Of a DNA stretch of 64,000 nucleotides, positions 1 to 64,000 are shown in pieces (position 1 is the first letter of the stretch; every line of letters starts with the position of its first letter). The position numbers and the translations under genes are program-made. The notes under the pieces were generated by a model. That model did no database searches. It had not been told where the DNA came from and worked only from the letters and a program-made list of their open reading frames with translations. The stretch covers positions 6,386,001 to 6,450,000 of the forward strand of contig CP126193.1 of assembly GCA_030272155.1 (NCBI GenBank), read 5' to 3'. The DNA comes from Tetradesmus obliquus. Its lineage: Eukaryota > Chlorophyta > Chlorophyceae > Sphaeropleales > Scenedesmaceae.

Positions 1-502
1 TGCAGGACAGCTGTCCCCTTCAGCAGGCCCAACCTCTTCGCACCCAGCACCATTCACAAACAGCGAAGAAAAAGATCAGCAGCTTGTTTTTCGGATGTAC
101 AGTGCACTGTCCATGACTGTGGAAAGCGCACGCAGGCAGCAAAGCATCAGCACAGTGTGCTTGTACTGGCAGTGCACACCTGCATGGTGACCGTGTGGTG
201 TTACCCAAGTCGTACTATTTTACCAGTAGGACTTTAAAACAACCTTTCAACTATCTCTGATGAATTTATTGACTAGTTGCAGCCCTCTGAGACCGACAGT
301 GCAGACTCTGGACTCTGTTGGTCCCATCTAAACAGATCTGTCACACCTACCCAATGCATGTTTCAAGGGCCTGTCGATCACAAACACTACACTCATTGAT
401 AAAACTATCTCTGACTGGCTAAGATGGGCAGGCCCGCACGGCGATAGCCGAGCTTGTTTTCTAATCTTTTGCTGTGCGGTGTCTACTGTTTCCCGCCTGC
501 AG
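1..502. other. Probable intron sequence of the dikinase gene
   Basis: No exon with recognisable homology is seen before the acceptor at 501-502. Because the first recognised exon corresponds to the middle of a dikinase of about 1,400 residues, this stretch is most simply read as intron, with the N-terminal half of the gene lying to the left of the window. Open frames here are short and low in complexity. Confidence 0.5.
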
Positions 503-3500
503 TGCGAGTCGGACGACCTGCAGCAGTGCGGCAGGCTGTGGGGCCGCGTGGCTTCTGCAGGCAACCGCTGGAGCGGCGAGTGGGGCCTGCAGGCACTTGC
601 AGCAGCGCAGCGCCTGGAGCTGTCGCTTGCAGGATACGCGGATGACATGTGCAGCCACACACAGGTGCGACACACAGAAGGGCTGCTGGTTTGGACAGGG
701 ATAATCAGGTTGTGCAGGATCCTCTGATCCAGTGGCCTGCTGATCCGTGCACGGCGTCCACGGTGGCGGTGCAGCTGGGCAGGTTGCTGCATCGACCTGC
801 ACCCTGTCGACAAGCTGCACGTTCAATCCGTGTGCTTCACACCGTTGATGAATCACAGCTCATCCTGTTCTCACTTTTGCATGTCTTCTGGCCTCCTGTG
901 ATGCCGTTGGCTGTTGTCACTATGGCTCAATTGCTGACACGGTTTGTATGCTGCTGTCTGCTGCCGCCTGCTGCTGCAGCGCCACGCGGAGGCGCTGGGC
1001 AAGGCAGCCAAGGTGGACCAGGCATTCATCCTCAACTTTGGGGAGGAGGTGGTGCGAGGCCAGCCCGTGTTTGTGCTGAGCGGGCTGCTGCAGGACCTGG
1101 AGAGGCACCTGCGCGACGCAGCTGGCGCAGGACCCTGGCAGGTGAGGGTTTGAGCATATGTTTGACCAGATGTTTGACCAGATGTTGACCTTGCAGCAGC
1201 AGACTGTGTTGTGCTGCTATGGCTTTCAGACTTCCTGCAGGCATTGTCACCCTTTTCCGCAAATTGTTCAGGATGCTGCTCATCAGTGCTCAAGTAGGCT
1301 ATGTCATATGTTGAGTGCTGCATGTGTTGCCTGCTGCAGGTCATCAGCCAGATGCCTGCTCTGGGTGAGGTGACAGTCCAGAGCCTGACAGACATCAAGG
1401 GCCAGGCCTTCGCTTCAAACATAAAGTAGCACCTTTCAAGCACTTTTCCTCAGCAGTGTTTGTGTGTTGCTGCGCCTGCTGCCCCATCCTGCAGGTCATC
1501 AGCCAGGTGCCTGGTCTGGGCGAGGTGACAGTGCAGAGCTTTGCATGAAATCGGGGTTGTTGCTTAGCATTGTCTGTGTTGCTGTGCCTGCTGCCCCTCC
1601 TGCAGGTCATCAGCCAGGTTCCTGCACTGGGTGAGGTGACAGTGCAGAGCCTGGCAGACATCCAGGGCCAGGCCTTTGACAAGCCGCTGGTGCTCATCTG
1701 CGAGAAGCTGGGAGGCATGGAGGTGAGCAGCAGCAGCAGCAGCAGCGCTGCATGGACTAAGCAGCTGTGTGTGTGGGTTTGCAAATTCAGTTGCTGTGCT
1801 TGCTGCGTGATTGGTGCTAGAGGCTCTGCCAGCTTCGGGTGTTCCGTCCAGATCACGTATAGATGCAGCCAGCGCAGCAGTCCCACAATGCATGCCTGCC
1901 ACTAAAGTCAACTGCTTATTCTTGCTGTATCGGCACTGCTGCGCTGCTGCTGCTTGCAGGACATCCCGCCAGGCATCACTGCTGTGCTGACCAAGAGCAG
2001 CACTGATGTGCTGAGTCATGTGGCCATCAGGGCACGCAGCCAGGGAGTGCTGCTGGCCACATGCTTCGAGGACTCCGAGTGGCAGCGGCTTGTGGGCATG
2101 CAGGTGGGTTGTGTGCTGATGGCGGAGCGGCTGCGTCTGTTCAGCAACAGCAGACACACGCAGCAAGCTGCACACCTCTCCTTCCAGCAACAGCAGCTGC
2201 AGCAGCATCCGACACATGCCGTTGCCCTTCTGCGGCAAACGTTTGTCAGTGCTCCCCCATCACAAGATTGTATTTGTGCTTGCACCACCGCACCGTGCCA
2301 GCTGCATTGCACCGCTTTTATTCTGCCTTGAGCCCGCACCCTGTGAGTGGCAGTGGGTATGCACGGGGGCTGCTGCAGCAGCCAGGCAGTTGCAACCATT
2401 CAACTACAGCAGCAGCACTAAACAGCATGTGATTTCGTATCGCGGCAGCAACACTTGATGCAGCAGCATGGCGCCGCTCTTCAATCGTCGGCTTGAAGCA
2501 ATGCTCCGACACAACATGTGCAAGCCCCCCAGCAATCCCTGCGCTTACCACCGTTCATTTCGTTATGTACATCATCCATCCTGCCACTTGCAGGGCCAGC
2601 ACGTGAGCCTGGAGGTCAACCCAGCTGGCGAGGTCATGGCAGTGCAGGTGGACCCCCCAAGCGGTGATGCAGCGGCCGGCGCAGCCAGCAGGGGCGGGCG
2701 CAAACTGACGCTGGCAGCCCCTGCGCCATGGAGCGCCTGGGCGGTGGCAGAGCAGCAGTTTGGGCCTGGTGAGATACGCCTTTCGAGTTGCTGTTACATG
2801 CTCATCATGTTTTCAGAGTGTATGAGTGGCCAGTTCCTTGCTGTGTTGCTGCCATTCCATGCGTTGCATTCTGCTGCTGTCTGTCACAAATTGCTGTTGC
2901 ATCTTTTTTGAATATGTCTTTGAACCACGTTTCATCTGCTTGCTGCTGCTGCTGCCGCTGCTGCTGCTGCTGCTCAGCAGGCGTGGTGGGTGCCAATTCC
3001 AACAACCTGGCCAAGCTGTGCAACAAGCTGCCGTTGCATTATGTGTAGGTTTATTCATCTATAATCATTATAATAAACCATGTTATCGAATCGCTGCTGC
3101 AGGCGTGGTGGGTGCCAAGGCCAACAACCTGGCCAAACTGCGCAACAAGCTGCCGGAGTGGATCCAGGTTCCTGCAAGCGTGGCGCTGCCCTTCGGCACG
3201 TTTGAGCAGGTGCTGGCCTTTGGCGCCAACTCGGGCGCTGCTGCGCGGCTGAGGGAGCTGCAGCAGGAGCTAGGCAGAGCAGAGGTGAGGCTGACGGGGC
3301 TGTTATGTGCTGCATGCAGCAGGCAGTACCTTTGTGGCGCGGGAGAGAGACGTCGCGCGAGAGTGGCCTGTTACAGGGGTGCGCGCGGCAGCAGTAAAGC
3401 AGCGAGAGAGGTCAGTTACAGGGGTGGGCAAGCTATCGCCCTAGAGCGAGTCACTTGCCCCTCTTTCAGCTCACATATCATGAGAACCCGATAGCAGGCC

Positions 3501-5007
3501 ACAAGATGCAACCAAAGTAAAACTCCAGAGGCATCTTGCAGCCCCTACCTCCCCCTAAACCAACAAGCAGCAACGCTGGACTCGCAAATGAAAGGCAGTG
3601 GGCTGCCAGGCTGCACAGTTGCCCAGGCAGCAGCGGTTGCTGCCCTGGTATGCTGTCACAGCCTGGCAGGGTTCCATGGCCAAATGGATAAGGCGCCGGT
3701 CTACGGAACCGGAGATTCCAGGTTTGATCCCTGGTGGAATCGGTCAACGTAATTTTGACCGTTCGCATTGTCTTCTGGCGGTTAACTGCCCTGTGGCATC
3801 CACAAGATGCACCTTGTGTTGTGCAAAACCCTTTTGCTGAACTGTCATGTTGTGTGCTGTGCTACTGTGCCGTCGTATGCGTGTGCTTTACAGGTGGGAG
3901 CAGGTGTGCCGCTTGCCCTGGCAGAGATCAGGCAGCTGGTGCGAAGGCAGCTGCAGGCACCACCAGAACTTGTCCAGGTAAGACCAGCATTGCTCTCTTG
4001 AAGAGACCTGCTGCTTCTGTGCCGACGGCTGCTGTTACATGACACATTTGTAAAAGATCGGGGTTGATGTAAGTGCATGGGCCATCTGCAAAGGCAGCTG
4101 CAGGCACCACCAGAACTCATCCAGGTATTACCTGTTAAACAGCAGCAGGGCGCGCCAGCACGCGCTGTTATGTGACTGTTATGTAACAGATTTGTAACAA
4201 AAAGGGGGCATATCAGCATGGGCTCAGGCCCCACACAGTGGTGCAGCAGTTCTGAAGGCGGGGCAGCAAGCAATTCGTGTGGTGCCTGTAGCCTGTCTGC
4301 TACATGCACGCACTGTGTTGATGATCAAGCTGCTGCTGCATTACCTCCTGGTGCCTGTCTGCAGCAGTTCTAGTCCCGCCTTCTGCATCATGCCTGCTTT
4401 GCTCGCGTCCGATACCCTAACAACGCTTGCTGCCGTCTGCTTTTGCACTCCTGCTGCTGCCTGTCACTTGCAGGAGCTGTCGCGCACTGCTGCTGCTGCC
4501 GGCCTGCCAGGCGCAGAGAGCTGGACATCACCAGGAGAGTGGGCTCCCACGTGGGCAGCCATCACCAAGGTGCGGCTGCTGTAGTGTATTGGCTATGTTG
4601 TACAGCATGTTGGCTAGGCATGATAAGCAGCAGCTACAACCACCAGCCATTGGGCGCGCATGTGGGCGGCATCCACCAAGGTAGGCAGCGCAGCTCCTGC
4701 AGTGACAGAAAACATGCAACATTGTTGAAGTAGCACCTGATCAGGATGCGCTAAGCTGCATCCAGATCTGCTGCCGAAGCTGGGTAAATGCTTGCTTGCA
4801 GTCATTAGCGCGGATACGTTGCAGCTGCAGCAGTGCATTACACGTGTGCCTGTTTTGGCTGCGGCTGCCGCATGTCAGCTGCTGCATGTGTGCTCTTGCT
4901 AGCCACTGCCATCTGTCGTTTACCAAGTTTGCATTGTTTGACATTGACTGGCATACTGTCCCAACCTCACCAGCACACATGCATGATGCTCGGGTCTTTA
5001 GTCAACA

Positions 5008-5040
<33 letters not shown>

Positions 5041-6364
5041 AGGTGTGGGCCAGTCAGTGGGCGGAGCGCGCCTGGCTGAGCAGGCAGGCCTGCGGCGTGC
5101 CTGAGGGCCAGCTGTCCATGAGCGTGCTGCTGCAGCAGGTGCGCGGCAGTTACTGTCAGTCAGTGCGGTTGCAGGACAGCCCCTGCACGTTTGCTTTCCA
5201 ATCAGATGCTGTATGTGATGGACGCTGCTGCGCCGATGCATAAAGCAATGAAAGCGAGGCCAACCAGCTGACAATGACGATGCTGCTGCTGCTGCTGCTG
5301 TAGGTGGTTGACGGCCAGTACGCGTTTGTGCTGCACACCGCCAACCCGCTGACAGGGCGCCACGGCGACATGTTTGGGGAGCTGGTGGCAGGCCTGGGGG
5401 AGGTGCTGGTGAGTGGCGCTGCTGCTGCTGCTGCTGCTGCTAGCTGTAAGTGCAGGCTCTGCTGCTTTCGTTACTCGCTGCAAGGCTAGTGCCAAATGAG
5501 AGGGCAAGCCGGCGATGTGTATGAAGCTCTGGAGCTTAGGTGAAAGCGAACATTGTTGAAGGCAACACCATCCCGCTGCTGCTGCTGCTGCTGCTGCTGC
5601 AGGTCGGCAACTACCCAGGCCGTGCACTGAGCTTCTCAGATTCGCCTGGAGCTCCGGAGCCGCAGCTGCTGTCGCTGCCCAGCAAGCGCGTGGCGCTGTA
5701 TGCGCCCCAGGGCGGCACACTCATTGCGCGCAGCGACACCAACGGAGAAGATCTGGAGGCCTTTGCGGGAGCAGGACTCTATGACAGGTGCGTGAGAGAT
5801 TGTTGGAGTGTGCTTTAGTATATTGGAAGGGTGGGAGGGGGTGCATGGCATCAACAGAGAGGACCTGGAGGCCTTTGCAGGGCTGTACGACGTGTGCATG
5901 GGAGGTTTTCATGTATCGACATCAAGAACAATATTTGATACCTTGGGCAAGATGGATCTGGATACCACCTCAGCGATAGCAACGACGCCATCGTGGAAAA
6001 TGCCTGTATGTTACGCTGTGTACGCATCGCTGCTTGAATGCTGGAGGAACGCAGAAATGACATGACGTGCTGTATCAATCGATCATAACTCACTTCCTGC
6101 TGCTGCTGCTGCTGCTGCAGTGTGCCTGTGGTGCCCCTCAACGAGGTGACCATCGAAGCAGCAGAGGAAGCCCTTCTGTGGGATGGTGGCCTGCGCTCAC
6201 GCCTCATCGACAGCATCGTAGATGTGGGCCAGGCAGTTGAGGATGCCTTTGGAGGTGTTGCTCAGGACATTGAAGGGGTGTGGAGAGAGGGTAAGCTGGT
6301 GGTGGTGCAGGCGAGGCCACAGGTGCTGCCCACAGGGGCGGGAGATGGCAACGGCAGGCACTGA
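503..6364 (+). CDS. GWD1: Alpha-glucan, water dikinase, C-terminal part
   Basis: This enzyme phosphorylates starch glucosyl residues in the chloroplast, moving the beta-phosphate of ATP to glucan through a phosphohistidine and opening the granule for degradation. Exons I place: 503-664, 980-1141, 1606-1722, 1960-2103, 2594-2768, 3103-3284, 3894-3977, 4474-4569, 5043-5138, 5304-5408, 5603-5787, 6121-6364. Together they are 584 in-frame codons including TGA. The phosphohistidine segment DVLSHVAIRAR is in exon 1960-2103. The nucleotide-binding domain follows with NNLAKLRNKLPEWIQVPASV, QYAFVLHTANPLTG and ARSDTNGEDLEAFAGAGLYD, and it ends with DIEGVWREGKLVVVQARPQV. The family is about 1,400 residues long, so the starch-binding N-terminal half lies outside the window. 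The HVAIRAR context fits GWD1 better than phosphoglucan dikinase (PWD). Several introns end in CTG runs and several exons have truncated copies in the introns. Confidence 0.93.
1340..1543 (+). repeat. Two truncated upstream copies of dikinase exon 1606-1722
   Basis: Copies at about 1340-1410 and 1495-1543 repeat the start of the exon (VISQxPxLGEVTVQS) together with the CTGCAG acceptor and about 45 bases of intron tail. The first runs to QAF before diverging; the second breaks off sooner. Neither continues into an open exon with a donor, so they are inferred to be intronic relics. The full exon is the third copy. Confidence 0.85.
2981..3034 (+). repeat. Upstream copy of dikinase exon 3103-3284
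   Basis: The opening of the exon (GVVGAxxNNLAKLxNKLP) occurs once here, then again as the true exon 122 bases later. This copy ends at LHYV and a stop, and it sits behind its own CTG run and AG. Confidence 0.85.
3670..3742 (+). tRNA. tRNA-Arg (anticodon ACG), nested in a dikinase intron
   Basis: A full cloverleaf can be drawn. Acceptor 3670-3676 pairs with 3735-3741 (one G-U), D stem GCC/GGC at 3679-3681 and 3692-3694, anticodon stem CCGGT/ACCGG around loop CTACGGA with ACG at 3703-3705, T stem CCAGG/CCTGG at 3718-3722 and 3730-3734, discriminator G at 3742. There is no intron. The sequence closely resembles plant tRNA-Arg(ACG). The T loop reads TTTGATC instead of TTCGATC, which changes the normally invariant C56, so it could be a lightly decayed copy. 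A run of four T lies about 11 bases downstream. It is on the same strand as the host gene. Confidence 0.88.
4078..4126 (+). repeat. Downstream copy of dikinase exon 3894-3977
   Basis: The 3' end of the exon (RQLQAPPELxQ) and its GTA donor are repeated in the following intron. It duplicates the donor side only. Confidence 0.8.
4648..4682 (+). repeat. Downstream copy of dikinase exon 4474-4569
   Basis: A short decayed repeat of the exon end (GCxCxxGTGGGCxGCxATCxACCAAGGT) including the donor. Confidence 0.6.
5850..5892 (+). repeat. Downstream copy of dikinase exon 5603-5787
   Basis: NREDLEAFAGLYD repeats the NGEDLEAFAGAGLYD end of the exon, 60-100 bases after it, inside the intron before 6121. 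Confidence 0.75.
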
Positions 6365-7630
6365 ACAGCAGCAGCTGTGTTTAACCGGCATTGACCAGGG
6401 TTTGACCGGCGTTGACTGGCGGTGGTTTGCTCTGGGGTGGTGCTGGCAGTTGATTGGGCAGGTGTACTACTGTGTATGCTTTGAAAGCAGCTGCGTTGAC
6501 CAGAGTTTGACCGGCTTTGACCGGCGGCGGTTTGCTGGGATGGCGGCGGCTGTGGACTTTGCAGGTGTTCTGCTTCAGTGCTTGGTGTACGGAGGCTGTA
6601 CTTCATCATTGTGGCGTAGGAAATGTACTTGCATGTTGTGCTGTTTTGCATGTAGTTGCAGCGTTGCAGGGGTGGTAGCGGTTTTGGTTGCATTGTGTCC
6701 TGGCGCATGCAATGGGGTTGTTTGTCGATTGGGTTGCCAATGAAAGAGCTTGCGAGCTTCGTAATGCCGCAGTATCCTTGTGCGGCTGGCCATGTGCAGG
6801 ACACGAGTGCTAGTACTTCCCTGGAATTTTCCGAAACCTGGTCACAAAAACACTGTAATCGAAGGTGCTTGCAGATGTTGTAGTGCCCTGGCGTACTGGC
6901 GATGTTGGTGATGTTTTGTGCAGCAAGCCTTGCTTGGCTGAGCCCAGGGTAACGAAATAATGCTTGATCGGGAGCAGCTCGCTTACTTCCTTCCATCCAC
7001 GTGTGAACCTGCCACCAGGACAGCTCCAATACTCACCGCGTAGCACATGCATCTGTATCACTTTCTTACACCGGTTCAAATCAACTTCATGTCAGCGGCA
7101 AGCCAACTGCAACGAGATTGGTGACAGCCAACATCCTCCGGCCAGGCCATTGAACAGACTGCAGCTGTAGCTCATCCATCTGCCTCCACAAAAATAGTAC
7201 TAGTCACTAGACGGTCAGATAGTCGTGCAACAATGCCACCGTGGAGGTTGAACCTCCGGCAGCCCCAACTCCTGTACTTTTAAAAACCTCCTGTACTTCG
7301 TGTGTACTGTACAGCTGACACCACACGTAACACACTGCCACCGGTGCCTGATGAAGCTGCAACTATCCTCAGATCGCGCGGTTGTCAAAAAAGCGCCGTG
7401 CATCGCAACCTGGCGTGGGCCCTGCATCCCCCTGACACCCAAAGGCGCTGTCTAACAGTGCAATCGGATTGCACTGCAAGTAAAGGCGTTGGTGCCACCG
7501 CAATGCCGCCAACAACAGCCTCTACACAGCAACTTGCAAGTGGCACTTGCTACAACGCGCACTGTACAGTTTGTGCGTGCTTGAGCAACAACTACACCCC
7601 GCCACCCTCCAGAATATAGATTGAATCGTC
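6365..7630. other. 3' regions of two convergent genes
   Basis: This holds the 3' untranslated region of the dikinase and, from the other side, that of the minus-strand gene ending at 7631. TGTAA at 6853-6857 (plus) and its complement TTACA at 7066-7070 (signal for the minus gene) are plausible chlorophyte poly(A) signals. No further coding region is supported. Confidence 0.55.
6386..6590 (+). repeat. 106-bp tandem repeat rich in TTGACC, dikinase 3' UTR
   Basis: Two units starting near 6389 and 6495 share a TTGACC-rich opening, a GCGGTTTGCT-like block and a later GCAGGTGT segment. TTGACC/TTGACT occurs five or six times. The core resembles the W-box bound by WRKY factors, but it lies downstream of a gene and is probably just part of the tandem unit. 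Confidence 0.6.
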
Positions 7631-8034
7631 TCAGATCGCGCGATTGTCGCCGCCACGTGCATCGTAGCCAGGTGTGGGCCCCGCAGTGACGCTCTCTGGC
7701 GGGTCCTGGTCGATGGCTGGGGGAGACTTGGGCGGGCTGCTGCTGGGGATGGTGCCTGGCAGCAGCGGCAGCAGCACAACAGCAGCAGCGGGTGCAGCAA
7801 GCGAAACTTTACTGCAAGCCCGCCTTTCCAGTGCGTTCACTAAAGCCTGCCAGGCTGCTGCTGGGGATGGTGCTTGGCAGCGCAAACAGATCTAGAGCAG
7901 CAGCAGCAGGAGCGTGTGCAGCAAGCATATGTGTAAAACTGCCTCGCAGACAGCGCACACGCTTGTGCTCAAGAAGCAGGCCGCGCTGCGGGACGAGATT
8001 ACTGCACAGCACAGGACTCAGGAGCTATCGACTT

Positions 8035-8066
<32 letters not shown>

Positions 8067-10965
8067 CACGAAAGTATCCCAATGCTGGAACATACCTTCA
8101 TACTTCTCCACCTCCACCTCTGCCTGCGAGTCATCACTGCGTGTGGCGGTGCCTTCCTGCAGGCCCCCACGGGGCCAGTCCTGGCTGGTGGTGTGCGGGG
8201 GCTTGGCGTTGCGGGACACACCTGCTGAGTAGCAGCAGCAGCAGCATGTTTAGAGCGCCCACAGCATGCATGCAAGCGTACCTCAGATTGCGAAAGAGAC
8301 TGCTGGGCATGGCAGTCGAGAAAACTGCTAGGAGCAATCGGCCCTGCCCTTGCCAACAACATCTCCGTGAGGACTCGGAGGGTGTGTTGATTTATTAACC
8401 TTTGTTTTTTTTCTTGTTCTTATACATCTTAAACCCCTCTATGCAATGGCTGCTGGATTCTGCCTCATACAGTGCGTTCATTTGATGCAACATATTACTA
8501 GCATACTGGACCACCTCCTTGTACCTCCACACTGGGTTGGGCCGTGCGCTGCACGTACTGAGTACAACACCAGTATGGTCAACACCACGCAACAGCCCGC
8601 TCTCACCTTGGCCCTCATGTGTCAGGTCCTCCACTGCTCTCTCAGCGCGCTTGCCATCTCCTGAAAAGGCCCCACCAACCGCATCCACAATGTCTCCCTT
8701 GGCCCCAAGCCCCGGGGCCGCCGGCACACATGCCACCCTCAAATCCATTGAACACCTCCTATTGCCTCCGCACAACAGCTTGGGCTTGATCACAGCAACC
8801 GACAAGCGCCCAAAACACACAGGCAATCACATGTGCGCTCACCTTGCCCCTCGTGTGTCAGATCTTCAACTGCCCTCTCAACGCGCTTGCCATCCCCTGA
8901 AAAGGCCCCTCCAATGGCGTCCACGATGTCGCCCATGGCCCCAAGCCCGGGGCCGCCGGCACACATGCCATCCTCAAATCCACGAGGCACCTCCTACTGC
9001 CTCCACACAACAGCTTGTGCCTGATTACAGCAACAAAAGCGCCAAAAACACACACGCAATTACACCTACGCTCACCTTGCCCCTCATGTGTCAGGTCCTC
9101 CACAGCCCTCTCAACGCGCTTGCCATCTCCTGAAAAGGCGCCACCAACCGCATCCACAATGTCGCCCATGGCCCCAAGCCCGGGGCCGCCTGCCTGGCCC
9201 GCTGCTTCAGGGCTGGGTGAGGCATCACCCGAGGCCACAAATCCGCTGGACTTGGCACTGCAACAAGAAGAGGTAGCAGGGGTGATACCGTATGTCAAAC
9301 ATGTAATCACAGGTAGCAGGGATACTCCCAGTCGACAGATCTCCAGGGGATGGGAGAGCAAACGGCAACAGGTTTTGGAAAGAAACAGGCATTGCAGACA
9401 GCAGCAATACGTTGGCCCCAAGCCCGGGGCCGCCGGCCTGGCCTGCTGCCTCTGGATTAGGTGAGGCAGCACCAGAGGCAACAAAGCCGCTGGACTTGGC
9501 ACTGCATGGCAACAGATGAGGAAGACAGGTGGAGGGAGACACTTTGTTATGGTAAAGAAAAGGGTATGACTTCATGCATGCTGGCTCTCTGTGAAGCGAA
9601 GCAGTTCTGCTGCCTCAGGTCTGGGTGAGGCGTCCCCTGAGGCAACAAAGCCGCTGGACTTGGCACTGAACAGGAAAGATGAAAGGCTAGAGCAGGGAAA
9701 GGCAATCTGTTAAAGTCAAAGACAAGAGTGTGGATCATGCCTGCTGTTTGCATTGAGAAGGTCTGCTGCCTCGGGGCTGAGCGAGGCGTCACCTGAAGCC
9801 ACAAAGCCACTGGACTTGGCACTGCAGGGGATGAAAACTGAGTGGGGGCGTTAGTTCAAGTACCAGGTACGTTGGCGCCGTTTGATGGCCAGGAGAGGAG
9901 GTGTGACGCCTTACGCGTATCCCATGCATAAACATGGACATGCACACTATAATTCAAGCAAAGTCAGAGCTTTGGTAGCTCAACAGAGTCTGATGGTAAA
10001 GCCACCGCTTTGTAAGGTTGCATACGATGGTTGTGCAAGGATGCACACCCGAACAACCACTGCGCTACATGATGATCTGCTGCTACAAACTGGCCTGCTG
10101 GCCAGCGCGACAGAAGATCATGATGTAGCGTCATGGTGACCAGCCTACAGCGCCTGCCTTCCCCAGGCTTTGTCACTTCTGAGGTGGCCGAGGTGCCAAC
10201 TGAATCACGCTGCAGCTAGCTTGTGCCAACACAGTAGTGTTGCACCTGCAGGTTGCGCCTGCATTCCCGCCCACTCAACCATTGCACTAGCTCGTCACAG
10301 CACTTCCCGCTCACATGCTTAAACAGCTGCCTGCCTCAAACTGCGCGGCTGCTTGAGGGCCGGGCACCTTCCCGCACGTAGCTTGTGGCAGCACAGCATA
10401 CACAATCTATCCTCACGCTTCCAGCCCCATCAACCCACCTGGCATCTGCAGCAGCAGCGATCTTGCTGTCACCTGCCTGCTGCCCCTTACTACCCATGCT
10501 CTCTGCTGCATCGTGTGCTGCCTCGCCTGCAGTGCGGCCCCTGCTGCCTGTCTGGCCGCTGCTGGCATCTGCATTGGGTGATGCTGATGTGGCGGCGCGT
10601 GATGAGGAGAAAGCAGCAGCAGCGCCTGGCAGAGTGCTGTTGGCTGCTGCAAAGCACAGGGCAGGTGCACCTGGAGCAAGGCACAAGGAAGAGGTACATT
10701 GCACGAAGTTAGAGAACAAGTTAGTCCTGATGCAACGTGTGGGTTGGCCATAACCACATGTGGAAAAGCCAACTCGGGAGAGTGTTGAGCAGCGTACTGC
10801 AGCAGAGCAGCTACAGCATGGCAAGCACTTGAACCCGCAACTAAACGCCCCAACGGAGTAGCCGAAAGCATACGTTGCTATGCAAAGGGCATGCCCAAGT
10901 CGCGGCAGCTCACCTGCGGCTACAGGACTAGCCAGTACTCTGTGTGCAGCACGCAGCAGAGCCAT
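7631..10965 (-). CDS. Unrecognised hydrophilic protein with an organellar-type leader
   Basis: Five exons join in frame into 238 residues: 10914-10965, 10439-10670, 9076-9257, 8096-8221, 7631-7755 (minus strand, read downward). The start MALLRAAHRVLASPVAA is Arg/Ala-rich without acids, as in mitochondrial or plastid transit peptides. A low-complexity Ala/Ser/Gly stretch follows, then the best-defined segment (MGDIVDAVGGAFSGDGKR and ERAVEDLTHEGQ), then a Pro-rich acidic tail containing KPPHTTSQDWPRGG and ending GGDNRAI. I do not recognise the family. The amphipathic Ala/Lys/Glu middle and hydrophilic tail are vaguely like late-embryogenesis-abundant proteins, which is only a guess. The gene is divergent from the dehydrogenase at 11332, with 366 bp between start codons. 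Its third exon is flanked by truncated copies on both sides. Confidence 0.65.
8603..8963 (-). repeat. Two downstream copies of the third exon of the 7631-10965 gene
   Basis: Copies at about 8851-8963 and 8603-8720 repeat the end of the exon (GDIVDAxGGAFSGDGKRxER to HEGQ) and retain a GTGAG donor. Both stay open and are close to the true exon in sequence, so they are young or conserved. A short copy of the last exon's start also lies at about 7855-7875. Confidence 0.9.
9420..9820 (-). repeat. Three upstream copies of the third exon of the 7631-10965 gene
   Basis: Copies at about 9761-9820, 9606-9667 and 9420-9504 (upstream on the minus strand) all repeat the exon start CSAKSSGFVASGxAS with its GCAG acceptor. 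The nearest to the exon reaches furthest into it (to GPGLGA), so the copies differ in length. Confidence 0.9.
10054..10138. repeat. Imperfect inverted repeat (hairpin) in an intron
   Basis: Arms at about 10054-10095 and 10100-10138 are roughly three-quarters complementary. Best matched is CGCTACATGATGATCT against the complement of AGATCATGATGTAGCG. A tiny loop separates the arms. It lies in the intron between 10438 and 9258 of the minus-strand gene. It could be a small inverted-repeat element or a foldback RNA. Confidence 0.5.
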
Positions 10966-11331
10966 GGTCCTAGGTTTGCTGCACGATGTGAGTGAGGGAG
11001 ATGGTGTTGTAATATCGCTAAAATTGGTGAACAATATGAACAAGGAAACATTGCTGTCGCCGTGTTGCAGTGATCAATCTTGTGCTGAGGCTTTCGATGT
11101 GTCATCGTGACATCCCCAGTGCGAGCCATCGTGCGTCCACGAGCGGTAGTAATAGCCCTGCTGAGTGTGCATTGCATTATAATATCTTTGTACTGATGCT
11201 GAAGTTAACACGCGAATTTGGGCCAACACAGCAGCAGCTGCGGTTGCATTTGCAAGTACATTGTACTGTGTGGTCCAGGTGACATTGACCTTCTGCTTCC
11301 CTGCTTAGTGCACTCTGCTGGTCAATCCATC
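10966..11331. promoter_or_regulatory. Divergent promoter region
   Basis: The 366 bp between the start codons of two head-to-head genes must hold both 5' untranslated regions and core promoters. No clear TATA box or known operator is seen. Both products have organelle-type leaders, which is compatible with shared control, but that is inference. Confidence 0.5.
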
Positions 11332-13929
11332 ATGAAGGCTGCATCGTCTGCTACCCTTTCACTTCTGTCCGGCAGTACAGCAAGACTCAGCTTGATGTGC
11401 AATGCTGCAGCTGGCAGCCTGCTGCGCCAGTCCCTGCCAGCAGCATCTGCCAGCACCGCCAGCAGGGGTGCAGCACAGAGCATCCTGAAGCAGCAGCAGC
11501 ACAAGTTTTTTTCTTCATCATCTGGCAGCGCTGCAGGCAGTGAGGGGCCTGGTGAGCTGCGCTAGCGACGAATGCATTTGCTAAACATTTGAAAAGTGAG
11601 CTGTGCGCATGCGTGTGGCAAATGCACGTTGTTGAGTGCAGCGCTGCAGCGCCAGAAGCGAGCATTGGCTGGACAATGAAGGTGGCCACAGCACTGCTGA
11701 GAAAGCAACCTAGAACTTACTTTGCATTCTTTTGTGTAGAGATAACACTCTGCTCTTAATGCACAAAGTTTCTGCTGGCTGCTGGCGCCCCAAGCCCTTA
11801 CCAGGCCTGCAGTCGCCGGGATGCACAGAACAGCATAGACTCGCCCTTTCTTGTGTGTAGGGCTTTTACATCCATTCAAAACTACCGTTGCCGCTGCTGT
11901 TGCTGCTGCTGCGTGCCGCCGCAGTGTATCTGGTGTTTGGTGCCACTGGCGGCATCGGCTCTGCCCTGGCCCGCCGCCTGGCCAGCCAGCCCCAGTCAGG
12001 TGTGGGGTGGGGTGCAGGGCAGCTGTATTGGGCGGGCATGGTGTAGTTGTAGCACAGAGTGTGCTACCTTGTGGCTTTCACTCTACACAGCAGCCTGCCC
12101 GCCAGCCACAATGACATCAGTGCTGTAATATACTTTGCTCTCCAGTCGTGCGGCTGGATGCTGCATAGCAGCCATGGCGTACGACTGGAGAGCAACGTAT
12201 GTTGCTCCATTTTCACCGCAGAGAGGTGCGCTTTTACCTAGCAATGGAGTGCGTAAGCGCGTGGTCACAATAGGCGTTGGGTGTATATGGTCTTTCCACA
12301 TCTCCTTCACCAGGCAGCTGTCGCAATGAGTTCCCATCGTTGATGGCGCTCCTGTGTTGTACTGCAAACAGCACCCCTCTGACCAATGCACTTCTGCTGC
12401 CATGCTGCAGGCTTTCCTGCGCCCTCTGCGGTGGTGCTGGCCAGCCACCAATCATCACATGCGCTCGTCGCCAACTGCTGTCGCCGTATGTGTTGTGCTT
12501 GTGCTGCCATGCTGCAGGCTCTGCCGCACCGTCTGCGCTGGTGCTGTCATCCCACCACAGCGACAAGCTGCAGCAGCTGCAAAAGTAATCCTTCTTACAA
12601 ATGCTGCTTTCGGTGCCATGCTGCAGGCTCTGCCGCGCCCTCTGCGCTGGTGCTGACCAGCCACCACAGCGACAAGCTGCAGCAGCTGCAGGGCAGCCTT
12701 GCTGGGGGCGGCTCCTGCAAGGTGGAAGTAGAGGCGGCAGACGCAACCGACCCTGAACAGGTGGGCTACTGATAAGGTGTTGTAAGAGGACAATTCATCC
12801 AGTGGTGTTGTGTTACACCAGGTTCCTGCAAGGTGGAGGTGGAGGCGGCAGACGCAACAGACCCTGAGCAGGTGATTCAAAAAGTGCTCAGCGACAATCA
12901 ACTCTGAACTACGTGACATTATGCGTCTGTATGCCTGCTTGCAGCCAGCCCTACCTCTGCCAAAAGACGCCAGCAGTCGCTGGTCCTGTTTTGACGACGT
13001 CCTTATGCAGGACAACATGACAAAGATTCTGCTGCTGCACTGCCCATTGCTGGCTGCAGGTCGACAAGGTGGTGCGTGCCGCGCTGTCGCGCCATGGCAG
13101 GCTGGACGGCGTTGTCAACTGCATTGGAAACGTGGACGCTGCCTCTGCGCTGGCCACGGAGGTGCAGCAGCTGCAGCAGGACCTGCAGGTGCGACGCTGC
13201 TTGTACTACAGTAGTAATGCTGTGGCTGCTGTGGCTGCTGTGGCTGCTGTATATGCTGCATCTGCTGCAAGTCTGTGTGCGCTGGCCGCTGAGGCAGCAG
13301 CTGCAGCAGGACCTGCAGGTGCGTTGCAGCCTGTGGTGGCAAAAGTCCTGCATGCTGTACAACATCTTGACTGGACCCGATGTCAAACTGGTGCTGCATG
13401 GCACGGCGCTGCCAATGAAGAGCCTGTTGTACCTCAAATGGACACGGTGACTGTTTTGTAACGCTTTCCAGGTGAACCTGTTCACCAGCTTCAACATTGT
13501 CAAGTCCTCTATCAAAGCCATGGTGGCAGGAGAAGCACAGGGCAGCAGCGGCAGCAGCAGCAGCAGCAGCAGCGGCAAGACCAAGTCCCATGCAAGCCCA
13601 GCCGAGGGCAAGGGGGCTGGCGGCAGCATTGTGCTGGTGTCTGCTGCTGTGGCTAGCCACGGCATCCCCAACTATGAGAGCATGTCTGCAGCAAAGGCGG
13701 CAGTGGAAGGTGAGGGCGCCAGCTGACAATATAGTAACAGTGGTAGACCAGCAAGGCTATCAGCCGCAAGTTGCTGCATGCTGTTTAAACCAGGATCATG
13801 AGTGAGGAAGTGCAGCGTAAAGGAGCCACTTGAAGTTGTATAGCGCAGCTGCAAGCAGTTGTGCGGGTTTGGCAGTGACAGCAGTAGCTGAGGCTCAGTC
13901 AAGTGCAGTTAGGGGCTACCTGTTTGTAA

Positions 13930-13997
<68 letters not shown>

Positions 13998-14349
13998 AGG
14001 TCTGGCGCGCAGTGCTGCTGCCACCTATGCTGCCCACAACATCCGCGTAAACTGCGTTGCTCCTGGGCTGACACGCACACCACAGACCAAGTGAGCGCCT
14101 GCTTCTCAAGATGTCTTGCCAAACACATGCACACCCTGCATGTACATACAGAGCAAAAAAAGCAAACAAAGCAAAAAAAGCAAAAAAGCAAAAAAGCAAA
14201 GCAAGCAGCTCTAGCTGGCCACACTGAGACCGACAGGCTCGGCAGCTGCCACGTACTTGATGCTTCTGAGATTGCAGTCTCCCCCTGCTGAGCGCTGCTG
14301 CTGCCGCCGCCGCCGCTGCTGCCGCCGCCGCCGCCGCCGCTGCTGCTGC

Positions 14350-14415
<66 letters not shown>

Positions 14416-14744
14416 AGGAAGTTCACAGAGAACGAGGCTGTGTCAGATGCATCGGAGCAGATGCACCCGCTCAAGGAGCTGGCAGAGCCTGATCAGGTGG
14501 GCCAGGGCAACACCTTTGCTAAACGCCCTTCTCATGAGGTGGCCAGGCAGAATTGGGAGATGTGGCTGCGCTCATGGCAAAACTGCCTCAGGCTCAGTGC
14601 TGCAATTTGAAGCTGCAAACATGTCTGTACAAATGCTGCTGCCTGCCTGCCGCAGGTTGCGTCTGCGCTGGCCTTCATTCTGGCCCCTGAGATTGACCAC
14701 CTATCAACAACCGCCGCAGTACCTGAACAAACATGGCTGTATCA

Positions 14745-14794
<50 letters not shown>

Positions 14795-14896
14795 TGCCTG
14801 CCACAGATTGCGTCCGCACTTGCTTTCTTCCTAACCCCTGAGATTGACCTCCTCATTAACAACCGCCGCAGTACCTGAACAAACATGGCTGTATCA

Positions 14897-14967
<71 letters not shown>

Positions 14968-15105
14968 TCCTGCCTGCCACAGATTGCGTCCGCACTTGCC
15001 TTCTTCCTGGCCCCTGAGAACGACTTCATCACAGGGCAGGTGCTGGCAGTAGATGGCGGCCTGTCTACGCTGCACCCACACCACGCAGAGGAGTATGGCG
15101 TGTAG
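11332..15105 (+). CDS. Short-chain dehydrogenase/reductase, mitochondrial type
   Basis: Eight exons (11332-11551, 11925-11999, 12627-12760, 13060-13188, 13472-13709, 14000-14090, 14418-14496, 14983-15105) give 362 residues plus TAG. A Ser/Ala/Arg leader without acids suggests import into mitochondria. The Rossmann start is LVFGATGGIGSALARRLA (TGxxxGxG), then LDGVVNCIGN in place of NNAG, then the catalytic region SIVLVSAAVASHGIPNYESM followed by SAAK, then IRVNCVAPGLTRTP and the C-terminal GQVLAVDGGLS. The Lys of YxxxK is present, but the residue four before it is Met, while a Tyr sits three residues further upstream. A group of SDRs with AAAK-type sites is known to lack the Tyr at this place, so the substrate and even the activity are open. 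Introns are large, with CTG runs and exon copies. Confidence 0.85.
12122..12208. repeat. Near-perfect 87-bp palindrome in a dehydrogenase intron
   Basis: Arms 12135-12149 (TTGCTCTCCAGTCGT) and 12181-12195 are exact inverted complements, and pairing extends outward to about 12122 and 12208 and, less well, inward to the centre near 12165. The size fits a microRNA-like precursor or a tiny foldback element. It is the longest hairpin noticed in the window. Confidence 0.7.
12405..12872 (+). repeat. Copies of dehydrogenase exon 12627-12760 on both sides
   Basis: Upstream copies at about 12405-12440 and 12506-12590 repeat the acceptor and exon start (CATGCTGCAG then LCR/ALVL in shifted reading, with SHHSDKLQQLQ in the second). 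A downstream copy at about 12820-12872 repeats the exon end (GSCKVEVEAADATDPEQ) and a GTG donor. The true exon lies between them. Confidence 0.88.
13286..13322 (+). repeat. Downstream copy of dehydrogenase exon 13060-13188
   Basis: GCAGCAGCTGCAGCAGGACC and the following CTGCAGGTGCG of the exon end are repeated about 130 bases later, donor included. Confidence 0.75.
13931..13996. repeat. CTG trinucleotide array, about 22 units, before an acceptor
   Basis: An uninterrupted CTG run in transcript sense ends directly in GCAG, the acceptor of dehydrogenase exon 14000-14090. It occupies the place where a pyrimidine tract is expected. Confidence 0.97.
14285..14415. repeat. CCG/CTG-rich array before an acceptor
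   Basis: A mixed CCG and CTG segment passes into a pure CTG run of about 21 units (from about 14351) and ends in the acceptor of exon 14418-14496. Confidence 0.95.
14656..14982 (+). repeat. Two tandem units, exon start plus CTG array, before the last dehydrogenase exon
   Basis: Units 14656-14805 and 14806-14982 each contain a copy of the last exon's start (ASALAFxL then PEID), a shared block ending ACATGGCTGTATCATT, and a CTG array (about 15 units at 14748-14793, about 22 at 14900-14966). The true exon starts at 14983. The second copy differs from the exon by few bases, so the duplication is fairly recent. Confidence 0.9.
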
Positions 15106-15601
15106 CTTGTTATAATGTTACTTTGTTAGTTGTCATTTTTTATGTGCATGTGTGATGTGAAGTCTGTGGTCAGCATGGCGGCTGTATGTTCATGGCACTG
15201 CAGCGTGGCGCAGCCGAGTTTGAGGTTGATGCGACCGGCCTCCGCGGAGGCATCAAGCTGTGTTGGGAAGTGCGGGGGCGAGGGTGCATGTGTCAGTGTG
15301 GGAATATTGCAGGTTGATTGTGATTGTTGATAAGCAGGCAGCAAGCCTGCTGCATTGTCTGCCAGACATGCAGTGCATGACCCCGGCATGCACACCTGTT
15401 GAGGCTTGGGTGCAGCGCATCCTGGTAGGAAACGGTGATGAAGTTGATGTAATTGCTAACATTTGCAGTGAATTCAACGTTTATGGTTGTAACCTTGTAC
15501 ATACCTGGGCTGCCTTCTTTGCGGGTGCTTCTCTCAAGAGTCTGGCTGCCAGGCTAGCGGCTAGCATCACGGCCAGCGTGATGCTCAGCTGACGTTCTAT
15601 G
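15106..15601. other. Dehydrogenase 3' flank
   Basis: No further coding region is supported. TGTAA at 15447 and 15487 are candidate poly(A) signals, so most of this is probably 3' untranslated region. Confidence 0.5.
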
Positions 15602-16149
15602 AAGGGCCTGTCGACTCCCCTAACTCCCTGTCACACCCCTTGGGGCGGAGGGGTAAATGGTGGAAGTTAGTGATTCTGCTTGCACAGCTGTGTTGTACGT
15701 GGCCTGAAAGGGCCAAAGCAACATAGTGGAAACTTAGCTTTTTTAAACTTCTGGTACCTCCCAATCTCCACAAATATAGGCTGTCCCACTGATTTTTACC
15801 TCCCAACTTCCCTTTAACACCCTGTTCTCTGGTATTCAAGGGAAGCTAGGGAATCAGCTAGCTCCCCTAAATCCCTGGCTGTCACTCATGTCCCCGATCA
15901 CGTGCCTTGCCACTAAATCCCACAAGCTCCCAACTTCCCCTGTTTCGGCCTCGCCCACTGAATTTAACTCCCAACTTCCACTAAATACCCACCCCTTTTT
16001 GAAAATTGGAGATTTTAGGGGAAGTAGTATACGCACAGCCTTGTGACGCTTCTTACAGTATTTCTGGCGTTTAACATCCACCAACTTCCATCATTTACCC
16101 CTCTGCCCCAAGGGGTGTGACAGGGAGTCAGGGGAGTCAACGGGCCCTT
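15602..16149. mobile_element. Nonautonomous inverted-repeat DNA transposon (MITE)
   Basis: Terminal inverted repeats of about 67 bp face each other: the left starts AAGGGCCTGTCGACTCCCC, the right is its complement with about 6 differences. Between them are about 410 bp with no transposase reading frame. Direct flanking copies GTTCTATG (15594-15601) and GTTCTGTG (16150-16157) look like an 8-bp target-site duplication with one later change, which is typical of hAT elements. Internal blocks near 15853-15895 echo the terminal repeat. The element is AT-richer than its surroundings and lies between two genes. Confidence 0.85.
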
Positions 16150-16659
16150 GTTCTGTGCTGGGTGTTGCTCACTGCAGTGGCACGAACAACCTTGAGCACG
16201 AACAACCAGCCACAGTAAAAACACGTTATAATGATTTGCAATGATTGGAGGGCCGAAATCGTTCTGGTACGGCATAGGAGAGGAAGAGATATGTACAGGC
16301 TGTAGCAGTGCTCTGTAGCAGGGAACCCTTGTGACCTGCTCTGCTCCACCTGGTGGCCTCCCTTGCCTTGCCCTTCCCCACTGTACACAGGCTTAAGCAG
16401 CTGCAACTTCATGACATCACAATGCACTTATGTTACGCCTTGGTTTCCTCAGAGTGCACAGTCGCGGCGTCCATCTACAGCAGCACTCGCCAAACAACAG
16501 AACACTGCTGTGCAGCATTGGTTCCCTGTAATTGTTGACAATTGCTTTCGTTTTGTTGATGTAGATAACTGACAGCAGCAGCACAGGGCGAGTCCGTCTT
16601 CCAAGTACGGACCCGCAAAGCACTCAAGTGGCAGCAGCTGCCGGTGGTAGCAGCCAACA
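16150..16659. other. Upstream region of the SBP-box gene
   Basis: About 500 bp between the transposon and the start codon at 16660. It should hold the promoter and 5' untranslated region. No gene or known motif is recognised here. Confidence 0.4.
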
Positions 16660-18851
16660 ATGGCTTCGGCGTCTCCTTCGGACTCACAAGGTATACATAC
16701 TGCAGCAGCGCGCAAGCAGCTTCAGGGCAGCCCTCCAGCCGCGCCAGCCCAAAGCCAGCTGATCTTTTGCCGATTCCGTTGCAGGGGACGATGCCGGAGC
16801 ACAGGAGGACGAGCCACGCAAAACCATGCAGTGCCAGGTGCGTTGTCGTCCTTGCGGCGCAAACATCAGCAAGCAGCGAGCAGCACGTGCTGCTGGGGCA
16901 CCTGCAGTGGCCCCAGTGGGTGTTGGTCTGCACAGGCAGGGCAGGGTAAAGCTGCAGTGCAAGCAGCTTAGTTTGCAGCAATGGAAATTAGTTTCAAGTT
17001 TTATATGTGCTGGTTAGCAACACCTGCACACTGACAACATGATAGGTCTGGGCACACGCTGCCCCCTGCTTTGAACCAGGCCCTCTGCAGCACCCTCTGC
17101 TGCATGTTTGCAACAATGCACCTGTGTTGAGACTTGCCTGTTCATCTCTCATGCTTGTGCTTGCAATGATGCAGGCGGTCGGGTGTTCGGCTGACTTGCG
17201 CATCGACGGCAAGTACTGCATGAAGCGCCGCCTCTGCAGGGAGCACCTCAAGGTGAGGCAGCTGCTGCTGTGTACTGTTACAGCCCCTGCGCTTGCAACC
17301 CAGCTGTGTGCATGTATGCATGGTGCGCGGGCCAGCAGCTGCTGTTGTTGATGCACTTCATGAAGATGCAAGCTGGATATTAGATCAGGCATGCCTGCAA
17401 GCAATTCAGCTGCCATGCTGCCGGGCCAGACACACCCCGGACCTCAGCACACTCGCATATGGCTTGCTTCAGCCTGTTCCTGCAAGATGTATGCGTGACA
17501 TTCACAGCAATGTGTGCGCTGCTGCTTTTCCTGCAGGCCATATCGCTGCTGCGCAAGCGCCATGGGCCAGACCTCTGGCGCTTCTGCCAGCAGTGCGGTG
17601 AGCACTTGTCTACTCGGTAGTATCCAGTGTCTTGACACAGCAGCTCCGCCAGCAGCAGTTGGTGATAGGATAGATTCTGCAGCATACCACATCACCTGCC
17701 AAATGCATTGCATTCAGACAGTCGCTGGCAGCGCTGCTGCGTCCTCACCTGTCAACACTCCGCCTTGCCTGCCGCGGCAGCAGCTTCTTTTTTGAAACCC
17801 TGTTGAAATCTGCCGCTGCCATAGTGCTGACATGGCAAGCTGGCTGCGATTCAAACTCTCAACCAATCTACACTGATGTATCTTGTTTCCTGCACATCTA
17901 AATGCCTGCAGGCAAGCTGGAGAGGCTAGATGCCTTTGATGGCAGTAAGCGCAGCTGCAGGGTGCAGCTGGAGCGGCGCAAAGCAACAGGCGTCAACCAA
18001 GCCAAGAAGCCGCGATGCGCTGGCAGCGGCAGCAGCAGCAGCATCTGCCAGGTTGCCTCGCCACCTCTTGCTAGCCTGGGCAGCATCAGCAGCAGCACTG
18101 CTCCGGGACTTAGTGCAGGGATGCAGCAGCCACAGCTGCAGCAGCAGGTGCAGTACCAGCAGCCGCAGGACTGGCAGTATATGCAGCAGCTGCAACAGGA
18201 GCAGCAGCAGCAGCAGCAGCAGTTGGGCCAGGTGCAGTCCTGGATGCAGCAGTTGCAGGGGTTGCTGGTTCAGCAGCAGCAGCAGCAGCAGCAGCCCCAG
18301 CAGTTGCAGGGCTTGCTGGTTCAGCAGCAGCAGCAGCAGCAGCGGCAGCAGCAGCAGCAGCAGCCCCAGCAGCTGCAGGACATGCTGCAGCAGCTGCAGC
18401 AGGTGCAGCAGCAGCACCAGCTGCCTCAGCAGCTGCAGGATATCCTTCTGCAGCAGCAGCAGCAGCAGGTGGTGCAGCAGCAAGCACCTGCTCTGCAGGC
18501 ATTACAGGCCCAACTGTGGGCTGCAACGCAGCAGCAGCAGCAGCAGGTGGCCACTGCTGCCCCGTCAGGTAGCTGCTACTCTGCTGACCCTGTTGCTGCG
18601 GCAGCAGCGGCAATTGCAGCTGCAAGTGCAGCGTTGAGTGCAAAGTCAGCAGCAGCTATGCCTGGCGTTACCAACGCAGTGCCGGAACAGCAGCAGCTGA
18701 CGCCAGCAATGCTTGAATTGCTGCACAGACAGATGCCAGCTGCTGCAGCAGAAGTACGAGGAGGTAGTGCTGTGGTGCATCAGCAGCAGCATCAGCAGCA
18801 GCAGCAGCAGCCAACCTCAGAGCAGCAGCAACAGCAGCTTGCTCCACCTGC

Positions 18852-18898
<47 letters not shown>

Positions 18899-19310
18899 TG
18901 GTGCCAGTGCTTCCTCTGTTCATGGGCGACCATGGGCCTGGCAGCAGCAGCAGCTACAGCGCCCATGGCCGCGCAGGTACCCTGAATGTGGCCACTGCCG
19001 CAAGCCCTGCTGCTTCAGCAGTAGCAGCTGCTGCGGCTGCTGCAGCAGCAGCAGTGCAGGGCCAAGCAGCTGGGGATGCTCCCAGCAGCATGGACTTTGA
19101 CTCTTTTATGGCTAAGTTGGAGCGCATTCCCAGCCACGCTATGCGGGAGTCATTTGACCACATCCTGCAAGCCGTCATAACAGACATGCAGCAGCAAGGG
19201 CAGCAGCAGCAGCAGCAGGTGTCACAGGCTAGTAATGATGGCAGGCAGGATGCGGCACCAGCAGCAGCAGCAGCAGCAGCGCAGCCGGGCGTTGGGATAC
19301 AGACAGAGGG

Positions 19311-19352
<42 letters not shown>

Positions 19353-20010
19353 AGGCGCACAGCTGCAGGCTGCGGGTGGCTTGACCGCTGGTGTGGTCAG
19401 CAACAAGCAGCTTGCAGACATGTGTGCTGCTGTGCTGGCCACTGTGCAGGGAGGTGCAGGCAGCTCCCTGATCAGCATGCTGCACAGCAATGACTCACTG
19501 GAGGGCTTCACACAGCAGATGCGGTCGGCGCTGATTGATTCTGTCAGTGCGGCTGCACTAGGGAATCAGCAGCAGCAGCAGCAGCAGCAAGTGCAGCAGC
19601 AGCAGCAGCAGCCACAACAGGATCCAGCACAGCGGCAGCAGCAGCGGCTGCAGTTGACGCCGGTATGGACACACGGGGCAGCAGCAGCTGCACTACCAGC
19701 AGCAGCAGCAGCAGCAGCAGCGCCTGCAGGCTGCAGCGATGGAACTGCGGCCCACAGCCAGTCAGTCAGCCAACAGCAGCGCAGCTCTGACAGCAACGAC
19801 AGCAGCAGCAGCGGCTCAAGCAAGCGCGCACACAAGGAAGCAGCAGCAACAGCAGCAGCAACAGCAGTAGCGGATTCGGCAGTTGGTCAAGGCATGCCAG
19901 CAGCAGTTGGTGCTGAAAGCCAGTGCAAGCAGGGTGTGCAGGCGGCTGCAGCAGCGTGCTGTGTGCAACCTGCGTGTGAGACAGTAGATTGGAAGGTGGG
20001 ATGGGACTGA
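16660..20010 (+). CDS. SBP-box transcription factor with long Gln/Ala-rich tail
   Basis: SBP factors bind GTAC-core DNA; algal members include the copper regulator CRR1. Exons 16660-16690, 16785-16837, 17175-17252, 17537-17597 and 17912-20010 give 773 residues. The SBP domain is at about residues 25-100. Its first finger reads C-x4-C-x16-C-x2-H, ending CREH. The second starts FCQQC and ends at SC in DAFDGSKRSCR. In the second finger the usual third ligand, His in CxxxH, is Glu here (CGKLE). Basic residues KRSCR and KKPR form the usual nuclear signal. Three introns split the domain. From residue about 130 on, one large exon encodes Gln and Ala runs with few ordered islands, such as SSMDFDSFMAKLERIPSHAM, as in activation domains. 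The start Met is the first in frame after an upstream stop-rich region; the N-terminus before the domain is short. The target is unknown. Confidence 0.87.
18193..18910. repeat. Coding CAG/Gln repeats in the SBP-box gene
   Basis: Many CAG runs, longest about 15 codons near 18854-18897, encode Gln tracts. Around 19312-19351 the frame instead reads GCT, giving an Ala tract of about 15. Length polymorphism is likely. Confidence 0.95.
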
Positions 20011-21706
20011 TTGGTGCTTTGGTTGTCAGTGCAGGCGTCCGGTACACAGCAATCATACAGCTTTAGCAGCAGGTGCAGATCTGGTGTGAGACTATGTTGC
20101 TTCGTTGAGATTGCTGTCGCAGTCAGTTACGCTCTTTTGTTTGTGGTTTGATCTGCGTTGGCTCGAGCAAATGTGGCTTGTAGGAAGAGAACTGTACAGT
20201 GGACGCGGTGCTATATTGTTTCCCATGTAGATGTCGGTTGATGGCGTAGAGATGGCATCATTGTTGCTGCTGAAGCTGCATTGACTGCATCCAGCAACAG
20301 CCACAGTAGCAGTCAATTCAGTCAGTGCAGTCAATTGAGTTCTTGACAGTGAGATTGCAGCTGTGTGGCGCTGTCTTGGCATGCATCCTTGAAAACTTGC
20401 CTCCTGTGCATGTTCCAAACTCTATGATACATTACACGTGTTGATATGATTTGAAACGGTTGAGCACGTTTGGAACGAATATCAGTGGAGCTGGATGTTG
20501 CAGCCAACAATCCATCATTGCTGTTGTGTCATATGGGGCTGCTTGAACAGGCGGCAGCCACGACTACCATACAATCATTCGGAAGTGCATTTTGTGACGA
20601 GCAGATGAGATGATCATGTGCTGCTGTAGCAGCAGCTGCAGCCTAGTTTCATGACACTCTTATTTGTTTCGTATTCTCTCAGCAAGGCTATTATACTGCT
20701 GTCCACAGCGACGGTGGTGTGCAGGTCCTGCAACTGCTTTCTGCAGTGTGGTTTTGTGTGGAAAACGAGTGAAATATAGACGGGGCCGTCATAACCTGCA
20801 AGTTATGAGAGATTGTGTGCTGGTGCGTCTCAATTTGCCTTGCCTTGTGTGTCCCATCATGCGGTCATCTTATCAAATGGTGATGTGCTGTTGCTGAGTG
20901 TGCCGCATACTCTGAGGGCGCGGTGAAATCGGCATTTTGAAGGCTTCTAGAAGCAGATCTGCTTGTGAAGCATACAGCAGAGGCATAAGCAAGAGAGCCT
21001 GTGCACCCGCTTTGCTCGCTGCGCATGCAGATTGCCCTGTGCTGTGTCACATCGTGCAGCATGCTGTAACACATATCACCTGAGCTGCAACAGCGTTACC
21101 CTGCTAGGTTGTTGACGCAAAACTGAGGTCACACCGGCCAAACTGTACACAAACCTTGGATAGAAGCCATACTGGCCCCTCAACAAGTGTGCATGCTTGC
21201 AAGCTACAAGTACAACACATCAGAAGCAGGCAGGCCCGTTCGAGGATTTGAGCTGATGTCACGGTGATAAAATACAGCGATGTCGGCTACCATGTACACT
21301 GCTGCTGCTGCTGCTGCTGCTGCTGCCAACGCACAGCTGCTTTGGTCGCTGCCTTATGGCGGTCTCCAGCTGCACGGGCTTGAAACTGCACTGTGCGCTT
21401 GCCTGGGCTGCATAAGGCTGTGCGCCAGCTGCTGCACGGGCTGCAACGGCTTGTCCTCTGGGTGCTTGCTGTTGCAGCACAAGTGGTTTCTTTGCCTCGG
21501 GCAGCTCCTGGCGCGTCTGCTGGCTGCTGCTGCTGCGCATGCTCATGCTGTGTGCGCAGCTGCAAAGCCAGTCCGTTCTGCAGTCTCTGGCATCTGAGTA
21601 GTAATACTAGAATGCGTATGAACGTTATCATCTTGCAGCCACTGGTGGCTGCAAGGGTAGTGTTTGCTGTGTTGTCTGCTCTGCTGCCACATGCGTCGCT
21701 GACTCA
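20011..21706. other. Region between convergent SBP-box and HTH genes
   Basis: Contains the 3' untranslated regions of both neighbours. TGTAA at about 21064 could end a long SBP-box transcript. A CTG run of about eight units is at 21300-21324. No additional gene is supported. Confidence 0.45.
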
Positions 21707-22678
21707 TCAGGACCCACGCCCAGGCAGCTGCCGCATGTGTGTTGCTGCTGCTTGGTGCACAACAGCAAGCAGGCTGGCCACTGTCACCCCAGGCCTTGCA
21801 GCCTCTGCATGAGCAGCTGCCATTTCGGCATCTGCTGCAGCTCCTTTTGCAAGGATGATGGGGTCTGTCACAGGTGCCGTCTCATCGTCGCTGCTGCTGC
21901 TGCTGCTGCTGTCTGGCCTGTTGTCATCACTCTCGGCGTCATCATCAGCATCATAGTCAGCAGACACAGCTGCTGCTGCTGCTGCTGATCCTGTCCTGAA
22001 GGGGCTGCTGCTGCGCTGCTGCTGGGCTGCAGCAGCATCGACAGCAGCAGGGTTGAGGCGCTGCTGGCGCCGCGCGGCGCCATACGTGCCATGCACACTT
22101 GCGGCCCTGCTGCTGCGGCGCAGATCGCAGGCTTCATCAACATCCATGGCACTCTCAGCTGCTGCTGCCTCAGCTTGCTGCTGCTGCTGCTTCTGCTTAT
22201 GCTGCTGTTTCTGCTGCTGCAAAGCCAGCCTAACCCCTCCACTGCCTGCTTTGCGCCAATGCTTCTCCAGTGCCTTCTTTGGGACACCATAGCGATCTGC
22301 TGCGTCCTGCAAGCTGCCGCATGCAATTGACCCTGATCTGCGGTGCTCCTCTAGGTGGTTCACCGCTGCTGTGAGCTGCTGCTTCCTATTGCTGATTGCA
22401 GGCTGTTGCCTGCTGTTGCCTGCTGTTGCCTTCTGCTGCTGCAAAGCCAGCCTGATGCCGCCACTGCCTGCTGTGCGCCAGTGCCGCTGCAGTGTCGTCC
22501 TTGAGACATTATAGCGATCTACTGCGTCCTGCAAGCTACCATATACAAGTGTTCCTGATCTTCGTTGATCTTCAAGGTAATTCAAGGCTGCTGTGAGCTG
22601 CTGCTTCCTATTGCTGATGGCAGGCTGTTGCCTGCTGTTCTCCATCTCCGATTGACTTTTGTCGTCTACCGCCACCAC
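21707..22678 (-). CDS. Protein with two pipsqueak-type helix-turn-helix repeats
   Basis: A single uninterrupted frame of 323 residues. Residues about 14-87 and 88-157 are a tandem duplication with a 74-residue (222-bp) period. Each begins NSRQQPAISNRKQQLTAA and contains GSLQDAxDRYxVxxxxLxxHWR, a helix-turn-helix of the psq/CENP-B-N type found in transposon-derived and DNA-binding proteins. A Gln/Lys-rich linker, a basic stretch (RRSSRAASVHG) and an acidic Ser/Asp region (about residues 235-265) follow. The likely role is DNA binding, with unknown target. The first Met is taken. No transposase catalytic domain is present, so it looks like a host gene or a domesticated remnant rather than an active element. 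Confidence 0.75.
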   Translation of the reverse strand: MVAVDDKSQSEMENSRQQPAISNRKQQLTAALNYLEDQRRSGTLVYGSLQDAVDRYNVSRTTLQRHWRTAGSGGIRLALQQQKATAGNSRQQPAISNRKQQLTAAVNHLEEHRRSGSIACGSLQDAADRYGVPKKALEKHWRKAGSGGVRLALQQQKQQHKQKQQQQQAEAAAAESAMDVDEACDLRRSSRAASVHGTYGAARRQQRLNPAAVDAAAAQQQRSSSPFRTGSAAAAAAVSADYDADDDAESDDNRPDSSSSSSSDDETAPVTDPIILAKGAAADAEMAAAHAEAARPGVTVASLLAVVHQAAATHMRQLPGRGS

Positions 22679-24250
22679 TTGAATCTTGGATTACGGAATG
22701 GAATTTAAGCGTGCATATATTTCGTAATATGTCAGGCTAGAAATCAGAAGTGCACCATGCAGGGTGTAGTTGGCGTTTGTCGGGGTGTTCAAAGTCAAGG
22801 TCAATAGTGTACGCCTACACAGCACCACTGCATCCAAAAGTTCACACGGTATAAAAAACAACAATCTCAAGCTGCTCAGCAGGTTTCCATCAGTGCTATG
22901 TGCCTTCAGCTTTTGCACGTTCAAATGCTCTAAACAAGCGGGGTTCATGCACCCTGATGACGTGTTACGGTCTGTGTGCGTTTTATAGAGCCTGGATTAC
23001 GGGTTTTGGTCTTGGATTGTTTTGAAAGTGAGGCTGCAAGTGCTGCTGCTTCGCGACTCAACCGGTCGACTCATCAAGTACCGACCGTACGGTGGGCCAC
23101 GTGCACTGGCAGTGTTCAGACAGGCGGGTGTGCCAGTGCGACTCGCACTATGCTACACTGCCAGGCATGTATCAGTAGATATATGATGATAATCTGCATG
23201 CTTCCTGACCTAAGTAAGGTGGCAGCGCTTTCAAAACGGCCAAGATCTGCAGGTTGAGGTTGCAACATTGGACATGCAACATTAATCAGTTGGAGTCAGG
23301 GTGCCCCATAATTTCGTGTTTTACATGCTGTATATGGCCATAACACTGCTGTATGGCAAGGCACACAGATCATGAAAGACAGAGTAACATGTGGTCGGGA
23401 GTAACAACTCAAACAACTGTCGACAAGTGACTGTCAGCAAGGCACCACAGTGTGTACTACGAAGTACCACTGGCACTGCAAGCAGCAGGGCACCACGTGC
23501 GCACTTACGTGCAGCAACAAGGCTGAGCATACAAGCAAGTCTGATGTATGCCATTCGGCATATCAGCAAGATACGCCACAAATAGCAGCATGTGCTCTCA
23601 CATGAGAGCACAAACACAGCGCAGCGCATGCACAAGGGTGCTGGCGGAGCAATTGAGATACATGCAAAACCACACTGTGTGTGGAAGGTGATGGTCACCT
23701 TGTAAACCATGAGCACACTTCCAAACCCAAATACCATGGCCAGTGCACCCCATAACAGCTGCTAAGGATGGACATGGTGGAAACGACCTGGCTGAACACC
23801 CATCCTGCTGCAGCCTGATACAAATCCCATAGCTATCGACGCTGCAAAAGATAGCAATCCATGCAACAGTTTGGGCTGCCTTGTCAGCTGGCGAGAGACT
23901 AACCAGCTGATCAGCAAATGCCAAAATAGGCATTTCATGTAAGAGCACCCATGCACCAGCACCAAACATATTCAGGCATGGCAGGGTATTTTTAGTGCAG
24001 CTTTTGTTTGGAAGGTGACATGCAAGGCAAGAATAGAGCGTCTCAGCCACGCGGTGCATGAAGTCGCTTTCGTACGGCAAGTACTTCAATGCCAAGTACG
24101 TACAAAGACAAGCACCAGCTGCAGCTAACCATCCGGCTGCAACACACCCTGCACGGGTGAATCTTGTCAACTGAGCCGTGTCAAGCTGCACAACAGGCAA
24201 ACAGATCAAAACATCCCAGCAGCAAAGTGTTAAACAGCCAACAGCCCTCC
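22679..24250. other. Region between HTH and P450 genes
   Basis: Upstream region of the HTH gene and 3' flank of the P450. On the minus strand 23598-24362 stays open for 254 codons. Its first part is the decayed copy of the P450 C-terminus and the rest has no recognisable domain, so it is not called as a gene. TTACA at 24374 is a candidate poly(A) signal for the P450. Confidence 0.45.
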
Positions 24251-24257
24251 AGACTCT

Positions 24258-24400
24258 CAGCAAGCGGCCACAGGCGCGGGAGGCGCATCCCGCTGCACCC
24301 GGCTGAACCTGACCTGCATCTTGCTGTTTGTGCTGCGTGACCAACGTCGCACTAAGCAGCACATCCTTGCCATTACATGCGTCCTAAGCTGTAGCCCCTC
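24258..24400 (-). repeat. Decayed copy of the P450 C-terminus beyond its stop codon
   Basis: The last 40 or so codons (VLLSATVVTQLKSNTQVRF onward) recur about 300 bases downstream, shifted and degenerate (LLSATLVTQHKQQ, then QVRFSRVQRDAPPAPVAA in another frame). It is a tandem duplication that included the stop-proximal region. Confidence 0.75.
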
Positions 24401-24572
24401 CGACAACAAGCAGTCAGCGGCAGTCAACCAGTGCTGCAGTATCGCTCTCACCCGTACCCGTGTCAAGCTGTGCACAAAGCAAACCTTGCCAAAACTTGCC
24501 AAGCCACGGCAAGCTGCATGAGGAGCAGCACACCAAACAGTGCCATATAGCAGCACAGCATCCCTGCATCGT

Positions 24573-27500
24573 CTAACGCGCAGCCACTGGCGCCGCCTGC
24601 TGCACCTTGCCAAACCTGACCTGCGTGTTGCTCTTGAGCTGCGTGACCACTGTCGCACTCAGCAGCACATCCTCGCCATTCAATGCATCCAAGCTGTAGC
24701 CCCTTGCCAGCAGCGCCAGCAGCACCTTGGCCTCATGCAGAAACAAAGTGAGGCCCAGGCACACATGCGGACCCACTGAAAATGTAAGCAGCTGCGACGG
24801 CCTGTTGCTGCTGCTGCTGCTGCTGCCGTCTTGCTGCTGCTGCTGCTGCACCAGCCAGCGCTCCGGCTTGAAGTCCTGCTTCAGGGTTTTGGCGTCGATG
24901 GTATACCAGGTGCGGTCTAGGGTTTGCAGCTGCTCCGAGCCGAGGCTGGGGTTTAGCTTTGGGTCTGTTAAGACCTGGCCCATCAGGGTGGACAGTAGCA
25001 GCCGGGAGCCCTTGGGCACAAACTTGCCCAGGACCTGGTGAGGGTGCAGGAGAGGAGAGGGCAAGCAGGGAAAATCAGAAGCAGCGGCAAGGCCATTGTC
25101 ACACAGCAGGATCTAGTGAGCTGTTGTTGGGCAGGCGGGGCGCAGGTGTCAGCAGCAACGGCAACAGCAGGGCCGGGAGCAGTGTCTAAAAATTGATATG
25201 TGGATGGGAACAGGAGGAGCAGGCAGTACACACTTACTGGCAGTCAACTTACTCTGCATTGATGAACCAGCATCACTGCTGAACAGCAACCCCGAAAACA
25301 GCTGCTATCCCCCTCACCTCCATGTCGACCAGGGTCTGACGAGTCACCTGTGCTGAGGGAGGCGCCACACGCAGCACCTCCCGCACCACGGCATCAGCGT
25401 AGGGCATGGCGTCGAGCACGTTGATGCTCAGGTCCGGCCCATACTTAGCGATCACCTGCAGCAGCAGCAGCAGCAGCAGCAGCGTTGTCAGGTACCTGCA
25501 AACCAATATACCCATTTTACCCTGGCTCCTGTAGCGGGGTTTTTTTTTGGCGGAGTCATGTACAGCAAAAGTTCACCAGGTATCTAACTTCCTGCAGCTG
25601 CCTGCAGCCTTGCAAAGCTAGCACAGCATGCATGCCTATCATAAGACCTTCTACATAAGCAGCGACCTGCAACCACCCACCTCCTGCTGCTCCTGCCGCA
25701 GCCGATCCATCACCCTGGGGAACAGCGGCAGTATGGCCAGCAGCGCGCTGATGCCCAGGCCGCTGGTGTCTTGTTCACACCCCACATATGCAAAAAGCAT
25801 CGCTTTGTAGAAACTCTGCAAACCCATCACGCCGGCAACAGTGGCAGTACAGCCAGCAGCACAACCCTGCACTCATGTAAAGTTAAACACAGCCCACACA
25901 TCCAATATCATCAAGGTTTCCACCCACCTCCTGCTGCTCCTTTCTCAGCCTCTCCATCACGCCTGGGAACAGCGGCAGTATGGCCAGCAGTGCACTGATG
26001 CCCAGGCCGCTGGTGTCATTGCCTGCGATGATGAGCCCGATGCCGGCATCAGCCATCTGCTGCTCGCTCAGGGTGCCGTCCTGTGAGTTTCAGCAGCAGC
26101 AGCAGCAGCAGCAGCACGATCAGGGTACTGTTAGTACCCTCCGTCTTCAATGAGCCCAATGCATGCAGACTTGCATAGTGAACGAGCCAGCAAGCACCTC
26201 TGGCAGAAGCAGCGACACAAACGACGATCACACACTCCCTGGAAATAGATACACACTTCAACTACATGCGGCTGCAACCAACCAACGTTCGCAACCAACT
26301 CGTCAGACGAGCAACACCAACACCACATACTCATCATACAACACCACCGCACCGTGCTTTGTGTCTGCCGCCGCGCTTCCAGGATGTACTGGAACACGCT
26401 GCTCTGCTCGCCATCCTGCTGCTGCTGCTGGCGCCGCGCCTGGCCAGCCTTGATGATGCGCATGATGTCCTGCTGCAGCTCAGCCTTGGCGGCAAGGCCC
26501 TTGGAGAACCTGCGGTACCCACAGCAGTAGCAGCAGCAGCAGGTGTAAAAGCCATGCCAGGCAGCAAATGTCTACGTTGTCGGGTTCCGTTGCAGCTCAG
26601 CCTGGCTGCCAGGCCCTTGGAGAACCTGCGGTGCAGCAAAGCAGCAGCAGCAGCAGCAGCAGCAGAGTGATGACAATGTACAGCAGCAGTAGCCCACAAT
26701 GTTGATGTCCTGCTGCAGCTCAGCCTTAGCTGCAAGGTCCCTGGAGAACCTGCGGCAGAGCAGAGCATCAGCAGCAACAACAACTGTACAAGCCATGTAC
26801 GGCAGCAAGTGTCTGCATTGGTGGTCCTGCTGCAGCTCAGCCTTGGCTGCCAGGCCCTTGGAAAAGCTGAGGAGCAGCAGAGCAGCAGCAGCAGCAACAG
26901 CAGCAGCACCGTTAAATTATTGTACATTACATTAATGCAGCAGTATGATAGGTTTTCAGCCAAGTACAAAAAACAAACAAAGCACGCAAGCGGGATGCAC
27001 AGCAGCGCACCTGGTCCCGGGCAGCTGGATGGGTGGCGCAAACATGCCCTGGAACAGCAGGTCCAGCTTGGTCTTGATGGCCGCCTTCTCCTCATCAGGC
27101 ACGTCAAAGTCAACCTGAAAAACATTGACCAGGGTTGACCACAGTTTGACCAAAGCTTGACTAAAGCTCAAATGGATGGCGAGGGTTCAGGGTGAGCACT
27201 AGTCAGCAATGGCACAACCCTGCTGCATGTGCGAGGGTGCAGGCTACGCATGACGTTATCAGCGCGCTGTATGCCGTGCAACAGCTGTCACATGCATAGG
27301 GTGCAAAAGAATCACACACGGTTGCTGCTGATACCGCAGCTGCTACCGCTGTCAAGCATGCAGCTGCTGGATGCTGCATGCTGCACTGCAGCCTGCCGAT
27401 CCAGCACTGTAAGTCAGCTGCCCCTGTCACTCACCAACAGCTGCGTGCTGAATTCAAAGGACAGCGCCTGCAGGACACCAAAACACAAGGGCAGCAGTGC

Positions 27501-29850
27501 ACAAGCTTCATCAACTGAAGGAGAGGCAAGACACGTGGCCTCGCTCTGCGCATGTCATGCTCAGGCTGCAGCATAGCTTGCATGCTGACACGGCACACCC
27601 TGCACACAACAGCTCGGCATCCAATGAAATGCTGATATGCTGAAAGCTAAACAACAAAGCAATTGTGCCAGCCCGCAGTCGCTGCTTCACCTTGCCCTCA
27701 GCGCGCAGGTCCACCGCCTTGCCAGCAGCAGCCCAGGCCTCCAGCTGCTTGACACAGATGGCCTCGATCTGGCAGCAGCAGCAGCAGCAGAGGCAGCAGC
27801 ACAAACACGGTTACAGCCAGTCACTGTCCTTTGCCAGCAGGGGCAAGTTGGAGTGTGCGAGGTCATTCATCACCACGAGGGGTCGCAGCTCTGCAGCCTC
27901 ACCTGTCACTCTATGTGACACACTGCATTACATACATCATAGGTTACATGGCAAGCTACAGTAATGTCATACCATGTTATGAGTTGTCACCTTGCGCAGG
28001 TAGCCGCGCAGCGCCTCCTGTGAAAACTCAGGGGCCATGAGCTTGCGGCTGATGGCGCGAGCAGCGGGGTCCTCCAATCAATACTCTATGTTACATCACA
28101 TGTTACAAAACATACAACAAGTTGTTACCTTGCGCAAGTAGCCGCGCAGCGCCTCTTTTGAAAAGCCTGGTGCCATGAGCTTGCGGCTGATGGCGCGAGC
28201 AGCGGGGTCCTCCAGGTTGCGCTTGGTGCCCTCTCCCAGCATGGCATACAGCGCGGGTGGGTTCCAGCCTGTCATGACCTGCACGATTGAGATGCCATGG
28301 CAGCAATGGCTTTACGCAGGCGAGCGGGTGTTCCTGGCAGTGCACAAACGGCTGCTGCTGGCGTGAATGCCGCTCATGCCAACAGCTGCTGCTGCCGCCG
28401 TTGCTGATAGCACGCCGGAAATCCGCCGGGACCTGGTACAAGTGCAGCACACGCAAGTAGCAGCTTAACAACAAGCTACTGCAAGTGCAGTGCCTGCAAA
28501 TAGTAGCCAAACCAGCGACCCAACTACTGCCAGCGCCCCACCTTGCTGTCGCCTAGCTGCAGCAGGCTGCGCACAGCCTCATAGTCCACCACTGTGGTCA
28601 TCTCATAGCTGCCCAGCTTGAAGGTGAACACAGGCCCAAACTTCCTGCAAGCAGCACAGCAGCACGCAGCACCACAACATCAAGCGCCAGTCAGAGACAC
28701 TTGATACGGTGGTGCAGGCTGCATGACTTGATGCAGTCTGATAGCTGCCCAGCTTGAAGGTGAACACAGGCCCAAACTTCCTGCAAGCATATCAGCAGCA
28801 CACTTTCAGGCGGAAGTGCAGGTCGGCATGAGCTGTGGTCGTCTCGTAGCTGCCCAGCTTGAAGGTGAGAACAGAACCAAACTTCCTGCAAGCATATCAG
28901 CAGCACACTTTCAGGCGAAAGTGCAGGTTGGCATGAGCTGTGGTCATCTCGTAGCTGCCCAGCTGGTAGGTGAGAACAGGACCAAACTTCCTGCAAGCAG
29001 CCCAGCAGCCGAGCAGCAGTTGTGCAGGCTGCAAGGGCTTTTACGTCCAATCAACGTGACTGGGCATCTGCTGTGCGCCCAGGCATTGAGGCACGCCGCC
29101 ACAAGCTGGCGCAAAGCAGCAGTTCACAAATGTGTGCAGCGGATGCCTTGATAGCAACTGTCACTCGTGCCGCTGCTCACACAACTCCCATCGCCTGCTG
29201 CGTGGCGGCCTAGAAGCTAGCTTGCTGCCTGGCAGCTGATTACTTAACCAGCTTCCTGGCAGCATAATCATCAGCCTAATACGACAGCTCACTCAAAGCG
29301 CTCCAATCCAAAGGCGCCGTCTCCCCTGCTTCTGACCGCTGTGCAGCGTGCAGCCCTGCCAGAACTGCAGCTGCTGCGTGACTCCAGTGACAAAACACTG
29401 GCAACACTGGCAGAGACAAAAACACACTCACTTGAAGCGCTCCAGCATAAAGGCACCACCTCCGCTGCTTTCAAGCTCGCCATACTCCCCAATGATAGGC
29501 AGCCATGAGAAATTCCCTTGCGCCAGTGGCAGGTTGTCCACATTGCCGTTTGGCAGCACCTTCCATCCTGGGCCGCTGAGGTCTGTTGGTGGTGCTGACG
29601 TGGCAGCTGCAGAAGGATTCAAAGCTGTTCCTGCAAAGGGACAGGCAGACTGGGGAGCTGCTGCAGCCCCTGACTCCTGTGCTGCTGCCCTCAGGCTGCT
29701 ACTGTTGTTGCCCAGACACGGGGCATTCGCTGCGACTTGCGGCCTGGAGACGCCGTGAAAGTTGCGAGGAGCTGTGTGAAGTGGTATGGAGGCCGCTTGC
29801 GAGCAACTTCTGTGCGAAACGCCCACATGTCGGTGCTGGTGCAGCAGCAT
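24573..29850 (-). CDS. Cytochrome P450 (CYP85-clan-like) with N-terminal leader
   Basis: P450s are haem-thiolate monooxygenases; the substrate is unknown here. Exons (minus): 29432-29850, 28542-28644, about 28346-28432, 28129-28278, 27691-27768, 27435-27467, 27011-27114, 26353-26509, 25928-26080, 25318-25455, 24573-25034; about 627 residues. Seen in order: a leader of about 100 residues rich in Ser/Ala/Arg, the Pro-rich LPLAQGNFSWLPIIGE start, I-helix AGNDTSG, K-helix REVLR (ExxR), FKPERW, and the haem loop FSVGPHVCLG with the Cys ligand. The usual Arg/His position of the loop is His. The N-terminus resembles CYP26/CYP85/CYP120-type enzymes. A transit peptide rather than a membrane anchor is inferred. 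The third exon's donor is uncertain and would add a hydrophilic insert. Five exons have truncated copies in the introns, and one copy lies past the stop. Confidence 0.88.
25678..25790 (-). repeat. Downstream copy of the P450 I-helix exon
   Basis: DTSGLGISALLAILPLFP and VMDRLRQEQQEV repeat the end of exon 25928-26080 with its GTGGGTGG-like donor. It starts in the middle of the I helix and so cannot replace the exon. Confidence 0.9.
26580..26870 (-). repeat. Three upstream copies of P450 exon 26353-26509
   Basis: Copies at about 26580-26640, 26700-26760 and 26815-26870 repeat the exon start (FSxxLAAxAELQQD in two of them) with its acceptor. All diverge after about 45-60 bases. Confidence 0.9.
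27990..28078 (-). repeat. Downstream copy of P450 exon 28129-28278
   Basis: EDPAARAISRKLMAPEFSQE and ALRGYLRK plus donor repeat the exon end with only a few changes. Confidence 0.9.
28741..28995 (-). repeat. Three upstream copies of P450 exon 28542-28644
   Basis: Copies of the acceptor and exon start KFGxVxTxxLGSY at about 28741-28785, 28820-28895 and 28920-28995. The outer two also share a flanking block with CACTTTCAGGCG(A/G)AAGTGCAGG, so they duplicated as a longer unit later. A short copy of the first exon's end is at 29291-29333. Confidence 0.88.
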
Positions 29851-30497
29851 GGTGGACTTCTACTGTGGAGCGAGCCTGCTTGTGCAACCTTACGCTTGGT
29901 GCAACTGTGCAAGACAATAAGCCGTAACGATCACGGTCTATATGTACTAGGTCTGCCGGTGCGACATTACCCAAGCCCCAGACGTGATTACTAAAGATCG
30001 GTGTACGCGATCATCTGCCACTTTTACCATCGCCCTCAAGTTTTGTTATTAATTGTCACTATGTAATTTTTGAACGGCACAGCATGGGTCCAAGCTACAG
30101 GATGCCGTCGGTGGCAACTGCACACCTGTTGTCCCCGACAGCCTGTTTGTACAGGGCCGTCCTTAGCCTGGTGCAGCGGCTGCGCCGAATTGCATGCTTG
30201 CCGTCTGATCATTATTTTCTGATCATGGTTGAACACAGGAACGTCAGGATCAGCGCCGAGCTGTCCGATGGACAGCTGGTCACCACCACCAGAGCCCTGT
30301 CAGGCCCCACTGCCAGCTGGCTCACCATACTATACCCCCCTAGTCACATCTTCGGTTGTTGGATGTTACAGGACGACAACACCACCCGGTTCAGTTATTG
30401 AGCCGGCATTGGCAACAAGCCAACATAGAGCTGTTGCTCGACACAGGTCAGTATAACCATCCCGTGATCAACGAGCCAGCAACAACCAGCTAGCAAA
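29851..30497. other. P450 upstream region and golgin 3' flank
   Basis: Two co-oriented minus-strand genes are separated by about 650 bp. TTACA at about 30366 is a candidate poly(A) signal for the golgin. No gene is supported. Confidence 0.45.
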
Positions 30498-33400
30498 TCA
30501 ACCCAAGCCCCACAGCAACAGCCGCAGCCCAGATGCCCCACCACCTCCGTCAGCAGCCCCCGCTGCTGCTGCTGCTCCTGCAGCCGCTGGCCCAGAGCCC
30601 CCTACAGCACCCACACCAGCACCTGCTGCAGCTCGCCGCACTGCTGCTAGCCCATCAACAGCAACCCCACCACCTGCAGCTGCACCAGCACCTGTACCGA
30701 CTGCACCTACTGCTGCCTGCTGCAGCGTCATGTGTGGGCTCGCGCCGTGATACATCAGCACCATGAGGAACACATGCACCAAAAAGAAGTACAGTGCAAG
30801 CCCTGCACGCGCAAGCCGGCTGCCTGCAATCAGCTTTCCTGCAGCCAGCATGGCCTTATCATGCAGCCGCATCCCCCGCCGCGCAGCTTCGCTCTCGCTT
30901 GCTTGAAATTCAGCAAACGGGTTGAGTTTGGCTTCATACTCCTTCAGGTATCGAGCCTCCGGAGCGCCTAGCACACTGCTGCTGCTGCTGCAATCCTCTG
31001 CTGCAACTGCAGCACCAGCAGCTCCCATCATGCCAAAGCAACCAGCCTGCCGCCGTTTCTGCTTGCCACTCCTGCTGCCTTTGCTGCTTGCAGCAGCATC
31101 GCCATAGCCATACCCCTCTGGGCCTTGGACCACACATCCTGCACCATCAACTCGAATAACAGTGACACTTTGTGATGCCCCGCTGCCGCCGCCTGCAGCT
31201 GCTGCTGCCGCCGCCGCGCTCTGCTGCTGCTTGTATCGCTCCAGAAACCTGATCTTCTCAATCAGCGCTACATTGTCCTGCTTCAGCGTCTCGATCTGCG
31301 CCTGCGCCTGCTGCAGCTGCTCTTTTGAACCCTCTTGTTCGCTTTCCAGCTGCTGTAACCGCACCCTGAACCTATCACGCTGACCCGCAACTGCTGCCAG
31401 CAGCGCCCCTGCCCCTGCCTCATCCACTGCTGCTGCTGCTGCTGCTGCTGTTGGCGTGTCGCTGCTGCCGTCAGCAGCTCCACTGCTGGAGACAAGCCGC
31501 AGTAGCTCAGCATCAACTAGCAATGCAGAGGACCCCAGCTGCTCCCCCGTACCACCGGCACTGCCTGCAGCAGCAGCAGCAGCAGCAGCAGCAGCTGGCT
31601 GCTGCTTGCCTGCTGCTATCCCATTGCTGCTGCCGGCGCAGCTCATAGCTAGCAGGTCTGCTTCCAGCTGCCGCACCAGCTGCTGCGACTGCTGCAGCTG
31701 CTGCTGCAGCTGCTGGCTCTGCTCCTGCGCAGCAGATGCGGCGTCGGTGGCTGCTGCTGCATCTGCTTTTGCTGCTTGCAGTGACTGCTTTAACCGCCGG
31801 CAGCGCTCCTGCAAACCCCAGCCAGGGCAGGTTGTAAACAATATGCGGGCCAACGTCACAGCATCCTGATACATATTTGTAACGGCGCCTGTTTCCTTAC
31901 CAGCAAGCACGGCAGCCAGGCTGCCAGGGCTGCAGCAATCTGAGGGTCTAACACTAGGCAGCCTGCTGCCAGTACAACCGCCACCACCTAAACCCAGACT
32001 CACTCACGACACGCAAAGCAGCACACCCACTAACAGTGTGCACAGCATTACACGGCAGGGCCAATCAAAAACCTGCTTCGCACCATTTCACCCTGTAGCG
32101 TGAAGCCACCAACCTACTGTACTGCACATAACAGTGTACACAACAGCACACGCCCTCACACCCACCTGCAGCAGCGGCTCCAGCTGCCCTGGGCCCCCAG
32201 CCGCCAGCACTGCTGCTGCAGCAGCCTCACCGCCCCAGCCCTCCGCCTCCAGCTGCTGCCCCAGCAGTGCTGACAGTGCTGCCAGCTGCTCAGCCATGGC
32301 TGACACTGCTGAGGCTGCTGGCCGCCGCTGCAGCTCTGAAGTGAGGCGCTCTAGGCGGGACTCGGCTGCTGCAAGCTTTGTCGTCAGCAGCGCCACCTGT
32401 TGGGGTTTGCAGCAATTGTGGGCGCGTGGGCACATGGCATGTTGTGAGAAAAGTGCAGAAGCAGCGGAGGCAGCAGTGCTGCGATGCGCCAGCTTGAGAG
32501 TGAGGTGCTACAGGAGCAACTCTGACTGCTGCGAGCTTGCTTGCCAGCAGCCCCACCTGTGATTGGTGTATTGGAATGTGCTCGACACTGGCGCGGCCAT
32601 GTGCTCATGTGGCGTGATGTAAGAGCAGTGCGAATACAGCGCGCCAGCATCTGGGTTGCGGGTAAGAACAGAGAAAATATAGGCTACATGTGGTGCAGGG
32701 TAGACAGCACATCTGCTGGCCACAGCAACAGCAAGCTCTACTTAAGCCCTCATGGTACACTCGCCTCATGCTGCTGGTCACGTGCTGCCTCCTGTGCTGC
32801 CTCAAGCTCTGCCTGCAAGGACGCCAGCTCAGCGTCAGGATGCTGCTGCTGCCGCTGGTGTTGCTGCTGCTGTTGCTGCTGATACGCGCCGTCAGGCGAT
32901 AGTGCACCATCTGCATGTTGCTGCGGTTGCTGCTGCTGCTGTTCGTGCTGCTCCAGCTGCCGCTGCAGCAGTGCGCGCTCCTTCCTGACTTGCAGCAGCT
33001 GTGCTGTTAGCCGCTCTACTTCCTGCAAGCAGCAAGGCAGGACATGTGTTTCGGTCAGCAGACGTTGAAGCAACACTCCAGCAACGCATTTGCAGGTGAT
33101 GTGCTGCATCACACTGGCATGTGCATGTACCAGTGTGCTGGCCTCAAAGTAGCATATGCAGGCATGGCTGATGAAGGTGTGTCTGCTGGGCAGCACGCGC
33201 CAAATAAATGTTTGAACACTACGCAAGCTGCACACAGGCCTTGCTCCCTTGCTGCATCCTGTCAACTGCTTTCAACATTTGTGCACGCCCCGCACCTCTG
33301 TTGCGAGCTGCTCTGCAGTGCTGGCGCTGCCGGCTGCCGCCTCCTGCGCTGCTGTCAGCTCAAACAGTGAGGCTTGTGAGGCCTCGTGCTCAGCCCGCAG

Positions 33401-35156
33401 GGAGGTTAAGCTGGCCTGCACAGCATGGTATGCGCATGAAGCAGCGGCCAAAGTGAACACTTGGAGTGCACTAGCCGTTGATTGATGGCACATGCTTTTG
33501 TTGCAGCAGCTGCTCTACATCTGTCATCAAGATACACTGTGACGATTATTTTGGACGACAGGAACAGCAAGCCGACACCTGCTCAACAGCTGGCAGCCCC
33601 CTGCCTCTACCAGATTCATCCTTGGCGAGCACCAATTCTTTCTTTACACAAGACCAGCAGTGGGCACAGCAGCTCACCTGTAAGCTGCTGATGGTGGCTG
33701 CCTGCTCCTGCACCATCTGCTGCAGCTGCTCAGATGCCCCGCTGCTGGCCTTGGCAGCAGCAAGCTCCTCCTGCAGCGCAGCACAACACATTTTTTAACC
33801 ACATTCCAAACCTGCGATTCTGTGGCAGACTGAGTTTCGAGCATGAATTCAAAAGCACAGTTTGCAACATCAGCATGCCGCTCATGTGCACACCCTCCTG
33901 CAGCATGTGTCTGCAGCTCATCATAAACATGTTAATCTACATGATATAACAGTCGCACCTGCAGCGCCTTGTGTGCGTCCTGCAGCGCCGCGTGTGCCGC
34001 CTGCTCCTGCTGGAACTGGCTCAGCAGCTGCGCCACCTCTGCTTGGTCCTGCTGCAGGCTGCCCACCTGCTGCTGCAGCGAGCGGCAGCTGTCCTCCAAC
34101 TCTGAGCGGTGAAGCACAGCGCAATGGGGTGCATCGCAGCCCAGAGCAGAGGCACACGGAACAAGCGTCAGAACGAAAAGAGGTATTAAAGTAGGCGGCA
34201 GCAGTGCAGTCGATGCCTGTACTGACAAACATATGACAGCTGCTGGTACGGCAGGCAGTGCTTGTGTGAAACAAATACTTGCATGTTGCATGCTGGAAGC
34301 TGTGTGCTGAGCGCTGTTGCCTGCATCAGCCGCCACATTGCACTGTCAGCAGTGCCAGCCTCACCAGCAGTCCTTGCTGCCAGTGCTGCGGCATTGCTCA
34401 GGGCGGGCAGCGGGTCAGGCAGCGACAGCAGCTGCTCCAGAAGCTGCTCGAGCTGCTGCTGCAGGTCTGCTGCTGCTGGCTGGCTGTCGCTGCTGCGAAG
34501 CTCCCGCAGGGACGCCTGCCACTGCCCTTGCTGGTCCTGCAAGGCAACATAGCGAGGGAAGTGACAGCGCAGCAGAAAACCAAATCGCAGCAATTGCGGC
34601 ACCAAACATGTAGCATGTGACATGTGAGGCATGTGATGGGCACCATGATGAGTAGACAGCAGCTGTTTGCTGCTGCAGTGCATACATCATCGAACCAAGT
34701 TCCAGGACTTGCAGTAAGAAGCTGCTGATACTCACCAGCCAATCAAAGTCCTCCCATGATGTCTGTGCTTTCTTGGCCTGGCTTGCAGCAACTGCGATTT
34801 AAAGCTTGAAGTTAACCAACAATGTAATAGGCTGCAGTCTTACTCATCATGTTGTTGGTTGCTGCATCTGCAGCTGGATTAGCATGTGTGCACTCGGTTC
34901 AGCACCTGCTGCTTGCTGCTGCAGCAGCAGCTGGAGTAGCATATGTGCAGTTACACGGTGTTGAGCTGGGCTGCTTGCTGCAGCTGTCACCTGCAGAGCT
35001 GACGTGTATTTTCTTCGCAGCCCTGGCTGCTGGGAAAGCAGGATCTGCAGGCTTAGGGAACTCGCTGGCACTCTCAACCACTGTCGACAGCACAGTAGCC
35101 GATGCAGCATCCACAGTCCGCTCGATGTTATCAAACGCCTGCTTTAAGAGGTCCAT
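30498..35156 (-). CDS. CASP: CASP-type golgin (Golgi membrane coiled-coil protein)
   Basis: CASP proteins are tail-anchored golgins working in tethering and retrograde traffic at the Golgi. Exons (minus): 34991-35156, 34736-34791, 34365-34536, 33959-34101, 33678-33770, 33296-33415, 32765-33022, 32166-32396, 30498-31808; 849 residues in frame. Most of the protein is Gln/Leu/Glu/Ala coiled coil. The C-terminal CASP signature is clear: VAGQRDRFRVRLQQLESEQE, KQDNVALIEKIRFLERYK, YEAKLNPFAEFQASE, then one membrane span around LALYFFLVHVFLMVLMYH. The span keeps the Tyr and His five residues apart that CASP proteins of animals, plants and yeast share. Unusual is the long Ala/Gly-rich tail after the span, about 80 residues, which would face the lumen. 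The donor at 32764-32763 is GC rather than GT. Confidence 0.88.
32505..32562 (-). repeat. Upstream copy of golgin exon 32166-32396
   Basis: QVGLLASKLAA repeats the exon opening QVALLTTKLAA with its acceptor, then diverges. Confidence 0.75.
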
Positions 35157-36073
35157 TGTCGTGTGTGACTACGGTATGTTCAGTGCGAGGTGTTGGTCGC
35201 TGGAGGCATGCCGGTGAGTGTTGCCAACACGGTCGGTTGCATGTTGCCAGCACCAAGTGCCAGAAGTGAGCTACGATTGGTGCTGTCCTGCTTTGTCATT
35301 ACAGCAGTGCTGGAACTAGGGATGAAGGCTACCGTGTTCAAAGCAGCTGTCACCTTCAAGGAGCAATGCTCGAGCTCCAGGTGTCAAGACCCTAAACATC
35401 AACAGGCACCAGTATATAAAACTTGTACAACGTGCAAGCAGGCACCAGCAAGCCTGGAAGAGCCACTTCTAGCCACCACACTCAATGTACAGTTACATGC
35501 AGGCACGTCAACCCTGCTCGTGGTGTACCCCAACGAACTGCCCAGCATCTACAGCGTCAACTGTGTGTCCAAAACACAGGACAGCCTTGCTTACCCCACT
35601 AAAACCAGCCCCCATGCCAGTCCACCCTCATGTAACCATCCTGAAGCTGCAGATGATCTGATGATTGCTGCTGCAGCCAACGCTTGGCTGAGGCCGCATC
35701 CACAAGCACATGTATCAAGTTGTCAAGCCATGACCTCCATACCGGGAGGTCAGCCCAATGCAAAAAGCTCAAACAAGCTGCACAGCAGGTGCACTCTGCA
35801 TGCCGAGCAGCATTAGTGAAACACCATATGAAAAGGCAAAGGCAGCAACTGGCCTTGTTCGTACAGCCAGTTGCTCTCATAATCGCAGCAAGCAGCCCTT
35901 ACTGCAGGACCAAGCAAAGCCATCGACTCAGCTACTGATCTCTGCTGCTGCTGCTGCACTGCAAGCTTTGCAATCTGCTGCCAGCCATTCCTGCTGCCAT
36001 CCCTGTCACAACTCAGCACACCAGCCAGCCAGTGTGCTGATCCGAGCAGCACCCTGCACGTGCAACCTCATGC
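35157..36073. other. Golgin upstream region and ASA4 3' flank
   Basis: About 0.9 kb without a supported gene. TTACA at about 35493 and 35296 could serve as poly(A) signals for the minus-strand ASA4 gene. Confidence 0.45.
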
Positions 36074-37436
36074 TTATGCAGTTGCCTTGGGCCCAACAGC
36101 AGGGTTTGCCGCCACCGCCGCATCAAACCACTCCACATACGCCGCATCCTTCTTGTATCCCTGCGCCCACGCAGCACTCCCACCGGCCTCCACCTTGCGC
36201 GCAATCGCAGCCAGCGCTGCCTGCTGCTCCTTCTTCACTGCCTCGGCACTCTTTGCCAGCTGGCTGTCAAGCAGGCGTGTGGCCTCTGCCTGCAGGTCTG
36301 CAAGCTCTGCCTGTGCATCTGCCAGTGCAGCAGACTGCAGCCATGAGGCGTAATCCTTGCGCAGCTTGTCTGCTGTGTCCTCGTCAGCGGTGGGCAGCTT
36401 CTGTTTGACTGGCAGCAGCATCTGCCAGGGCAGCTTGTGGGACTGAGCAATGGCCTGCAGGAAAGGTGAGGTTGAAGTGGTGGGTGGCAGCAGGGCAGCA
36501 GGCAGGTGGTTGTCATGGCAAAGAATGGAGACCGTAGAGTGCATTGCAGAGAGCTTGTGAAACTGCGCAATGGCCTGCAGAATAAGTTGGGTTGAGGTGG
36601 TGGGTGGTAGCAGGGCAGCGGGCAACAGGCAGGTAGTTGTCACGGCAGAGGATTAAGTGAGCAGAGTGCATTTCAACGAGCTTGTTGGACTGCACGACGG
36701 CCTGCAAGCAGGTGCGTTTCGTGGAAGGTGGTGGCAGCAGGTGGTGAGCTGGCTGGGCAGACATGGGGACCGCAAGAGGAGGTGAGGTGTGCGGCTGGAG
36801 TGCGACCAGTGGGTGGATGTGCACTGCTGTACCTGAAAGCAGCAGCAGTGGATGCAACTTGTTGCTGTTCTCACATGCAGCAGGGTACATCCAGCACCTG
36901 CACGGCATATCCTCACATGTTGTGCAGCTGCTGGTGGACTGCTAAGCAATACATGCTGCTGCTGCTGCTGCTGAGCTATGACCAAAGTAACTGTACACGC
37001 TGCATCATGCATCTGCAGGAGCTGCTAAAGCCAAACAGCAACACAGCTACACAACTCTCTGTCAACAGCAACTGCCGTTTACATACACATGTTGCTTATG
37101 GCGTTGCTTGCTTTCCTGCAAGCCAGGCTCAAGCCTGCATTGGTTTATGCCCATGCTGCCGTTTTAACACAAATGCACTGGCATGCCCACTGTCACTCAG
37201 CATAAACACTGCCCTGCACATCGTTGCCGGCTTGGCAAGCTGCCACATCTGCCTTTGCTATGACGGCTGGACACGTGAGAATGCACCGCCTCATCAGAGG
37301 CGTTGCAAGTGGGACAGGCAGCAGCACTGACCTGCCTTGCAACGGCACACTGCACACCCAGGCATTCTTCTGCTGTGCTGCATTGCCCACACAACACCAA
37401 GCTTGCTGCACAAGCTTCTCTGCCTCTGCTGCTGCC

Positions 37437-37467
<31 letters not shown>

Positions 37468-38440
37468 TCTGTATCCCTCACCTGCTGTCCTTCACGCTTA
37501 AAGCTTGCTTGCATGTTGTCTATCACTGCTGCTGGCACCAACGTCAACAGCTATGCTGCTGCCACAGCTGCGCGTGCTGCACCTCCAGCAGCCCAAAAGA
37601 CCCAGCCACATCTATCTTGGACAGTTCTACCAGCTGCTGCGCCTAGTGTGCATGTGTTGCTGCTGCCTCACCTTGACCTTGTCAGCAAACTTGTGTACGC
37701 TGCTGCATTCGAAACCAGCAACTCCCAGCTAAACACAAAGTCCCCCAAGCTGCTGCGCCAGGCATGCAGCTCACCTTGACCTTGTCGGCAAACTTCTTGT
37801 AGCCAGCAGATGCCCCATCCAGCATCACTGCGCCGCCAGTCTCCGCCTCAACCGCTGCCAGCGCCTCACTCAAAGCAGCATGATAGTCAGGGCTGGTGTA
37901 GGGCCGCAGAGAGCCCAGCAGCTCCTTCACTGTCTCTGCTCCTGCTGTGGCCTCTGTCAGCTTTGCATCCAGCTCTGCTGCTGGCGCTGCAAAGCCTGCC
38001 TGGGCCCCCACGTCCTGCAGCTGCGCCAGGTAGCGCTTGACCGCAGTCAAACCACCCTCAGCTTCGTATGAGAGCGGCACGGCAACCCCCTGAATGCCGG
38101 ACTCCACGATCTGGGCTGCCATGTACTTGCGCTCTATCTTGGCTGCCAGCTGCTGATCTGGCTCCGCAGCAGGCGCGGCTGCGGGGCCCTTCGCTGCTGC
38201 TGCAAATTGCTCGCGCTGGAAGGCCTTGATGGCTGCCTCTGCCTCCGGATCTGAGGTGTTGCCCAGGTTGTATATCACATCCTTGCGAGTGAAGCCCCCG
38301 CTGCTGTAGCTGCGCAGGCCACGGGCCAGAGACATTGCTGCTGCTGGTGATGCTGCGGCTACCAGTGCGCTAGAGCTGGAGCCAAGAGCCAGAGCAGCGA
38401 GCTGGCGTGCCATGGGGAGTGCCATTGCGAGCGGTGACAA
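36074..38440 (-). CDS. ASA4: Mitochondrial ATP synthase-associated subunit ASA4
   Basis: ASA proteins build the bulky peripheral stalk of the dimeric ATP synthase of chlorophycean algae and have no counterpart in other eukaryotes. Two exons, 37775-38440 and 36074-36454 (minus), give 348 residues. An Ala/Arg/Ser presequence of about 45 residues ends near LRSYSSGGFTRK. The mature part follows the ASA4 pattern as I remember it from Polytomella: ERKYMAAQIVESGIQGVAVP, VKRYLAQLQDVGAQAGF, YTSPDYHAALSEALAAVEAE, then AYVEWFDAAVAANPAVGPK at the end. It is helical and Ala-rich. Assignment to ASA4 rather than another ASA subunit rests on that remembered match. A Met five codons inside (38425) could be the start. 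The single 1.3-kb intron holds copies of both exon edges. Confidence 0.8.
36549..36710 (-). repeat. Two upstream copies of the second ASA4 exon
   Basis: Copies of the exon start (AIAQxHKL) with acceptor and flanking intron recur with periods of about 118 and 128 bases, at 36549-36630 and 36677-36710. A short downstream copy of exon 1's end (KFADKVKV) lies at 37668-37690. Confidence 0.8.
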
Positions 38441-38745
38441 GCTGCTGCTGATTAAATCAACAAAAAGTGGTGATCAAACAAACATACAGCGCCAGGTAGT
38501 GGGTGTTTGGGCAGCTGCGGACAGGAGCAAAGCAAACTCAAGCGATCGACAGTGCCCACTCTCCCGGCAACCACTACAGAACAGCCTTTCTCGGCTGCTG
38601 ATCACTGGCTAGTAGTTAAGCCAGACAGGATGCGAGCGATGCACAGTACACGAAGCGTTCCTGCGAGTAGCACTACAGGTGTTACACTGGGACCAGGTGA
38701 CAACTTCAGCAATCGTCGCTGCAACCCGCCAGCTGTCGTCTCATG
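38441..38745. promoter_or_regulatory. ASA4 promoter region and AAR2 3' end
   Basis: Only 305 bp separate the AAR2 stop from the ASA4 start on the same strand. TTACA at about 38679 may be the AAR2 poly(A) signal, leaving little room for a separate ASA4 promoter. Confidence 0.5.
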
Positions 38746-41335
38746 TCAAACCCAACTTGGAATATCTCCCAACTGAAGACCCTCCAGCTCCGCCAGCTGC
38801 TGCTCACTGAGCTCAACCACTACAGGCCCATCCTCATCGCTGCCTTCATCATCGTCACTGCCAAGCTTCAGCTCCCGCAGCCGGAAGTCCCAGCCCAGAC
38901 CTGATGCCAGCACGCCCTCCAAGACACGGGCCTGCATGAATCAAAAATGACAGAAGCAGAGCAAACGGACAGGGACTTACAGCCAGACACAGTCGGCAGT
39001 ACGCCGTTCGAAACGTGGGTCAGCCTGCCAGGGTGGCAGAGCCAGTAACATGCCATGTGCGCACTGACACTGCTGCGCGACTTGAAGCCTGCGTGCTGCA
39101 ATATTCCCACTGACCCACCTCCTGCAGATTAGCTACAGCACCAGTCCCACAGGCAGTGGAACCAACCCCCCTGCGGCCCAAGCACGCCGGCCCTTGCAAT
39201 GCACGCGCAGGCTCCACAGCAATGCAACTACCCTCTCTCAAAGAAGAGCACTCACCTCAGCCAGCAGCGCTGCTGGCGCCGCTGCCCCTGCCTCCTGCAG
39301 CACCTCAAGAACCCCCTGAAAGCAGCCTTGAGGAAACTTCAAACAACAAGCCCTGCTGTCCTGCTGTCTGAGTTCTGCCACTCGACAAGAGCACCAGACC
39401 CAATAGCTGTACAACTCCCCCTGCCCTGCCCAAATCAAACCTGCTCAGGCGCAATGCACATGCAGCATCCACCGCAATGCACTCACCTCAGCCAGCAGGG
39501 GTGCCGGTGCTGCCGCCCCTGCCTCCTGCAGCACCTCAAAGAAGCCCCTAAAGGCAGCCTTCAAAAAGCTGTCTGGCAGCAGCTCATCAACCAGCCCACC
39601 AGCAGCAGCAAGCCCAAAGCCAGCCGAAGTGCTATCCTGCTGCTGCTGCTGGCTAAGGCATGCGACTCCTGCAGCATTTAAACCCCCTGCTGCTGCTGAC
39701 GATAATGATGATGGTGTTTGTTGCCGAGGCGTTTGCAGGCCCAGGCCAAACTGCAGCTGTGCAGTGATTGCTTGCAGGAAGGCTGTGAAGAGCAGCGGGT
39801 GGCGCTCCAGGGGGCCTGAGGTGCAGCCCAGCAGCACCACCAGCAGCTGCTTCCACTGCATGAAGCCTGCACGCGCACAGGCAGCATGTTGTTACACGGA
39901 GCGCCATGATTGGTGTGTTATGATGACGGCGGCAGCACCATCAGTTGTGATGGTTGCAAGGTCGTGCGAGGGTGCTTGCCATTGGCACAGCAAATGCGAT
40001 ACATACAAATACAGGGGTTGGGAGACTGGTGCCAAGCCTAACACAGTCAGCAGCTGGTGCAACTCAAGACGACGTTTGGTATGAAAGTTGTCATTAGATT
40101 TGTTATGACAAATTTAGATAACAATGCACATGTTTGCTGGAGCTTGTCAGGTGACAGCAGGGCACCAGATGAGGAGGTCTGCAGCAGGCAGGGCCTGCCT
40201 AACAGTGCATGCAGCAGCTGGTTCGTCTCTGTTATACTCCACTGACTGACAACCTTGGCCGTATTAAAACTTCAAGCGCCAACCGCCAAAGGCACTGCTG
40301 TACAAGGCTTTCAGGCACTGCCTGTGCCGCTCTCACCTTCCAGTGACTGGCCAAACACAAACGCGATGAACGCAAACTGCAGCTCCCCCAAAACCTCTAT
40401 GCCTTGTGGCCCACTCTGCTGCTGCTGCTGCTGGCCTGTTGGCGTGGACCTGCTGCTGCTGCTGCTGCTGTTGTTGTATCTGTCTATGACTTGCTCCAGC
40501 AGTGCCGTCTTGTCCATGTTGAGTGCTGTCAGCTGTGCAGCAGGCAGCCCTGGCACCTTTACTAGGCGCGGTAGCTGGCTGTAGCGGCACCTGCAGAGTG
40601 TGCAGAGAGTAACAGGACATCAAACCCAGCTTGAGCCTTCTAGCGATGAGCATTCTAGGCGTGGCAGCTGGCTGTAACGGCACCTGCAGAGTCATAGGAC
40701 CAGCAACGCAGCTTCAGCAGCTTAGTGACCAGCAACAGCCTGCCGAACGAAATCTCAAAACAGCCGCATGACCAGTACGTTTGCTATGCAGGTACCGTCA
40801 TGCACATGCTGTGTGCTGTCTCGGGTCAAGACTCTTGACTGTCACTCACCTGCCACCCCTAGGGGCAGGTTGCTGCTGCTGCTGCTGTCCCGCGTCATCC
40901 CCTTGCTGCTGCTGCTGCTGCTGCTCGCCCTCTGGGGCGTCTACCTGCATGGCTGCCATCTTGGCTTCGAGCCATGCCCGGCCTTCCTGCAGCAGCACAT
41001 GTTGCTCAGTCGATCTAGAAGACAAACAAGCACAATTTCAAACCAGCCAGCACACGCAGAAAGCTCAGCATTAGCAGGCCCCAGCAGCCAGGCGTGGCAT
41101 ACACTTGAACTGCAAACATTACTGGGTGGTGCGTAGATGCATCAACGGGCCCAAGTGCTGGCCAGAATGTATCAAAAAAGCATGGTGCCAGCTTGTTGCT
41201 CGCTTAGGGTGCCAAGGGTTGTGAAGCAGCATCCCACCTGCAGTTGCTGCTGCAGCCGCTTCTCTGCCTCGCTGGCTGCTGCTGTCAGGCAGGGGTCGGC
41301 AGCTTCTGCCATGATGCTCAGCTCACCACACGGCT

Positions 41336-41396
<61 letters not shown>

Positions 41397-41663
41397 GAAA
41401 CATATCAACTGCTGTGGTCGTGAAGATTACGCAGTCAAAGAGCTGCCACGCATCTCAACAGTGTGAAGCCTGTGCACACGAATATAACTAGGCACTTCCA
41501 TTGCTGCACAGTTGCACAAGATGGCAGCCGGCAGCTTCAGCCAAAATGCTGCCCTTGCAACCGTGGAGCCATGCCAGCTGCATTGCCCAAGGATCTGCGT
41601 GTCACACTAGCAGCTGTTCCTGCAAGCACCGCTGCTACTGCCAGCTCCTCCAGCGCCATCTTG

Positions 41664-41696
<33 letters not shown>

Positions 41697-42810
41697 GTTT
41701 GTAAATGTCAGCTCATGCAAGTGCTGATGAGGCGTAGAGGTCCACAAACTCACCGGCAGCAGCTCCTGCAGCACATCCTCGCTGATGTGGCATGACAGCG
41801 TCACCCATTGGCTGTAGCGGTTCAGGTCATACGGCGCCAGCTCACGGTCAAAGTCAAAGCGCTGCACCCCGGCCACGTAACGCGCCTCCTGCAAATAGCA
41901 GCAGGGGCACCAGAGGCAGCAGCAGCAGCATTGTGCTAGGCTTTCTGGGACATGATGCATGCCAGCTGGTTGTGCCGTGTGCTGCTGCAATAGGGCTGCT
42001 CTTGCACTTGCCCGCTTGCAGACCCAACGACACAATTATATGGCAGAACTATCCAAAACAATATTTCAATGCATCTCTCACCTCATCTTTGTCTGGCGGT
42101 GCTGCAAAGCCCTCTGCTGCTGGAACCCAACTCTTGCTGTGTGCTGCTGCAACAGGGCTGTGCATGCAACTAGCCTCTCTGAGAGTCAAAGACACACCTA
42201 CTTGGTGTTAGTATCTTAATAAAGTCCCAACGAAGCTCTCACCTCATCTTCATCTGGTAGTGCTGCAAAGCCCTCTGTTGCAGGGTCCCAGCGCCGCACC
42301 AGCACCTGCTGCTGCTGCAGCGCCAGCAGGCTGCTCACTGGCGGCGCTGGCGTGCCGTCTTTTGCAATTGCTTGGTAAGACAGGAAATGCACTCCGGGCG
42401 GCAGCATCTTGATGCCTCTGAATTTTGGGCCTGTGAGAAATACCTGCAGCAGCAAGGCGGAGTTTTGCTGGATATTTTGGATGTTCATGGCGGAGACACG
42501 CAGTGCTGTGCTGCTGTAGCAGTCATGAAGCCAATGCATGGGCATTAACATAATGGAATATGAGACCTGCCTTTGGGAGATGCCAAAGGCAGCAGCAGCA
42601 GCACAAGCTGCAGGCGGCACACGCAGCAGTACAAGAGCTGCTGCCGTGTACAGCTTCGCTTGTATGGGCCTGCTGAGCGCCTACCTGCTGATCTATGCCA
42701 ACTGGCATGCCAAGTGGGACGTCCAGCAGCAGTATGGTGGCGCCATGGCTCGCTAGCTTGCGTGCAGTGTCGGGGTCCAGCTGCACCGAGTAGGGTTGCT
42801 GCTGCGACAT
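38746..42810 (-). CDS. AAR2: AAR2, U5 snRNP assembly factor
   Basis: AAR2 binds PRP8 in a cytoplasmic U5 snRNP precursor and is displaced by BRR2 in the nucleus. Exons (minus): 42685-42810, 42243-42443, 41754-41888, 41238-41333, 40850-40986, 40337-40590, 39487-39866, 38746-38931; 504 residues. Matches to the family in order: DTARKLASHGATILLLDVP, GPKFRGIKMLPPGVHFLSY, FDRELAPYDLNRYSQWVTLS, YSQLPRLVKVPGL, ALNMDKTALLEQVIDRY, LGELQFAFIAFVFGQSLEG, MQWKQLLVVLLGC, and the final GLGWDFRLREL. Gln runs (about residues 230-250 and in the sixth exon) and an acidic C-terminal tail are extra to the usual family of about 380-400 residues. It is odd only in these insertions. Confidence 0.92.
39243..39335 (-). 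repeat. Downstream copy of AAR2 exon 39487-39866
   Basis: LEVLQEAGAAAPAALLAEV with GTGAGT donor repeats the exon end almost exactly. If its donor were used the protein would lose frame continuity, so it is treated as intronic. Confidence 0.85.
40640..40690 (-). repeat. Upstream copy of AAR2 exon 40337-40590
   Basis: The acceptor and start (CRYSQLPRL) are repeated about 95 bases upstream in transcript sense. Confidence 0.75.
41336..41394. repeat. CAG array (CTG in the transcript), about 19 units
   Basis: It precedes the acceptor of AAR2 exon 41238-41333 on the minus strand, so the RNA reads CTG repeats up to the AG. Confidence 0.97.
42075..42130 (-). repeat. Downstream copy of AAR2 exon 42243-42443
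   Basis: The exon end (FAAxPDxDE) and GTGAGA donor recur about 165 bases into the intron. Confidence 0.85.
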
Positions 42811-44144
42811 ATCTGCAGACGCTCTCGCACGTTTGATTGGCTTCTAGTAAAACAAGCGTGTGTTTAGTAATGTATCCGCATGTATACGCTTAGTGCTGGC
42901 TGATGTACGAAGTGGTAAGGTACCAAGAGTTTACAACAGCTTGTCGTGTGCTGGGTGACGTGCAGGAATATTAAGGCCGATGAAAGCATGTAGAAAACTT
43001 ACGGAACATCCGTTGTAGTGTGTGAGCAATGCGTGTTCTGAGCAGTGAGTATAGTCACCAGCTGCTGTGTCACTCCAGGACCTGAACCACCAGTCTGACG
43101 GTGCGTGCCCCGGCTCAAGATTCGGCCGTCACACACAGCGCAGTGATTTTGCAGGACACTGTTTGGCGAGCAGACGACGGGGACCACCGGACACTGTCCG
43201 CTGGGTAGTCTGCCATCTGTGCAATCCAACCTCCTTGAAAGGACACAGCACTGCGTGCACGTGCGGCTGATTCGTACGAGGTATCTTTCAACACGCTTCC
43301 AAGGCAGTGATGCCTGCGGCCAGTTTATCTGAGCTGAAATCGATGAAATCAGACCTTGATCAAAAACAATTAAACCCCTCAAATACTTGCAGAAAAAAAG
43401 TAGTTGCAGAGAAGTTGCCAAAGGGTTTTGTTACATCTGGCACAGCCGCATCTAGCTTCCTAATGTCAAAGCAGACATCAGTCAACGCAGCACATGCAAC
43501 ACAGGCTGAGTGGCAGCTGCAGCACCCGTGGCACCGCACAACAGCACTGTTCCCAACAAAGTTGTCCTGCAACCATAGCGCGGTTGGGACGATATCGGAC
43601 AACAGAGGCCAACTTCACTATGCAATAGGCCGCCTGCGGCAGCTGCACTAACGCATCATCAAATCAGAAAGACATTGCCGACTAGATCCAGCAAGCTGGC
43701 ACGCTGCACGTAATCAAAGATGCCACAATGCATAAAAGGAAGAAGCTGCAATGCATGCAAGAACCTTGAGTCAAATACTCATGGCCAAACCTGCTCAAAG
43801 TTAGTCTACAATACACTGCTATACAAAAGTGGCACACATGCGGACACGGCAGCATATGTGCTTAGCTTGAGGCCCACACATGATGCATGCACACACCAGC
43901 ACACCTGCAGCCAGCTGCCGCTGCTTTGTGTGAAAGCATGGCAGCAAAGCAAAGCATGCCAACAGCCGAGCATTGATGAGCAACGCACGATACCAAGCTA
44001 GTCAAATAGATGATGTTTTATCATTCATCATCACGTTTACCAACCAAGCCAAATCGAACTAGTCAAACTGATCAATGAGTCACCGCTTTAAACACCCCGG
44101 CAGCATGCAAGTGTGCTGCAATGTCACCTGTTGCTGCATTGCAA

Positions 44145-44216
44145 AACAAAAGGGCGCAGCACTTTTGTTCCAAAGAACAAAAGGGCGCAGCACTTTTGTT
44201 CTAAAGAACAAAAGGT
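44145..44216. repeat. 31-bp tandem repeat, each unit a hairpin
   Basis: Two full units and a third partial one of AACAAAAGGGCGCAGCACTT continuing TTGTTC(C/T)AAAG. Within each unit AACAAAAG and CTTTTGTT are inverted complements, so each can fold into a stem. Confidence 0.9.
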
Positions 44217-44511
44217 TTGGAAGCATTTGATGCCTGGCTGTCAGGCTGCACGGTCGTCCAGCAACACACCAGGCCGCCAGCAAGCAATGTTCAAGCGTCT
44301 ACAAATGCAAACAATGCTATGCCAGCATGCCATTGCATTCCTGCATACATGGCTGAGACAACAGCCGCCAGACTGGAGCAAACGCATTCGCGTGACCACA
44401 AGTTTCCTGCAAACAGCCGGCTTCAAGCCTGCGGCTTTTCAGAGCAATGCTCCTACATTTCTCCCTTCCCCCTTCCGCCGTAAATCCCTCTACTTCAGTC
44501 GGACCCCGCAA

Positions 44512-44582
44512 ATGCACATGCAGCATGCACATGCAGAATGCACATGCAGAATGCACATGCAGAATGCACATGCAGCATGCAC
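44512..44582. repeat. 14-bp minisatellite
   Basis: About five units of ATGCACATGCAGAA (some CAGC). The unit is itself partly palindromic (TGCATGCA-like). Confidence 0.9.
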
Positions 44583-45282
44583 ACATGCGCCAGCACAGGC
44601 TTTCTTGATTCTGTGGCAGTGCCACAGCATGCAGGCACAGCAGAGACAACCAGCAGCAGCAGCAGCAGCAGCTGCAGCTACAGTGCCAGCTGGTGGTGCT
44701 GATGCCAGAAGAAAACACGGCTGTCAGCACAACCGCTGCATAGCTGGAGGTGTGCAGCTGGCATGCACGCAACATGTGCTGCAGAAGACCACCTTCCACC
44801 ATTCATGCAATCCATGTGATGCAGTGGACACCTTGCTGACACCCTTTCATGCTTGGCGCCTGGCCATAACTTGAGGTGGCCTGCAGACGCTGCATAAGCA
44901 TTGCACTCCAGGCCAGCAAATCAGCACACTGAAGCCTTCTTCCATCGCTTGTGCAAGCCTTTTGGAAGCCTGCTGCAGCTGGCTGTGCCAGCTGACCCTG
45001 CCTTATTTGACGCTGCGTTTCGAAGCACAAGGTATGTAAAAATGAATGCTACCGCACCTCAGTGGTGCCAAACTGATCACTCCAAACTGCTGTCACCGGA
45101 CATCCGTGTCCGACACGGCCAGTTGCAGGGGCGGCATAGATCACAAGCACATGGTGCGCGCAGCGCCGTGTGCAATGCACATGCCTGCTGCGTGGAATGC
45201 GCTACACCACACACACCCGGCATCATTCGCGCAATCGCCCCACAAACGATGTGACCTATCAATCCTCACACAGCTCAAGAGC

Positions 45283-45332
45283 CGCCACCTTTGCCTGCTT
45301 TCGCCGCTGCCCGTAGCTCTGCGAGATGTGAC
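45283..45332 (-). repeat. Copy of the transporter's C-terminal end beyond its stop
   Basis: The CCGCCACCTTTGCxTGC block and the CCGCTGCCCGTAGCTCTGCG that follows it recur just past the stop codon at 45349-45351. Confidence 0.8.
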
Positions 45333-45348
45333 AAGGCATTCACAACGC

Positions 45349-48137
45349 TTAGGCGGCCGCCACCTTTGCTTGCCGCTGCCCGTAGCTCTGCGCATTCGCC
45401 ACCGTCGCCAGCAGCAGCAGCGCCACGCCGCACGCCCCCAGCATCGCAGTGAAGAACCCGGCCCAGCCATGACTCTGCACCACGTGCGCAATCGGGATGC
45501 CTGCATTCGCTGCTCCCAGGTATGCAATCCAGCCCAGGATACCCTGGCTTGCCCCCACTGCAGTAGGGGAGACCAGCTCTGCGCCAGACAGGCCGATGAG
45601 CATCTGTGGTCCGTAAATGGAGAAGCCGAGGGCTGCGATGGCCAGCCACTGCAGCACTTTGGCCTCTGCGGGGACCGCCTGCAGCGCCAGCAGCGCACCT
45701 GCCATGGCCACAGTGTAGCCCATGACCACCTGCAGCAGGCAGGCAACACACAGAAAACAGCAGGACAGCATTGTCAGCAAGGTCTTGACGTGGCTTTTCA
45801 TTGATAGTGCTGCGATGGCCAGCCACTGCAGTACCTTGGCTTCGGCTGGCACTGCCTGAAGGGCCAGCAGTGCGCCTGCCATGGCCACAGTGTAGCCCAT
45901 GACCACCTGCAAGGATACAGCAATGCCATGGCCACAGCAGTGACAATGTCAACGTTCGGAGAGAATGTGCGCCACAGTGCTGCTGGAAGGCTGAGCAGGG
46001 CACCACCGGCTGTGGCTACAGCAGAGCCCACGGCTATTTGCTCGGAGACACCAGGGGCACAGGCGCTAAGGGCGGAATGATCGTGAGCATGTACAGCTAT
46101 GATATTGGTACACACATCCTAGATGAAAACCCAAAACAAAGGCGATGCACTTGCTGCAGCGTGTGGTGGCAGGTGCGACGGCAGATTGCTTTGCCTCTTC
46201 TTGCCAACACACTCTGCAGCAAGCATTGCCAAACGCGTGTGCCGGTTGCTACGCAATGCCACAGCACCATGGCTTCTAACTAAGGCACCAAAAACAAAGC
46301 ACTACATACACCAGCGCTTCATGCACCACTCACCAGCTCAAGTAACTGCCTTGCCCATCCTCTTGAATGCACGGCAACAACTGGCAAGACACCACTGAGC
46401 ATTGGGGCAAAAAAAAGCGGCACAAAAAAGGCAGGATGTGCGCACCACATACGAACCCTCAACACTGGCCACTGTGCTTGCTGCAGCGTCTGGTGGCAGA
46501 TGCGACGGCATGTGATTGTCACCACCTCTGCCAACAAACTCTGCAGCAAGCATCTGCCGCACACCGTGCCAATTCCAACGCACGTCGTATGCACCACAGC
46601 TTGTTGCAAGCCAAGGTGGTCACCAAACAGGCCAACAACAAGACCACTCCATGCACCACTCATCCTACTCATTAGCACTACTACTTGCCGCGCCTATTAC
46701 TCAACACAATTGCGCACACCACCACAAGTATATCAAGAGCCGACCACCAGATCAATCAGCACAAATCACCCTTTAGCTGTCTTTGCCACCAACTTGGGCA
46801 TGCCCGCTCACACCACCACGCAGCTGAAACACCAGGACACCAAAAAACCCATCAGCACAATGCAGCATTCGCCGGTTTCAGACACTTCAACATCATCCAC
46901 CCGGATGCGCTTGCCAGCCAAGCCGCTGCCCTCCTTATGCCCACTGGGGCCCTGTCACTCAGCAGACCCGCAATCGTGCTGCCAGCCAGGCCGCCAAGCT
47001 CCAACAGAACACACAGCATACGCCCCAAAGCCCACACAAACACAGCCATAGCCCTCACAGCTGTGCAAACACCAGCAATAAGCGAGTACTGCCATGCCCA
47101 CCCACCTGGATGCGCTTGCCGACCAGCCCACTGCCATCCTTGGCACTCCGGATCGCCCTGTCACTCAGCAAGCCAGCCACTGTGCTGCCAGCCAGGCCCC
47201 CAAGCTCCAGCCCAGACACACAGCACCCGCCCCACAGCCAACAAAATCACAGCTACTACCCACGCCACCACACATGAGTATGCCAGCACCAGTCTTCAAC
47301 ACAAGTCGTGTTGCCTTTTCCTTGAAGAATGTTGTATTCAACCCACCTGGATGCGCTTGCCCACAAGCCCACTGCCGTCCTTGGCACTCCGGATTGCCCT
47401 GTCGCTCAGCAGCCCAGCCACCGGACTACCAGCCAGGCCGCCAAGCTCCAGCACAGACACAGTCAGCACAAGGCCCAAGGCCTAAGCAAACACGTCAGTC
47501 ACCCACGCCACCACACATGTACATGCCAGCACCAATCTTCAACACAACTTGTGTCGCCTTTTTTTGAACAATGTTGTGTTCACCCCACCTGGATGCGCTT
47601 GCCGACCAGCCCACTGCCATCCTTTGCTCCCCGGATCGCCCTGTCACTCAGCAGCCCAGCAACAGTGCTGCCAGCCAGGCCCCCAAGCTCCAGCCCAGAC
47701 ACGGTCAGCGCAGCAGTGCCGGCATCTGCAGCGCCCTTTTCAGCCATGAGGTAAAACACCATCCAGTTTGTCACGCCGGCGCGGACCACATAGATGAAGA
47801 AGTAGGTGAAAGCCAGCGCCCAAATTGAGGGCAGCTTGGCAACACTTTTGAGGGCTGCAAGCATGCCGCCGGATTGCTGCTGCTTCTGCGTGTCTTCCTG
47901 CTGCTGCTGGGGCTTGGCTACATCCTGCTGCTGCTGGGGCTTGGCTACATCCTGCTTTGTATCCTGCTTCACTGCTGCTGCTGCTGGGGCGTCCACAGGA
48001 GGGAAGCCTAGGTCAGCTGGCTTGTCACGCACTGCTGCCAGCACCAGCAGCCCAACAGACAGGCCGATGAGGCCAGGAGTGAACATGCCCCAGCGCCAGC
48101 CAAAGGCCTTGGCACAGCCACCTGCCCGGGTAAGTTC

Positions 48138-48199
<62 letters not shown>

Positions 48200-48450
48200 C
48201 TCAGGTTTACGCAAATTGCAGCAACGTGCCCTGGAAAGCCGCGCAATAGGCCGTTGCAGGCTCCAGTTGCTTGACGTGCTAGGCGATAACATGTGCAGTA
48301 CTGCTGCTGCTGCTGCTGCTGCTACTGCTGCCGCTGTTTGACTAGATGTTGTGACTCACCCACGATGACGGGTGCCAGGAAGCCGCCCAGGTTGTGTGCG
48401 ATGTTCCACATGCCCCAGTAGGTGCCACGCTCCTTGGCAGCAAACCACCT

Positions 48451-48487
<37 letters not shown>

Positions 48488-51401
48488 CAGAGTGCCGTGA
48501 GAAACAGCACCAGTGATGAGCGCCTATGGTAAAAGCCATTGTTTTTCGCTTGATTACGGCTACTTCAACATAGCTCGAATTGTAAGAGCAAGTGGTTTTG
48601 CAACTGGCTACAGGTACCAGTCTCAACGCCACTTGCTTTTACAATTCAATGCAGTTGCGGTGGAAGCCAGTGAGGCAAGCTGGCGACTTTGCACCCTGAA
48701 AGCTGCAGCCGTTGCCAGCACATGACGCTATCAAATGCAGCCCAGAAAACAAAGCACAAAGCCATGCCAAGCAGCACGCGGCCGAACCCCCACGGAGCGC
48801 ATGCACACCACCAGCACCCAACACTAACAACTTGAATCACAACCACCAACACACCGCGTCGTAAATCGTGGCGCAAGCTGGCGCTCCAATTCCCTGCAGC
48901 ATGCCGTTCAAGCCCCACAGCACACAACAGCAAGCAACACAAACCATAGCCCAAACCTCAACCACCAACATAGCTAGCCCAAACCTCAACCACCAAACAT
49001 AGCCAACGTACCTAGTCAGAATCGTCGCGCAGGCCGGTGCCCCCACGCCCTGCAGCATGCCGTTCACGCCCCGCAGCGTGCATGCAGACCACCAGTACCC
49101 ACCAGGACAAGCCGCAACCCAAGCATCACCCCTATGCGTAGCCACCGGACGTACCTTGTCAGAATTGTGGCGCAGGCTGGCGCTCCAACGCCCTGCAGCA
49201 TGCCGTTGAGTCCCCACAGCGTGCAGAAGAGCATCATGCTGCTGCTGGCGCCAAAGCCAATGTTGACGGCTGCTGTGGCCATGAGCCCCAGCCCCAGCAG
49301 CAGCCGCGCTGACACGCCAGTGCTCAGCACGCCTGCATGCACAAACACAGCAGCAGCAGGTAGTTACTATTGAAGATTACCGTGCAATGCAGCAGCCGCG
49401 CTGACACGCCAGTGCTCAGCACGCCTGCAGGCACAGACATAACACCAGCGCGCGGTTACACTCAAATGTTATGCAGCACAGCAGGCGCGCAATACGGCGG
49501 TGCTCAGCACGCCTGAAGGTGGGTGGTGGTGCAGGGGCAGCAAGGGCTGATGAATGAACAATACAAGAGGAAGCTGCTGACAAGCGACAACACTCCGCCA
49601 GCCATTGGTCGTACTAGAGACAAACAACAATGCACAGCAACGCTATCCGCATGCCGTAAGCGGCAGCGCTCACTGGGTGTGCCGCCACCGCTGCACTTAC
49701 TACAACCTTGCGCAGCTGCCACTGAGAATGGCTGCTGCTGAAACAGACACAAACACTGCGCAGCCGCACCTGCTGCAAACTTGCTGACACCGTAAGCCAT
49801 GGGGAAGATGCTGGTCATGGTGCCGATGTGTGTCAGGTTGAAGCCCAGGGCCGGGTCTGCCACCATGGCCGGAGCACTGTAGGTGAGGCTGCCACGGGTG
49901 AGGTAGAAGGTGGTGTAGCTGCATCGCAAAAACAGCAATGCTACCGCATGTCAGAAGCTAGATCTAATCCAGAGGCTTTGTGTTGTGTCTGCCGCGCGCA
50001 AGGTAGCAGGTGGTGCAGCTGCAGCGCAGAAACGGCAAATGCTACAGCAACTCGGCAGAACGCAGCAGCTGCATGTGTGTGTATTGGCATGTGTTGAGGC
50101 TGGGCGCTGTAGGTGAGGCTGCCACGTGTGAGGTAGAAGGTGGTGCGGCTGCAGGGGGCACAAATGCATCAAAGCAGTTTGCCAACATGTGAGTGATGAG
50201 CAAAACCTGAATGTGTTTGTTTAAGGCTGCCACACGTGAGGTAGAAGGTGGTGTAGCTGCGGGGAAGAGACAGCAGATGCTACCACATGCCAGCAGAGAG
50301 CAGGAGTGCAGGAGCTGCAGCACAACCAATCAACAGTCTCGTCTATTGCTGTTAGCCAAGAACGCTGCCAATGCGCAAGCTCTTCGTGCGGCAGAGCCAC
50401 CTGGGCTGCTGCTGCTGCTGCTGCTGCTGCTCAAGCGCTGTACACAATGTTCCTGCAAGCATGCAGCTGCTGCAGCATGACTCATGCTGCGTCATCCTTG
50501 GCCTAGCTGCACTGACCCTGCAGCTGGCTGCTCACCCAATCACGATGCCTGCAAACACCAGCAGCCGCCGCCTGACAAAGTCCGCTGAGTAGGGCGCTGC
50601 TGCTGCTGCTGCTGCATCCGGCTCCTGCGGGGCTGCAGGCACGTCTGCTGCCTTGCCCTGCAATAGGCGCAGCACAGCAGTGCAGCGAGACGCAAAGAGA
50701 TGAGGACATGCAGCAAGCATGTCAGACATGCTACGAGGTGGAAGCTGAAGAAATTGAATAAATACGGACAAAATTTGTCTGCATTGCAGCAGACCATGGA
50801 CGGGGCGCTAATGCTGACACCCTCTGCTGGATCAGGCATGTGCAGCTGCACATGCAAAACAGCAGCATGCATTAGAGCTGTCTGGTGCGCATGCACAGCT
50901 CTATCACGTGCTTAGCGACCTCACAAACAATATGCTGTGATCTTGCATGCATGCAGAGCTGTGCAGACGCCCTGCAAGGCTTATTCCCACTCCAAGCAGT
51001 AGGACCGTCACGACACCCACCTGCTGCTCAAGCTCTGCTGCCGCCTTATCCTTGTCTCCATCTTTTGGTAGGAAACGAGATACCAGGGCATCTCCGCGCC
51101 TCCTGAGCTGTGTCGAGAAGACTGGTAGCCTGCTGAAGTGGCACACGCAGTTTAACGTGCTGTTGCCATCGATCGCAATGCCAACAATATAAGCTCAATT
51201 AAGCAGGCTTACCTGTGCAGCCCAAGTGGCCTGATCACTGCCTTCGCAGCAAGGCCAGTCCGAGTTGCCTGAAATGGACCCAAGTTGACCGTCAGCGCCA
51301 CAGACCCCACGTTTGCTCTGTAAAACATTTGCTGATATATTGTACAGCGTGTTGCACACCTGCACATGCGCAGCTGCGCTGCGAAGCTGCAGGTGCTGCA
51401 T
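45349..51401 (-). CDS. Organophosphate:phosphate antiporter (OPA family, MFS)
   Basis: OPA carriers exchange sugar phosphates or glycerol 3-phosphate for phosphate (GlpT, UhpT, SLC37). Exons (minus): 51360-51401, 51213-51268, 51021-51129, 50536-50657, 49770-49918, 49155-49332, 48360-48448, 47589-48121, 45349-45729; 552 residues in frame. The first 90 residues are Arg/Ala-rich without acids at the start, which suggests plastid or mitochondrial import. Twelve hydrophobic spans are compatible with the rest. Family motifs: YLTRGSLTYSAPAMV, LGFNLTHIGTMTSIFPMAYG, LWGLNGMLQGVGAPACATI, ERGTYWGMWNIAHNLGGFLA, AFGWRWGMFTPG, and in the C half YGPQMLIGLSGAELVSPTAV. A Gln/Lys-rich loop (KQDTKQDVAKPQQQQ) separates the halves. 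The substrate is not deducible. This is the gene densest in exon echoes. Confidence 0.9.
45790..45912 (-). repeat. Upstream copy of the last transporter exon
   Basis: VVMGYTVAMAGALLALQAVP and AEAKVLQWLAIAAL with the acceptor are repeated almost unchanged about 185 bases before the true exon, then diverge. A fainter third copy may lie at 45965-46040. Confidence 0.9.
46160..46580 (-). repeat. Intronic direct repeat, about 330-bp period
   Basis: Segments 46160-46260 and 46488-46580 share GTxTGGTGGCAGxTGCGACG, then ACTCTGCAGCAAGCAT and more. Neither contains exon sequence, so tandem duplication also acts wholly inside introns. Confidence 0.7.
46900..47460 (-). repeat. Three downstream copies of transporter exon 47589-48121
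   Basis: Copies at about 47345-47460, 47100-47220 and 46900-47010 repeat GLELGGLAGSxVAGLLSDRA and, in the first two, the rest of the exon end through GKRIQ with a GTGGG donor. The first two remain open and nearly identical; the third is decayed. Spacing is about 240 bases, and intron sequence is carried along. Confidence 0.92.
48141..48198. repeat. CAG array (CTG in the transcript), about 19 units
   Basis: Lies about 20 bases upstream, in transcript sense, of the acceptor of transporter exon 47589-48121. A second array at 48450-48486 abuts the acceptor of exon 48360-48448. Confidence 0.95.
48850..49078 (-). repeat. Two downstream copies of transporter exon 49155-49332
   Basis: NGMLQGxGAPACATI with flanking sequence and donor region at about 49018-49078 and 48850-48918. 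The nearer one keeps ATILTR. Confidence 0.9.
49390..49515 (-). repeat. Two upstream copies of transporter exon 49155-49332
   Basis: The acceptor and exon start GVLSTGVSARLL recur at about 49390-49440, and a shorter, decayed one is at 49485-49515. This exon therefore has echoes on both sides. Confidence 0.85.
49985..50263 (-). repeat. Three upstream copies of transporter exon 49770-49918
   Basis: The acceptor and start (TTFYLTRGSLTYS) recur at about 50222-50263 and 50100-50152, and in decayed form at 49985-50020. Units are about 110-130 bases. Confidence 0.9.
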
Positions 51402-52307
51402 TGCTTCTTTCTGATGTGTCTATTTCCGCAAGCCAGCAATCCCCTGCTGCAAGTTGTATTCTGAAAAAGCAAAGGTAAGAGATTTGTAGTACAGCAGAAG
51501 CAACGACAGCTATTATAGTCACTTGAAGTGGCGGGCGCACAAAAGGCCGCGTGTTGTAAGCATTCTTTCACAATATTCCGCTCAACTCAGGTACTTTGAT
51601 ACATACATAGCTACCGAGACCACAAACAGCAAGAGTGACATGTTGCTTTGACTCCTAACCTTGGCATGAGCTTCTCGCTTCTGCTCAAATGCTCAGCTTC
51701 TCGACCTGCCGGCTTTGACGGCATGCCAAAACAGGGTGAAACCAACAACAAACGACGATTGTATGGGAATGCACTTAACCAGCTGCAAGTGGGGTGTCAG
51801 TGAAGTTCTGCTCGAAGTGCTGCACAAATGCAGGCCATGTGGCTGCTGCCAGGCCATGGGCAGCAAGCACACCATGGCCAGCGAACCCAGTATCACCACC
51901 AGGGCTGCCAACTAACCATGTATGTATCACCTCAGCCCAAAGTGCAGTTGTGTCTGTCCATCCTGGTTTGGACGATCTGCAGCCGCCGCATGCCCAGCGG
52001 GCATGTCCCACATGCAGTGCCTGCGCCACATCAGCTGCACATGACACTGCCGCAGGTGAGCATGCCACAGTAAGAGGCTGTGCATATGGCACAACAGAAT
52101 CCACATCACCCCACAACCTGCCGTGCAGCAAGATGCCAGCCAGGCAACCAGCCTGGGCTGCATTGCAACAGCCAGCTGCTGTACCGCACGACTCTGTCCA
52201 CCTGCAGCGCTGCCCCTGCTATGCGCACGTGAACTTCTCAATTCTGCCGCTGCTGCTGCTGCTGCTGCTGCTGCTGCAACCCATCCTACACACGCCAAGC
52301 CACCCCT
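51402..52307. other. Transporter upstream region and RRP12 3' flank
   Basis: About 0.9 kb between two co-oriented minus-strand genes. A CTG run is present at 52248-52277, shortly past the RRP12 stop in transcript sense. No additional gene is supported. Confidence 0.45.
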
Positions 52308-54575
52308 TCAGCGCCGTGCGCGCTTCGCATTTGCTGCCCGCTTCGCCTTAGCTCCCTTCAGCGCGCCCGCCTGCGCGCCCGCCACCACCCCACCCAACCC
52401 CTTCGACGCCTCCGCCTGCTTGCCGCGCCGCCGGTTGAGCATCTTCCTGTCAAACTGCCAGTACGCATACGGGTCAATGCCCCCGCCCTTACCCTTAACA
52501 TCTCCTGAAGCTGAACCCTTGGCCCTAAACCGCTCCCCGCTGTGCTGGCTGCCCTTGCCTCCGCTGGACCTGCCACCTTCGCTGCGGCCGCCGGCACTCT
52601 TCTTACTTGCCGTGCTGCGGTTGCCGAGGCTTGCTGCAATGCTCGGCGCAAATTTCACGCTCTTGGCATTCGCCACGCTCTTCACAGCAGCAGCGAGCCC
52701 CGCAAAGCCCTTCATATCTTCCATATCTGAATCGTCCTCGTCGCCAAAGCCGCCAAACTGCTCTTCTGCATTGCCGCGCTTGCGCTTGCCGGCCCGCCTC
52801 GCGCTGATGTGCCCAAACTCATCCTTCTCTTCTTTAATCAGCATGCGCCCGTCATCCCCGCGCGGAAACTCCGCTGCGGCTGCTGCTGCTGCTCCACCAG
52901 CGCCGCGCCCGCCAGCCGCATTCCCAGCCGCGCTGCGCACCAGCTGCCGTGCTGTGGCAGCTTCTAACAGATCCAGCGGATCATCTGCTGCGCCATCACC
53001 TGCCAGCCGCACCCCGCTGCCCCCCCTGCGGCCGTCTGGCCTATCTCCAAAGCGGCTGCGAGCAGCAGCAGAGCCTGCAGGCCCGCCGCGAGCCGCATAT
53101 CCAGCCGCATGTCCTGCTGCTTGCGTGGCTGCATCACCATCTTCGCTGAAGATGGCGGTGTGGCCCCACTCGCTGGCGCGCGCGGTGCGGCCTGCGACGC
53201 TGCGTGCGGCGCTGCCGGCGCTGCGCTGGCTGCGGTGGTCAAACTCGGCTGCGTCGGCCTGCAAGGAAAAACAGAAGATGTGCCAAATGCAGAGTGCAGT
53301 GTCAGCCAGCAACACAACAGAGAGAGAAGCAAATATCTCTTGTCTGTTGGTTGCGCTGGCTGCGTCAGTAAATCTTGGCTGCGTCGGCCTGCAGGGGGCA
53401 GCAGATGCAGTACACCAGGAATTGTGGTGCTAGCAAGGGACATGTCTGGTCAAAGCATGGAAGGTCTCATAAGAGGGTTGCTGCAGAACGTGGCCGTGCA
53501 CAGACAGTCCACGGCACATCTGCCTCCTCATCCACGCACCTGGCTGCCACCCTCGGTGCCCTGCGGCTCACCTGGCTGCCACCCTGCCGTTTGTTCTATG
53601 TCGCTATGCTGCAATATCAATCTGACTTCTATATGTTATATTTGCATTTCTAACTCGTCATGTTGGAGCCGCACCTGGCTGCCTCCCTCGCTGCCCTGCA
53701 CCCCACCTGACTGCCAGCATGACAGGTCGAGTGTTCTATATTGCTATATCTACTATGACTCTGCAGAATATTCATCTTGAAGCCGCACCTGGCTGCCACC
53801 CTGGCAGGCATCTTGCTCTATGCTGCTTTACTTGCACAAAATACAACTCTAATAATTCAATATTCCGCTTTTAAAGCCGCACCTGGCTTCCTCCCTCGCT
53901 GCCCTGCGCCTTGCGCCGCTCCTTGCGGCTGGCCTGCTTGCGGATGTGGCTCAGCAGCTTGGCGTCACCAGGGGGGCAGGCGGACGCCACCGCCTCGTAG
54001 CCGCAGCGCCGCACCAGCCGCTCCACAATCACGCGGATCTGCGAGTGTTACAAGTGTGGCATGGTGTTTTGTTGGATTTGATGAGGGGAAGCAGTGAGAG
54101 CCACTGCCTCGCAGCCGCAGCGCCGCACCAGACACTCACGTGGATCTGTGGGTCTGCATCAATACGTGTGAGCTTCAATCAGTTGATCATGTGAGTGCCA
54201 GTGACAGTCAACGCAGTAGAGATAGTTCAGTGAGAAGAAGACCACGCAAGAAAGGTAGCAGCAACAGGAACAGGCCCATGCCGCGGCTGCTCCGTCACTG
54301 CAACCAGAACAAACATAACAATGATATAACAACATGTGATTCATCACAACTGCCTCGCACCTTGAGTCTGAACTTGTTCTTGGAGTCGTCCGCCCACAGC
54401 AGCATGCCCTCCAGGATCTGAGGCAGCCAAATCATCAGCAGGTCCACAGGCATCCGCGTCGCGCAAACCTGAAAGAAGACAAACGCAGCAGCAGCGGCGG
54501 CGGCATTGTAAGCACTTATATTCGAGGCAGCAAGATCATCAGCAGGTTCACAGGCATGCGCATCGCACACACCTT

Positions 54576-54614
<39 letters not shown>

Positions 54615-57600
54615 GCGGCAGCCAAGTGTGCACGTCAATGTGAGGCAGCCAGATCATCAGCAGGTCCACAGGCATGCGCATCGCACACACCTGGCAGCAG
54701 CAGCAGCAGCAGCAGCAGCCAAGTGTGCACGTCAATTTGAGGCAGCCAGATCATCAGCATGTTCACAGGCATGCGCATCGCACACACCTGGCAGCAGCAG
54801 CAGCAGTAGCTCGGCTGCACACCACAGACGCACTAACCCTCTGAACCCCGGCCACACACCCCCAGCCCTAAACCCTTGTGCTCTGCCCCTACCTTGATGA
54901 AGCCCAGCACTGCCTTGATGACCTCCCTGCTCTGGCGACACACTACAGAGGCGAGCCAACCCCCCGCACCCTGACGACATACACCCAGCCCTAAACCCTT
55001 GTGCTCTGCCCCTACCTTGATGAAGCCCAGCACTGCCTTGATGACCTCCCTGCTCTGGCTGCGCAGCAGCAGCAGCACCGCCGGCAGCAGCCGCCCAACC
55101 ACTCCCTCCAGCTGCCCAGCAAACTCAAATGAGAGCCGAGCCAGCGCCAGCACAGCAGCAGACTGCATGTGGGGGCTGCTGCCCACCAGGCCGCCCATAA
55201 CTGCATTCACAAAGTCCAGCAGGCCGCCAGACGCAGGCTTCGAACCCCGCCCGCCGCGCTTTTGCTTTTGGGCGTCGTCTCCGTAATCCATGTCGTCGGA
55301 GGACGCGTCGTCGGCGTCCGAGTCGGCGGGGTTTAGGGACAGGCTGTCGCCAGGGTTTAGGGACAGCGGCCGCGCCTCGTCCAGCTCGTGTGCGATGTCC
55401 ACAATGAGCTGGTAGGCTGCTGTGCGCGTCTTCTTGTTGACCTGTGAGGTGGTGGTGAGGAGCAACAGAGAGAGCACAAGCAGATGGCAATTGCCAGTTA
55501 GGGTTGCCAGTGCATGCATGTAACAGAGGTGGGGTGCGGGGCAAAGTTGTACAGGCAGTGTTGCGAGTACTACACATGTTCTGCACACTCAAATGCAGCC
55601 CGGCTCTCCTGCAGCAAAGATCACCTACCCAAAGCAACCCTCCCTCGCCCGCTAGCACAGCCCGTTGCTGTCGGCAGTTCGTGACCATACTCAGCTCTAA
55701 GCCAACCCCTCACCTATGTGATGGCCAGCACCAGCTCCCACACCAGCAGCTGCCGGCCGCACACACCAGCCCCCAGCCACCTGCACCTCTACACCATACA
55801 CAACAGCCTTCTAGCCCTGCTCCGCACATACATTCTCGCATGCAAAATAATTTGCAACTTGTCTGTTGACGCACCTCTTTAGTGGCCAGCACCAGCTCGC
55901 CCACCAGCAGCTGCGCCAGCGCCACACCGCAACAAAACCCACACAATCTCAACCACACATATCCCGCACCTCTTTGGTGGCCAGCACCAGCTCGCCCACC
56001 AGCAGCTGCGCCAGCGCCACCCGCCGCTGCTCAGCCGCCTGCCGCTCACTGCGGCCAGGCACTGCTGCCGCTGCTGCTGCCAGCGCAGCACCCCCTGGCA
56101 CTAGCTCAGCGCCTGTGGCTGCGTCAACGAGGCCTGGCAGGGCTGGGCAGGGCGTGGTGTCCAGCAGTAGGATGAGCGGCTGCAGGCACCTGCAGCAGCA
56201 GCAGCAGAAGCAGCAGCAGCAGTAGCAGCAGCAGCAGTGATGAATACAAGACACAAAGAGCAGCAGGGGCACCAGCAGCAATGGCGTGCATCTAGAACAC
56301 TGCCGCTGTATGTATTTGCTTGGCCCAACCCATAGAGAAGACACACACTCATGCACATGCACACACACACCTGCGCGCCCTGCACATCACTCCAATATGA
56401 TCACACCCCCGTCTGAGCCTGTGTCGCTTGGCACGCGACAGCGCAGCCGCGCTGCCCAGCAGCAGCAGCTCCAGCAGCTGGCCCAACAACATAACATGCC
56501 TAACCCATGCGCAGCCACACCCTTACCTGAGCCTGTAGCGCTTGGCAGGTGACAGTGCAGCAGCGCTGCCCAGCAGCAGCAGCTCCAGCAGCTGCCCCAG
56601 GTGCGCCTGCAGCCACTGGGGCCGTGCTGCTGCCAGGTAGTCCAGCACGCGGTAGCAGCGCTTCTGCAGCAGGCTGCTGCCACCCAGCACATGCTGCCTG
56701 CAGGCCTGCAGTAACGAAGGTACAGCAAGCAAGGGTTGAGGAAAGAAGATGAAATACCAAGCCAGTGTGTCAGATGCAGCGCTTCTGCAGCAGGCTGCTG
56801 CCAACCAGCACATGCTGCCTGCACACCTGCAGGTACAGAAAGGGAACAAAGGAAAGGTACAGCAAGCAGGGGTTGAGGAGGATCTTCAAGGCTGTGTGTT
56901 GAATGCAGCACTTCTGCAGCACGCTGCTGCCACCCAAAACATGCTGCCGGCAGGCCTGCATGGTCACCCAGGGAGATAAGGACATACAGGTGCAGCAGAC
57001 CGGGGGTACGGGAGGTTGGTAAGTAGGTGCATTAGTCGAGTGCGCGTGAGGATACCAGCAGAAGGCTGCTCATACGTGATACAGAGGCAGTTGATGTCAG
57101 CACCTCCATATCAGCGCTAGAAAGTGCGTCATCACGTAACACACGAGCATGGCCAAGTCATAGGCTTGAAGCCAGACGCAGTTGAAGTTTGACGCCCTTC
57201 ACAACCAGCGAGCTAAGAGCGCCGTCATCACCTCAAGGCACACACACTTACACGGCACAGCACAGCCTCCGACTCAGCGCAAACAGCCAGTCCAGTGCAG
57301 CGTCAGGCAGGCCTCCAGCAAGGCACAGCGCCAGCTCCACAAATGACGCCTGGCGCTCCTCAGGGCTGCCACACAGCCAAGCACACACCCACAGCCACAC
57401 CAAGACCTTTGGCACACTTGAAGCCGCGCGTCCTGTGCGACCCACCACCCTCAACAACATCGCAATGCCTAGCACTAGCACACACATTCATTACCGATGA
57501 ATTTGCCAGTACTCACTGCAAACAGCGGGTCCAGCGCAGCGTCGGGCAGCCCGCCTGCAAGGCACAGCGCCAGCTCCAAGAATGATGCCTGGCGCTCCTC

Positions 57601-60600
57601 AGGGCTGCTACGCAGCCAACCCAAACATCGCCAGAGCTACAGCCCACGGCGATACACACGCACAGACACTCACAACCAGCAGCACGTGCAGGGTTGACAA
57701 TGCTCACCGCAAACAGCGGGTCCAATGCAGCATCTGGCAGGCCTCCAGCCAAGCATAGCGCCAGCTCCAGGAAGCTTGCCTGGCGCTCCTCAGGGCTGCC
57801 GCCACCATCCAGGATGGGGTCCGGGGGCGGCACCTCTGCGGCTGCGTCCCGTGCAATCTGAATACACAGCAGTGAAAGAATAGCACAGCAAGTTCAGATT
57901 GAAGCTTGGTTAGCATGCGCAAATCTGCAGGGAAAGGTACAAAAAGGCAGACGAGCGAAGGCAGCATGACGGGCTGAGCTGAGGTTGCACATAACATGGA
58001 ACACAGGAAGGATCACTCGAATGGCCACTGTGAAGTACAGGCCTGTTTACGGTCTCATCCACCCACCTTGCCGTACTTCTGCAGTGCCAGCCGGAACAGG
58101 CCTGCCAGCTCCTGGAGGTCAGCCACGCTTGCAGTGGCTGCCAGCGCATGCATTACACATCAACACAACCACAAAGTCATCAAACGTGCTTTACTTACCT
58201 TGCCGTACTTCTGCAACGCCAGCCTAAACAGGCCCGCCAGCTCCTGCGGGTCGGCCACGCTAGCAGTGGCTGCCAGCGCATGCCATACAACAAACAAATG
58301 TCCTTCTTATGAATGCAGCCTCACCTTGCCGTACTTCTGCAGTGCCAGCCTGAACAGGCCCGCCAGCTCTTGGGGGTCAGCCACGCTAGCAGTGGCTGCC
58401 AGCGCCTCACCCACATGGCTGCGCGACTCGGCAGGCAGCTGCAGCAACAAGCAGCAGCGGCAGCAGAAGACAGGTTGTCAGCAGCAGGGGTTCATCAGCA
58501 GGGAACAAGCAAAGGCATGCAGCAGCAGCGCACTTGCCAGCCAGATGTTTGCACATCATCCACTTCAAAGAGCACGCCCTGCAGACCCCACCTAACCCTG
58601 AAACCCTAAACCCAGCGACCCCTGAACCGTCCTGCAAACCCAAAACAACCCTGCAACCACAGAACCCCTACCTCATAAAGACCTTGCACATCAGCCGCAG
58701 CCATTTCAGCGAGCTCACACTGAAAAGCCCCAGCATTGACCCCTACAGCCTCCTCCGCCCCCTAAACCCCAAGCAAGCCCTGCACTCCCCAAACCCCACA
58801 CAAGTCCCAAACCCACCTCAATGAAGACCTTGCACATCAGCCGCAGCCACTTCAATGAGCTCGCCCGCAGCGCCAGCAGCTGCCCCAGCGCCACCTCAGC
58901 AGTGAAAGCAGCAGGAGCAGCGCTTGCCGCATCAGGCCCCACATCTGCATCCACACTGAGGATGCTGCGCCTCCTGCGGCCTGCAATCCCTGCGGCTCTT
59001 GAACCCTGCTGCTGCTGCTGCTGGCCGTATTCCTCTTCATCATCCTCATCCTCGCTGCCTTCTTGCTGCTGCTGCTGCTGCTCCCCATCTTCTGCTGCCT
59101 CGTCTGCCTCATCTTCGCCCTTGCCTGCGCCCGGAATGGCAGCAGCTGCACCAGACACGAGACCCAAGGCCTGGATGGCGGCTAGGGTTTTAGGGGAGGC
59201 CTCCACTGAACCCTGCGCTGCGGCCAGTGCCACAGCACGGGCCTGCTTGCAGAGCCGCACTAGGACGGTTGCCACGTTGCCGCGCAGGTCCTCACGGGTG
59301 TGAAAGACAGCAGCAAGGTCAGGAGCCATGCCTGCACGAACACAATAACACAACCATGAAGCAGCAGGGCACATCAGTTGGTCACTAGGACAGTTGCCAC
59401 ATTGCCACGCAAGTCTTCACGGATGTGGAAGACGGCAGCAAGGTCGGGAGCCATGCCTGCAGGAACAAAGTGACACGATAATGTAACAGTAAGCCATAGC
59501 AGTGCAAAGTAGGACGGTTGCCACATTGCCTCGCAGGTCCTCACGGGTGTGGAAGACAGCAGCAAGGTCAGGAGCCATGCCTGCACGAACACAATAACAC
59601 AACCATGAAGCAGCAGGGCACATCAGTTGGTCACTAGGACAGTTGCCACATTGCCACGCAAGTCTTCACGGATGTGGAAGACGGCAGCAAGGTCGGGAGC
59701 CATGCCTGCAGGAACAAAGTGACACGATAATGTAACAGTAAGCCATAGCAGTGCAAAGTAGGACGGTTGCCACATTGCCTCGCAGGTCCTCACGGGTGTG
59801 GAAGACGGCAGCAAGGTCTGGAGCCATGCCTGCAAACGTATTGAACAGCAGGGCAGCCACCAAACATGGGTGCACAGCCAAGGGTGTGCAAGACAGCAGC
59901 AAGGTTGGGAGCCATGCCTGCCAGTGCAAAGCAACATGACAATGTAACAGCAGGCCAAACCAGTCAGTGCAAAGTAGGGACAGAGGCAGCAACTACAGTG
60001 ACTAGCAGACGCACGTCATAAACCATAACATGCACGGTGCCCACACATGCTGCAGCCTGAACCAAAGCCTCCACAATGCATGAGTGACTGCTGTAACAGG
60101 CAACCTACACCAGTGTCTACACACGCAAGCGAGAACACCACAAGCCTCGACTGTGACTGCAAGGCCAGCAGCAGCAGCAGCAGCGGCGGCGGCGGCAGCA
60201 GCGCACCCTCATATGCCTCCGCAGCGTAAGTCGGCCATGCCGCAAAGGCCTGCAGGCAGCCCCACAGCTGCAGCTCCAGCGCATGACACGCAACCTACCA
60301 TCCAGATGGTGCCAGACCTGGCAAACCTGCTGCTGCCTGAACTTTTCAAATGCCAAAATGACTGCTGTACAAAGCAAGTTCAGATCACAGCTTGAGCACA
60401 AAGCTAGAACATCACCTGCACAGCTGTCTACAGAGTAATACAGCACAACACACAGCAGTAGCTCACCCTCATATGACTCCGCAGCGTAAGTCGGCCATGC
60501 CGCAAAGGCCTGCAGGCAGCCCCACAGCTGCAGCTCCAGCGCATGACACGCAACCTACCATCCAGATGGTGCCAGACCTGGCAAACCTGCTGCTGCCTGA

Positions 60601-63280
60601 ACTTTTCAAATGCCAAAATGACTGCTGTACAAAGCAAGTTCAGATCACAGCTTGAGCACAAAGCTAGAACATCACCTGCACAGCTGTCTACAGAGTAATA
60701 CAGCACAACACACAGCAGTAGCTCACCCTCATATGCCTCCGCAGCGTCAGTCGGCCACGCCGCAAAGGCCTGCAGGCAGCCCCACAGCTGCAGCTCCAGC
60801 GCATGACAGGCCACTGCAGTGCTCTTGCGGCCAGCCTGTGATGCCGCTGCTGCTGCAGCACCCATCTGCTTGGCCAGAGGCCCCAAATGGCTTGCCCAGA
60901 AGCCGAGCTGGGAGCCTCGAACGTGCTTGCGCAGCGCTGGCAGCAGCCAGGTGCGTGCCTCTGCTGTTCCTGCAAGGCCCTCGTGGATCTGCAGGGGCAG
61001 CACCTCCAGTACTACCTGCGGGCCGAGGCTCCTGCAAGCAATATAAAGAAAAGGCGGCAGCAGCAGCAGCGGCAGCAGCAGCAGCAGCAGGATGTATGGC
61101 TTTTAGTGGAAATAGCTGCTGCAAGCATTTATTATTCTCTTCCTGCAAGCCCTTCATGGATCTGCAGCGGCAGCACTTCCAGCACTACCTGGGGGCCGAG
61201 GCTCCTGCAAGTTGCAGCAGCAGCAGCAGCAGCACACAAGGCGTTCAGTGGTTGAGTCAATGCTGTTCCTGCAAGGCCCTCGTGGATCTGTAGAGGCAGC
61301 ACCTCCAGCACTACCTGTGGGCTGAGGCTCCTGCAACCAGCAGCAGCAGGCACGGCAATGACATATGGCTTGTGCAGATGCGCGCTGTAGTATGTTGCAC
61401 AGTGATTCCGGCAGGGGAAGTGGCAGCACTGCTGCCATAACAACACAAGAAGTGCATGCAGCAGGTACAAAAGCCAGTTGCACTGCCAGCGGTTGCTAGG
61501 GGTACGATGAACGCTGTGCAGGGATACTGCCGCATGCGCAAACACCCCACCAAGTGGCCTGTGTTCTAAACATTGCCTTGGTGCACACGGGTTTGTAAAG
61601 CGCTCTGAGCGCGCACAGCATAGAGTCACGCCCTTGCATTTCTCACCTGATTGCAACGCCCATTGCTGCCTCTGCAGCGTGTGCGTAGCTGCTGCTGCTG
61701 GCCTTGCCTGCCCCTTCCCCTTCAACATCCATTGCTGCATCATTCTGCTCTGCCTCATCTGCCAGCCCTGCACAGATCTGGCCCAGCGCTGCCACAACAG
61801 GCGCAGCAGCAGCTGCTGCACCGCCGGCTGCAAGGTTTTCGCACAGCACTCCAGCCACTGCAGCAGGCAGGCGGCAGCAAGTAGCGCATTAACAGCACCA
61901 CACTAACAGTAAGCTTAGCATTCAGCCTCTTGCGTGTAACAAGTAGATTCAGCAGTTCAAGGGATAGCACTTATTGCCCGTGGGCCAGCTTGCAGGATGC
62001 TGATGTGTCAAACATGCCTGTGCGACCCAAGGCTGCTGCGGGTTTGTCAGGGAACCCTACTGCGCCTAGTCCGTCCTGCAACATCATGCGCGACTGCTGC
62101 CTCCCCAATCATTCTGCATACATACACACGCACAGTAACTTCAGCCCTAGCCAACGCAGCTCCACACCAGGTGCTGCTACTACAAAGATGTCAAAAATAA
62201 CAGATTTCAAACACACCTGGCAGAGCAAGGCCCCACGCCTCCTGATAGCGCGCACCCAGCCCACTCGCCACAGCAGCAACCAGCGACGTCAGCGGCGACA
62301 TGCCACCCCTGCTGCTGCTGCTGCCGCCCTGCTGCTGCAGTGCTGCCACCAGGCTAGGGCTGAGGCAGGACTCCAGCAGCGACTGCAGCGCACCGCTGGT
62401 GTTGTAACGCACGCCGTCCTGCTCTGCTGCGAGCTGTTTGAGCGGACAGGGAAGAATGCAGAACAGAGGCAGTAGAAGCAGCAGCACCAACGCCAGTCAA
62501 GGGGATACCCAGTAAACAAAGCAGCGCGCAAGTGCTTGCCGAGTGAGACATATGCATCTTCATTTCAGAGCAACAGCCCCAGCCCCTCAGCATAGAAGCT
62601 TGTGCAGCAGGCGCCCGCAGGGCTGCAGCTGGGCAGTCATGCCTATTTCAATTTTGATTCCCGCCCAAAATGATGCAACCAACCTTGTAGGCATTGCATA
62701 AGAGAACCGGAAAATAATCTGAGAGGTGAAGAACAGTGTAACCAGGTGCAACAATGACATGTGCTGTGTGCAGACTCACCAAGGGCACCAGCAGGTGCAC
62801 CACTTTTGGCAGCAGCTTGCCCGCTGCTTCAGACGCCAGCTCAGACAAGCGCCCTAGGCCAGACTCAAGCAGGCGGGCCATCGCTGACAGCTGGTCGCCA
62901 CCAGCAGCGCCAGACGCACCACCCAGGCCACTGCCGGCACCTGCAGCAGCAGATAACATCACACTTTCAACAATGATCTATGACGAATGCCGCATCGCTT
63001 TTGCTGCACAAGTTGCACTAGAGCCTATTCCGCAGCAGCAGCAGCTGTAGCTTGAACATGCAAAGTCCCAACACCGCCCTGCACCTGCAAGCAGTGACGA
63101 GGCCTCGCCGTCTATCAGCAGCGCCAGCAGCTGCTGCAGCTGCTGCGGGCCCATGTGGCTGCTGCCGCTGCCGGCCAGTGCGCCCAGCACCTCGCTGGTG
63201 TGCCTGCTCAGCAGCGGCTGGCGCAGGCCGTACAGCTTCACCAGCTGCTCTGACAGGCTGGGGAGCGATGCGGCTGCATG
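52308..63280 (-). CDS. RRP12: RRP12-like ribosome biogenesis protein, C-terminal part
   Basis: RRP12 is a HEAT/ARM-repeat protein needed for maturation and export of both ribosomal subunits. Exons recognised (minus, approximate): 63092-63274, 62776-62945, 62217-62433, 61985-62095 (uncertain), 61640-61865, 60725-61031, 58818-59333, 58324-58437, 57708-57857, 56527-56706, 55973-56190, 55014-55440, 54360-54472, 53883-54038, 52308-53258. Family matches: GPQVVLEVLPL then TWLLPALRKHVRGSQLGFW, QLWGCLQAFAAWPTDAAEAY, SLKWLRLMCKVFIE, TRTAAYQLIVDIAHELDEA, REVIKAVLGFIKV, FRLKVR/IRVIVERLVRRCGYEAV, and the basic C-terminus GGIDPYAYWQFDRKMLNRR. The N-terminal third or more lies beyond the window. Acidic Gln/Glu insertions are longer than usual. 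Introns are packed with exon copies. Confidence 0.9.
53535..53808 (-). repeat. Downstream copies of RRP12 exon 53883-54038
   Basis: At least three short copies (about 53786-53808, 53670-53703, 53535-53565) of the exon end and donor, reading CGCACCTGGCTxCC on the plus strand. A single copy of the last exon's start is at 53340-53395. Confidence 0.75.
54520..54795 (-). repeat. Three upstream copies of RRP12 exon 54360-54472
   Basis: VCAMRMPVxxLMIWLP with acceptor recurs at about 54520-54575, 54640-54695 and 54735-54795, each associated with a CTG run in transcript sense. Confidence 0.9.
54893..54945 (-). repeat. Downstream copy of RRP12 exon 55014-55440
   Basis: QSREVIKAVLGFIKV plus donor is repeated exactly in translation about 120 bases on. 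Confidence 0.92.
55707..55925 (-). repeat. Two downstream copies of RRP12 exon 55973-56190
   Basis: LAQLLVGELVLATKEV at about 55872-55925 and LLVWELVLAI in decayed form at 55707-55750. Confidence 0.85.
56403..56960 (-). repeat. Copies of RRP12 exon 56527-56706 on both sides
   Basis: Upstream copies of the start (ACRQHVLxGSSxLQKRC) at about 56903-56960 and 56774-56828; downstream copy of the end (LLELLLLGSAA then RCRVPSDT) at 56403-56480. Confidence 0.9.
57273..57620 (-). repeat. Two downstream copies of RRP12 exon 57708-57857
   Basis: SPEERQASFxELALCLAGGL and PDAALD recur at about 57519-57620 and 57273-57370, still open and close to the exon. Confidence 0.92.
58066..58270 (-). repeat. Two downstream copies of RRP12 exon 58324-58437
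   Basis: TASVADPQELAGLFRLALQK and YGK with donor at about 58196-58270 and 58066-58150. Confidence 0.92.
58670..58722 (-). repeat. Downstream copy of RRP12 exon 58818-59333
   Basis: The exon end (SSLKWLRLMCKVF region) recurs about 146 bases further on with few differences. Confidence 0.85.
59387..59920 (-). repeat. Higher-order tandem array of an RRP12 exon start
   Basis: About five copies of a 124-bp monomer carrying the exon start GMAPDLAAVFHxREDLRGNV with acceptor. Two alternating monomer types form a 249-bp double unit. The exon plus first monomer (from 59267) and the next pair (from about 59514) are nearly identical. Confidence 0.92.
60204..60723 (-). repeat. Two near-identical 260-bp units after RRP12 exon 60725-61031
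   Basis: Units 60204-60463 and 60464-60723 differ at one position that I can see (CATATGCCTCC versus CATATGACTCC). Each holds a copy of the exon end with donor plus about 190 bases of intron. The true exon's end is the third occurrence. Confidence 0.95.
61137..61340 (-). repeat. Two upstream copies of RRP12 exon 60725-61031
   Basis: LGPQVVLEVLPLQIHEGLAG with acceptor at about 61146-61212 and 61275-61340. Confidence 0.9.
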
Positions 63281-63339
63281 GCAGAACGGAGGTGCAGCAG
63301 CAGCAGAAAAAGGGTTACTTGCAGGGCCAAAGGGTTGCA

Positions 63340-63935
63340 GCTTCGGCAGCGGCTGGCGCAGGCCGTACAGCTTCACCAGCTGCTCTGACAGGCTGGGCAG
63401 CGATGCGGCTGCAATGGCAGAAAGAGGTGCGGCAGCAGCAGCAGCAGTAGCAGCACCAGATAAGGTTAATTGCAGGGCAAAAGGCGTGCAGCTTCAGCAG
63501 CGGCTGGCGCAGGCCGTACAGCTTCACCAGCCACTCTGACAGGCTGGGCAGCGATGCGGCTGCATGGCAGAGGTGCAGCAGCAGCAACAATGTTACTTGC
63601 AGGGCCAAACAGGTGCCGCTTCAGCAGCGGCTGGTGCAGGCTGTACAGCTTCAGCAGCTGCTCAGACAGGCTGGGTTGTGATGCGGCTGCAGCAGCAACA
63701 GCAGCAGCAGCAAAAGCAGCAAAAGGAAAGGTTACTTGCAGGGCAAAAGGGATGAAGCTTCAGCAGCGGCTGGCGCAGGCCCGTACAGCTTCACCAGCTG
63801 GTCATACAGGCTGGGCAGCGACGCAGCTGCAAGTAGATCACAAGCACAGAAACAGCAGCAGCAACATGGAAGGGTTAGCTGCACGGCAAAGGAGGTGCAG
63901 CCCCATCGGTCGCGCGAACAGGCTGGGTAGCACAG
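63340..63935 (-). repeat. Tandem array of an RRP12 exon start, about 135-bp period
   Basis: Four copies and a partial fifth of ASLPSLSEQLVKLYGLRQPL with acceptor precede the true exon (63092-63274). The shared landmark AGGCTGGG recurs at about 63255, 63390, 63541, 63668, 63808 and 63918, so spacing is 110-151 bases. Confidence 0.92.
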
Positions 63936-64000
63936 CAGTAGAGATGCGGGAGTAGCAGCAGCAGCATATGTATCAGATGAAAAGAGCAAGCAGGAAATGT

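Follow-up and report, generated by a model that had tools for sequence, protein, structure and literature searches.

We analysed a window of 64,000 nt of the Tetradesmus obliquus genome (GCA_030272155.1, contig CP126193.1, positions 6,386,001-6,450,000, forward strand), which contains eight genes with homology support: an alpha-glucan water dikinase (GWD), an SDR, a P450, a CASP, ASA4, AAR2, an SLC37-like transporter (a major-facilitator transporter by Pfam, SLC37-like by its alignment with SLC37A4) and RRP12. Homology covers at least part of each gene's exons, the remaining exons being gene-finder predictions. A further gene at 7634-10965, which has repeated exons and gave no Pfam match in the two open reading frames tested, was kept outside all counts. 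Exon calls come from a gene finder whose training set was the window and 25 loci of the same genome, placed at round coordinates with content not a criterion. Because the final training merges some neighbouring genes, genes were split and the true exons chosen by hand. A Pfam family was found for only 3 of 20 single exons from the other loci, and most reading frames outside the window are therefore predictions.

All eight genes carry in their introns partial copies of their own exons that run across an exon-intron junction (Table 1). We refer to these copies as echoes: acceptor echoes repeat the 5' part of an exon, and donor echoes its 3' part. With three exon models corrected, 67 echoes are found at 38 of 122 junctions (65 at 38 junctions of the same genes before correction). 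The copies proposed from the sequence, put at more than 50 in nine genes, are real.

Table 1. Host genes and echoes in the window (based on the uncorrected exon list; for 61137..61339 the corrected models were used as well).
Feature	Exon copied	Position	Strand	Basis or remark
GWD exons, acceptor-echo host		980..6322	+	Pfam PF22973, PF01326 on spliced translation
GWD true exon, 5' part echoed upstream		1606..1722	+	
GWD acceptor echo		1330..1410	+	71 bp exon, 10 bp intron; AG intact
GWD acceptor echo		1446..1545	+	51 bp exon, 46 bp intron; AG intact
GWD acceptor echo	3103-3284	2969..3033	+	
SDR acceptor echo	12627-12760	12362..12450	+	SDR by Pfam
SDR second acceptor echo	12627-12760	12496..12581	+	
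SDR donor echo	12627-12760	12821..12874	+	5 synonymous, 0 non-synonymous differences
SDR donor echo	13060-13188	13278..13334	+	
P450 donor echo	24606-25034	24282..24399	-	P450 by Pfam
P450 donor echo	25928-26080	25673..25770	-	
P450, three acceptor echoes	26353-26509	26591..26900	-	
P450 donor echo	28129-28278	27982..28076	-	
CASP acceptor echo	32166-32368 (predicted; not in Pfam-matched ORF)	32490..32560	-	CASP_C on 30501-32003
ASA4, two acceptor echoes	36077-36454 (predicted; beyond PDB match)	36552..36741	-	
ASA4 donor echo	37775-38340	37667..37692	-	ASA4 by PDB 6rd4 on 37775-38340
AAR2 donor echo	39487-39866	39248..39329	-	AAR2 by Pfam; 8 synonymous, 1 non-synonymous
AAR2 acceptor echo	40337-40590	40655..40692	-	
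AAR2 donor echo	42243-42443	42067..42129	-	
SLC37-like acceptor echo	45364-45729	45806..45911	-	12 synonymous, 0 non-synonymous
SLC37-like, three donor echoes	47589-48121	46897..47466	-	
SLC37-like donor echo	49155-49332	49006..49082	-	
SLC37-like, two acceptor echoes	49155-49332	49389..49515	-	
SLC37-like, three acceptor echoes	49770-49918	49989..50296	-	
RRP12 gene, densest echo host, 15 junction entries		52311..63901	-	human RRP12-like alignment, three stretches; one entry at doubtful exon 61238-61330
RRP12, three donor echoes	53883-54038	53535..53805	-	
RRP12, three acceptor echoes	54361-54468	54524..54790	-	
RRP12 donor echo	55970-56189	55870..55930	-	96.7% identical; intron homology only 5 bp
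RRP12 donor echo	56527-56697	56402..56485	-	GT lost
RRP12, two donor echoes	57708-57857	57273..57608	-	farther one: GT lost, more amino-acid changes
RRP12, two donor echoes	58325-58438	58064..58279	-	
RRP12, five acceptor echoes	58817-59331	59383..59964	-	first four alternate two sequence types, ~125 bp
RRP12, two donor echoes	60727-61031	60195..60554	-	young
RRP12, two acceptor echoes	60727-61031	61137..61339	-	
RRP12, four acceptor echoes	63085-63273	63343..63901	-	

The echoes follow the placement first noted for them, copies of the 5' part of an exon lying upstream of it and copies of the 3' part downstream. With uncorrected models, 65 of 71 matches in the window (E<=1e-4) obey this side rule, and all six exceptions trace to exon models that are in doubt, three in number (28802-28885, 54860-55416 and 61238-61330). 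We replaced P450 exon 28802-28885 by 28542-28644, removed RRP12 exon 61238-61330 and trimmed RRP12 exon 54860-55416 at an internal donor; with these corrections, made post hoc with the exceptions already known, all 39 acceptor copies are upstream and all 28 donor copies downstream (67 of 67), and none of the matches in the eight genes is inverted. The uncorrected list underlies the 32 of 34 families given below, the shift mode and the centring of the junction, intron-side homology, intron and exon lengths, synonymous-site divergence, the substitution-model comparison, and the splice-site, frame and branch tests. A tandem duplication across any junction yields the side rule when the protein is kept intact.

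Echoes and side rule recur in the scan beyond the window. Across the 25 arbitrary loci, 76 of 413 predicted junctions have echoes, 19 loci contain at least one echo with at least five codons, and 114 of 134 matches (E<=1e-4) obey the rule, with three further matches overlapping their own junction. A self-comparison of the window gave 85 direct repeats within 5 kb, 5 inverted repeats and 3 farther direct ones (3 of 93 matches). The copies are direct and local, as in tandem duplication: local matches comprise 325 direct and 20 inverted. A genome-wide search with the array at 59255-59840 for repeated families across genes matched its own locus only.

The unit length first noted, 50-260 bp, is about right, but the shift between copies peaks sharply at 110-130 bp, where 32 of the 107 nearest echoes fall, and is mostly within 100-140 bp. 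The junction is roughly central in the unit: the exon accounts for more than 0.7 of the length in just 4 of 80 units. Of 147 placeable echoes, 126 sit in the directly adjacent intron. Among 93 testable nearest echoes, intron-side sequence is homologous between the copies in 46 (z>=4), intermediate in 19 and without homology in 28 (z<2). Some echoes lacking intron-side homology have high exon identity, such as the 96.7% of 55870-55930. Plain tandem duplication does not predict such absence unless filler is added. Median intron length is 450 bp where echoes are present and 273 bp where they are not (p=0.002), in line with the proposed intron growth, though the copies themselves contribute part of the length.

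Duplications are concentrated at splice junctions. Among 156 sets of local duplicates, 133 cross a junction (resting on predicted exons, some of which take in echoes), and 11 are intron-only, 7 exon-only, 3 intergenic and 2 near gene ends; randomly planted duplications fall at junctions in ~28% of cases (.26-.31) and within introns in ~37% (.35-.38). One locus with a coding tandem array (L018) was excluded from these counts and from the planting, and was kept in the junction, side-rule and echo counts. For the eight genes, with hand-picked exons (used in this position count only), 32 of 34 duplicate families cross a junction against 31% expected (p=1e-14), and 2 are intron-only. As long as each planted copy carries no more than 10% change, detection is equal for every class. 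Older planted junction copies stay detectable longer (0.69 versus 0.27 at u=0.2), and the junction share is therefore inflated, though not among young sets: those of at least 93% identity comprise 15 junction, 2 intron, 1 exon and 1 intergenic set, with 15 of the 18 genic ones at junctions (p=5e-5). We consider it likely that splice junctions are a focus of tandem duplication and that the copies then decay. Neutral debris as a complete account is rejected in view of this focus (133 of 156 and 32 of 34, against the planted shares).

Where changes can be polarised, terminal echo branches evolve as if neutral, without codon constraint: they show 8, 7 and 9 changes at the three codon positions, and exon branches 3, 3 and 13. 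For sister echoes, neutrality is judged from few changes, 3 synonymous and 7 non-synonymous, in overlapping comparisons. The neutral-like branches speak against strong conservation of the echoes, a view considered at first. Differences between exon and copy are richer in synonymous changes than expected when an exon under constraint is compared with a neutral echo, with a non-synonymous observed/expected ratio of 0.67 (95% CI 0.51-0.84) under a triplet-context model, and 137 non-synonymous changes versus 212 expected under a substitution model, for 58 pairs that are in part interdependent. Both models, fitted on non-coding repeats, served to test whether the third-position bias is a mutational artefact; under them the synonymous excess became smaller but persisted, and that reading was rejected. 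Synonymous-site divergence of the echoes ranges from 0 to >0.5.

It is very unlikely that the echoes are functional, whether as alternative or decoy exons or as spare splice sites under selection. Of 179 echoes, 159 retain their GT, GC or AG; in acceptor echoes identity with the true site is 93-97% over the final four positions of the intron and mostly 70-82% deeper in it; and some pairs differ only synonymously, e.g. 12 to 0. All of this would suit a function. The neutral-looking branches speak against it, as do the cut ends, where splice sites are rarer than at random positions (acceptor type.05 versus.19, donor type.27 versus.38), and the offset in reading frame between copies, which is random (55, 63 and 61 modulo 3). 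Random frame and splice-poor cut ends together rule out coding cassette exons or read-through. Protein alignments, where they reach, leave space for one copy only: translations spliced without the copies align with human RRP12 over three stretches and, colinearly, with 379 of 391 residues of SLC37A4, with no room for a repeated segment in either. The suggested supply of extra splice sites is a potential one, the dinucleotides being mostly intact but the cut ends poorer in splice sites than random positions.

We propose that a tandem duplication, typically of ~120 bp, would span a splice junction that lies about halfway along the unit. Splicing would use the copy still joined to the rest of the exon, so that the gene survives, and the other copy would end up in the intron, upstream for an acceptor and downstream for a donor. 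The intronic copy may then accumulate changes as neutral DNA does, in some cases following additional rounds of tandem copying, and introns would lengthen through the junction copies that are retained. The original event was perhaps repair of a double-strand break or nick that produced the tandem duplication and in some cases inserted non-homologous filler. Duplication followed by decay, as first suggested, agrees with the direct, local, tandem-like copies, the side rule and the neutral echo branches; as a whole account it is not borne out, given the near absence of intron-only duplicates and the synonymous-rich differences between exon and echo. This model, unfocused duplication with loss of harmful copies, junction-spanning ones being hidden by splicing, would need no special mechanism for the side rule, the orientation and the neutral-like branches, and old junction copies do remain visible longer. 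Harmless intron-only copies should then be commoner than junction copies (.35-.38 versus.26-.31), whereas we observed 11 versus 133 and 2 versus 32; the bias persists in young sets (15 versus 2), where planted classes are detected about equally. On these counts the deficit refutes unfocused duplication as a full account, and we regard that reading as improbable.

What directs the duplications to junctions is a more tentative matter. Our leading guess, which may well be wrong, is repair between diverged homologous chromosomes whose exons pair and whose introns do not: synthesis would overshoot the edge of homology and end joining would close the gap, leaving an overlapping copy from the other allele beside the junction. 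This would fit the synonymous excess and the confinement of duplications to the border of conserved and unconserved sequence, and a Tetradesmus obliquus that is diploid, extensively heterozygous and possibly hybridized has been reported (PMC12636532). The same reading requires alleles ~25% different at synonymous sites, whereas the heterozygosity reported for the hybrid alga Auxenochlorella is only 2.7%, and the alternate scaffolds of the likely diploid Scenedesmus 46B-D3 are described as very similar to the primary ones. Longer homology might also help such repair, yet junctions with echoes are not on longer exons (median 174 versus 181 bp, p=0.90). It is possible, and no less tentative, that junctions are mutational hot spots through chromatin, transcription or splicing, a reading that replaces only the cause and fits the rest of the mechanism proposed above. 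Exon-positioned nucleosomes, or RNA-DNA hybrids placing nicks on both sides of a junction, are examples of such hot spots. The junction focus, the narrow size mode, the centred junction, the involvement of both splice-site types and the chromatin-scale length of the ~120 bp unit are consistent with hot spots, which alone leave unexplained the synonymous excess and the echoes with non-homologous intron sides. An assembly or polishing artefact, in which two diverged haplotypes were merged and exon ends joined with overlap, would also give copies where conserved sequence ends, with synonymous-rich differences. We hold it to be highly improbable, given an array of five copies with alternating types, three or more distinct copies at single junctions, the spread of synonymous divergence, the absence of Ns from the window and from the first 20 loci, and an assembly of 17 contigs of 3.1-11.1 Mb.

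Intron length differs enormously among lineages, and to our knowledge little is understood of how introns grow when transposons are not involved. In the present genome, growth of introns from copied border sequence can be seen directly, and the copies are dense enough for rate, size, position and decay to be studied. The concentration at junctions, and not in the larger, more permissive intron interiors, suggests that mutation or repair works differently at exon-intron borders, and each duplication also provides an extra splice site, intact at first, as a possible source of alternative splicing. If repair between strongly diverged homologous chromosomes of a diploid is the cause, the echoes would be recombination scars, junctions would be hot spots of recombination boundaries, and growing introns would record past alleles.

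Several known systems resemble the echoes in part. Internal gene or exon duplication, as Gao and Lynch are said to have described it in 2009, likewise occurs within genes and involves segments containing exons or whole introns; here an exon edge and some intron are copied, and the copy is non-coding. Duplicated or mutually exclusive exons have both splice sites and coding constraint, whereas in our copies splice sites are rarer at the cut end than at random positions; the echo branches are neutral-like, yet the differences are synonymous-rich overall. Introners are one element multiplied into families and add intron sequence with splice signals. The echoes, too, add such sequence, as introner-like elements are reported to do (PMC4457414), but they resemble their own neighbouring exon, and few direct repeats lie far apart. 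Intron gain from AGGT sites duplicates a segment within an exon, a class with 7 of the 156 sets here. In the potato RdRp gene, tandem duplication over an intron-exon boundary, joining the 3' side of an intron and the 5' side of the next exon, is reported to have made a new intron (PMC4974935). The duplications described here also cross such a boundary, but at existing junctions, where the intron merely grows, and not in a single gene: they affect 38 of 122 junctions in the window and 76 of 413 predicted ones elsewhere. End joining at induced breaks with overhangs is reported to give small tandem duplications of <100 bp (PMC8355091), which are, like the echoes, local, direct and repeat-independent; the echoes differ in their longer shift and in their confinement to splice junctions.

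The sampled sequence shows direct local duplication that spans exon-intron junctions and is centred on them, and the spare copy has a neutral-like fate. The sample comprises the window (bases 6386001-6450000 of contig 3; the assembly has 104.66 Mb in 17 contigs of 3.1-11.1 Mb) and 250 kb from 25 further loci of the same genome, taken at round coordinates. A gene finder was trained on all of these, and true exons were then hand-picked; save where homology backs them, exons are the output of this self-trained finder. Eight window genes have homology support for part of each, namely CASP, RRP12, GWD, SDR, P450, AAR2, an SLC37-like transporter and ASA4, a mitochondrial ATP-synthase associated protein (match to chain 6rd4_4, E=5e-35) whose presence indicates the class Chlorophyceae. 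Introns starting with GC rather than GT make up only about 1% of those predicted in the whole sample (7 of 570). CAG/CTG triplet runs are plentiful across many window introns, and GCA/GCT periodicity often precedes window acceptors predicted by an early gene model.

Nearly all local repeats in the window are direct and near: 85 direct ones lie within 5 kb of each other and 3 lie farther apart, while 5 are inverted. The eight genes contain 65 junction-crossing copies at 38 junctions, here called echoes: truncated exon edges lying in introns with some flanking intron sequence. The transporter translation spliced without its copies is colinear with SLC37A4 over 379 of 391 residues, as is the likewise spliced RRP12 translation with human RRP12 over three stretches spanning several echo-bearing introns, and no segment is missing where a copy was omitted. 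The original observation was that acceptor echoes (5' parts) always lie upstream of their own exon and donor echoes (3' parts) downstream. Query segments, each joining up to 120 bp of an exon edge to 80 bp of its intron, were compared with the 2 kb on either side, on both strands (E<=1e-4). With uncorrected models, acceptor copies were 37 upstream and 4 downstream, donor copies 28 downstream and 2 upstream, and none was inverted. All six exceptions trace to three doubtful exon models, and corrected models bring agreement to 67 of 67 (39/39 acceptor, 28/28 donor); since the correction was made after the exceptions were known, only 65 of 71 counts as unbiased. Across the 25 loci the rule was kept by 44 acceptor and 70 donor copies and broken by 15 and 5, with 3 further matches overlapping their own junction and 5 inverted. 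Echoes occur at 18/62 acceptors and 20/60 donors of the corrected window set, and at 31/211 and 45/202, respectively, in the unverified models of the loci, 19 of which hold at least one echo of five or more codons; the directly neighbouring intron contains 126 of the 147 placeable echoes. The rule by itself is no discovery. When a segment spanning an acceptor is duplicated in tandem, a truncated exon start comes to lie upstream of the intact exon; with a donor, a truncated exon end comes to lie downstream. Any protein-preserving duplication of this kind obeys the rule.

Echoes are not exons in disguise: their cut ends are poor in splice sites relative to random nearby positions (0.05 vs 0.19 for the acceptor type, 0.27 vs 0.38 for the donor type), and frame offsets between copies are random (55/63/61). 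Shifts between copies have their mode at 110-130 bp (32 of 107 nearest echoes), and no shift is below 60 bp. For the 80 nearest echoes whose shift falls in the 60-180 bp range, donors have a median of 49 bp of exon in 124 bp and acceptors 53 bp in 118 bp, and the exon part takes up more than 0.7 of the shift in only 4. A minimum intron part is expected for acceptor copies, because the copied intron end needs a branch point and acceptor; we know of no comparable need for donor copies. Intron-side homology between copies is present in 46 of 93 nearest echoes (z>=4) and absent in 28 (z<2), and some copies with little or no such homology are still 94-98% identical in the exon part, a pattern suggestive of filler, of an allelic origin or of introns changing very rapidly. 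Echo-bearing introns are longer (median 450 bp, n=28, vs 273 bp, n=27; p=0.002), partly because copies add their own length; exons at echo-bearing junctions were not found to be longer (p=0.90).

Decay of the unneeded copy, as originally proposed, agrees with the polarised changes, although numbers are small: by codon position, 18 triples assign 8/7/9 changes to the echo branch and 3/3/13 to the exon branch, and 15 overlapping comparisons of sister echoes give 3/4/3. The spare copy thus behaves as neutral. In those window repeats where one or both sides are predicted exon, mismatches occupy 186/2197, 144/2188 and 447/2202 columns of positions 1, 2 and 3, a bias due in part to constraint on the true exon. 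Even so, exon-echo differences taken as a whole contain more synonymous change than would be expected from a constrained exon facing a neutral echo. When expectations come from a triplet-context mutation model whose parameters were fitted on non-coding repeats, with one echo per junction, non-synonymous changes in the window number 95 against 143 expected (ratio 0.67, 95% CI 0.51-0.84; 33 of 38 junctions, the remainder being too short or without differences), and in the other loci 200 against 256 (0.78, 0.68-0.87; 58 junctions selected for a confident, though unverified, frame). The excess is strong in the transporter (7.5 observed vs 26 expected), AAR2 (5 vs 12.5) and SDR (4 vs 7.6), weak in RRP12 (42 vs 54) and P450 (25 vs 33), and reversed in GWD (6.5 vs 5.9) and CASP (5.5 vs 4.1). 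Most simply, this would mean that exon and echo had sometimes diverged before the echo arose, for example where a piece was copied from another allele. A window gene with repeated exons, possibly encoding a true repeat protein, was excluded from the counts.

Grouping local duplicates of the window and 24 loci (excluding L018, a coding array) into distinct sets gave 133 junction-crossing, 11 intron-only, 7 exon-only, 3 intergenic and 2 near gene ends, the first count resting on predicted exons, some of which are echoes themselves. In a control, tandem duplications some 120 bp long, planted at random in the same sequences with each copy altered by 2, 6 or 10% and passed through the same pipeline, were detected at 0.91-1.00 in every class, with junction shares of only 0.26-0.31 (intron 0.35-0.38, exon 0.14-0.16, intergenic 0.12-0.13, near gene ends 0.06-0.07). 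Unfocused duplication with survival bias is an improbable source of the focus. Older planted junction copies do stay detectable longer (0.69 vs 0.27 at 20% change, 0.42 vs 0.01 at 25%), which inflates part of the excess; young sets (at least 93% identity) comprise 15 at junctions, 2 in introns, 1 in an exon and 1 intergenic (15 of 18 genic, p=5e-5), and of the 162 echo pairs at least eight codons long, 82 have a synonymous-site difference of at most 20%. With hand-picked exons of the eight genes, 32 of 34 families cross junctions, against 31% under random placement (p=1e-14), and corrected exons leave the split at 32 junction and 2 intron-only.

The duplications themselves would arise by break or nick repair. 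Repair between diverged homologous chromosomes is a tentative candidate for the focus: PMC12636532 cites a report of Tetradesmus obliquus as a phased diploid, extensively heterozygous, but about 25% synonymous-site divergence would be required, whereas the heterozygosity reported for Auxenochlorella, a hybrid alga, is far lower at 2.7%, and in Scenedesmus 46B-D3, 'likely diploid', alternate scaffolds closely resemble primary ones. A hot spot linked to chromatin or splicing is possible, if somewhat doubtful. An artefact is hardly credible. Selection for spare sites is very unlikely; the copied splice dinucleotides are intact in 159 of 179 echoes, so these sites could be used. The nearest case found (PMC4974935) is a potato gene with tandem duplication across an intron-exon boundary, as here; titles and abstract openings, in a search with most subscription papers outside it, yielded no report of genome-wide junction-centred duplication.

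Repeats of other kinds, and features needing individual description, are collected in the table.

Coordinates of individual features (window positions unless prefixed by L, which marks one of the 25 other loci)
Feature	Position	Strand	Observation
GWD intron-only family	3940-4127		One of two such families; small exons in an earlier gene model; may be junction-type too
Gene with repeated exons	7634-10965	-	Exons differ mostly at third codon positions; no Pfam match in two ORFs tested
Inverted repeat	15602-15672 / 16079-16149		71 bp, 91.5% identical; rare type among window repeats
Copy with little or no intron homology	55870-55930		Example of high exon identity
RRP12 acceptor array	59383-59964	-	Two sequence types alternate; one type's two copies are identical over the exon part and differ from the exon by ~8 synonymous and 1 non-synonymous changes in 22 codons; the pattern looks like initial formation of a two-type unit and its later multiplication
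Three exons	L019:640-1518, 4922-5800, 9204-9980		293, 293 and 259 codons, similar composition, evenly spaced at 4282 bp; may be a two-exon gene or element in tandem repeat, lacking echoes
Long tandem arrays	L018:1-3959, 4086-6039		Copies 90-96% identical, shifted by about 275 and about 350 bp; first coding-like
Minisatellite-like arrays	L006:1-1135; L012:6437-7204; L016:5798-6157; L025:4779-5243		Units of 77-191 bp, in or beside predicted genes
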